From Oscillospiraceae bacterium (lineage in GTDB: Bacteria; Bacillota_A; Clostridia; Oscillospirales; Oscillospiraceae), in contig CADADE010000025.1 in the NCBI GenBank assembly GCA_902786615.1, positions 1 through 36,172 on the forward strand: a DNA stretch of 36,172 nucleotides, written 5' to 3'. Shown here in pieces: positions 1 to 36,172 of this stretch; position 1 is the first letter of the stretch, and every line of letters starts with the position of its first letter. Below the pieces are notes generated by a model. That model did not search any database, was not told the DNA's origin, and saw nothing but the letters and a program-made list of their open reading frames with translations. The position numbers were made by a program, and so were the translations under genes.

Positions 1-34
1 TATATAGTTTGAATGTATTGAGGCTGTATTTCAT
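1..34 (-). CDS. Start of an unidentified gene leaving the window on the left
   Basis: On the minus strand an ATG at 34-32 is preceded by AAGGAGA (48-42) with 7 nt spacing, an excellent ribosome binding site. Eleven codons are visible, beginning MKYSLNTFKLY, before the window ends. It lies 34 nt downstream of the small ORF 69..158 and would share its promoter. The product cannot be identified from so few residues. Confidence 0.5.
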   Translation of the reverse strand, partial: MKYSLNTFKLY

Positions 35-68
35 GCAGATGTCTCCTTGTGTTTCAAAGCTTGCCGAA

Positions 69-158
69 TCAGCGGAGTTGGACCGGTTTCCTGTTCACGT
101 GCATATCAGTGAAAAATGGAATCAAAGCCGGTCTGTTCCAGAACCATGTATTTTCCAT
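69..158 (-). CDS. Possible 29-aa leader or small peptide ORF
   Basis: ATG at 158 on the minus strand, preceded by GAGGAG, stop TGA at 71-69. The peptide starts MENTWFWNRPALIPFF and ends HVNRKPVQLR, so it is aromatic-rich in the first half and basic at the end. It sits about 85 nt downstream of a good promoter and just upstream of another well-initiated ORF. It could be a leader peptide, a small protein or chance. I recognise no family. Confidence 0.3.
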   Translation of the reverse strand: MENTWFWNRPALIPFFTDMHVNRKPVQLR

Positions 159-242
159 GAAAAACTCTCCTCAAGCTTTGATTGTTTATCCTGCAAACTG
201 CGCCGAAACGGCCCTCCGCAGCTTCGGATTGAATCCTGCTGT

Positions 243-271
243 ATTATACACGAACAGTGGGTATAAAGCAA
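243..271 (-). promoter_or_regulatory. Housekeeping (sigma-A type) promoter, leftward
   Basis: On the minus strand: TTGCTT (271-266), a 17-bp spacer, then TATAAT (248-243), a perfect -10. It points toward the small ORF 69..158 and the partial gene at 34..1. Confidence 0.55.
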
Positions 272-327
272 GAGCCGGGCTTGGAGGATATATTGATAAT
301 ACTTCCTGATACCTGGACAAGCTTTCG

Positions 328-387
328 GCGGGTCGATCTGGGGATCGCCCCCTAAGATTTTGCATGCATATACGTTTTGAAACAAGC
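328..387 (-). repeat. 60-bp dispersed repeat, copy 1
   Basis: Read on the minus strand, this 60-bp segment matches 21709..21768 (plus strand) at 57 of 60 positions. It includes the shared core CGTATATGCATGCAAAATC and the GATCCCCAGATCGACCCGC half-palindrome. The two copies are about 21 kb apart in opposite orientation. Copy 2 is the left part of a larger element with terminal inverted repeats; here only this end is evident. It lies directly upstream of sigK. Confidence 0.7.
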
Positions 388-445
388 TCATTTTTTGCGA
401 ATAGGGACATTCCGTGCCGCAATAGGATGAACGGAGGTGATGTAT

Positions 446-1141
446 ATGCTGGAAAGCGCGCTGATGCTGCTGATGAACAGCCTTCTGCTCATGCTCCGCA
501 TTGCGCCGGGCGAATCCTTTCCCAAGCCCCTGAGCCGGGAGGAGGAACGGAAATATCTGGAGCGCTGGCTGGAAGGAGATCTGGAGGCCAGAAATGAGCT
601 TGTGGAGCACAATCTGAGACTCGTGGCGCATATCGTAAAGAAGTATTACCAGAACGACGACACGGATGATCTCATCTCCATCGGCAGCATCGGACTCATC
701 AAGGGCATCAATACCTATAAGCCGGATAAGGGCGTGCGCCTTGCCACCTACGCGAGCCGCTGTATCGAGAATGAGATCCTGATGTATTTCAGAAGCCGGA
801 AGAAGACGGCGGGCGACGTCAGCCTTTCCGAAGCGCTGGACGCCGACGGGGAGGGGAACGGCCTTCAGCTCATGGACGTGGTGGCGACGGAGGAGGATCT
901 TGCCGACCAGATCGGCGGTCGGGAGCTTTGCCGCAGCCTGCGGGAAAATCTGGACCGCTGTCTCGACGAGCGGGAAGCGCGCATCATCCGCCTGCGCTAT
1001 GGGCTTGACGGCGGAAAGCCCCTGACCCAGCTGGAAGCCGCGCAGAAATGCGGCATCAGCAGATCCTATGTCTCCCGGCTCGAAAAGCGCGCGCTGGAAA
1101 AGCTGCGCCGCGCGCTGGAATCGGGGAACGGGAACGGGTAA
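446..1141 (+). CDS. sigK: RNA polymerase sporulation sigma factor SigK (pro-sigma-K)
   Basis: Sigma-70 family factor of about 231 aa for late mother-cell gene expression during sporulation. The core-binding region 2 is plain: ARNELVEHNLRLVAHIVKKY, then DLISIGSIGLIKGI and LATYASRCIENEILMYFR. Region 4 carries the helix-turn-helix near QKCGISRSYVSRLEKRALEK. The hydrophobic N-terminus (about 20-25 residues rich in Leu/Met, before FPKPLS) fits the pro-sequence that SpoIVFB removes in B. subtilis SigK. The start is set at 446 because GGAGG (433-437) is 8 nt upstream; GTG 437 and ATG 440 lie in or too near that site. The gene is continuous, with no intervening skin-like element. Its processing regulator bofA is at 31008..30733, oriented the opposite way. 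Confidence 0.93.
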   Translation: MLESALMLLMNSLLLMLRIAPGESFPKPLSREEERKYLERWLEGDLEARNELVEHNLRLVAHIVKKYYQNDDTDDLISIGSIGLIKGINTYKPDKGVRLATYASRCIENEILMYFRSRKKTAGDVSLSEALDADGEGNGLQLMDVVATEEDLADQIGGRELCRSLRENLDRCLDEREARIIRLRYGLDGGKPLTQLEAAQKCGISRSYVSRLEKRALEKLRRALESGNGNG

Positions 1142-1200
1142 AACGCGGAAAACGAGCGGGAAAAGGCGGGCAAAGTGGGGGACAGAGGGCGGCATTGTAC

Positions 1201-1229
1201 TTGAATTCGTAACATTTAGATGCTATAAT
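1201..1229 (+). promoter_or_regulatory. Sigma-A promoter with extended -10 for the M15 peptidase gene
   Basis: TTGAAT (1201-1206), 17-bp spacer, TATAAT (1224-1229), with TGC just before the -10 (TGn extended -10). It is 54 bp upstream of the start at 1283 and makes this gene transcriptionally independent of sigK. Confidence 0.75.
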
Positions 1230-1282
1230 GCGTCCTCAGACCCGAAACTGACAAGCAAAGCGAAGAAAGGAGGACGCATGGC

Positions 1283-2116
1283 ATGAAGAAAAAGGTCGTA
1301 TGGATTCTCACCATGTTCGCCCTTTCCCTGGTGCTTTATACCATCGTGCTCTCCCGCATGGAGAACAGCTCGGCCATTATTTTCGGCGGAAACGAAGGAG
1401 CCTTTGTCCACGCCGACAGCATCGACCTTGCCGACAAAACGGTCACCCCGACGCCCGAGCCGACGGAGGATATCTGGCCGAAGCTCACCACCAAGGATTT
1501 TGAAGACAACACTTACCTGCAGATCGTCAATAACAATAACCTGCTCTCCTCCGCCTACGAGCCGGAGGTCTCCAAAATCGAGCGGACGCGCTACATGATG
1601 TACAGCACCGAATATATGCCGTATCTGGACGCGTTTCTCGACGCCATCGAAGAGGCGGGCTTTGACTATTTCATCGCGGGCGCTTACCGTTCCTATTCGT
1701 ATCAGGCGCATGTGTATAACTCCAAGGCCAGCCAGATCGCCTATGAGATGGCCGGCGGCAAGCAGGTGGACTATACCGATCCCATTTATCAGGAGGCCGC
1801 GGAAAAGGCCAAATCCATTACCGCCCCGGCCGGCGCGAGCGAGCACCAGCTTGGCCTGTGCGTGGATATTCTGGACAAAAACCGCTCCCGCCTGGTGTAT
1901 GAGGATATGAACCAGGAGCTTTTTGCCTGGCTGGACGCGCACTGTGCCGAATATGGCTTTATCAAGCGCTATCCCACGCGCAAGCTCCTGCTGACAGGCT
2001 GGGATGAGCCCTGGCATTATCGCTATGTCGGGCGCGAGGCCGCAACCTTTATCATGGAGCAGGGCCTGTGCTATGAGGAATTCTACGCCCATTACTTCCC
2101 GGATTTTGAATACTGA
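1283..2116 (+). CDS. Membrane-anchored D-alanyl-D-alanine carboxypeptidase, M15B (VanY/DdcY type)
   Basis: A 277-aa predicted zinc carboxypeptidase that would trim the terminal D-Ala from peptidoglycan stem peptides outside the membrane. Residues 4-24 form an uncleaved-looking membrane anchor. A Thr/Pro-rich linker (TVTPTPEPTED) follows, then the M15 domain. Metal-ligand motifs are visible: SEHQLGLCVDI (the SxHxxGxxxD signature, His and Asp ligands) and EPWHYRYVG (third ligand His plus catalytic Glu). YRSYSYQAHVYNSK matches the substrate-side region of VanY-like enzymes. The start at 1283 has AAAGGAGGA 8 nt upstream; the nearer ATG at 1278 opens a two-codon frame only. No vanRS or vanA/B genes adjoin, so a housekeeping wall role is more likely than glycopeptide resistance. 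Confidence 0.9.
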   Translation: MKKKVVWILTMFALSLVLYTIVLSRMENSSAIIFGGNEGAFVHADSIDLADKTVTPTPEPTEDIWPKLTTKDFEDNTYLQIVNNNNLLSSAYEPEVSKIERTRYMMYSTEYMPYLDAFLDAIEEAGFDYFIAGAYRSYSYQAHVYNSKASQIAYEMAGGKQVDYTDPIYQEAAEKAKSITAPAGASEHQLGLCVDILDKNRSRLVYEDMNQELFAWLDAHCAEYGFIKRYPTRKLLLTGWDEPWHYRYVGREAATFIMEQGLCYEEFYAHYFPDFEY

Positions 2117-2124
2117 GACGAAAA

Positions 2125-2155
2125 GGGGAGAGCGCCTCGACCGGGCGCCCTCCCC
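2125..2155 (+). terminator. Hairpin after the M15 peptidase gene, possible weak terminator
   Basis: GGGGAGAGCGCC (2125-2136) pairs with GGCGCCCTCCCC (2144-2155) with one A-C mismatch and a 7-nt loop. It lies 8 nt after the stop codon. No T-run follows, so it is not a canonical intrinsic terminator. Confidence 0.4.
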
Positions 2156-2190
2156 GCCGAATAAAAATGTCGGCAGCCGCTAAAAAAGAC

Positions 2191-2219
2191 TTGCATTGTG
2201 CTGCGTTTCGTGCTATTAT
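2191..2219 (+). promoter_or_regulatory. Promoter of the rimP-nusA-infB operon
   Basis: TTGCAT (2191-2196), 17-bp spacer, TATTAT (2214-2219), with TGC immediately before the -10. Transcription would start near 2226, leaving a leader of about 95 nt that contains the terminator hairpin at 2246-2271. Confidence 0.75.
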
Positions 2220-2245
2220 CTTACAGTAAGGATTTGGTATTGTCA

Positions 2246-2271
2246 GAGTGGGTTTCGACCCACTCTTTTTT
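2246..2271 (+). terminator. Intrinsic terminator in the rimP leader (candidate attenuator)
   Basis: A perfect 8-bp stem GAGTGGGT / ACCCACTC (2246-2253 with 2258-2265) closed by a TTCG tetraloop is followed by TTTTTT. It lies between the operon promoter and rimP, so readthrough is needed to express the operon. Similar short terminators precede rimP in many Firmicutes. A regulatory role, perhaps through NusA, is an inference; no competing antiterminator stem was identified. Confidence 0.8.
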
Positions 2272-2320
2272 GTGAGACTTTTTCACAAGCTAAAATTTAA
2301 TCAAAGTACGGTGAAACGAT

Positions 2321-2776
2321 ATGAGCAAGATTACGGAAAAGGTTGCCGCCCTGGCAAAGCCCGTCGTGGAAGAGGAAGGCTGCACCCTCTGGGACGTCGA
2401 ATATGTGCGCGAGGCGGGCTCCTGGTATCTGCGCGTCCTCGTGGATAAGGAAGGCGGCCTCGGCATCGACGACTGCGAGCGCATCAGCCGCAGGCTCGAT
2501 CCCATGCTGGACGAGGCGGACCCCATCCCGGACAGCTATGTGTTTGAGGTCGGCTCCGCAGGCGCCGAGCGCGAGCTGAAGCGCCCGGGTGATTTTGAAC
2601 AGTTTCTCGGCAGCGAGGTCGAGCTTCGCCTCTACCAGCCCGTAAACGGCAGCAAGAGCTTTGTCGGAAAGCTGAAGGCTTATGACAACGGCGATGTGAC
2701 AATTGAAAACGGAAGCACAGAGCTGCGCTTTGACAAGGGCAAAATCGCCCAGGTCAGGCTGCATGTTTCCATATAA
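2321..2776 (+). CDS. rimP: Ribosome maturation factor RimP
   Basis: A 151-aa protein of normal RimP length, needed for 30S subunit maturation. The family pattern is clear: an N-terminal domain with VVEEEGCTLWDVEYVREAGSW and LRVLVDKEGGLGIDDCERIS, then SYVFEVGSAGAERELKRPGDF (the conserved EVSSPGxxRPL region, here diverged to EVGSAGAE). The SH3-like C-terminal domain contains GKLKAYDNGDVTIE. First gene of the operon; the Shine-Dalgarno sequence before ATG 2321 is weak (GGTGAAA), which together with the leader terminator may keep expression low. Confidence 0.95.
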   Translation: MSKITEKVAALAKPVVEEEGCTLWDVEYVREAGSWYLRVLVDKEGGLGIDDCERISRRLDPMLDEADPIPDSYVFEVGSAGAERELKRPGDFEQFLGSEVELRLYQPVNGSKSFVGKLKAYDNGDVTIENGSTELRFDKGKIAQVRLHVSI

Positions 2777-2819
2777 AGTTTCCATATAAAGTAGTAATGA
2801 GCAGAATGGAGAATCAGAA

Positions 2820-3872
2820 ATGAACGCAGATTTTTTTGAGGCCATTGAGGATATCGAGAAAGAAAAGGGCATTCCCCGCGGCTATATGTATGATAAGATC
2901 AAGCAGGCCATGCTGGCCGCCTTCCGGCGCGATAATCCCGAGTGCGAGGATAATGTGGAAATCATCCTGGAAGAGGACAGCAAGCGCATTGAGATGAACG
3001 TCATCAAGACCGTGGTGGAAGAGGTTGAGGACCCCAGCCACGAGATCGTGCTTGAGGCGGCAAAGAAAATCAACAAGCGCGCCAAGTTCGGCGACGAGCT
3101 GCGCGTTCCCGTTGAGACCAAGAAGTTCGGACGCATCGCGGCCCAGGCGGCCAAGCAGGTCATCATCCAGGGCATCCGCGAGGCTGAGCGCGGCATTATT
3201 TATGAGGAATTCACCTCCAAGGAGCATGAGATCCTCACGGGCATCGTCTCCCATATCGAGCCGAGAAACGGCAGCGTCTCCATCCGCATCTCCTCCAACA
3301 GCGAATATACCGAGGCCATGCTTGCCCCCAATGAGCGCATCAAGACCGAGCCTCTGCACGAGGGCGACCGCATCAAGGTCTATGTCGTCGAGGTGCGCAA
3401 TTCCACCCGCGGCCCCCAGGTGCTCATCTCCCGTACCCACCCGGGCCTGGTCAAGCGCCTGTTCGAGCTGGAGGTGCCCGAAATCTATGACGGCACCGTG
3501 GAGATCAAGTCCATCGCCCGCGAGGCGGGCAGCCGCACGAAGATGGCTGTCTGGTCTGCCGACCCCGACGTCGATCCCATCGGCTCCTGCGTTGGCCCGA
3601 AGGGCGGCCGTGTCGCCAGCATCGTCAATGAGCTTGGCGGCGAGAAGATCGACATCGTCAAATACAGCGAAGTACCTGAAGAGTATATCGCGGCGGCGCT
3701 GTCTCCGTCCGAGGTCGTGAGCGTCACCATGCTCGAGGACGGCAAGAGCTGCCGGGTCATCGTGCCAGATTCCCAGCTCTCCCTTGCCATCGGCAAGGAG
3801 GGGCAGAACGCGCGTCTGGCCGCAAAGCTCACCGGCTATAAGATTGACATCAAGCCCGAGTCCGAGGCCTGA
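2820..3872 (+). CDS. nusA: Transcription termination/antitermination protein NusA
   Basis: A 350-aa RNA-polymerase-associated factor controlling pausing and termination. The order is standard: N-terminal polymerase-binding domain (about 1-130), S1 domain (about 135-200, with GIVSHIEPRNGSVSI and GDRIKVYVVEV), KH1 (about 230-280, IGSCVGPKGGRVASIVNELG) and KH2 (about 300-345, SLAIGKEGQNARLAAKLTGY). It ends just after KH2, as usual in Firmicutes, without the acidic repeats of E. coli NusA. Start at 2820 has TGGAGA upstream; 43 bp separate it from rimP. Confidence 0.96.
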   Translation: MNADFFEAIEDIEKEKGIPRGYMYDKIKQAMLAAFRRDNPECEDNVEIILEEDSKRIEMNVIKTVVEEVEDPSHEIVLEAAKKINKRAKFGDELRVPVETKKFGRIAAQAAKQVIIQGIREAERGIIYEEFTSKEHEILTGIVSHIEPRNGSVSIRISSNSEYTEAMLAPNERIKTEPLHEGDRIKVYVVEVRNSTRGPQVLISRTHPGLVKRLFELEVPEIYDGTVEIKSIAREAGSRTKMAVWSADPDVDPIGSCVGPKGGRVASIVNELGGEKIDIVKYSEVPEEYIAAALSPSEVVSVTMLEDGKSCRVIVPDSQLSLAIGKEGQNARLAAKLTGYKIDIKPESEA

Positions 3873-4023
3873 AATCAGTATCAATAAAAATGTTTCCGGC
3901 AGCTTTTCAACAAACTCGAAGCATCGCGCTTCGAGTTTGAGACGAGGAGCAACGGAATGAGCGAGCTTTCGTGTCGCCACACGGAAGCGAGGGATATGCA
4001 GTTTGCGACGAGGAGGGCGGCCC
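3873..4023 (+). repeat. nusA-rnpM intergenic region with hairpin and short direct repeats
   Basis: This 151-bp gap is long for the operon. It holds an 11-bp perfect stem, AAACTCGAAGC (3912-3922) with GCTTCGAGTTT (3928-3938) and a 5-nt loop, and no T-run. A 15-bp direct repeat with one mismatch (GTTTGAGACGAGGAG 3935-3949; GTTTGCGACGAGGAG 4001-4015) follows. The second copy supplies the rnpM ribosome binding site. It may be a dispersed repeat that became part of the operon, or an RNA processing site. Confidence 0.5.
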
Positions 4024-4296
4024 ATGGAAAAGAAAATACCGATGAGGCAGTGCCTGGGCTGCCGTGAAATGAAACCCAAGCGGGAGCTGGTGCGCGTGGT
4101 GCGCTCGCCGGAGGGTGAGATCAGCCTTGACTTCCGGGGCAAGGCCCCCGGCCGCGGCGCTTATGTGTGCCGGGACGCGCAGTGCCTGAAAAAGGCGATC
4201 CGGGCAAGGGCGCTTGAGCGCGCGCTGTCCGTACAGATCCCGGCTGAAATCTATGAACGTCTTGAACGGGAAATGGAGGCGGACGATGGAGGATAA
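4024..4296 (+). CDS. rnpM: RnpM/YlxR family RNA-binding protein
   Basis: A 90-aa YlxR-family protein (DUF448). The signature is present near the N-terminus: RQCLGCREMKPKRELVRVVR, followed by DFRGKAPGRGAYVC and a Cys/Lys-rich helix. B. subtilis RnpM binds the RNase P RNA and modulates its activity; the same role is assumed here. ATG 4024 is chosen because AGGAGG (4011-4016) is 7 nt upstream; an in-frame TTG at 4003 lies before that site. It overlaps ylxQ by 11 bp, the usual arrangement between nusA and infB. Confidence 0.92.
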   Translation: MEKKIPMRQCLGCREMKPKRELVRVVRSPEGEISLDFRGKAPGRGAYVCRDAQCLKKAIRARALERALSVQIPAEIYERLEREMEADDGG

Positions 4297-4720
4297 GGCA
4301 CTGGGCCTTCTGGGCCTGATGCGCCGCGCCCGCGCCGTCGAAATCGGGACGGACAGCGCCTGCGATACGGTGAACGCCGGAAAGGCAAAGCTGCTGCTTT
4401 TGAGCGCGGACGCCGCGGACAATGCCCGCCGCAAGGCGGAGAACGCGGCAAACGGCCGCCGGGTGCTGGTTTTGCCGGTACATTATACCCGCGCCCAGCT
4501 GGCGGCGGCGCTTAGCCTGGGGGACTGCTCCATGGCAGCCGTGACCGATCTCGGCTTTGCCAATGCCTTCGTAAAGGCACTCTCCGCCGCCGCGCCGGAG
4601 CAGTACAGCCAGGCGGCACAGGAATTGGAGAAACGCAGCGCCCGGGCTGCCAGACGCAGGAAAGAGAAAACAGATCGCGCAGACAGCAAGAGGAATGGAA
4701 AGAGGAGGACTGAAGTATGA
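4286..4720 (+). CDS. ylxQ: L7Ae-family ribosomal protein YlxQ
   Basis: A 144-aa protein with an L7Ae/L30e/S12e fold at residues 1-100: [20 protein letters not shown], then [20 protein letters not shown] and [14 protein letters not shown]. This family binds kink-turn RNA. The C-terminal 40 residues are a Lys/Arg-rich tail ([17 protein letters not shown]) that could contact rRNA. ATG 4286 follows GGAGG with 6 nt spacing inside the end of rnpM. Its stop overlaps the infB start (ATGA at 4717-4720), indicating translational coupling. Confidence 0.9.
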
Positions 4721-7080
4721 GCTTGATCAAATACAGAATCCATGAGGTGGCAAAGGATTTTAACGTTACCTCCAAGGTGATCTCTCAGATTCTCACAGAT
4801 TATATAGCACCGCCGAAAAACCACATGCAGGTTCTGGAGACGCCGGAGCTGGATGTGATCTTTGAGTATATGACCCAGCATAACCAGGCCGAGAGCCTGG
4901 AGGAGATTTTCAAGACCCCGGCGAAGCCTGCTCCCGCGCCCGATAAGGCAAAGCAGGAGGCCAAGGCCGAGGAGAAGCCTGCCGCCGCGCCCGCGGAGGC
5001 GGGGAAGAAGGGCGAGCAGAAGAGCGCGGCCAAGGCTCCCGCCGCGCAGAGCGCAGCCCAGCAGAGCGCGCCGCAGCCCCAGAAGAAGAATGACAAGCCG
5101 CACACCCCGCGCCAGGTCGCGGAGAAGCGCGTCGTCGATACCAGGGGCGGCGCCGCGGTCAACATCGAAAAGTACAACGAGAAGTTTGAGGATATGGCTG
5201 GCGCAAAGGCCAACAATTCAAACCTCCGCCGCGGCAACAAGGAGAAGATCAACAGCAAGTCCAAGCAGCAGCGCCCCAACAGCGCGCAGGTTTCCTCCGC
5301 CAAGCGCCGTCAGGAGGAGCGCGACAAGATGAACCGCCTCCAGCTTGAGATCGCCAAGAAGCAGCCGCTCAAGGTGGAGATCCCGGACGAAATCAGCGTG
5401 GGCGATCTGGCCGTGCGTATGAAGAAGACCGCGTCCGAGGTCGTCAAGCAGCTCATGAAGCTCGGCGTGTTCGCCTCCGTGTCCGAAATCATCGACTTCG
5501 ATACCGCCGCCCTCGTCGCCATGGAGCTGGGCTGCAAGGTGGAGAAGGAGGTCATCGTCACCGTGGAGGAGCGCCTCATCGACGACTCCGCAGACAAGGA
5601 AGAGGATCTCGTTCCCCGCGCACCCGTCGTGGTGGTCATGGGCCATGTCGACCACGGCAAAACCTCCCTTCTTGACTACATCCGCCATGCAAACGTGGTC
5701 TCCGGCGAGGCCGGCGGCATCACGCAGCATATCGGCGCCTATACCGTCGAAATCAACGGCAGCCCCATCACCTTCCTGGACACCCCGGGCCACGAGGCCT
5801 TTACCTCCATGCGCGCCCGCGGCGCCATGGTCACGGATATCGCCATCCTCGTCGTCGCCGCTGACGACGGCATCATGCCCGCCGCCAATATCCCGGTGGT
5901 CGTCGCCATCAACAAGATGGATACCGTCGGCGCCAATCCCGAGCGCATCAAGCAGCAGCTCACCGAGTACGACCTCGTGAGCGAGGAGTGGGGCGGCGAT
6001 ACCATCATCTGCCCGATCTCCGCGAAGACCGGCATGGGCATCGACAACCTGCTCGAAAACCTCGTCGTGCTGGCAGAGGTGCAGGAGCTCAAGGCCAACC
6101 CGAACCGCGCCGCCCGCGGCGCCGTCATCGAGGCGCGGCTTGACAAGGGCCGCGGCCCCATCATGACCGTCCTGGTGCAGAACGGCACCCTCCGCCTGGG
6201 CGACATCATCATCGCGGGCTCCAGCGTGGGCCGCGTGCGCACCATGATCAACGACAAGGGACAGCGCGTGACCGAGGCGGGTCCCTCCACGCCGGTGGAG
6301 ATCTCCGGCATGGACTCCGTCCCCAGCGCGGGCGATACCTTCAACGCCGTCTCCGACGAGCGCATGGCGAGAGAGCTCGCCGAGGAGCGCCGCATCGCGA
6401 GCGCCAACAACGCCCTCGCCGGCACCAAGAAGGTCAGCCTGGACGATCTGTTCAGCCAGATCCAGGCGGGCGAGATGAAGACCCTGAACATCATCGTCAA
6501 GGCGGACGTGCAGGGCTCTGCCGAGGCGGTCAAGGCCTCCCTGGAGAAGATCTCCAATGAAGAGGTGCGCGTCAAGGTCATCCACAGCGCGGTCGGCGCC
6601 ATCAACGAATCCGACGTGATGCTCGCCGCCACCTCCGGCGCGATCATCGTGGGCTTCAATGTCCGCCCGGACAACGCGGCCCGTGACAGCGCCGCCAGAA
6701 GCAAGGTCGACATGCGCATGTACCGCGTGATCTACGACTGCATCAATGAGATCGAGGCCGCCATGAAGGGCATGCTGGCCCCCAAGTTCAAGGAAGTCAT
6801 CATCGGCCATGCCGAGGTGCGCGAGACCTACAAGGTCTCCAAGATCGGCACCGTCTGCGGCTGCTACTGCACCGACGGCAAGATCCAGCGCGGCTGCGAG
6901 GTTCGCGTCCTGCGTGACAATATCGTCATTCACGAGGGCGAGCTTGCGTCCCTGCGCCGTTTCAAGGACGACGTCAAGGAGGTCGCGAGCGGCTACGAAT
7001 GCGGCATGCAGGTGGAGAAGTTCAACGACATCAAGGTCGGCGATGTGATCGAATGCTTCGTCATGGAGCAGATCGTGTGA
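4717..7080 (+). CDS. infB: Translation initiation factor IF-2, with an apparent internal deletion
   Basis: A 787-aa GTPase that places initiator tRNA on the 30S subunit and promotes subunit joining. An IF2_N domain (1-55), a low-complexity Ala/Lys/Pro/Gln linker (about 65-225) and a second IF2_N module (about 230-285) precede the G domain. G1 is GHVDHGKTS, switch [12 protein letters not shown]3 DTPGHEAF, G4 NKMD and G5 SAKTG. Domains II, III ([16 protein letters not shown]) and IV ([20 protein letters not shown]) are complete. Oddity: after residue 388, DDGIMP runs straight into [14 protein letters not shown]. Other IF2 proteins have about ten more residues there (pattern QTxEAIxHAK), so part of the G3-G4 helix is missing in frame. 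Start has a GGAGG site and overlaps ylxQ by 4 bp. Confidence 0.96.
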
Positions 7081-7100
7081 TCATTTGCAGCTGTACCTAA

Positions 7101-7148
7101 AGAACTGCCCGGGAAGCTCTGTTTGAGTGACCCGGGCAGTTCTTTTTT
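7101..7148 (+). terminator. Strong intrinsic terminator after infB
   Basis: A perfect 13-bp stem, AGAACTGCCCGGG (7101-7113) with CCCGGGCAGTTCT (7131-7143), has a 17-nt loop and ends in TTTTTT. It lies 20 bp after infB and ends the operon; rbfA, usually next, is not here. Confidence 0.92.
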
Positions 7149-7191
7149 GGATCATCACGAAACTTTAAGGAGTGAAAGTATAGTCGGCATT

Positions 7192-7341
7192 GCCTTCCCC
7201 TTGAGGGGAAGGTGCCCGAAGGGCGGATGAGGTGGAAGTCCCGTCCTTGCGCGGCGTTGTACAAATCGAGACGCTGACACCTCATCCGTCATCCGGCTTG
7301 CGTGAGACGCCGGATGCCACCTTCCCCTCACAGGGGAAGGC
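7192..7341. repeat. 150-bp palindromic repeat element (MITE-like)
   Basis: Imperfect terminal inverted repeats of about 24 bp (7192-7214 and 7318-7341) match except for one indel; each arm is itself a hairpin (CCTTCCCC / GGGGAAGG). Inside, GGATGAGGTG (7225-7234) pairs with CACCTCATCC (7278-7287). A hairpin of stem CATCCGGC (7290-7297), loop TTGCGTGAGAC and GCCGGATG (7309-7316) follows. No coding capacity. The same hairpin plan with the same loop occurs in the element at 35029-35171. The stretch 7342-7508 to the next promoter shows nothing else recognisable. Confidence 0.8.
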
Positions 7342-7508
7342 TTTTTCCTGTTGCTATTTCTCTTTAACGCCGTAAAGAATCGTGAAGAACTTCTTTTTTT
7401 CTGCTTTCGCGGGCACACAAAAAGCATCAGGAGCCGGGCGAATTACCGACCTCTTTGGCACCTTGCAATTTTCACAGACATATACCTTGTGTTTTTTTGG
7501 AGCTTTTG

Positions 7509-7537
7509 TTGTATTTTACCGAAAAGCATGATACAAT
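7509..7537 (+). promoter_or_regulatory. Promoter of the five-gene c-di-GMP operon
   Basis: TTGTAT (7509-7514), 17-bp spacer, TACAAT (7532-7537), with TGA before the -10 (extended -10). The predicted leader is only about 38 nt, too short for a c-di-GMP riboswitch. Confidence 0.65.
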
Positions 7538-7581
7538 ATCCATAAATAACCACGTTTGGCTCTTGGGGGGACGGATCGGAT

Positions 7582-10500
7582 ATGAAAGGAAAACGAGGTC
7601 TGAGGAGGCTTTTGGGGCTTCTGCTGTGCATGATCACGGTGTTCGCCGTGACCATGCCCGCCGCGGCCTGCGCGCAGGAGACGGAACAGAAGCTCGTGCG
7701 CGTCGGCTGGTATGATTCGTCCTTCTGTTATTGGGACGAGTTCGGAAGGCGCTGCGGCGTCGATGTTGAATATCAGGAAAAAATCTCCGCCTATACGGGC
7801 TGGACCTATGAGTATGTGGAGGACAGCTGGTCAAACCTGTTCCAGATGCTGAAGGACGGGAAGATCGACCTGCTCAGCGACGTCTCCTATAAGCCGGAGA
7901 GGACGGAATTCATGTCCTTTCCCGATCTGCCCATGGGCTCGGAGGCCTATTATATCTACATAGACGCGGAAAACCGGGAGATCACGGCGGATAATCCCGC
8001 CTCCTTCAACGGAAAGCGGATCGGCGTCAACAGGGGCAGCATCCAGGCGGGCTTCCTCAGGGACTGGGCGGAAAGAAACAAGCTGGATATCGATATCGTC
8101 CCGCTGGATGCGAGCGAGGCGGAGTCCCTGGACATGCTCACGCGGGGTGAGATCGACGGCTACACGACCGTCTACTCCTTCGGCTCCGAGCAGAAGATCG
8201 TCCCCGTCGCCAGAGTCGGCGCGTCGGATTATTACTACGCCGTCAACAAGGCCCGGCCGGATCTGCTGGCCGAGCTCAACATGGCGCTGTCCGGAATCCA
8301 GGATGAAGACCCCGATTTCAGACACAGAGTAAGCGAAAACAACAATTACAACACCAATACCAACATCTTCCTGACCCCCGGACAGGAGGATTGGCTCAAG
8401 GCGCACGGCCCGGTCCGCATCGGCTATCGGGACGATTCGCTGCCGTTCTGCGACGCGGACAAGACGACGGGAGAGCTTTCCGGCGCGCTGGGGGATTTCC
8501 TGACGCATGCGGCGAACCATCTGCGGCGCTACGACATTCAGTTCGAGGCGTTTCCCTATGCCTCGACCGAGGCGGCGCTGAACGCGATGAAGGTCGGGGA
8601 GATCGACTGCGTGTTTCCCGTCAACCTGGGCTCCCATGACGCGGCAAAAATGAATGTGCGGGTGACGGCGCCGGTCATGAAGACCGAGATAAACGCCGTG
8701 ATGCGCGCTTCCGATCAGCAGAGTCTTTCGCGCGACAGCAAAATCAGCTTTGCGATTCATGCCGACGATCTGAACATTGAAACCTTCATCATGGAAAAAT
8801 ACCCCGCGTCCGTGCGGAAAAGCTTTTCCGACGGAAAGGCCTGCTTTGGGGCGGTCGCGTCCGGAGACGCCGACTGCATCCTTGTCAGCGCCTACAGAAT
8901 GCCCGCCGCGGAGGAGATCATGACAAAATCGCGTCTCTTCTCCGTGCCGACCGGCGAGACGATGCCCCTCTCCTTCGCGGTAAACAGGGCGGACAGAGAG
9001 CTGTATTTCATCCTCAACAAAACGGCTGTCACGACAGACAGCGATGATATGGACTCGGCGCTGGCCTCCTATATGCAAGCCGAGCAGAAGGCTTCGCTTG
9101 CGCGGGTTTTGAAGGACAACTGGCTTGCCGTCATGCTTGTGATGCTTGCGGTGTTCACGGTCATCGTGATCCTGCTGCTGCAGAAGCTGAAGGCGGAGCG
9201 GACCGCGAACGAGCAGAAGCGCCTGCTGAAGGAGGCGGAGAAAATCGCGGAGCTGAAGCAGACCATCGCTTCGCTCCTGGACAACATGCCCGGCATGAAC
9301 TTCACCAAGGACGCCCAAACCGGCGTGTATCTCGCGTGCAACCGCGATTTTGCGCAGTATGCGCACAAGGAAAAGCCGGAGGATGTGATCGGACTTACCG
9401 CCGATGAAATCTTTGACGCCGAAACCGCCGCCAAGTTCGACGAGGAGGACAGGATCGCCCTTTCCATGGATACGCCGTACATCTTTGTCGAGGATGTTCC
9501 GGACGCCAACGGAAACCGGCACCAGCTCCAGACCACCAAGCTCAAATACACCGACGCCGCGGGCCGTCAGTGCGTGCTTGGCATCTGCCAGGACATGACG
9601 GATATGGTGCGCATCCGGCGCGAGATCGCCACGTCCAAGGAGGCCTATGAGAAGGCCCGGAGAACCGGCGTCATCTATAGCCACATTGCCCAGACGCTCG
9701 CGCGCAGCTACACGGATCTGTACTATGTGAACACGGATACCGAGGAATACATCGAATACCGGACAAACGATGAAGGCAGCGCGCTGACCGAGGCCCGGCG
9801 TGGCTGGCACTTCTTTGAGGAATGCCAGATCGAGGTCAATGAGTATGTCTATCCCGACGACCGCGCCAAGTTCTCGAAGGCGCTGGAGCGCAAAACGCTC
9901 CTCGCGGCGCTGGAGCACAACAATACGTTCATGATGCATTACCGCCTGATTTCGGAGCATGGGCCGACCTACGTCAGCATGAAGGTCTCGCGCATGCAGG
10001 ACGACGAGCGCTACATCATCATCGGCATTGCGGATGTGGATGAAGAGGTGAAGCAGCGCCTCGCGGTGGAACGGGTGAAGGAGGAGCAGCTTGCCTACGC
10101 CCGCCTCAGGGCGCTGGCCGGCGAGTTCCTGAGCGTCTATTCCATCGTCCCGGAGACCGGAGCCTACCGCGAGTACAGCGCGACAAAAAGCTACCAGGAG
10201 CTGGCCAGTCCAAGGGAGGGGACGGATTTCTTCACCGATTCCAGGGAGCAGATCCGCATCGTGATCCATCCGGAGGATCAGAAACGCCTCCTGGATGTGC
10301 TGACAAAGGAAAACGTACTCGCGGAAATCAAACGTCACGGTATCTTTTCTATCAGCTATCGCCTCATGCTGGAGGGGAAGCCGCGCTATGTGCAGCTCCG
10401 GGCAGCCGTCGTCCGGGAAAAGGAGGGCGAGCGCCTGGTCGTCGGCGTCAGCGATATCGACGCGCATGTCCGGCAGGAGGAGGAATATGAGAGACGCCTC

Positions 10501-10989
10501 GCACAGGTACAGCGGGAAGCAAACCTGGACGTGCTGACAGGCGTCAAGAACAGACATGCTTACCTCAAAACGGAAGAACGGCTGGATTCCCAGATCGCGG
10601 AGCACCGCGTGTCGGACTTTGCCATCGTGATCCTGGATGTGAACGATTTGAAAAAGGTCAACGATACAGCCGGACACAAGGCGGGGGACCAGTACCTGCG
10701 GGACGCCTGCCGCATCATCTGCGGCATTTTCAAGCGCAGCCCCGTCTTCCGCATCGGCGGGGACGAATTTGTCGCCGTTATTCAGGGCGCGGATTATGAG
10801 TGCATCGAAGAGCTGATGGGAAAAATGAAGGATCACAACACCAAAGCGCTTCGTACAGGCGGGATCGTCATTGCCTGCGGCATGTCAAAATACGAAGGCG
10901 ACGCCGGCGTGGCGCTCGTGTTCGACCGCGCGGACCAGAAAATGTATGAGAACAAGAGCGACCTGAAGGAAAAACGTGTTGTCAGCTGA
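7582..10989 (+). CDS. Dual solute-binding-domain, PAS-linked diguanylate cyclase
   Basis: A 1135-aa membrane sensor predicted to make c-di-GMP from GTP. A signal/anchor segment (8-32) leads to two extracellular SBP_bac_3-like domains (about 38-255, starting VRVGWYDSS; and 276-495, starting VRIGYRDDSLPFC). One membrane span follows (514-534, LAVMLVMLAVFTVIVILLL), then a coiled linker. The inside has a PAS domain (about 562-680), two homologous PAS-like modules (about 699-830 and 839-965; each with a YRL...YV strand pair and a closing IIIGIADVD-type strand) and a GGDEF domain (about 974-1130). The catalytic motif RIGGDEF (1059-1063) is intact. The RxxD inhibitory site before it is absent. First gene of the operon; GGGGGG lies 11 nt before ATG 7582. 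The ligand is unknown. Confidence 0.88.
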   Translation: MKGKRGLRRLLGLLLCMITVFAVTMPAAACAQETEQKLVRVGWYDSSFCYWDEFGRRCGVDVEYQEKISAYTGWTYEYVEDSWSNLFQMLKDGKIDLLSDVSYKPERTEFMSFPDLPMGSEAYYIYIDAENREITADNPASFNGKRIGVNRGSIQAGFLRDWAERNKLDIDIVPLDASEAESLDMLTRGEIDGYTTVYSFGSEQKIVPVARVGASDYYYAVNKARPDLLAELNMALSGIQDEDPDFRHRVSENNNYNTNTNIFLTPGQEDWLKAHGPVRIGYRDDSLPFCDADKTTGELSGALGDFLTHAANHLRRYDIQFEAFPYASTEAALNAMKVGEIDCVFPVNLGSHDAAKMNVRVTAPVMKTEINAVMRASDQQSLSRDSKISFAIHADDLNIETFIMEKYPASVRKSFSDGKACFGAVASGDADCILVSAYRMPAAEEIMTKSRLFSVPTGETMPLSFAVNRADRELYFILNKTAVTTDSDDMDSALASYMQAEQKASLARVLKDNWLAVMLVMLAVFTVIVILLLQKLKAERTANEQKRLLKEAEKIAELKQTIASLLDNMPGMNFTKDAQTGVYLACNRDFAQYAHKEKPEDVIGLTADEIFDAETAAKFDEEDRIALSMDTPYIFVEDVPDANGNRHQLQTTKLKYTDAAGRQCVLGICQDMTDMVRIRREIATSKEAYEKARRTGVIYSHIAQTLARSYTDLYYVNTDTEEYIEYRTNDEGSALTEARRGWHFFEECQIEVNEYVYPDDRAKFSKALERKTLLAALEHNNTFMMHYRLISEHGPTYVSMKVSRMQDDERYIIIGIADVDEEVKQRLAVERVKEEQLAYARLRALAGEFLSVYSIVPETGAYREYSATKSYQELASPREGTDFFTDSREQIRIVIHPEDQKRLLDVLTKENVLAEIKRHGIFSISYRLMLEGKPRYVQLRAAVVREKEGERLVVGVSDIDAHVRQEEEYERRLAQVQREANLDVLTGVKNRHAYLKTEERLDSQIAEHRVSDFAIVILDVNDLKKVNDTAGHKAGDQYLRDACRIICGIFKRSPVFRIGGDEFVAVIQGADYECIEELMGKMKDHNTKALRTGGIVIACGMSKYEGDAGVALVFDRADQKMYENKSDLKEKRVVS

Positions 10990-11002
10990 AAGGCAGAGGC
11001 TC

Positions 11003-11052
11003 CCGTTCCGGGCGGCCGGCGCAGCTTCTGACATCGCGCCGACCCGGAACGG
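11003..11052 (+). other. Intergenic hairpin within the c-di-GMP operon
   Basis: CCGTTCCGGG (11003-11012) pairs perfectly with CCCGGAACGG (11043-11052), and GC-rich inner sequence (CCGGCGC / GCGCCG) extends the pairing. No T-run follows. It could act as an RNA stability or processing structure separating the first gene from the rest, or as a leaky terminator. Confidence 0.5.
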
Positions 11053-11097
11053 CTGAAAACCGGAGAACGCAGAGAGCTTGAAGGGGTGAGCAGGGAA

Positions 11098-14031
11098 ATG
11101 GGTTCAGGAAACACTGGATTTTATCGCATGCGAAAGGCTGTTGTGTTACTGATTCTTGTTGCGGCGGTATTTTCCGCGTGGACGCCTTTCGACGTTCATG
11201 CGCAGAAAAGCAGAAAGACCGTGCGCGTCGGATGGTACGAGTCTGCCTTCCACCATACGGATCAGTTCGGGAGACGCTCCGGCTACGGGTACGAATATCA
11301 GCAGCGGATCGCCACCTTTACCGGCTGGGACTATGAATATGTGGAGGGCAGCTGGTCCGAGCTTCTGGAAATGCTGATGGCGGGCGAGATCGACCTGCTC
11401 AGCGACGTGTCCTATACCGAAGCGCGCGCGGAGAAGATCCTCTATTCGGCTCTGCGCATGGGCTCGGAGGATTACCATGTCTTTATCTCTCCCGACAATA
11501 CGCAGATCAGGCCGGATGATTTTTCCACGCTTGACGGAAAGCTTGTCGGCGTCAACAAAAACAGCATACAGGAGCAGCTTTTTGTTCAGTGGGCGAAGGA
11601 TTATGACGTTCACCCCGAAGTCATGGAGCTGACGGGCAAAACGCCGGAGCTGCTGGACATGCTCAAACGCGGCGAGATCGACGCGCTTGTGACGCTGGAT
11701 ACCTACGGAAACTCCGCCGATGTGCTGCCCATCTGCAAGGTGGGCTTTGCGGAGTCCTTCTTCGGCGTGAACAAAAACCGGCCCGACATCAAGCGCGAGC
11801 TGGACGCCGCCATGAACCGCATCATGGAGGACAACCGGAATTTCAACGAGGAAATGACGGCAAAGTTCCACAAGGCCAGCGGACTCACCGGCTTTCTGAC
11901 GCAGGATGAGCTGGCCTGGTTCCAGGCGCACGGCACGATCCGCGTGGGGTATATGACGGACTATCTCCCGTTTTGCGGCCTGAATGAGCAGACACAGGCG
12001 ATCGAGGGCGCGCTGTCGGATATCCTGGCCTTTGCGAAAACCTGCGAAAAGAATGCGGTTTTGAGCTTTGAAACCCATGGCTATCCCTCTACGGAGGAGG
12101 GGGTGCAGGCGCTTTTGCGCGGGGAGATCGACTGCCTGTTCCCGGTCAACCTCAGCTCCTACGACGGGGAACAGCTTGGCGTAATCATAACAGACCCATA
12201 TGTTTCCACGGAGCTGTACGCGGCGGTACGCACGGCGGACCGGCAGGGAATATCGCCGGAGCAGCCCATGACGGTCGCGCTCACCCGCGGCAATCTGGAC
12301 TTTGAGACCTTCCTGAAGGATTATTTCCCCGACTGGAAGATCCGGTATTATGACGAAAGAGAGGCCGGCTTCAAGGCCGTTTCCGCGGGCGAGGCAGACT
12401 GCGTGCTGATCAACAATTATCGTCTCAACCGTGTGAAGGAGCTGTGCGAGGGATACGGCCTTTCTCCGCTTGCAACCGGACGCAATGCGGACTTTTCCTT
12501 TGCCGTAAGGCGGGACGACGACTGCCTGTATTCCATTCTCAACAAAATCAGCCGTCTCATCCCGGCGTCGTTGATCCAATCTTCCCTTACGGCCAATTCC
12601 TATTTTGCCGAGCGCGTGTCCGTCGCCCGCTTTCTGCGGGACAATGCGGGCGTCGTGTTTATCACCGTGTCGGCGCTCTCGCTCTTTATCATCGGGCTTC
12701 TTCTGCGAATCATACGCACAGAACGCAGAGAGAACCAGGAGCGAAAGCTCATCTCCGCTGTCGAGACGGACGCCCTGACGGGGCTTTATAACCGAAACTT
12801 CTTCTTTGAATATGCCAGCCGCCTGTATCAGAGCGATCCGACACGCAAGGCGGACGCGGTCGTCATGAACATCGAACAGTTCCACACCATCAACGAGCTG
12901 CACGGCAGGGACTACGGCGACCGGGTGCTCAAAGCCTTCGGCGAAGAGATACGCCGCTTCTTGAGCCAGACGAAGGGGATCGGCGGGCGCTTTGAGGGGG
13001 ACCGTTTTGATATTTACTGTGTGCCGCAGGATAATTACCGCGCGCTGCTGCACCGTTTTCAGGATGAACTGAGAAAGCGCTTTCCCAATGCCAATATTCG
13101 CCTCAGGATGGGCGTCGCGCCCTGGCAGGAGGGGATCGAGCCGATGCGCCTGTTTGACCGGGCAAGGACGGCCAGCAACGCTGTGCGCGCAACCGAAAGG
13201 CATCTCATGATCTACGACAAGAAGATGCGCATTCGGGAGGAACTGAGCCAGCGCCTGCTCAATGACTTCGGGCGCGCGCTGGAGGAGCGGGAGTTCAAGG
13301 TCTATTATCAGCCCAAGTATGATATTCAAAGCGAGCCGCCCGTTTTCAGAAGCGCGGAGGCGCTGATCCGCTGGCAGCATCCCGAGCTCGGCATGATCGC
13401 GCCCGGCGATTTCATCCCCCTGTTTGAGGCCAACGGACAGATCAGCGAGATCGACAAATACGTGTGGCGTGAGACGATCCGCCAGATCGCCGAGTGGCGG
13501 GAGCGGTACGGGATCACGATCCCCGTATCAGTGAATCTCTCCCGTGTGGATGCGCTGGACCCCACGCTGGAGCAAACGCTGGACGATATGATGAACGCCT
13601 TCTCCCTGCACCCGCAGTACCTCCATCTGGAGGTGACGGAGTCCGCCTATACCGAGGACGCCGAGCAGCTCGGAAGCGTTATTCAGCGGCTGCGGGCCAA
13701 GGGCTATAGAATCGAGATGGATGATTTCGGCTCCGGCTACTCTTCGCTGAATATGCTCTCCTCCGTTCCGATCGACGTTCTGAAAATGGATATGGCCTTC
13801 GTGAAGAATATCGAGCAGAACGAAAAGGATATCCAGCTGGTAGAGCTGATCCTCAACATAGGCAATAAACTGAAAATCCCGGTCGTCGCGGAGGGCGTGG
13901 AAACCAGAACCCAGGTGCAGCTCCTGAAAAAAATGGGCTGCGACCTTGTGCAGGGCTACTATTTCGCCCGGCCCCTTCCGGCAGACGATTTCGAAGCGCG
14001 TATCATAAAAAACGAGCTTACCGCAAAATAG
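11098..14031 (+). CDS. Dual solute-binding-domain GGDEF-EAL protein, predicted c-di-GMP phosphodiesterase (paralog A)
   Basis: About 977 aa. A signal/anchor segment (about 11-33) precedes two extracellular SBP_bac_3-like domains (from TVRVGWYESAF, and from TIRVGYMTDYLPFC). A membrane span lies at about 519-539, then GGDEF and EAL domains. The GGDEF site reads EGDRF (633-637), so cyclase activity is unlikely; the domain may bind GTP allosterically. The EAL domain keeps its catalytic set: E754-A-L, VNLSR, LEVTES, D875-D876 in MDDFGSGYSSL, LKMD, E932 in AEGVET, and QGYYF. It should therefore hydrolyse c-di-GMP to pGpG. ATG 11098 is preferred (AAGGGG 11 nt upstream); GTG 11086 overlaps that site. 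It lies 108 bp after the first operon gene. Confidence 0.88.
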   Translation: MGSGNTGFYRMRKAVVLLILVAAVFSAWTPFDVHAQKSRKTVRVGWYESAFHHTDQFGRRSGYGYEYQQRIATFTGWDYEYVEGSWSELLEMLMAGEIDLLSDVSYTEARAEKILYSALRMGSEDYHVFISPDNTQIRPDDFSTLDGKLVGVNKNSIQEQLFVQWAKDYDVHPEVMELTGKTPELLDMLKRGEIDALVTLDTYGNSADVLPICKVGFAESFFGVNKNRPDIKRELDAAMNRIMEDNRNFNEEMTAKFHKASGLTGFLTQDELAWFQAHGTIRVGYMTDYLPFCGLNEQTQAIEGALSDILAFAKTCEKNAVLSFETHGYPSTEEGVQALLRGEIDCLFPVNLSSYDGEQLGVIITDPYVSTELYAAVRTADRQGISPEQPMTVALTRGNLDFETFLKDYFPDWKIRYYDEREAGFKAVSAGEADCVLINNYRLNRVKELCEGYGLSPLATGRNADFSFAVRRDDDCLYSILNKISRLIPASLIQSSLTANSYFAERVSVARFLRDNAGVVFITVSALSLFIIGLLLRIIRTERRENQERKLISAVETDALTGLYNRNFFFEYASRLYQSDPTRKADAVVMNIEQFHTINELHGRDYGDRVLKAFGEEIRRFLSQTKGIGGRFEGDRFDIYCVPQDNYRALLHRFQDELRKRFPNANIRLRMGVAPWQEGIEPMRLFDRARTASNAVRATERHLMIYDKKMRIREELSQRLLNDFGRALEEREFKVYYQPKYDIQSEPPVFRSAEALIRWQHPELGMIAPGDFIPLFEANGQISEIDKYVWRETIRQIAEWRERYGITIPVSVNLSRVDALDPTLEQTLDDMMNAFSLHPQYLHLEVTESAYTEDAEQLGSVIQRLRAKGYRIEMDDFGSGYSSLNMLSSVPIDVLKMDMAFVKNIEQNEKDIQLVELILNIGNKLKIPVVAEGVETRTQVQLLKKMGCDLVQGYYFARPLPADDFEARIIKNELTAK

Positions 14032-14070
14032 AGAGATAAAACAGCCAAAACCTGAACAGCGGAGGAAAGG

Positions 14071-17019
14071 TTGAAAATGATGCGTAACACAGTCCGATCT
14101 GAGCTTATGAAACGACTTGCGGCGCTGCTGCTCTGTTTTCTTCTTGGCGTATCCGTTTTGCCTGTGAGCGCTGCTCTGGCAGCCGACACGCAGAAGATCG
14201 TACGTGTCGGCTGGTATGATTCTTCCTATAATAACATTGACTCGTTCGGACGGCGCTCCGGCTATGCCTACGAGTACCAGCTGAAAATCGCGGCTTTTAC
14301 CGGCTGGTCGTATGAGTATGTGACCGGAAGCTGGTCGGAGCTTTTGAGCATGCTGATCAAAGGCGATATCGACCTGATGAGCGACGTCTCCTATACCCCG
14401 GAGCGCGCGGAAAAGATGCTGTTCCCGGAGCTGCCCATGGGGGCGGAGGAATACTATCTTTTTGTTTCCCCCCATAACCGCAGGATCAGCTCGGCGGATA
14501 TCTCCACGCTCAACGGGAAGCGGATCGGCGTGAACAAGGACAGCATACAGGCGGTCTTCTATCAGGAGTGGGCGAAGCGAAACGGCGTCGAGGCGGAGCT
14601 TGTCGAGCTGACAAACTCCGAGGACAAATCGCTGAGCATGCTGGAGACCGGCGAGCTGGACGCCTATGTCACCGTCGATTCCTTTACGGACCCGAGCCGT
14701 GCGGTGCCGGTGGCCAAGGTCGGCTCCTCCGATTTCTTCTTTGCCGTCAACAAAACCCGGCCCGATCTGCTGAAGGATCTGAACGGCGCGTTGAGCCGCA
14801 TTCAGGACGAAAACCGCTACTTTAATCAGCAGATGTTTGAACGATACATGAAAACAGCCGGGGCCAACGCCTTCCTCACGGCGGATGAGCAGAGCTGGCT
14901 TGAGGAGCACGGAACGATCCGGGTGGGCTATCAGGACAATTATCTGGCCTTCTGCGCCGCGGATAAGACGAGCGGGGAGCTGACAGGCGCCATGAAGGAT
15001 TATCTGGCCATCGCCTCCGACTGTCTGGAAAACGCGCGCCTTTCCTTCTCGGCCAAGGCTTACCCCACCATGGAGGACGCCGTCAGGGCGATGAAAAACG
15101 GGGAGGTAGACTGCGTTTTCCCGGCCAACCTCAGCGGATACGACGGGGAAAAGCTCGGCATCGTCATGACGCCGCCCCTGATCCGCACGGATATCTACGC
15201 GGTGGTGCGCGAGTCGGACCTGAACACCTTCACCAACAGAGAGCATGTGATCGTAGCCGTAAACGAAGGAAATCCAAATTACGATACCTTCCTGCTTGAC
15301 CATTACCCGAACTGGCAAAGGGTGTACTATACCAGCACCGCGGACTGCCTGAAAGCGGTGTCCGAGCGGGTGGCGGACTGCGTTCTGATCAGCAGTTATC
15401 GCTATAACAATATATACAGACAATGTGAAAAGAATCATCTGACAACGCTGCCCACCGGCCTGGAGATGGATTACTGCCTCACGGTCGGCAGGGGCGAAAA
15501 GGAGCTGTATTCCATCCTGACAAAGATGGTCAGCCTGGTCCCGACCACCACCTTCAACTCGGCGTTGTCCTACTATATTACAGAGGACGCAAAGCTCAGC
15601 CTGGGCGAATTGATCGAGGACAATCTGACCGGCGTCATGACCGGCATTTCCGTTGTGGTGCTCGCGATCCTGCTTCTGCTGCTGCGGAGCGTGCGGGCGG
15701 AGAAGAGGGCAAAGCAGCTCATTTCCGCGACGGAGACGGACAGCCTGAGCGGCCTGTACAACCGGGACTATTTCTTCCAGTACGCAAACCGCATCTTTCA
15801 TGAACACCCCGATCAGCCGATGGACGCCATCGTCCTGAATATCGAGCAGTTTCATTCCATCAACGCGCTCAACGGCAGAGACTTCGGCGATCAGATCCTC
15901 CGCGTTCTCGGCAGCGAGCTGCACACGATAGCGGACGAAGCCGGCGGGATCGCGGGCAGGTTCGGGGCGGATCGCTTTGACTGCTACTGCCGTCATATGG
16001 AGGATTACCGGGCGGTATTTGACCGTCTGCAGAGCAAGGTGGACGCCATGTCGCCGAACGCCAGCGTGTTTTTGCGTATGGGCGTGGCACAGTGGCAGCC
16101 GGGCGTCGAGCCCGTCCAGCTTTTCGACAGGGCAAGGATCGCGTGCACACAGGCGCGCGGACACTTCAAGGAGCATCTGATCGTCTTTGATGAGAAGGTG
16201 CGTGAGCGCGAGCTGCTTGACCAGCGCCTGCTCAGCGATCTGCGCCGCGCCCTGGATAATTACGAGCTTGAGGTTCACTATCAGCCCAAATTTGACGTCG
16301 GGGCCGAACCGCCGAAACTTGTGAGCGCGGAGGCGCTGGTGCGCTGGCGGCACCCCGAGCTCGGCATGATCACGCCGGACGTCTTTATCCCGCTTTTTGA
16401 GCGCTGCGGAAAGATCAGCGAGGTCGACAAATATGTCTGGTCTCAGGCGGCGAGGCAGATTGCCCGCTGGCAGGCCCGCTTCGGGAGGACGATCCCCATC
16501 TCGGTCAATCTGTCGCGCGTGGATGTGTTCGACCCGGCACTGGAAAAGAACCTGGAGGATATCGTCCGCCAGAATGGGCTGGAGCGTGACGCGCTGAAGC
16601 TTGAGCTCACGGAGTCGGCCTATACGGAAAACGCGGAACAGGTGATCCGGGTCGTGGAGGGCCTGCGCGATAAAGGCTACACGGTGGAGATGGACGACTT
16701 CGGCACGGGCTATTCCTCACTGAACATGCTCTCTGCCATGCCGGTGGACGTGCTCAAGATGGACAGGACCTTTATCCGGAACATGGAGAATAATGAGCGG
16801 GACGTTCAGCTGGTGGCGCTGATCCTCGGCATCGCAAAGAACCTGAAAATCCCGGTCATTGCCGAGGGCGTGGAGACGGAGACCCAGCTTCAGATCCTGA
16901 AAAATCTGGGCTGCACGCTTGTGCAGGGATATTATCTTTCCCGTCCGCTGCACCCCGCCGAGTTTGAAACGGAGCTTCTCAACAATTCGGAGCTCAAAGC
17001 GAGATATAATCAGAGGTGA
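14071..17019 (+). CDS. Dual solute-binding-domain GGDEF-EAL protein, predicted c-di-GMP phosphodiesterase (paralog B)
   Basis: 982 aa if TTG 14071 is used (GGAGG 5 nt upstream); ATG 14077 is an almost equal choice. The architecture is the same as the previous gene and collinear residue for residue: signal segment, two SBP_bac_3-like domains (VRVGWYDSSYNNID..., then IRVGYQDNYLAFC), a membrane span near 525-547, GGDEF, EAL. The GGDEF site is GADRF (632-636), so it is inactive by motif. The EAL residues are intact: E754, VNLSR, LELTES, D875-D876 (MDDFGTGYSSL), LKMD and E932 (AEGVET). It is the closest paralog of the preceding gene, presumably a tandem duplicate. The gap to the previous gene is 39 bp. 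Confidence 0.88.
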   Translation: MKMMRNTVRSELMKRLAALLLCFLLGVSVLPVSAALAADTQKIVRVGWYDSSYNNIDSFGRRSGYAYEYQLKIAAFTGWSYEYVTGSWSELLSMLIKGDIDLMSDVSYTPERAEKMLFPELPMGAEEYYLFVSPHNRRISSADISTLNGKRIGVNKDSIQAVFYQEWAKRNGVEAELVELTNSEDKSLSMLETGELDAYVTVDSFTDPSRAVPVAKVGSSDFFFAVNKTRPDLLKDLNGALSRIQDENRYFNQQMFERYMKTAGANAFLTADEQSWLEEHGTIRVGYQDNYLAFCAADKTSGELTGAMKDYLAIASDCLENARLSFSAKAYPTMEDAVRAMKNGEVDCVFPANLSGYDGEKLGIVMTPPLIRTDIYAVVRESDLNTFTNREHVIVAVNEGNPNYDTFLLDHYPNWQRVYYTSTADCLKAVSERVADCVLISSYRYNNIYRQCEKNHLTTLPTGLEMDYCLTVGRGEKELYSILTKMVSLVPTTTFNSALSYYITEDAKLSLGELIEDNLTGVMTGISVVVLAILLLLLRSVRAEKRAKQLISATETDSLSGLYNRDYFFQYANRIFHEHPDQPMDAIVLNIEQFHSINALNGRDFGDQILRVLGSELHTIADEAGGIAGRFGADRFDCYCRHMEDYRAVFDRLQSKVDAMSPNASVFLRMGVAQWQPGVEPVQLFDRARIACTQARGHFKEHLIVFDEKVRERELLDQRLLSDLRRALDNYELEVHYQPKFDVGAEPPKLVSAEALVRWRHPELGMITPDVFIPLFERCGKISEVDKYVWSQAARQIARWQARFGRTIPISVNLSRVDVFDPALEKNLEDIVRQNGLERDALKLELTESAYTENAEQVIRVVEGLRDKGYTVEMDDFGTGYSSLNMLSAMPVDVLKMDRTFIRNMENNERDVQLVALILGIAKNLKIPVIAEGVETETQLQILKNLGCTLVQGYYLSRPLHPAEFETELLNNSELKARYNQR

Positions 17020-17024
17020 CGCGA

Positions 17025-18644
17025 ATGCGCTCGTTACGAACAAAAATGACAATGCTGACCGTCTTTGCCATCCTTGTGGCCGTGACCAGCATTACGGTCC
17101 TCAGCGTGGTGTTTATCCGCAGCACGGAGCACCGAAAATCCGACCAGCTTCTCCTTCTGCTGTGCGAGACAGGGGAGAGAAATCTGGATTATTATTTCAA
17201 CAGCGTCCAAAAATCCGTCAGGAAGCTTGCAACTTATGTGGAAGCGGACCTCGACGGCGTGGAGAACGGGCGGCTTGCGCGGCATATTGAACGTGTGAAG
17301 ACCTTTTTTGAAGAAACCGCCGCCAAGACAAACGGGGTGCTGACCTATTATTACCGTATTGATCCGGCCGTTTCGGATACGGTGACGGGCTTCTGGTACA
17401 CAGACCTCGACGGGGAGGGCTTTGTCGAGCACGAGGTGACGGATATCACCCTCTATGACACGGCGGATACCTCCAAGCTGGTGTGGTTCACCGTCCCGAA
17501 GCATCTGGGCGAGGCGATCTGGATCCCGCCTTACATTACGGACAACCTGGATGTGCGCGTCATTTCGTATAATGTCCCGATCTATTGGCGGGGCAGGTTC
17601 GTCGGCGTGGTCGGGATCGAGCTTGACTATTCCACCATGGCCGAGCAGGTGGAGAGCATACGCCTGTTCAATAACGGCTATGCGTTTCTGAGCGACGGGG
17701 AAGGCAAGCTCTTCTACCATCCCCTGATCGACGTCACTCAACTTACCGAGGAGACAATGCCCGCGGTGCCGGATGGACTGATCCAGAAGAATACCTTTTT
17801 CCGGTATAACTATGAGGGCGTGGAAAAGGTCGGCGCATGGCTGCCGCTGTCGAACGGGATGCGCCTGAACGTCACGGCTCCGATCTCCGAGACGGAGGGC
17901 GACTGGCAGAAGCTGATTTTAAACATCGTGATCGTGTCCGTTGAGGTGCTGGTCGCCCTGAGCATCTTCACCATGTTTTACACCCGGCGCATCACGAAGC
18001 CGCTTGAAGAGTTGACCCACGCCGCGGAGCAGGTGGACAAAGGCAATTATGACGTTGCGCTGGATTATGACAAAGACGACGAGATCGGCAGACTGACAAG
18101 CACCTTCAAGCGCCTTGCCGCCCACATGAAGGATCATATCTCCGACCTGAGCAAGCGCGCGTATGTCGACTCGCTGACCTCCGTACGCAACAAGGGGGCG
18201 TATTCCAGCTATATCGAGCAGCTCCAGACGCGCATGGATGAGGCAAACGGGCTCATTTCCTTCGCCATCGGCATGTTCGACTGTGACGATCTCAAGAAAA
18301 TCAATGATCGCTACGGTCACGAAAAGGGCGATATCTATCTCAAAACAGCCAGCCGTCTGATCTGCCGCATCTATCAGCACAGCCCCGTGTTCCGCATAGG
18401 CGGGGACGAGTTTTCCGTGATCCTGCAAAACGAAGATTATCGGAACCGGGAAGCGCTTGCGCGGCAATTCAACCGGGAAATGGCGGAGAGCTGCGCCGTC
18501 AACAAGAACAAATGGGAGCAGGTACACATTGCGATGGGCGTCGCGGTTTACGATCCGCAGACCGACCATTCCGTGAACGACGTGATCCGCCGCGCGGATA
18601 CCTGCATGTACGAAAACAAACGCAGTCGGAAAAGCGGGAGATAG
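17025..18644 (+). CDS. Cache-HAMP-GGDEF diguanylate cyclase
   Basis: A 539-aa membrane receptor predicted to synthesise c-di-GMP. Membrane span 1 (about 9-30) and span 2 (about 300-322) flank an extracellular region of about 270 residues. That region has features of a double Cache domain (VRVISYNVPIYWRGRFVGVVGIELDY near the middle; YAFLSDGEGKLFYHP). A HAMP linker (about 324-372, RRITKPLEELTHAAEQVDKG) and the GGDEF domain follow. RIGGDEF (459-463) is intact, and FDCDDLKKINDRYGHEKGD matches the metal and substrate regions. There is no RxxD inhibitory site. ATG 17025 is chosen (AGAGG 8 nt upstream); the GTG at 17016 overlaps the upstream stop. It is the only operon member without solute-binding domains. 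Confidence 0.9.
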   Translation: MRSLRTKMTMLTVFAILVAVTSITVLSVVFIRSTEHRKSDQLLLLLCETGERNLDYYFNSVQKSVRKLATYVEADLDGVENGRLARHIERVKTFFEETAAKTNGVLTYYYRIDPAVSDTVTGFWYTDLDGEGFVEHEVTDITLYDTADTSKLVWFTVPKHLGEAIWIPPYITDNLDVRVISYNVPIYWRGRFVGVVGIELDYSTMAEQVESIRLFNNGYAFLSDGEGKLFYHPLIDVTQLTEETMPAVPDGLIQKNTFFRYNYEGVEKVGAWLPLSNGMRLNVTAPISETEGDWQKLILNIVIVSVEVLVALSIFTMFYTRRITKPLEELTHAAEQVDKGNYDVALDYDKDDEIGRLTSTFKRLAAHMKDHISDLSKRAYVDSLTSVRNKGAYSSYIEQLQTRMDEANGLISFAIGMFDCDDLKKINDRYGHEKGDIYLKTASRLICRIYQHSPVFRIGGDEFSVILQNEDYRNREALARQFNREMAESCAVNKNKWEQVHIAMGVAVYDPQTDHSVNDVIRRADTCMYENKRSRKSGR

Positions 18645-18670
18645 AGATTACCCGAGCTGGAGGCGGAAAG

Positions 18671-21589
18671 ATGAGACCAACCAAACATGTTTATTATGCT
18701 GCGCGCACCATGGCCATACTCGCGCTCGCTTTTCTGGCTGCCCTTGCCCTGCCGAGCGGGGCGTTTGCGCGGGAGAGCGAAAAAACCGTGCGCGTCGGGT
18801 GGTATGAATCGCCGTTCAATATCACGGACGAGCTGGGGCGGCGCTCCGGCTACGCCTATGATTATCAGCAGAAGATCGCCGCCTGCACCGGCTGGACGTA
18901 CGAATATGTGACCGGGAGCTGGCCCGAGCTGATGCAGATGCTTGAGGACGGCAGAATCGACTTGATGAGCGACGTCTCCTATACGGATGAGCGGGCGGAA
19001 AAAATGCTGTTCTCCGCGCAGCCGATGGGGACGGAGGATTACTATCTCTTTACGGCGCCCAATAATAAAGAGATCACGCCGGAGGACTTTTCCACCTTCA
19101 ACGGCAAAAAGGTCGGCGCGAACAGGGGCAGCGTTCAGATTTCCTATTTCCGGGATTGGGCGGAGGCAAACGGCGTCCAGGCGGAGATCGTGGAGATGAC
19201 CGGCTCGGAGGAGTACAACATCATCCAGCTCAGGCTTGGCGTCATCGACCTCTATGCCTCGCTTGACGGTCTGCATAAAGCCGGGGACGCGGTCCCCGCG
19301 TGCAAAATCGGTTCCTCCGATGTCTTCTTTGCGGTCAGCAAATCACGCCCTGAGCTTCTCAGCGAGCTGAATAACGCCATGTCCAGGATTCTGGACGAAA
19401 ACCCGCTTTATAACCGCATACTGTATTCCAAATACCTGGAAACCGCAAAGATCAGCCACTACCTCAGCGCGGAGGAGAGCGCCTGGCTTACTGACCACGG
19501 GCCGATCCGGGTCGGCTATCGGGACAATTATCTCGCCTTCTGCGCCAAAGATCAGAAAACAGGGAAGCTGACAGGCGCGCTGAAGGATTTTCTGGACGCC
19601 GCCTCCGACTGCCTTGAAAACGCGCATCTGGAATTTGAGCCTGTTGCTTATTCCACCGCCGGCGGCGCTATGGAAGCGCTGAAAAACGGCGAGGTGGACT
19701 GCGTATTTCCCGTAAACCTCACGGACTACGACGGGGAAACGCAGGGCGTTTTCATCACCCCCGCCCTGATGCACACGGACATGGCTGCGGTCATCCGCGA
19801 GGCGGATGTGGACTCCTTCGCAAAGAAGGAACGGGTGGCGGTCGCCGTCAACGTTGGAAATCCCAATTATGAAATGTTCCTGCTGGATCATTTCCCACAG
19901 TGGCGCAAGGTCTTTTTCGAGGATACGCCGAGCTGCCTGCGCGCCATTGCGGATGAACAGGCGGACTGCCTGCTGATCAGCAGCTATCGCTTCAACAACA
20001 TCGCCGCGATCTGCGAAAGGTATCACCTGACGACGATTTCAACCGGCGTTGAAATGGACGACTGTCTGGCTGTGAATCGGGAGGATACGCTCCTGTATTC
20101 CATTCTGAGCAAAATTATCGGGACCGTGCCGCCTTCGACCATCAGCGCCTCGCTCACAAAATATTACGCGGAGGATGCGAAAACCACCGTCGTCGATCTG
20201 TTCCGGAGAAACCTTGTCGTTTTGCTGGGCGTGTTTGCTTTGCTGGGCGGCGTGTTCCTGTTTCTGCTCCTGCGGGAAAAGCGCGCTGAAAAACGAGCCG
20301 ACGAAAGCCTCCGCCTGATCTCGGAAACGGAGATCGACAAGCGTACGGGACTGTACAACAGGGAATACTTTTACGCCTATGCCGAACGAATGTACCGTGA
20401 AAAGCCTGAGCGAGCGATGGACGCCGTCGTGATGAGCGTCGATCAGCTTTCGGCTGTCGCGGTCATGTGCGGACAGCGCTTTGAGGACGATATCCTGCAC
20501 ACGCTGGGAACGGGACTGCAGAGCTTTGTAAAAGAACATGGCGGGATTGCCGGCAGGACGGATACAAATCGCTTTGCCGTTTTCTGCCCGCCTGTGGAGG
20601 ACTATGACAGGCTGTATCGCAGCCTGCAGGGGAGCCTGGACATTCTCTCGCCGGATATGAGCCTGCGGCTGAAAATGGGCGTCGCGCCGTGGCGCGCGGA
20701 TACAGATCCCGTGCGCATGCTGGAGCTTGCGCGCATGGCCTGCCGCAGAGCGCGCCGGATGGGGGAAGAGCGCATGATCGTCGTCGACGAGAAGCTTCTG
20801 GAAAGAGAGGCTTACGACAAGCGCCTTCTGCATGATCTCAAGCGCGCCGTGGAGGACATGGAGTTTGAGGTTTACTATCAGCCGAGTTTTGATATCCGGG
20901 GCGAGACGCCGAAGCTCGTCGGCGCGGAGGCGCTGGTGCGCTGGCGGCACCCGGAGCTGGGCCTGATCGCGTCGGGCGACTTTGTGCAGCTTTTGGAACG
21001 CAGCGGAGAGATCGGCACGGTGGATCAATACGTCTGGAAACAAGCGATCCGGCAGATCGTGGACTGGAAGGAAAAATACGGCGTAACGCTTCCGGTGTCC
21101 GTCAACCTATCGAGTCAGGATCTCTTCGAGCCTGCGCTGAAGCGCACCCTGGGCGAAGCGATCAGGGAAAACGGACTTTCATACGGCGATCTGAAGCTCG
21201 AAATCAGAGAATCCGTGTGCGCGGAAAACAAGTTCCAGATCTTTGACATTGTGGGAAATCTGCGAAGAGCGGGCTACGAGATCCGGATAGACAATTTCGG
21301 CTCGGAAAACGGCGCGCTCAGCGTGCTGTCGTCCATCACCGTCGACGGTCTGAAGCTGGACAGAAGCGCGATCTCCGAGATGGAGCAGGATGAAAAGGCC
21401 TCGCGCCTTGTCGATCTGATCCTGGAGACTGCGGGATATCTGAAGCTTCCCGTCATCGCCGTGGGCGTGGAAACAGAGAGTCAGCTGCGCCTTTTGAAGA
21501 AAAAGGGCTGTGCCTTCGCACAGGGGCATTATTTCTCCCGCCCGCTTCCGGTGCAGGAGTTTGAAGCGCGCTTTCTAAGCCGGAGCTGA
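18671..21589 (+). CDS. Dual solute-binding-domain protein with degenerate GGDEF and EAL domains (paralog C)
   Basis: 972 aa with the same layout as paralogs A and B: signal segment (about 10-33), SBP_bac_3-like domain 1 (TVRVGWYESPFN), domain 2 (PIRVGYRDNYLAFC), one membrane span near 516-535, GGDEF, EAL. Both output domains are damaged. The GGDEF site reads DTNRF (631-635). In the EAL domain E753 is kept, but the DDFG pair is D874-N875, loop 6 is SENGAL instead of SGYSSL, and AEGVET has become AVGVET (V931 replaces a catalytic Glu). It is probably not an enzyme; it may bind c-di-GMP or regulate its paralogs. GGAGG is 7 nt before ATG 18671. Last gene of the operon, 26 bp after the previous one. 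Confidence 0.87.
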   Translation: MRPTKHVYYAARTMAILALAFLAALALPSGAFARESEKTVRVGWYESPFNITDELGRRSGYAYDYQQKIAACTGWTYEYVTGSWPELMQMLEDGRIDLMSDVSYTDERAEKMLFSAQPMGTEDYYLFTAPNNKEITPEDFSTFNGKKVGANRGSVQISYFRDWAEANGVQAEIVEMTGSEEYNIIQLRLGVIDLYASLDGLHKAGDAVPACKIGSSDVFFAVSKSRPELLSELNNAMSRILDENPLYNRILYSKYLETAKISHYLSAEESAWLTDHGPIRVGYRDNYLAFCAKDQKTGKLTGALKDFLDAASDCLENAHLEFEPVAYSTAGGAMEALKNGEVDCVFPVNLTDYDGETQGVFITPALMHTDMAAVIREADVDSFAKKERVAVAVNVGNPNYEMFLLDHFPQWRKVFFEDTPSCLRAIADEQADCLLISSYRFNNIAAICERYHLTTISTGVEMDDCLAVNREDTLLYSILSKIIGTVPPSTISASLTKYYAEDAKTTVVDLFRRNLVVLLGVFALLGGVFLFLLLREKRAEKRADESLRLISETEIDKRTGLYNREYFYAYAERMYREKPERAMDAVVMSVDQLSAVAVMCGQRFEDDILHTLGTGLQSFVKEHGGIAGRTDTNRFAVFCPPVEDYDRLYRSLQGSLDILSPDMSLRLKMGVAPWRADTDPVRMLELARMACRRARRMGEERMIVVDEKLLEREAYDKRLLHDLKRAVEDMEFEVYYQPSFDIRGETPKLVGAEALVRWRHPELGLIASGDFVQLLERSGEIGTVDQYVWKQAIRQIVDWKEKYGVTLPVSVNLSSQDLFEPALKRTLGEAIRENGLSYGDLKLEIRESVCAENKFQIFDIVGNLRRAGYEIRIDNFGSENGALSVLSSITVDGLKLDRSAISEMEQDEKASRLVDLILETAGYLKLPVIAVGVETESQLRLLKKKGCAFAQGHYFSRPLPVQEFEARFLSRS

Positions 21590-21625
21590 GCCGGTTCAAA
21601 AACGATGGCAAAACAGCGCTGGGGC

Positions 21626-21654
21626 TTGACAGGCGGGCGGACAGGCAGCATAAT
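21626..21654 (+). promoter_or_regulatory. Promoter-like sequence with no clear gene
   Basis: TTGACA (21626-21631), 17-bp spacer, CATAAT (21649-21654). It reads into the repeat element at 21709 and the coding remnant at 21892. It could be the relic promoter of that broken gene. Confidence 0.4.
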
Positions 21655-21708
21655 TCAGCCGATTCAATCAGCAAACAGCTTGAAAAGACGCGGAGCAGAC
21701 CGGCCCTG

Positions 21709-21863
21709 GCTTGTCTCAAAACGTATATGCATGCAAAATCGTAGGGGTCGATCCCCAGATCGACCCGCAGAAAACCGCAGAATGCTGCAAAACGGCGGGC
21801 CGATGAGGGCATCGGCCCCTACGTCGTTCCTTTTTATGCAGGGATTGCCTTATTTTGAGACAA
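21709..21863. repeat. MITE-like element containing dispersed repeat copy 2
   Basis: Perfect 11-bp terminal inverted repeats TTGTCTCAAAA (21711-21721) and TTTTGAGACAA (21853-21863) bound a 153-bp noncoding element. Inside are GTAGGGGTCGAT (21741-21752) and ATCGGCCCCTAC (21811-21822), 11 of 12 complementary, plus the small palindromes GGGTCGAT/ATCGACCC and GGCCGAT/ATCGGCC. Its first 60 bp match 328-387 in inverted orientation (57/60). Confidence 0.7.
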
Positions 21864-21891
21864 TCCCCGGTTTTTCTCTGCCGTCCGCGTA

Positions 21892-22050
21892 ATGCCCGAC
21901 GGCACGATCCGCGAGGTCTATTTCTACTGCGTGGATATCTCCGAATTTACCGCCAATAAGCTCGGCGACCGGGGCAGCCTTTCCGCGAAGGGCATTGTCA
22001 CAAACGTGCAGGATTTCATCGTAACGCTCTGTACCGGCCTGGGGATCTGA
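21892..22050 (+). pseudogene. 3' remnant of an unidentified gene
   Basis: The frame is open from 21859, directly after the repeat element, to TGA at 22048-22050. From ATG 21892 it gives 52 residues that look like real protein: MPDGTIREVYFYCVDISEF near the start and VTNVQDFIVTLCTGLGI at the end. There is no ribosome binding site before the ATG, and the readable frame begins at the element boundary. A gene whose 5' part was lost or displaced by the repeat is the simplest reading. I do not recognise the family. The rest of 21590-22110 shows only the features listed. Confidence 0.35.
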
Positions 22051-22110
22051 GCGACAGAGGACGTCCGCCGGCGCTTTTATGGAAACTGCAAAAAGTATGC
22101 AATAAAATTC

Positions 22111-22139
22111 TTGCCTATGAGGGCAGGTCATGGTATAAT
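22111..22139 (+). promoter_or_regulatory. Promoter of the multi-span GGDEF-EAL-PAS gene
   Basis: TTGCCT (22111-22116), 17-bp spacer, TATAAT (22134-22139), with TGG before the -10 (extended -10). It is 38 bp upstream of ATG 22178, so this gene is transcribed separately from the five-gene operon. Confidence 0.75.
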
Positions 22140-22177
22140 TTTGACAAAAACAGAAGGAAAAAGAGGGGAGTGATTTC

Positions 22178-25100
22178 ATGAGCTATTCCAGTACAAGCAT
22201 ACTTGCGCTGGCCATTCATTTCCTGATCAATCACAACCTGCTGAAAAAGGACATGAGCAAGGATGCGATTCCGGCGCAGAAGTCCTATCGTGCCCTCCTT
22301 TTTTCAATCACGGCCTACTATGTGACGGACGCAATCTGGGGCCTGCTCTATGAGCGGCATTGGCTTGGCCTGACCTTTCTGGACACGCAGCTTTATTTTG
22401 TCGCCATGGCGTTCACGGTCCTGATGTGGACAAAATTTGCCGTCGATTATCTTCGCGAAAACGGGAGCTTTGGGAAAATCCTGCTTGTTACGGGCCAATT
22501 GATCTTCGTGTTTCAGCTGATCCTTGTTCTCGCTACTTTTGTCAGGCCGATCATGTTCTCCTTTGACGAGAAAGGCGTCTATCACGCGGGAATCGGGCGC
22601 TATATTACGCTGGCCGCCCAGATCGTGATGTTTGTGATGACCGCGATCTACGCCGCTTCCGTTTCCCAAAAGAGTACCGGCATGAAGAAGGCCCGCTATC
22701 GGATCATCGGCATGTTCAGCGTGACGATGGCTGTCTTTGACGTGCTGCAGGCCTGCTATTCGCTGCTGCCGATGTACGCGATCGGCTGCCTGCTCGGCAC
22801 CTGCCTGCTCAACAGCTTCGTGCTGGAAAACGAGAAGGAGGAGTACAGGGACGATCTGGAAGAGAAGCTGCGGGAGAGCATTGAAAAGGGAAACTATTAT
22901 GATCTTCTGACCGGCTTGCCGAGCATGACCACTTTCTTCGAGCTGGCGGAAGCCGAAAAGAAGGAAATCCTGAAACGCGGCGGCAAACCCGCCTATCTGT
23001 ATCTGGATTTCAACGGAATGAAATTTTATAACCGGAAAAATGGCTTCGCGGAGGGCGACAAGCTGCTGCAATCGTTTGCAAAGCTGCTCGTTCGCACCTT
23101 CGGCAATGACTGCTGCGGCCGTATAGGCGGAGACCATTTTGCGGCAATCACCGTGGCGCAGGGGCTGGAGGACAGACTGCGCCAGCTTCTGCGGGATAAC
23201 CAGGATATCAACGACGGCAGATCCATCCCGGTTCACATCGGCGTCTATGCCGACCAGGATCAGGCAGAGGACGTCAGTCTCGCCTGCGACCGGGCAAAGC
23301 TCGCCTGTAATGAGCTGCACGGGGCCTATGCGTCCTGCTATCAGTATTACAAACAGGAGCTGAGCGATGACGCGGAGAGGAGACAGTACATTGTCGAGAA
23401 CATCGACAGGGCGATCGCCGGGAAATGGATTCAGGTTTACTACCAGCCGATCATCCGCGCGGTAAACGGAAAGGTATGCGATGAGGAGGCGCTCGCGCGC
23501 TGGATCGATCCGACCCGCGGCTTCCTGTCTCCGGCAAGCTTTATTCCCGCGCTGGAGGAATCGGGCCTCATTTACAAGCTGGATCTGTATGTGCTGGAAC
23601 AGGTTCTGGACAATATCAAAACGCTGGAAGCGGAGGGGCTTTATATCGTCCCGCATTCCATCAACCTGTCACGTTCGGATTTTGACTCCTGCGATATCGT
23701 GGAGGAGATCCGCAGGCGCGTGGACGAAGCGGGCGTCAGCCGGGACAAAATCACAATAGAAATCACGGAGAGCATCATCGGCGGCGATTTTGACTTTATC
23801 AAGGAAAAGGTCACACAGTTTCAGCGGCTTGGCTTTCCCGTGTGGATGGACGACTTCGGCAGCGGCTATTCCTCGCTTGATGTGCTTCAAAGCATACGCT
23901 TCGATCTTCTGAAATTCGATATGAGTTTTATGAAAAAGCTCGATGAAGGCGGGACCGGTAAGGTCATCCTGACGGAGCTGATGCGCATGGCCACCGCGCT
24001 GGGGCTGGAAACGATCTGCGAAGGGGTCGAGACGGAAGCACATGTGCGTTTCCTGCAGGAAATCGGCTGCTCAAAGCTGCAGGGCTATTACTTTGAAAAA
24101 CCGAAGCCCTTCTCCTATGGCCTCGAATGGTTCAAAAAGAACAGGGAAAGCCTCGAAAATCCTGCGGAGGCCGCCTATTTCGAGTCAATCGGGCGGGTGA
24201 ATCTCTATGACCTCAGCGTGATTGCGCAGGGGGATGAAAACTCGCTGCACAACACCTTCAACACACTGCCCATGGGAATCATCGAAATCCAGGGCGATAC
24301 TGCCCGTTTCGTGCGGAGCAATCAATCCTACCGCGATTTTATGAAGCGCTCCTTCGGGATCGAGCTTTCAAGCCTTGGTTCCGGCTTTGCCAAATTTGAC
24401 GGGGCGTTCATGAACAACATCGTGAAAACCTGCTGCGAGCAGGGCCTGCGCTCCTTCTATGATGAGAAGCTGCCGGACGGCTCTGTCGCGCACTCCCTCG
24501 CGCGGCCGATCGGCACAAACCCCGTCACGGGCAATATGGCGGTCGCGGTCGCCGTCCTGTCCGTCACCAACCCGGACGAGAAGACAAGCTACGCGGACAT
24601 CGCGAGGGCGCTTGCCGCCGACTATTATAATATTTATATCGTGGATCTGGACACGGATCGGTATATCGAGTATTCCACGCTGGCCGGCGGAGACGAGCTG
24701 TCGATAGAACGCCACGGGGAGGATTTCTTTGCCTCGGCCAGGCACGATACGTTGACCCGGATCTACGAGAAGGATCAGGAGGCTTTCCTGTCCCGCTTCA
24801 CGAAAGAAAACATCCTGCGGGAGCTGAAGGAGCAGGGCGTGTTTACCTCCACCTACCGCCTGGTGGACAACGGCACGCCGACCTATGTCAACATGAAGAT
24901 CACGCGCATGCGGGAGCGCGGAAACCGCATTATACTCGGCGTAAGCGTCGTAGACTCTTACATGAAGCAGAAGGAACAGCTCGCCGAGATCGAAAAAGAA
25001 CGGGACGCGATGATCCGGGTCATGGCGCTGTCGGACGGATATATGGGTGTGATTACCGTAGACCTCGAAACGGGACACTATGTCGAAGTCAGCTCGACAG

Positions 25101-25375
25101 ATGATTTTGACAGCCTCGGAGCTGCCAAGCAGGGGAAGGACTTCTTCCGCCAGTCCGCCATTGACGCCGCCAAATACTTCCACCCGGACGATCAGCAGCG
25201 CTTTATCGAGGCGTTTACACAGGAGAACGTCATGCGGGAAATCCACAGGAACGGATGCTTCCGGATTCAATACCGGCTCATGATCAACGGCGAGCCAAGG
25301 CCGACCGCGCTGAAAGCCGCGCTGTTCCGGGACAGGAGCGGCGAAAAGATGGTCGTCGGCATCCGGGCGCTGTAG
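22178..25375 (+). CDS. Multi-span membrane GGDEF-EAL protein with C-terminal PAS-like modules, predicted c-di-GMP phosphodiesterase
   Basis: 1065 aa. The N-terminal 215 residues contain about six or seven hydrophobic spans (near 5-20, 40-58, 66-86, 97-118, 140-162, 172-212), resembling a 7TM-type sensor. The GGDEF domain (about 230-375) reads RIGGDHF (317-321): the key Glu is His, so cyclase activity is unlikely. The EAL domain (about 400-650) looks fully active: E437-A-L, SINLSR, IEITES, MDDFGSGYSSLDVL, LKFD, CEGVET, LQGYYF. A PAS-like region (about 690-790) and two tandem PAS-like modules (about 806-935 and 945-1065) follow. These last two resemble the two in the cyclase at 7582. AGAGGGGAG precedes ATG 22178. 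PAS modules after the EAL domain are an unusual order. Confidence 0.88.
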   Translation: MSYSSTSILALAIHFLINHNLLKKDMSKDAIPAQKSYRALLFSITAYYVTDAIWGLLYERHWLGLTFLDTQLYFVAMAFTVLMWTKFAVDYLRENGSFGKILLVTGQLIFVFQLILVLATFVRPIMFSFDEKGVYHAGIGRYITLAAQIVMFVMTAIYAASVSQKSTGMKKARYRIIGMFSVTMAVFDVLQACYSLLPMYAIGCLLGTCLLNSFVLENEKEEYRDDLEEKLRESIEKGNYYDLLTGLPSMTTFFELAEAEKKEILKRGGKPAYLYLDFNGMKFYNRKNGFAEGDKLLQSFAKLLVRTFGNDCCGRIGGDHFAAITVAQGLEDRLRQLLRDNQDINDGRSIPVHIGVYADQDQAEDVSLACDRAKLACNELHGAYASCYQYYKQELSDDAERRQYIVENIDRAIAGKWIQVYYQPIIRAVNGKVCDEEALARWIDPTRGFLSPASFIPALEESGLIYKLDLYVLEQVLDNIKTLEAEGLYIVPHSINLSRSDFDSCDIVEEIRRRVDEAGVSRDKITIEITESIIGGDFDFIKEKVTQFQRLGFPVWMDDFGSGYSSLDVLQSIRFDLLKFDMSFMKKLDEGGTGKVILTELMRMATALGLETICEGVETEAHVRFLQEIGCSKLQGYYFEKPKPFSYGLEWFKKNRESLENPAEAAYFESIGRVNLYDLSVIAQGDENSLHNTFNTLPMGIIEIQGDTARFVRSNQSYRDFMKRSFGIELSSLGSGFAKFDGAFMNNIVKTCCEQGLRSFYDEKLPDGSVAHSLARPIGTNPVTGNMAVAVAVLSVTNPDEKTSYADIARALAADYYNIYIVDLDTDRYIEYSTLAGGDELSIERHGEDFFASARHDTLTRIYEKDQEAFLSRFTKENILRELKEQGVFTSTYRLVDNGTPTYVNMKITRMRERGNRIILGVSVVDSYMKQKEQLAEIEKERDAMIRVMALSDGYMGVITVDLETGHYVEVSSTDDFDSLGAAKQGKDFFRQSAIDAAKYFHPDDQQRFIEAFTQENVMREIHRNGCFRIQYRLMINGEPRPTALKAALFRDRSGEKMVVGIRAL

Positions 25376-25422
25376 GCAAAGCCGCCCTGCTTCCGGACAC
25401 GCAAAACCGCAAATGATATGGA

Positions 25423-25454
25423 GAACCGGTATCGCAATAAAGCGGTACCGGTTC
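25423..25454. terminator. Hairpin between convergent genes, weak terminator candidate
   Basis: GAACCGGTA (25423-25431) pairs with TACCGGTTC (25446-25454), with partial CGC/GCG extension. It lies 48 bp after the GGDEF-EAL-PAS gene and near the end of the leftward genes. Neither side has a proper T-run. Confidence 0.4.
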
Positions 25455-25503
25455 ATGGTTGTGTCAGTATTGTGCGCGCGGAGGCTGCTATCGAAAGAAT
25501 CGG

Positions 25504-25596
25504 CTATGGCAGTCTCATCTCGGCCAGCAGCTCATAGATGAAATCATCATCCGTGGGCTGCTGGCCTTGCGTTTCTGCGATGGAAGCAGAATTCAT
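25504..25596 (-). CDS. Possible 30-aa small protein
   Basis: Minus-strand ATG at 25596, stop TAG at 25506-25504. GGGGAGAG lies about 10 nt upstream. The peptide begins MNSASIAETQGQQ and ends in an acidic, helical-looking FIYELLAEMRLP segment after TDDD. It follows the methyltransferase gene by 97 bp on the same strand. It might be a small regulatory or substrate peptide, or chance. I recognise no family. Confidence 0.35.
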   Translation of the reverse strand: MNSASIAETQGQQPTDDDFIYELLAEMRLP

Positions 25597-25693
25597 TGAA
25601 TATTCACTCTCCCCGTGATCATCAAATACGTCATTGACGCAAACCACGATTCAAGAGGATACCACAAATCTTCCGTTTGGGCAAGTCCAGAAA

Positions 25694-26476
25694 TTACCAG
25701 ACGGCGGAGCCCTCCTTGACGGCCCGCAGCATAAACAGGGGCGTGGAAGAGAAGTTCAGCTTTTCTTCCTCCGACCATACCCGCTCCCATACCTGTTCAT
25801 CCGCATCAGCAAGCAGACCGAGGCCGTGCAGCCTTTCCAGATCCCATGCGGGACGGCGGATGCGGCTGAGCGGGACGCGGCGGGCGATGTCCTCCATCAC
25901 GTCAAAGTTTTCCCCGACGTTCTGATCGCCCACGCCCTGCGCGGCGCTGTTGACGCGATCCTGTGCGTAGGCGGCCTGCGCCTTCTCGTCAAAGAGATAG
26001 GCGTACCAGTTGGCGTCAAAGTTCAGGAGCAGGCCGCCGGGCTTGAGTACGCGCGCCCATTCGGCGTAAGCCGCGTCCGGGTGGGGGAGGTTCCAGGTCA
26101 GGTTGCGGCTGATGAGCACGTCGAAGAGGGCTTCCTTGAAGTCCAGGGACTCCGCGTTCATCTCCATGAAACGGATGCGCTCGGCAAGCGCGCCCGCGTT
26201 TTTCTTTGCCTCCGCCAGCATGGCCGGGGTCAGGTCGATGGCCGTCACGTCATATCCCAGCTCTGCGAGCAGGATCGCAAAGAAGCCGGGGCCGGTGCCG
26301 ACTTCCAGGATGCGGAGTGAATCCGCTGCCGCTGCGGGGAAATGACGCGCAATTTCGCTTCGCAGGCAGTCGCGCCACTTCTGCCGCTGTCCGCTCCCGA
26401 GCTCTGTTTGGTTGACCTCGGAATAGCCGGAGGCGCGGCCGGTCCAGTACATTTTGTTTTCAGAGAGAATATCCAT
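25694..26476 (-). CDS. Class I SAM-dependent methyltransferase
   Basis: A 260-aa soluble protein with a Methyltransf_11/25-type Rossmann fold. Motif I is ILEVGTGPGFFAILLAELGY (56-75), followed by the acidic residue of TAIDLTP that holds the SAM ribose. Motif post-I/II appears as FMEMNAESLDF and FDVLISRNLTWNL, and the later strand as RVLKPGGLLLNFDANWYAY. The N-terminus MYWTGRASGYSEVNQTEL is shared by many clostridial small-molecule methyltransferases. The C-terminal third is substrate-specific, so the substrate cannot be named. It starts 35 bp after the transglutaminase gene and may be the last large gene of that operon. Confidence 0.88.
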   Translation of the reverse strand: MDILSENKMYWTGRASGYSEVNQTELGSGQRQKWRDCLRSEIARHFPAAAADSLRILEVGTGPGFFAILLAELGYDVTAIDLTPAMLAEAKKNAGALAERIRFMEMNAESLDFKEALFDVLISRNLTWNLPHPDAAYAEWARVLKPGGLLLNFDANWYAYLFDEKAQAAYAQDRVNSAAQGVGDQNVGENFDVMEDIARRVPLSRIRRPAWDLERLHGLGLLADADEQVWERVWSEEEKLNFSSTPLFMLRAVKEGSAVW

Positions 26477-26511
26477 ATCCCGTCGCGCAGCCTTTCAACG
26501 TTTTCAAAGAA

Positions 26512-28800
26512 CTACAGCCCCAGGCGATAGCGGAAAACAAGCCGCCGCAGCGGACTGAGACTGCGCTGAACCTGCTCTGTCAGCTCGTTGAGCGCATCCA
26601 GTGAGCGCTTAAGCTCCTCCTCACTGATGCTGTGCGGGCTGAAGCTTGCTTTCTCCGCCGCAGTCCGGACGGCCTCGGGCATCTCGCCCCCGAAGCGAAG
26701 CACCCGCTGCGCCTGACGGTACAGACAGACGGCGCGGCGTCTGCCGTCCGGCTCGGAGAGCCAGCGCTGCAGCCTTCTGCGAAGCAGGTAATAAGGCGTG
26801 ACCACAGCCAGCGCGACAGCCATAAGCACCCCCAGGACGATCAGCGCAAGCCTGTATTTGCGGGGCTGATCGGGCTGTTTGTTCAGATCGTCCCCCGGCT
26901 TGTCGGTGGGCTTGCGGGTTTCCGCAGGGGGCGCGTTTTCGTCGACACGGTCGGTTCCCGCGCCGCTGTTTTCGGGATCTGTCGGGTGGCTCCCGGTATC
27001 GGTGCCTTCCGCGTCGGAGCTTCCGTCAGGGGTGATTTCCGTGCGCTGATCGGGGACGGGGGTAGCGTCCGCCTCCGGGGGAGCGTCGTGCTCCGTCTCG
27101 CTCTCAGGCCGGGGTGTCTCCGCTTCGGGAGATATCGGGGCGCCGCTGCCGTCCTCCGCATCGCTGCCGCCGTAGGTGACTTCCACAGGGAGCCAGCCTA
27201 TGCCGTCCAGCCACACCTCGACCCAGGCGTGGGCGTCCGAGGCCCGGACGATGGTGTCCGAACCGGCACGCGCCATGATCAGAAAACCCTCGCACACGCG
27301 GGCGGGGATACCGAGGGCGCGATAGAGACAGCAGGCCGCCGTGGCATAGTGGATGCAGTAGCCCCGCCTGGCGTTCTGCAGGAAATACAGCGCGCAGTCG
27401 TCGCCCGGATAGGGGCCGACGCTGAGATCATAGGTGCTGCCCCGGCAGACATACTCCACGACATCCGTCAGAATGCTGTCGGCTCCGGCGTTCAAGCCGT
27501 TCTGCCGGGCAAGCGCAGTCAGCGCATCGCGCGTGCTTTCGGGAAGCCGCGTATAGTATTCTTCTGCGAACGAACGGTATTGCCGCTCCTCCTGCCGCAG
27601 ACTGTCGGGCAGGGGCCCGAAGCTCCCGCCGTTCAAGAGAAAATATTCACCGTTGTAAGCGGTTTTGCCGTCGGCCGGAATCAGGCTGTCCCCGGGCGTG
27701 GCCGAGACTGTGAAATAGGGGAGATACAGTGTGTCATAGGCACGATCCGTCTGAATCTCGAAGCTGCAGCTCAGCACTGTCCCGGAGCCGGTATATCCGG
27801 CCATTACCGTGGAATACGCGGCAAAGTTCAGCGCCTGGGAGTCCGGGTTTCCCACCGCCTTGCTCCAGGCGCTGCCCGTGTAGTCTCCGAAGCTTCGCCC
27901 GCGCAGATAGAGACTGCCGTCCGCGTTGCCGCGAAAGGTGAGGACTTCGTGTCCCCCGGCGGAAAAGTCGTAAGGCCGGGTCAGGTCCAGCGTGTCGTTC
28001 CCCTGATCCCAACCGCTGCGTGAATCGCTCCAATGCCCGATGCCTTGAAGCATCTGGGGGATACCCTGCCGCTTGTCCAGATAGGAGGAGACCGAGCGGC
28101 TCAGGTCTTCAAAACGCTGGATGAGCTTCTGCGCCTTGTCATCCGGCTTGTATTCCGACGGGCGGTTGAAGAGAAGAGAGACGCCCAGCACCGCGAGGCA
28201 GGGGAGCAGCGTCAGCAGGACCGTGCGCCCCGCCGAATCGTTGGGGCGGTATGCGTCGCCGCTGATGAGAAGCTCCGCCCAGAAGAGAACCAGCCCCAGC
28301 AGGGGCAGCACGGGCGGATCGCGGTTCACGGCAAGGCACAGGGCCGCCGCGGGCAGCGTCAGCAGCAGACTCAGATTCACCCGGTAGCTCCCGCCGGACA
28401 GAACGATGGCGAGGTATGCCGCCGCGACAAACAGGATCAGCAGCAGCGCGAGAGAATGACTCTCCGCCGAGGGCCGGAAAACAGCGCCGCCGCCTTCGTT
28501 TATGAAGCTGTTGAGCCAGGACAGGCGGACGGCCTGCACGATATCCAGGAGCTGCGGGCGCAGCTTATCCGCGTGGTGGCGGATCAGAATCCACAGAACA
28601 ACTCCGGCCGCAAGAAGACCGGGAAAGAAAGCGCGGCGAAAAAACACCGCCGCCCACACCAAAACACACAGCAGCACAAGCCAGGCGCAGGCTCCGGACT
28701 CGATCGTCAGCGGAAAGCTCCCCTGTATGAGCCCCAGCAGACTCAGCATGCACAGCACCAGCAGAAAGAGGTTCGCGGTGCGATTGAGCCATTTATTCAT
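26512..28800 (-). CDS. Membrane transglutaminase-like protein (TgpA family)
   Basis: 762 aa. Six or so N-terminal membrane spans lie within residues 8-210. An extracellular region (about 215-640) contains a transglutaminase-like cysteine-protease fold, followed by a Pro/Glu/Thr/Asp-rich linker (about 550-655). A further span lies near 663-688 (ALIVLGVLMAVALAVVTPYYLL), then a basic cytoplasmic tail. The catalytic triad positions are C482 (GYCIHYATAACC), H524 (DAHAWVEVW) and E540 (LPVEVT), where many relatives have Asp. The gene overlaps the DUF58 gene by 4 bp (ATGA). MoxR-DUF58-transglutaminase clusters are common; their substrate is generally unknown, with an envelope role likely. Confidence 0.9.
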   Translation of the reverse strand: MNKWLNRTANLFLLVLCMLSLLGLIQGSFPLTIESGACAWLVLLCVLVWAAVFFRRAFFPGLLAAGVVLWILIRHHADKLRPQLLDIVQAVRLSWLNSFINEGGGAVFRPSAESHSLALLLILFVAAAYLAIVLSGGSYRVNLSLLLTLPAAALCLAVNRDPPVLPLLGLVLFWAELLISGDAYRPNDSAGRTVLLTLLPCLAVLGVSLLFNRPSEYKPDDKAQKLIQRFEDLSRSVSSYLDKRQGIPQMLQGIGHWSDSRSGWDQGNDTLDLTRPYDFSAGGHEVLTFRGNADGSLYLRGRSFGDYTGSAWSKAVGNPDSQALNFAAYSTVMAGYTGSGTVLSCSFEIQTDRAYDTLYLPYFTVSATPGDSLIPADGKTAYNGEYFLLNGGSFGPLPDSLRQEERQYRSFAEEYYTRLPESTRDALTALARQNGLNAGADSILTDVVEYVCRGSTYDLSVGPYPGDDCALYFLQNARRGYCIHYATAACCLYRALGIPARVCEGFLIMARAGSDTIVRASDAHAWVEVWLDGIGWLPVEVTYGGSDAEDGSGAPISPEAETPRPESETEHDAPPEADATPVPDQRTEITPDGSSDAEGTDTGSHPTDPENSGAGTDRVDENAPPAETRKPTDKPGDDLNKQPDQPRKYRLALIVLGVLMAVALAVVTPYYLLRRRLQRWLSEPDGRRRAVCLYRQAQRVLRFGGEMPEAVRTAAEKASFSPHSISEEELKRSLDALNELTEQVQRSLSPLRRLVFRYRLGL

Positions 28801-29735
28801 TCCACAAGCACCTCGCTGCCGCAGACCCGGAACACACAGCGCGCCCTCCGCCGGTCAAAGGAACAGGGCGGGCGCATGGGATGGGAGAGCAGGGAAACCA
28901 GGGCGGCGTCCGCCTCGCTCTCGTCTCCCGCCGGGTACAGGCTGTCGGCTGCAATGATATGGGGCTCTTCGCGCAAAAAGAGCTCGGCGGAGAGCCAGCG
29001 CAGCACAGCCAGCCCCTCGTCATGCGTGCCGGGCTGCTCCAGCACGAGAAAGACGTCGCAGTTTTCGGGCGTCAGGGCTTCTTTCACGATCAGCTTGTCG
29101 GTTTTGGAGGAGAGCTTCCAGTGGATGCTGTTGAGCTGATCCCCAGGACGGTAATCCCGGAGGTCATATTCCTCGGCAAAACCGCCGCCGGGCTTCGGCT
29201 TGAGGACGCGAAAAGCGTCAAGAGCCGCGTCAAGATCCACCTGGGCCTTCTGCGCCTCAGGCAGTACGGCGCAGGAGAGCTCCGCGTCAAAGCGGCGTTT
29301 GATCACAAATATGCCCAGCGGGTCGTACACCTCGCAGCGGATGACGCGGCAGCGGATGACCCCGCATTCCTCCGTGGGGAGGGGGAGCATGATCCTGGCA
29401 GATTCAAGATTGTGCAGCCGATAGCTCTCGTGTGTCTGCTTTTCGGTGTAGCGGTTCAAAAGCTCAAGCTGTACCATCACCGAGCGCACCGGGAGAAGCC
29501 GCGCATTGCTGAAGCGGATCGTATAGTCGGCGTCTGTGCCGCGCACAACGCGGCCCGGTCCCTCAAGCTGGAGCCGCAGCCCCAGCATGGACGGCAGACT
29601 CAGGAGAAACAGCACCGGGGGCAGCGCGACGACGCAGGCAAAAATCCAGGGTCCGGGCCAGGCGTGATAGAAAACCCGGAAAAGCCATGCCGCGCCGACC
29701 AGCATGGCCCAGAGAAACAGACGGGAAAAGCGCAT
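28797..29735 (-). CDS. DUF58 domain membrane protein
   Basis: 312 aa. Two N-terminal membrane spans (about 5-22 and 28-50) precede a beta-rich domain and the DUF58 core. The family signature is clear at YDLRDYRPGDQLNSIHWKLS followed by SKTDKLIVKE (about residues 190-220). DUF58 proteins have a von Willebrand A-like region and work with MoxR ATPases, probably as the assembly partner. Its start is 1 bp from the moxR stop, and its end overlaps the transglutaminase start by 4 bp, so the three are almost surely co-translated. Confidence 0.92.
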   Translation of the reverse strand: MRFSRLFLWAMLVGAAWLFRVFYHAWPGPWIFACVVALPPVLFLLSLPSMLGLRLQLEGPGRVVRGTDADYTIRFSNARLLPVRSVMVQLELLNRYTEKQTHESYRLHNLESARIMLPLPTEECGVIRCRVIRCEVYDPLGIFVIKRRFDAELSCAVLPEAQKAQVDLDAALDAFRVLKPKPGGGFAEEYDLRDYRPGDQLNSIHWKLSSKTDKLIVKEALTPENCDVFLVLEQPGTHDEGLAVLRWLSAELFLREEPHIIAADSLYPAGDESEADAALVSLLSHPMRPPCSFDRRRARCVFRVCGSEVLVE

Positions 29736-29736
29736 A

Positions 29737-30681
29737 TCAGCGAATGGAGGGGGCCTTCACCCCGGAGAAGATTTCCTGCATGGCAGCCTCGCGGCTGCGC
29801 GGGTCCGGCAGATCCGGCGACCACAGCAGGCGATGCCCGATACAGTCCGTAAGGATAAAGCGCACATCCTTGGGCAGTACGTAATCCCGCCCCTGGAGCC
29901 AGGCCGCGGCCTTGCTGAGAGCGGTGAGGGCCAGAGACGCACGGGGACTGGCCCCCTGTACGATCCGGCTGTCCCGGCGCGTCGCTTCGCACAGACGGAC
30001 GATATAATCCAGCAGCTCGTCCTTGACGTAGACGTCCCCGACCTCCCGGCGGATACGCAGCAGCTCTTCCCGGCTCATGACCTGCCTGACGGCGGCGGCC
30101 GAGACGCCGCGCTGCTTCCGGCGCAGCATTTCGATCTCGTCTTCATGGGCGGGATAGCCCATGGTGAGGCGCAGCATGAAGCGATCCAGCTGGGAATCCG
30201 GCAGCATCTGCGTGCCTTTGGCGCCGCTGGGGTTCTGGGTCGCGATGACGATGAAGGGCTGGGGGACGCAATAGGTGTGGCTGTCCACCGTGACCTGCCC
30301 CTCCTCCATCGCCTGCAGCAGGGCCGACTGCGTGCGCGAGGTGGCGCGGTTCAGCTCGTCGGCAATGAAGAGATTACAGAGCACAGCCCCCTTCTGATAG
30401 CGCATCTCGGAAGTGTTTTTGTCGAAAACGGAGTAGCCCGTAATATCGGAGGGCAGCACGTCCGGCGTGAACTGCACGCGGTTATAGTCCAGCCCCAGCG
30501 CCCTGGACAGGGAGACCGCCAGCGTGGTTTTGCCCACTCCGGGAATATCCTCCATGAGGATATGGCCCCCGGCCAGAAGGGCCAGGATAACCTTGACGAG
30601 GATCTCGTCCTTGCCGACGATGACGCTGCCGACCTCGCGGATCACGGACTGAATCCGTTCGATGGAATTCTGCTCGTTCAT
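29737..30681 (-). CDS. MoxR family AAA+ ATPase
   Basis: A 314-aa cytoplasmic AAA-3 chaperone-like ATPase. Walker A is EDIPGVGKTT (P-loop residues 48-53). Walker B is LFIADELNRA, where Asp-Glu are present and Leu replaces the usual Ile. Sensor 1 is VIATQNPSGAKGT, and the arginine-finger region contains QLDRFMLRLTMGYP. MoxR proteins remodel partner proteins, typically ones with von Willebrand A domains; the adjacent DUF58 gene is the natural partner. It begins 51 bp after bofA. The ribosome binding site is weak (AGGAAC). Confidence 0.94.
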   Translation of the reverse strand: MNEQNSIERIQSVIREVGSVIVGKDEILVKVILALLAGGHILMEDIPGVGKTTLAVSLSRALGLDYNRVQFTPDVLPSDITGYSVFDKNTSEMRYQKGAVLCNLFIADELNRATSRTQSALLQAMEEGQVTVDSHTYCVPQPFIVIATQNPSGAKGTQMLPDSQLDRFMLRLTMGYPAHEDEIEMLRRKQRGVSAAAVRQVMSREELLRIRREVGDVYVKDELLDYIVRLCEATRRDSRIVQGASPRASLALTALSKAAAWLQGRDYVLPKDVRFILTDCIGHRLLWSPDLPDPRSREAAMQEIFSGVKAPSIR

Positions 30682-30732
30682 GAAATTATGTTCCTGTTCT
30701 TTATGAAATCAAATCTGGTTTGCGCCCTGCCG

Positions 30733-31008
30733 TCATCCCATGCGTCCCATAAAATAGACCACGACGACGAGGAAAATCACCCCCGGGATGCCGAAGGCCC
30801 CGGCGACGATGCAGGTGAGGATATTGATCGGGATCGAAAAGTCGAAAAAGCCGCCGATGAAATTTGCAACAAACAGAAGCGCAAAGCCAAACACCGCGTT
30901 AATGAGCAGCTTGAATATTTTTTTGATCGGAGCCGCGAGAATGCGGATCAGCACATAAACTGCGACAATGATCCCCGCGCCGAGCAGTATGGTAGACAGC
31001 GTGTCCAT
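30733..31008 (-). CDS. bofA: Sigma-K processing regulator BofA
   Basis: A 91-aa membrane protein with three hydrophobic stretches (about 5-24, 34-55, 68-88). The C-terminal pattern VANFIGGFFDFSIPINILTC then GAFGIPGVIFLVVVVYF matches BofA (conserved N, GG, PIN and GIPG elements). In B. subtilis BofA holds the SpoIVFB protease inactive until a forespore signal arrives, delaying release of SigK from its pro-form. The start at 31008 has AAGAGGTGA upstream; the frame stays open further upstream (to about 31425), but that part is noncoding by composition. It heads the moxR-DUF58-transglutaminase gene row. Confidence 0.87.
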   Translation of the reverse strand: MDTLSTILLGAGIIVAVYVLIRILAAPIKKIFKLLINAVFGFALLFVANFIGGFFDFSIPINILTCIVAGAFGIPGVIFLVVVVYFMGRMG

Positions 31009-31038
31009 ATGGTCACCTCTTACAAAACTTACCTGTTT

Positions 31039-31067
31039 ATTGTAGCCTGTTCGGCACAAACTAAGAC
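31039..31067 (-). promoter_or_regulatory. Possible mother-cell (sigma-E-like) promoter of bofA
   Basis: On the minus strand GCTACAAT (31046-31039) resembles the sigma-E -10 (CATACAMT). GTCTTAGTT (31067-31059), about 12 nt upstream, resembles its -35 (GKCATATT). A TTGACA lies further upstream (31154-31149) with a poor TATCCA at 17-bp spacing, so a housekeeping promoter is also possible. Confidence 0.3.
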
Positions 31068-31108
31068 CGGACAGATTTCCGGCGGACGAGACAGAGAAAG
31101 TCCGACTC

Positions 31109-31133
31109 TGTATCCTATAGATATATGGATACA
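31109..31133. promoter_or_regulatory. Inverted repeat, possible operator
   Basis: TGTATCC (31109-31115) and GGATACA (31127-31133) are perfect inverted copies around an AT-rich 11-bp centre. They lie in the divergent region between bofA and the DUF6291-like gene and overlap the TATCCA box on the minus strand. Confidence 0.3.
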
Positions 31134-31201
31134 CCGAAAACGGAAAAATGTCAAGCGGCAGAGGCCTCTTGCCCGAACGGGGAGACGACCGCGGCTGCGG
31201 G

Positions 31202-31231
31202 GACGCGCCGGAGAAATCCGGCGCGTCTTTT
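31202..31231 (+). terminator. Orphan rightward intrinsic terminator
   Basis: GACGCGCCGGA (31202-31212) pairs perfectly with TCCGGCGCGTC (31217-31227), loop GAAA, followed by TTTT. No plus-strand gene precedes it for over 5 kb. It may insulate the downstream gene from antisense transcription or end a short noncoding RNA. Confidence 0.6.
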
Positions 31232-31292
31232 GCGTTGCGAGGGAGCCGCTGTCGGCATCTTGTACGAATCTTAAAAAAGAGGGAGCAAACCC

Positions 31293-31321
31293 TTGAATTT
31301 CTACAAATAACATGATATAGT
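31293..31321 (+). promoter_or_regulatory. Promoter of the DUF6291-like gene
   Basis: TTGAAT (31293-31298), 17-bp spacer, TATAGT (31316-31321), with TGA before the -10 (extended -10). It is 40 bp upstream of the start at 31362. Confidence 0.7.
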
Positions 31322-31361
31322 AGTGACATCTTAAAAACTGAAGAAGGAGAGGGGCAGGCAT

Positions 31362-32021
31362 ATGACAGCAAGACAAAAGGAGCGGCCGGGCGTGATGCTC
31401 TATTTCGACGCGGTGAGACCGGCAATCAGCCGCCTGGATGAAACGCAGTGCGCCGCGCTGCTGCGCTCGCTCATGGATTACGCGCAGTATGGCGTCATTC
31501 CGGAGCTGGACCCAATGACGGGGCTGGCCTTCGACATGCTGGTGCCGAAGATCGACCGGGACGCCGAGCGCTATGAGGAGAGCCGCGAGCAGCGCCAGTA
31601 CGCCGTCTATGCAAGGGAAAAGAAAAAAACCGGGGAGAGCTGTCTGAGCTTTGCCGATTGGCGGCTCATGCGCGCCGGACAATCCGATCACGAAAACATC
31701 GGGCCGATATCACCCGTTAACGAAAACAACGGGCCGTATCCATCTGCATCTGCAACCGCAGCGGCAGCCACATCCGCAACTGCAACCGCAGCCACAACCA
31801 CAACCGCATCTCCATCAACATCTTTATCTTCATCCGCAGCGGCAGCGGGAGAGGGATACAAGGGGGAGGGTGAGGCAAAGCGCATCTTTGCGCAATGGCT
31901 CCATGCGCTGGATGAAAAGGACAACATACTGGCTATGCGGCTCGACGGACAGCTTTACGCGCTCGGTTATCAAACGGACAAGACGACAAGGCGGCTGTCA
32001 AAGCGCGCGCACCCACGCTGA
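31362..32021 (+). CDS. DUF6291-like protein with a low-complexity linker
   Basis: 219 aa, soluble. The N-terminal 100 residues (GVMLYFDAVRPAISRLDETQ, LRSLMDYAQYGVIPELDPM, GLAFDMLVPKIDRDAERYEE) match the pattern of DUF6291-type proteins seen in clostridial phages and genomes, often in replication-organiser proteins. Residues about 127-165 are almost only Ser, Ala and Thr, encoded by repeated short codon patterns. The C-terminal 50 residues (RIFAQWLHALDEKDNILAMR) look helical. GGAGAGGGG precedes ATG 31362. There are no other phage genes nearby, so the function is open; a DNA-replication-associated role is only an inference. Confidence 0.65.
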   Translation: MTARQKERPGVMLYFDAVRPAISRLDETQCAALLRSLMDYAQYGVIPELDPMTGLAFDMLVPKIDRDAERYEESREQRQYAVYAREKKKTGESCLSFADWRLMRAGQSDHENIGPISPVNENNGPYPSASATAAAATSATATAATTTTASPSTSLSSSAAAAGEGYKGEGEAKRIFAQWLHALDEKDNILAMRLDGQLYALGYQTDKTTRRLSKRAHPR

Positions 32022-32061
32022 GTAAGCGGACAGGCATGCATAAAATGTAACCGAATTGTAG

Positions 32062-32090
32062 TGTCCATCCCTTGAAAAGTATGCTATACT
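32062..32090 (+). promoter_or_regulatory. Extended -10 promoter of the topoisomerase gene
   Basis: TATACT (32085-32090) preceded by TGC. The -35 region at 17 bp is poor (TGTCCA, 32062-32067), typical of promoters relying on the extended -10. It is 57 bp upstream of ATG 32148. Confidence 0.5.
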
Positions 32091-32147
32091 ACATCAGTTA
32101 AAATGCATGGAATATGCCCCGGAACGGGGCAGAAAGGTTTGAATTCA

Positions 32148-34139
32148 ATGAGCAATACCCCCAATTACGGCAACGAAAGCATCTCCCAGCTCAAGGGCGC
32201 GGACAGGGTTCGCAAAAGACCGGGCGTTATCTTCGGCTCCGACGGGCTCGACGGCTGCGAGCATGCCGTGTTTGAAATCCTCTCCAACGCCATTGACGAG
32301 GCGCGCGAGGGCTACGGCAAGCTGATCACCCTTAGCTGTTACAAGGATCATTCCATCGAGGTCTCCGACTTCGGGCGCGGCTGCCCGCTGGACTGGAACC
32401 CCAACGAGAAGCGCTATAACTGGGAGCTGGTTTTCTGCGAGCTCTATGCAGGCGGCAAGTACAATAACCTCGACGGCGGGGACTATGAGTATTCCCTGGG
32501 CCTGAACGGCCTCGGCTCCTGCGCGACGCAGTACGCCTCCAGCTACATGGACGTGACCGTCTGGCGCGACGGGAAAAAATACAGCCTGCACTTCAAAAAG
32601 GGCAAGGCCCTGGGCAAAAAGGGCCAGGAGCTGCTGATCGAGCCCGCCGACCGCAAGCAGACCGGCACCACCATCCGCTGGCTCCCCGATCTTGAGGTTT
32701 TTACCGATATCAATATTCCCGAGGAATATTTTGACGATGTGCTCCACCGCCAGGCGGTGGTAAACGCGGGCGTCACCTTCCGCCTGCGCATCGAGCGGGA
32801 CAAGGGCTTCGATACCAGAGATTACCTCTACGAAAACGGCATCATGGACTATGTGACCGAGCTTGCGGGGGAGAACCCGCTGACCGCGCCGACCTTCATC
32901 TCCGCCGAGCGCAAGGGGCGCGACCGCGAGGATAAGCCCGAATACAAGGTCAAGCTCTCCGCCGCCTTCTGCTTTTCCAAGACGGTGAACACCCTGGAAT
33001 ACTACCATAACTCCTCCTGGCTCGAAAACGGCGGCGCGCCGGACAAGGCCGTGAAGCTTGCCTTCACCTCCGCCATCGACAGCTACATCAAGCAGCTCGG
33101 CAAGTACCAGAAGAATGAGAGCGCCATCAAGTTCCAGGACGTGCAGGACTGTCTGATCCTCGTCACCAACTGCTTCTCCACCCAGACCTCCTATGAAAAC
33201 CAGACCAAAAAGGCCATCAACAACCGCTTTATCCAGACGGCCATGACGGAGTTTTTCAAAAGTCAGCTTGAGGTCTATTTTATCGAGAACAAGCCCGAGG
33301 CGGACCGCATTGCCGAGCAGGTGCTGATCAACAAGCGCAGCCGCGAGACGGCGGAGCGCGCCCGGCAGGGCATGAAGAAAAAGCTCTCCGGCAGCATCAA
33401 CATCACCAATCCCGTGCAGAAGTTTGTCGACTGCCGCAGCCGGGATGTCGACCGGCGCGAAATCTACATTGTGGAGGGCGACTCGGCTCTCGGCGCCTGC
33501 AAGCTCTCGCGCGACGCGGAGTTTCAGGGCATCATGCCCGTGCGCGGCAAGATCCTCAACTGCCTCAAGGCCGACTATGTGCGCATCTTCAAAAGCGACA
33601 TCATCACCGACCTCATCAAGGTGCTCGGCTGCGGGGTGGAGGTCAAGGACAAGCACACCAAGGAGGTCTCAAGCTTCGACCTCAGTAACCTACGCTGGAA
33701 CAAGGTCATCATCTGCACCGACGCGGATGTGGACGGCTTCCAGATCCGCACCCTGATCCTCACCATGCTCTACCGCCTGGTGCCGACGCTCATCCGCGAG
33801 GGCTATGTCTATATCGCCGAATCCCCCCTCTATGAGATCGAGTGCAAGGGCAAGACCTGGTTTGCCTATTCCGACCGGGAAAAGGCGGAGATCATCGACT
33901 CGCTCAAGGGCGCGAAGGCGACGATCAACCGCTCCAAGGGTCTCGGTGAGAACGACCCGGACATGATGTGGATGACCACCATGAACCCCGAGACCCGCCG
34001 CCTTATCAAGGTCATGCCGGAGGACGCCGTGCGCATGGCGGAGGTTTTTGACCTCCTGCTCGGCGACAATCTGGAGGGCAGAAAGAACCACATCTCCGAA
34101 TTCGGCGCGCAGTTTCTGGATCTCGCGGATATTTCCTGA
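32148..34139 (+). CDS. Divergent type IIA DNA topoisomerase B subunit (GyrB/ParE-like)
   Basis: 663 aa. The N-terminal GHKL ATPase domain shows VRKRPGVIFGSDGLDGCEHA, then ILSNAIDEA (Mg-binding Asn), SDFGRGCPLD, and YEYSLGLNGLGS in the ATP-lid position where gyrases have GGLHGVG. The TOPRIM domain shows YIVEGDSALGACKLSRD (gyrase: EGDSAGG), MPVRGKILNCLKA, TDADVDGFQIRTLIL (gyrase: DADVDGxHI) and RSKGLGENDPDMMW. The catalytic Glu and Asp residues are kept. It is a distinct paralog rather than the housekeeping GyrB. The cognate A subunit, usually adjacent, is not downstream here. ATG 32148 follows AGAAAGG with about 12 nt spacing. Confidence 0.85.
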   Translation: MSNTPNYGNESISQLKGADRVRKRPGVIFGSDGLDGCEHAVFEILSNAIDEAREGYGKLITLSCYKDHSIEVSDFGRGCPLDWNPNEKRYNWELVFCELYAGGKYNNLDGGDYEYSLGLNGLGSCATQYASSYMDVTVWRDGKKYSLHFKKGKALGKKGQELLIEPADRKQTGTTIRWLPDLEVFTDINIPEEYFDDVLHRQAVVNAGVTFRLRIERDKGFDTRDYLYENGIMDYVTELAGENPLTAPTFISAERKGRDREDKPEYKVKLSAAFCFSKTVNTLEYYHNSSWLENGGAPDKAVKLAFTSAIDSYIKQLGKYQKNESAIKFQDVQDCLILVTNCFSTQTSYENQTKKAINNRFIQTAMTEFFKSQLEVYFIENKPEADRIAEQVLINKRSRETAERARQGMKKKLSGSINITNPVQKFVDCRSRDVDRREIYIVEGDSALGACKLSRDAEFQGIMPVRGKILNCLKADYVRIFKSDIITDLIKVLGCGVEVKDKHTKEVSSFDLSNLRWNKVIICTDADVDGFQIRTLILTMLYRLVPTLIREGYVYIAESPLYEIECKGKTWFAYSDREKAEIIDSLKGAKATINRSKGLGENDPDMMWMTTMNPETRRLIKVMPEDAVRMAEVFDLLLGDNLEGRKNHISEFGAQFLDLADIS

Positions 34140-34153
34140 CAAGGAGAAAAGCA

Positions 34154-34444
34154 ATGAATACTTACATAAACGGCTTCACGCGCGGCAGGGAGCTGCTGAA
34201 AAAGCTGTTGGTCTGCGATCTGATCACCGCCTTCCTTGCGGTCTTCATGCGCTCCAATCCCATGGTCATGGGCCTGTTTTCCGGCGCTACCGTGATTTTG
34301 TTCATCGCCATTATCTATATCGCGATCAAATACTGCCGCTGCCCCAACTGCGGCAAGGTGATCATACTGGGCGTACTGGCCGTTGACGCTTGCCCGCGCT
34401 GCAAGCGCAATCTCACCACGGGGAAAAAGGTGAAAAAGCGGTAA
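34154..34444 (+). CDS. Small zinc-ribbon membrane protein
   Basis: 96 aa. Two hydrophobic spans (about 18-35 and 38-60) are followed by a Cys4 zinc-ribbon motif (CPNCG and CPRC, with a short hydrophobic stretch between) and a Lys/Arg tail. The spans would place the ribbon at the cytoplasmic face. AAGGAG precedes ATG 34154 and the gap to the topoisomerase gene is 14 bp, so it is probably cotranscribed. The function is unknown. Confidence 0.75.
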   Translation: MNTYINGFTRGRELLKKLLVCDLITAFLAVFMRSNPMVMGLFSGATVILFIAIIYIAIKYCRCPNCGKVIILGVLAVDACPRCKRNLTTGKKVKKR

Positions 34445-34463
34445 GTAAAGGGCGGTACCTTAG

Positions 34464-34627
34464 CTTGGCTCGCCCCCCGCGAAGCGAGGGGGAGAGCTGG
34501 CGCGCAGCATCACGCCACCGGCCTTGGCTCGCCCCCCGCGAAGCGAGGGGGAGAGCTGGCGCGCAGCATCACGCCACCGGCCTTGGCTCGCCCCCCGCGA
34601 AGCGAGGGGGGAGAGCTGGCGCGCAGC
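34464..34627 (+). repeat. 59-bp tandem repeat, three copies
   Basis: Units begin CTTGGCTCGCCCCCCGCGAA at 34464, 34523 and 34582. The first two are 59 bp; the third is incomplete (to about 34627) and has one extra G. Each contains nested palindromes, CTCGC...GCGAG and GCTC...GAGC. The same start sequence recurs at 35030 and 35216. No coding sequence is evident in 34445-34658. Confidence 0.85.
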
Positions 34628-34658
34628 GCCTGAGAGGGGGGAGAGTGAAGGAGAACGC

Positions 34659-35018
34659 ATGAAAAATGAGGAGTCTATGCTTTCCTATGCGAGGGCGCTT
34701 CGCCGTGAAATGACGCCGCATGAGAGAAAACTGTGGTATTTATTTCTGCAAAAATACCCGGTGAAGTTTTATAAACAGAAGATTATTGAACAATATATAG
34801 TGGACTTCTACTGTGCGCCGGCCAAGCTCGTCATTGAAATCGATGGCACGCAGCATTATGAAGAGGACGGAAAAGTGCGAGACAGGATACGGGATGAGAA
34901 GTTGAATTCTCTCGGTCTTACCGTTCTGCGCTTCAGTAATCGGGAAATAGATCGGAGTTTTCAAGCCGTCTGCGAAATGATTGACCGGAGGGTCAAGGAA
35001 CGCTGTAAGGCGGAATGA
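34659..35018 (+). CDS. DUF559 domain protein (PD-(D/E)XK nuclease-like)
   Basis: A 119-aa protein related to the very-short-patch-repair endonuclease fold. The family pattern is complete: MTPHERKLWYLFL, VKFYKQKIIEQYIVDFYC, then LVIEIDGTQHYEEDG (the acidic E-x-D nuclease core) and LTVLRFSNREI. Its native substrate is unknown; the family is widespread in clostridia and often lies among repeats or mobile DNA. GAAGGAG precedes ATG 34659. The gene is bracketed by palindromic repeats on both sides, and its A/T content is visibly higher than that of its neighbours, both of which suggest acquisition. Confidence 0.85.
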   Translation: MKNEESMLSYARALRREMTPHERKLWYLFLQKYPVKFYKQKIIEQYIVDFYCAPAKLVIEIDGTQHYEEDGKVRDRIRDEKLNSLGLTVLRFSNREIDRSFQAVCEMIDRRVKERCKAE

Positions 35019-35028
35019 CGCCCCGTCG

Positions 35029-35171
35029 CCTTGGCTCGCCCCCCGCGAAGCGAGGGGGAGAGCTGGCGCGCAGCGCCCGAGAGGGGGAGAGCCTCCCTGC
35101 CGCCCCTCTCAGTCACGGCGCTTGCGTGAGACGCGCCGTGCCAGCTCCCCCCGACGCGGGGGGAGCCAAGG
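35029..35171. repeat. 143-bp palindromic repeat element (MITE-like)
   Basis: The termini CCTTGGCTC (35029-35037) and GAGCCAAGG (35163-35171) are inverted copies. The left half contains the 59-bp repeat unit start. The right half contains a hairpin of stem CACGGCGC (35114-35121), loop TTGCGTGAGAC (35122-35132) and stem GCGCCGTG (35133-35140). That is the same loop as in the element at 7192-7341 but with a different, still perfect stem. Confidence 0.75.
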
Positions 35172-35214
35172 AAACGCGCGCGAGGCAGGGGAGCCAAGAA
35201 AACGCGCCCCGACG

Positions 35215-35243
35215 CCTTGGCTCGCCCCCCGCGAAGCGAGGGG
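35215..35243 (+). repeat. Repeat copy interrupted by the IS element
   Basis: CCTTGGCTCGCCCCCCGCGA and the following bases match the start of the repeat copies at 34463 and 35029. The match stops at 35243, where the insertion sequence begins. The missing remainder is expected beyond the far end of the IS. Confidence 0.75.
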
Positions 35244-35296
35244 TGGACTTGTCAAGAAAAGTGCAGTCGGGAAACACCCAAAGTCTGGAACTGGAT

Positions 35297-35343
35297 GAAA
35301 TTTAAAACGGAACGAAGCGTAGCGGAGTGGAGTTTCAAATTTC
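35297..35343. other. Hairpin at the 3' end of the transposase gene
   Basis: GAAATTTAAAAC (35297-35308) pairs with GTTTCAAATTTC (35332-35343) with one mismatch, just beyond the transposase stop. It may block readthrough in either direction or help transposition. No strong T-run. Confidence 0.4.
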
Positions 35344-35352
35344 GGCGCCTGC

Positions 35353-36172
35353 TTATGCGGCCAGCTCCTGCTGCATTCTGCGAAAGACCGCCGGCGGCCA
35401 GCCGCCCGGATTGCTCGTGTAGACTCGAAGCTGGTTGTAGTAAATAAAGACGTAACGGAAAACTCTTGTCTTAACTTCCTCCATTGGCATCCGGTAGGTC
35501 GGAAGCCTGTACAGCAGTTCTTTCTTCAACGTTGCAAAGAAGCTCTCCATGCGGGCGTTGTCGTAGCAATGATCCACACCGCTGAGGCTCTGCCGGATGT
35601 GCAGCACCTCCAAAGTCTCTCGGAAAGCCGCGCTTGTGTACTGACTGCCGCGGTCGCTGTGCAGGATCGCGTCTTTGACGGGATAGCGCTTGAGTGCCTG
35701 AACCGTATCGATGCACAGCTCCTTCTTCATGTTATCCCGCATACACAGAGAAAGTACTTCGCCGTTGAAGCAGTCCAGGATAGGAGAAATGTACAGTTTT
35801 CCGTCGGCGCATTGGATCTGCGTGATGTCTGTCAGAAGCTTTCGAAACGGTTCCTCTGCGCTGAAATCCTGCTTGATCAGGTTTTCCGCCGCCATTGCTG
35901 CCGGATCGGCTTTGGTCAGTCCTTTCGGACGCCGCCGAGGCGTGTGCAGCCAGCCGTGCTCCCGCATAATGCGCGTGATCCTGCGCAGGCCAGCTGTAAA
36001 GCCACGCTGCTCCAGCGCCTGTTTCATCCGCGGCGCGCCGTAGTTGTCGTTGCAGGGATGCTCTTTGAGTATCTTCTGCATCTCATCCGAAAGAAGCGTG
36101 TCCTTCTCGGGATTTCCCTTGTTCTTCAGATAACGGTAGTACCCCGATTCGCTGACCTCCAGCACCCGGCAC
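35353..36172 (-). CDS. IS3-family transposase OrfB (rve/DDE integrase), 5' partial
   Basis: The frame is open to the window edge, so the N-terminus is missing; about 272 residues are visible. VLEVSESGYYRYLKN and the HTH_21-like region (NDNYGAPRMKQALEQRGF, RRITRIMREHGWLH) precede the rve catalytic core. The DDE residues are visible at LTDITQIQ (D), ILHSDRGSQYTS (D) and NARMESFFATLKKE (E). The C-terminal VFIYYNQLRVYTSNPGG and PAVFRRM are typical of IS150-group OrfB. In this group OrfB is normally produced as an OrfAB frameshift fusion. No damage is seen in the visible part, so it may be functional. Confidence 0.93.
   Translation of the reverse strand, partial: CRVLEVSESGYYRYLKNKGNPEKDTLLSDEMQKILKEHPCNDNYGAPRMKQALEQRGFTAGLRRITRIMREHGWLHTPRRRPKGLTKADPAAMAAENLIKQDFSAEEPFRKLLTDITQIQCADGKLYISPILDCFNGEVLSLCMRDNMKKELCIDTVQALKRYPVKDAILHSDRGSQYTSAAFRETLEVLHIRQSLSGVDHCYDNARMESFFATLKKELLYRLPTYRMPMEEVKTRVFRYVFIYYNQLRVYTSNPGGWPPAVFRRMQQELAA

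What the first reader, a model, noticed from the sequence alone, without database searches (positions are those of the whole stretch)
7582..25375. 18-kb island of six consecutive c-di-GMP turnover genes with extracellular solute-binding sensors
Five genes in one apparent operon (7582-21589) plus a sixth with its own promoter all carry GGDEF and/or EAL domains. Four have two tandem periplasmic-binding-protein-like domains outside the cell. By motif there are two cyclases, three phosphodiesterases and one likely pseudoenzyme. Such dense co-location in a clostridial genome suggests a dedicated circuit in which several related ligands push one c-di-GMP pool up or down. No PilZ protein or c-di-GMP riboswitch is visible in the window.
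Basis: partly seen in the sequence, partly recalled or inferred. Interest (0 to 1): 0.75.

Follow-up and report, generated by a model that had tools for sequence, protein, structure and literature searches.

The report
Amino-acid-sensing c-di-GMP gene cluster
A gut bacterium carries, side by side, genes that look able to make and break the signal molecule c-di-GMP under the control of outside sensors built like amino-acid-binding proteins; related bacteria often keep a core trio of one maker, one breaker and one sensor that usually has no working enzyme.

Summary
Six consecutive genes (A-F, 7582-25375) encode GGDEF and/or EAL proteins; A, B, C and E have tandem SBP_bac_3 ectodomains; by motif A and D are cyclases, B, C and F phosphodiesterases, E a dead one. 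The island is not one fixed unit. Its conserved core is C-D-E: a D-type cyclase adjoins 15 of 17 C-clade and 18 of 19 E-clade genes. A-B precede the core in two of four close relatives. F is a recent arrival: 98% identical (dS 0.067) in a relative whose nusA/infB dS is about 0.49. In 11 of 12 loci with C, D and E, E is non-catalytic, while its ectodomain stays as constrained as C's. The first sensor domain keeps an alpha-amino-acid-type pocket (Arg 59 of 59, Asp 53 of 59), and an amino-acid-permease/GGDEF/EAL fusion lies on the same contig as C-D-E in 4 of 4 close relatives. Of eight locus-bearing genomes, GEMM-I was found in none, PilZ in two, MshEN pilus ATPases in six. Best reading: an amino-acid-responsive, antagonistic c-di-GMP module, perhaps acting on type IV pili. 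Activity, ligand and output are inferred.

The parts
7099..7150 (+). Perfect 15-nt inverted repeat (7099-7113 / 7131-7145) followed by a T run: probable terminator after infB, so the island starts outside that operon
7582..10989 (+). Gene A: tandem SBP ectodomain - TM-like stretch - PAS domains - GGDEF; predicted diguanylate cyclase, GGDEF intact, no RxxD I-site at the usual spacing
11086..14031 (+). Gene B: tandem SBP - degenerate GGDEF - EAL; predicted phosphodiesterase
14071..17019 (+). Gene C: tandem SBP - degenerate GGDEF - EAL; predicted phosphodiesterase; conserved core gene
17016..18644 (+). Gene D: dCache-HAMP-GGDEF; predicted diguanylate cyclase, no I-site at the usual spacing; conserved core gene, overlaps C by 4 bases
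18671..21589 (+). Gene E (listed ORF 18512-21589; likely start ATG 18671): tandem SBP - degenerate GGDEF - catalytically dead EAL; predicted non-catalytic receptor
21885..22052 (+). Coding-like remnant between E and F; 98% identical over 168 bases to sequence upstream of F in G001, where about 110 extra bases separate it from F
22111..22139 (+). Extended -10 promoter-like site upstream of F (TTGCCT-17-TATAAT, TG before the second hexamer)
   Evidence: consensus match only
22178..25375 (+). Gene F: integral-membrane-like N-terminus - degenerate GGDEF - EAL - C-terminal PAS-like repeats that by eye resemble those of A; predicted phosphodiesterase; recently acquired

Best explanation
The island is an amino-acid-responsive c-di-GMP control module. 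Its conserved core is an antagonistic pair, phosphodiesterase C (tandem Venus-flytrap sensor) and cyclase D (dCache sensor), plus a third tandem-flytrap receptor, E, that has usually lost catalysis but keeps its sensor. Shown by sequence: domain content, motif status, conserved order, differing constraint on E. Inferred: SBP1 binds an alpha-amino acid or close derivative; ligand closure in the flytrap pair moves the TM helices and switches the cytoplasmic enzyme (as proposed for CdgH); E acts as a modulatory partner, most simply by pairing with C (or B) through the ectodomain/TM region, or as a c-di-GMP-binding pseudo-enzyme; A and B add further inputs of opposite sign; F is a recent recruit. 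Neither cyclase shows a product-inhibition motif, so the paired phosphodiesterases may set the ceiling. The likeliest output is the type IV pilus through MshEN-type PilB; the link between island and pilus is inferred, not shown.
Against: No biochemical data. Asp163 is Tyr in gene A of the window, L002 and L008, so A may bind something else. L021 has C without D, L017 an E-clade gene without D, L015 a triple with intact E, L031 and L034 a non-catalytic E without C; D in L031 is only fragments in two frames. L009 and L042 have C-D and no E. The loci were gathered with C as query and many are close kin, so the counts are neither unbiased nor independent. MshEN was not found in G007 and G008, which carry the locus. 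No permease fusion was seen in the window, and in G005, G006 and G008 it is on another contig. Genomes hold 34-67 GGDEF matches, so the island may be a small part of a large network. The relatives are draft, mostly metagenome, assemblies.
Confidence: 0.5

Rival explanations
1. The cluster is a product of tandem duplication of generic c-di-GMP genes, kept by chance or co-transcription; each gene acts on its own input and there is no dedicated circuit.
For: The tandem-SBP regions of A, B, C and E are paralogous (46-56% identity to C); genomes are rich in GGDEF genes (34-67 matches); A-B and F come and go.
Against: C, D and E keep order across sequences with C down to 60% and D down to 49% identity and in differing surroundings; D has a different sensor from C and E; dN/dS well below 1.
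Confidence: 0.25
2. E is simply decaying: a redundant phosphodiesterase losing its catalytic half, with no partner function.
For: The EAL region of E has about three times the dN/dS of that of C; the DDFG loop residue is N, S, K, R or N in five orthologs; in L033 the ORF ends right after the TM-like stretch.
Against: Ectodomain constraint equals that of C; ORFs intact in the five full-length orthologs; the output-less form has a narrow length range (665-690 aa) over seven loci, and 60 of the 120 best database matches to it are 611-683 aa with an SBP and no GGDEF/EAL domain listed, two of them marked partial; EAL dN/dS is still 0.21.
Confidence: 0.2
3. C and D form a local signalling pair whose c-di-GMP does not mix with the global pool; the target is a nearby membrane complex, not PilB.
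For: Close pairing of a cyclase and a phosphodiesterase in genomes with 34-67 GGDEF matches; hybrid kinases lie downstream in L001 and L003.
Against: I saw no local effector gene conserved next to the block; the permease fusion carries enzyme domains, not a known receptor.
Confidence: 0.2
4. The ligand is not a free amino acid but an opine, Amadori product, small peptide or other SBP_bac_3 ligand.
For: The fold list also holds opine- and deoxyfructosyl-amino-acid-binding proteins (OccJ, SocA).
Against: These are themselves amino-acid derivatives; Arg72 and Asp163 match the alpha-carboxylate/alpha-amine pair (roles recalled); amino acid permease fusions nearby.
Confidence: 0.25

Closest known systems
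CdgH of Vibrio cholerae (tandem PBPb diguanylate cyclase; PMC5431781, passages seen)
   Different: CdgH is a single cyclase; here the same kind of sensor pair is joined to phosphodiesterases (B, C), a dead enzyme (E) and a PAS-containing cyclase (A) in one cluster
RmcA of Pseudomonas aeruginosa (SBP_bac_3 phosphodiesterase; PMC8846402, passages seen)
   Different: RmcA has one SBP and several PAS domains (single SBP recalled); C has two SBPs and no PAS hit
BvgS / EvgS tandem Venus-flytrap sensor kinases
   Same: Best sequence and fold matches for the tandem ectodomain
   Different: Output is GGDEF/EAL, not a hybrid kinase; relatives L038 and L041 do have the kinase output
LapD / FimX type degenerate GGDEF-EAL receptors (recalled)
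   Same: E has degenerate GGDEF and EAL domains
   Different: E keeps the EAL Glu, Asn, Lys and Gln positions; c-di-GMP binding unknown; no partner protease looked for
CbrA-type transceptors (PMC13022988, start of abstract in a search listing only)
   Same: Transporter fused to a signalling output
   Different: The neighbouring fusion couples an amino acid permease to GGDEF/REC/EAL domains

Membership tests
BvgS/EvgS tandem-VFT hybrid kinases | Two tandem Venus-flytrap ectodomains | tested here: met
BvgS/EvgS tandem-VFT hybrid kinases | Histidine kinase and receiver output | tested here: not met
   Pfam finds GGDEF/EAL and no kinase domain in A, B, C, E
CdgH-type tandem-PBP diguanylate cyclase (gene A) | Tandem PBP plus intact GGDEF | tested here: met
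   A adds PAS domains
CdgH-type tandem-PBP diguanylate cyclase (gene A) | L-arginine binding by PBP-I | not testable with these tools
   Needs a binding assay; A has Tyr where 53 of 59 rows have Asp
EAL c-di-GMP phosphodiesterase (B, C, F) | EAL-domain metal and catalytic residues | tested here: met
   Present in 16 of 16 C rows (truncated L016 left out of 17), 3 of 3 B and 4 of 4 F-type rows
EAL c-di-GMP phosphodiesterase (E) | EAL-domain metal and catalytic residues | tested here: not met
   DDFG and EGVE motifs broken in 5 of 5 full-length close orthologs
Diguanylate cyclase (A, D) | Intact GG[DE]EF | tested here: met
   A-type 4 of 4, D 23 of 23, three of these D rows partial
LapD/FimX-like degenerate receptor (E) | Binds c-di-GMP without hydrolysis | not testable with these tools
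   Some EAL residues kept; needs an assay
SBP_bac_3 amino-acid binding (SBP1) | Arg for alpha-carboxylate and Asp for alpha-amine | tested here: met
   Arg72 59 of 59, Asp163 53 of 59; register to AncQR; residue roles recalled; not met for Asp in gene A
MshEN c-di-GMP receptor (PilB in relatives) | Two 24-residue motifs with 5-residue spacer | tested here: met
   6 of 6 PilB-like proteins, each with one deviation at the listed positions. I used three x between the last two Leu (24 letters, recalled); the string printed in PMC11731258 has four
GEMM-I regulon | c-di-GMP-I riboswitch in genome | tested here: not met
   0 of 8 locus-bearing genomes (150 of 220-324 candidates per genome scored); as a working control 121 of 149 genomes of G004's phylum ring. 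Whether all eight belong to that phylum is not told
GEMM-II regulon | c-di-GMP-II riboswitch in genome | tested here: inconclusive
   0 of 8, but nothing rang in the control genomes

The most novel reading that the evidence does not exclude
C-D-E is a three-part receptor-enzyme set: a flytrap phosphodiesterase and an antagonistic cyclase tuned by a flytrap receptor from which catalysis has been removed repeatedly (dead EAL, PAS-only, TM-only), probably by mixed dimers with C, so that the ratio of sensors rather than of enzymes sets c-di-GMP. Together with amino-acid-permease/GGDEF/EAL fusions it would form an amino-acid-sensing c-di-GMP network in gut bacteria in which no GEMM-I riboswitch and few PilZ proteins are found, acting on type IV pili through MshEN.
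Probability: 0.3. Interest if true: 0.65.

Novelty: new variant of a known kind. Interest (0 to 1): 0.47.

Why it matters
Signals for most c-di-GMP enzymes are unknown (general knowledge). A conserved cyclase/phosphodiesterase pair with recognisable amino-acid-type flytraps, found in many gut metagenome assemblies, makes ligand, sign and output directly testable. Loss of catalysis in one sensor in several ways, with the sensor itself kept, would be a new way to tune such a pair. Permease-GGDEF fusions make up 108 of the 120 best listed matches; two literature searches showed me no description of them.

Tried and rejected
Own genome of the window: not held, no file laid, so genome-wide claims rest on relatives G001-G008. 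All six genes as one unit: rejected because of F. Horizontal transfer of the whole block: not supported; A-E dS to G002/G004 is 0.41-0.57 against 0.49-0.50 for nusA/infB, while C and D to G001 (0.24 each) and F (0.067) are low. Window as misassembly at 7.1 kb: similarity to G001, G002 and G004 stops just after infB, and in the stretches fetched (about 18, 3 and 17 kb beyond it) neither the island nor the window's right flank follows; rearrangement, insertion and chimeric contig cannot be told apart. Phage origin of F: no near match in the phage collection. Co-occurrence from equal contig lengths in the protein lists was considered and dropped as too loose. Survey in the order of G004 (197 genomes, about 4 candidates scored in each): 107 have some match, but in the listed rows no full-length relative at 50% or more apart from G004's own three, so distribution is patchy. 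D in the family of G004: 5 of 200 at 1e-80; of the two at 53-54%, one lies beside F- and A-like genes without a tandem-SBP gene nearby (L070), the other near a contig end (L071). A2 used 59 of 63 tandem-SBP rows (L014, L016, L028, L033 left out). One search shows only DNA matches of at least 300 bases and 75%; at least 100 bases.

Full report
What is there. The window is a piece of what looks like a clostridial chromosome: sigma factor, VanY, nusA, an L7Ae-like gene and infB on the left, then genes A-F, then transglutaminase, a weak DUF58 match (below cut-off), MoxR-type AAA, BofA, gyrB and an integrase-core transposase. A 15-nt perfect inverted repeat with a T run follows infB at about 7.1 kb. 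A-E are closely packed: 96 bases between A and B, 39 between B and C, a 4-base overlap of C and D, 26 between D and the probable ATG of E at 18671. For comparisons I cut E at 18668, one codon upstream.

Enzymes. A-type and D proteins have intact GGDEF motifs (4 of 4 and 23 of 23; three of the D rows, L014, L018 and L031, are partial); no RxxD I-site at the usual spacing in D (0 of 23), and none in the four A-type sequences printed. B, C and F have degenerate GGDEF but the EAL metal/catalytic residues (3 of 3 B, 16 of 16 C, 4 of 4 F-type rows). E has lost DDFG and EGVE in 5 of 5 full-length close orthologs: Val replaces the EGVE glutamate in all five, and the DDFG loop has N, S, K, R or N. Six more distant members of the E clade keep the motifs, so the loss is derived.

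Relatives. One scan with C as query gave 48 loci, mostly from rumen and other herbivore gut metagenome assemblies; record labels include Ruminococcaceae, Coriobacteriaceae, Atopobiaceae and Solobacterium, as the depositors wrote. In L001, L002, L003 and L008 the order C-D-E is kept at 84-95% amino-acid identity; A-B precede it in L002 and L008. A tree of 63 tandem-SBP regions puts C and E in separate supported clades, with A and B more distant. A D homolog of at least 45% identity adjoins 15 of 17 C-clade rows (L021 none; L016 ends at the contig edge) and 18 of 19 E-clade rows (L017 none). Since C was the query and many loci are close kin, these counts are not an unbiased survey. A separate search with D in 200 genomes of one family found two homologs of 53-54%; one lies beside F- and A-like genes without a tandem-SBP gene, the other near a contig end.

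The third gene. In seven loci the E-clade protein is a tandem-SBP protein of 665-690 aa (stop-to-stop) with a TM-like stretch and a PAS-like tail, and no GGDEF or EAL by BLAST; of the four scanned with Pfam, PAS passes the cut-off in L007 and L031 and falls just or clearly below it in L005 and L010. In L033 it ends right after the TM-like stretch. In L011, L012 and L022 a tandem-SBP protein of 553-558 aa from another clade lies after C-D on the opposite strand. Of 12 loci with C, D and E, E is non-catalytic in 11; L015 is the exception; C is cut by the contig start in L015 and L033. Without C: L013, L014, L017, L018 and L020 are intact, L031 and L034 are not; L014 and L018 begin at a contig edge, so C may be cut off there; in L031 an F-type gene lies upstream and D is in fragments. 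Mean pairwise dN/dS over five orthologs: C ectodomain 0.140, E ectodomain 0.128, C EAL 0.063, E EAL 0.211. So E keeps its sensor as strictly as C does, while its EAL is relaxed but not free. A protein search with the PAS-tailed form listed, among the best 120 of 2756, 60 proteins of 611-683 aa (the query's own included, two marked partial) and 15 of 544-565 aa with an SBP domain and no GGDEF or EAL domain.

F. F is 98.3% identical (dS 0.067) to a gene in G001 that lies beside IS66 genes, and the long match ends just outside F; a coding-like remnant upstream of F is shared too. nusA/infB dS to G001 is 0.48-0.50. F-like genes do adjoin D/E' in L031, a tandem-SBP cyclase in L036, and A-like and D-like genes in L070, so the partnership recurs, but in the window it is young.

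Output. Among eight locus-bearing genomes: 34-67 GGDEF matches each; PilZ in 2; GEMM-I in 0, although 121 of 149 genomes of G004's phylum ring; GEMM-II 0 without a working control; MshEN in 6, in pilB-like genes. PilT- and PilC-like neighbours in L064, L065, L068 and L069 are named by me from sequence, not by a family search. All six have two motifs and a 5-residue spacer with one deviation each (consensus from PMC11731258, passages). In G002 and G004 a GGDEF gene (316-aa frame) lies beside pilB. PilB2 of Clostridium perfringens binds c-di-GMP (PMC11656802, passages). This makes the type IV pilus the best candidate output; nothing ties it to this island in particular, and G007 and G008 lack an MshEN match.

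Literature. Searches for Venus-flytrap or SBP_bac_3 GGDEF/EAL proteins, permease-GGDEF fusions, rumen c-di-GMP, clustered genes and Oscillospiraceae GGDEF gave CdgH and RmcA as precedents; in the listings, and in passages of three of the papers, I saw nothing on this cluster or on the fusions. Most subscription papers are not in that library.

Verdict. A partly conserved signalling module. The parts are known kinds; the conserved cyclase/phosphodiesterase/non-catalytic-sensor trio and its amino-acid context are the new element.

Noticed in passing
L008:17735-22207 (-); L002:17630-22081 (-); L021:2280-5411 (+): Amino acid permeases fused to GGDEF, REC and EAL domains, or to GGDEF alone; large database family, some members with hybrid-kinase output instead
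   Followed up: partly
L038:1872-5165 (-); L041:1153-4404 (+): The same kind of tandem-SBP sensor attached to hybrid histidine kinases, a BvgS-like layout
   Followed up: partly
window about 7082-7100: Similarity to G001, G002 and G004 stops just after infB; in the stretches fetched there, neither the island nor the window's right flank follows
   Followed up: partly
window 323-395: Short stretch matching dozens of places in G001-G004: a dispersed repeat
   Followed up: no
window 34464-34627: 59-base tandem repeat, 2.8 copies, 99% matches, after gyrB
   Followed up: no
L064 about 6394-6837 (-); L065 about 9098-9541 (+): GGDEF gene with a membrane-like N-terminus (316-aa frame) next to MshEN-type pilB in G004 and G002
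   Followed up: partly
window 35353-36165 (-): Transposase with HTH_21 and integrase core at the right edge, IS3-like by my reading
   Followed up: no
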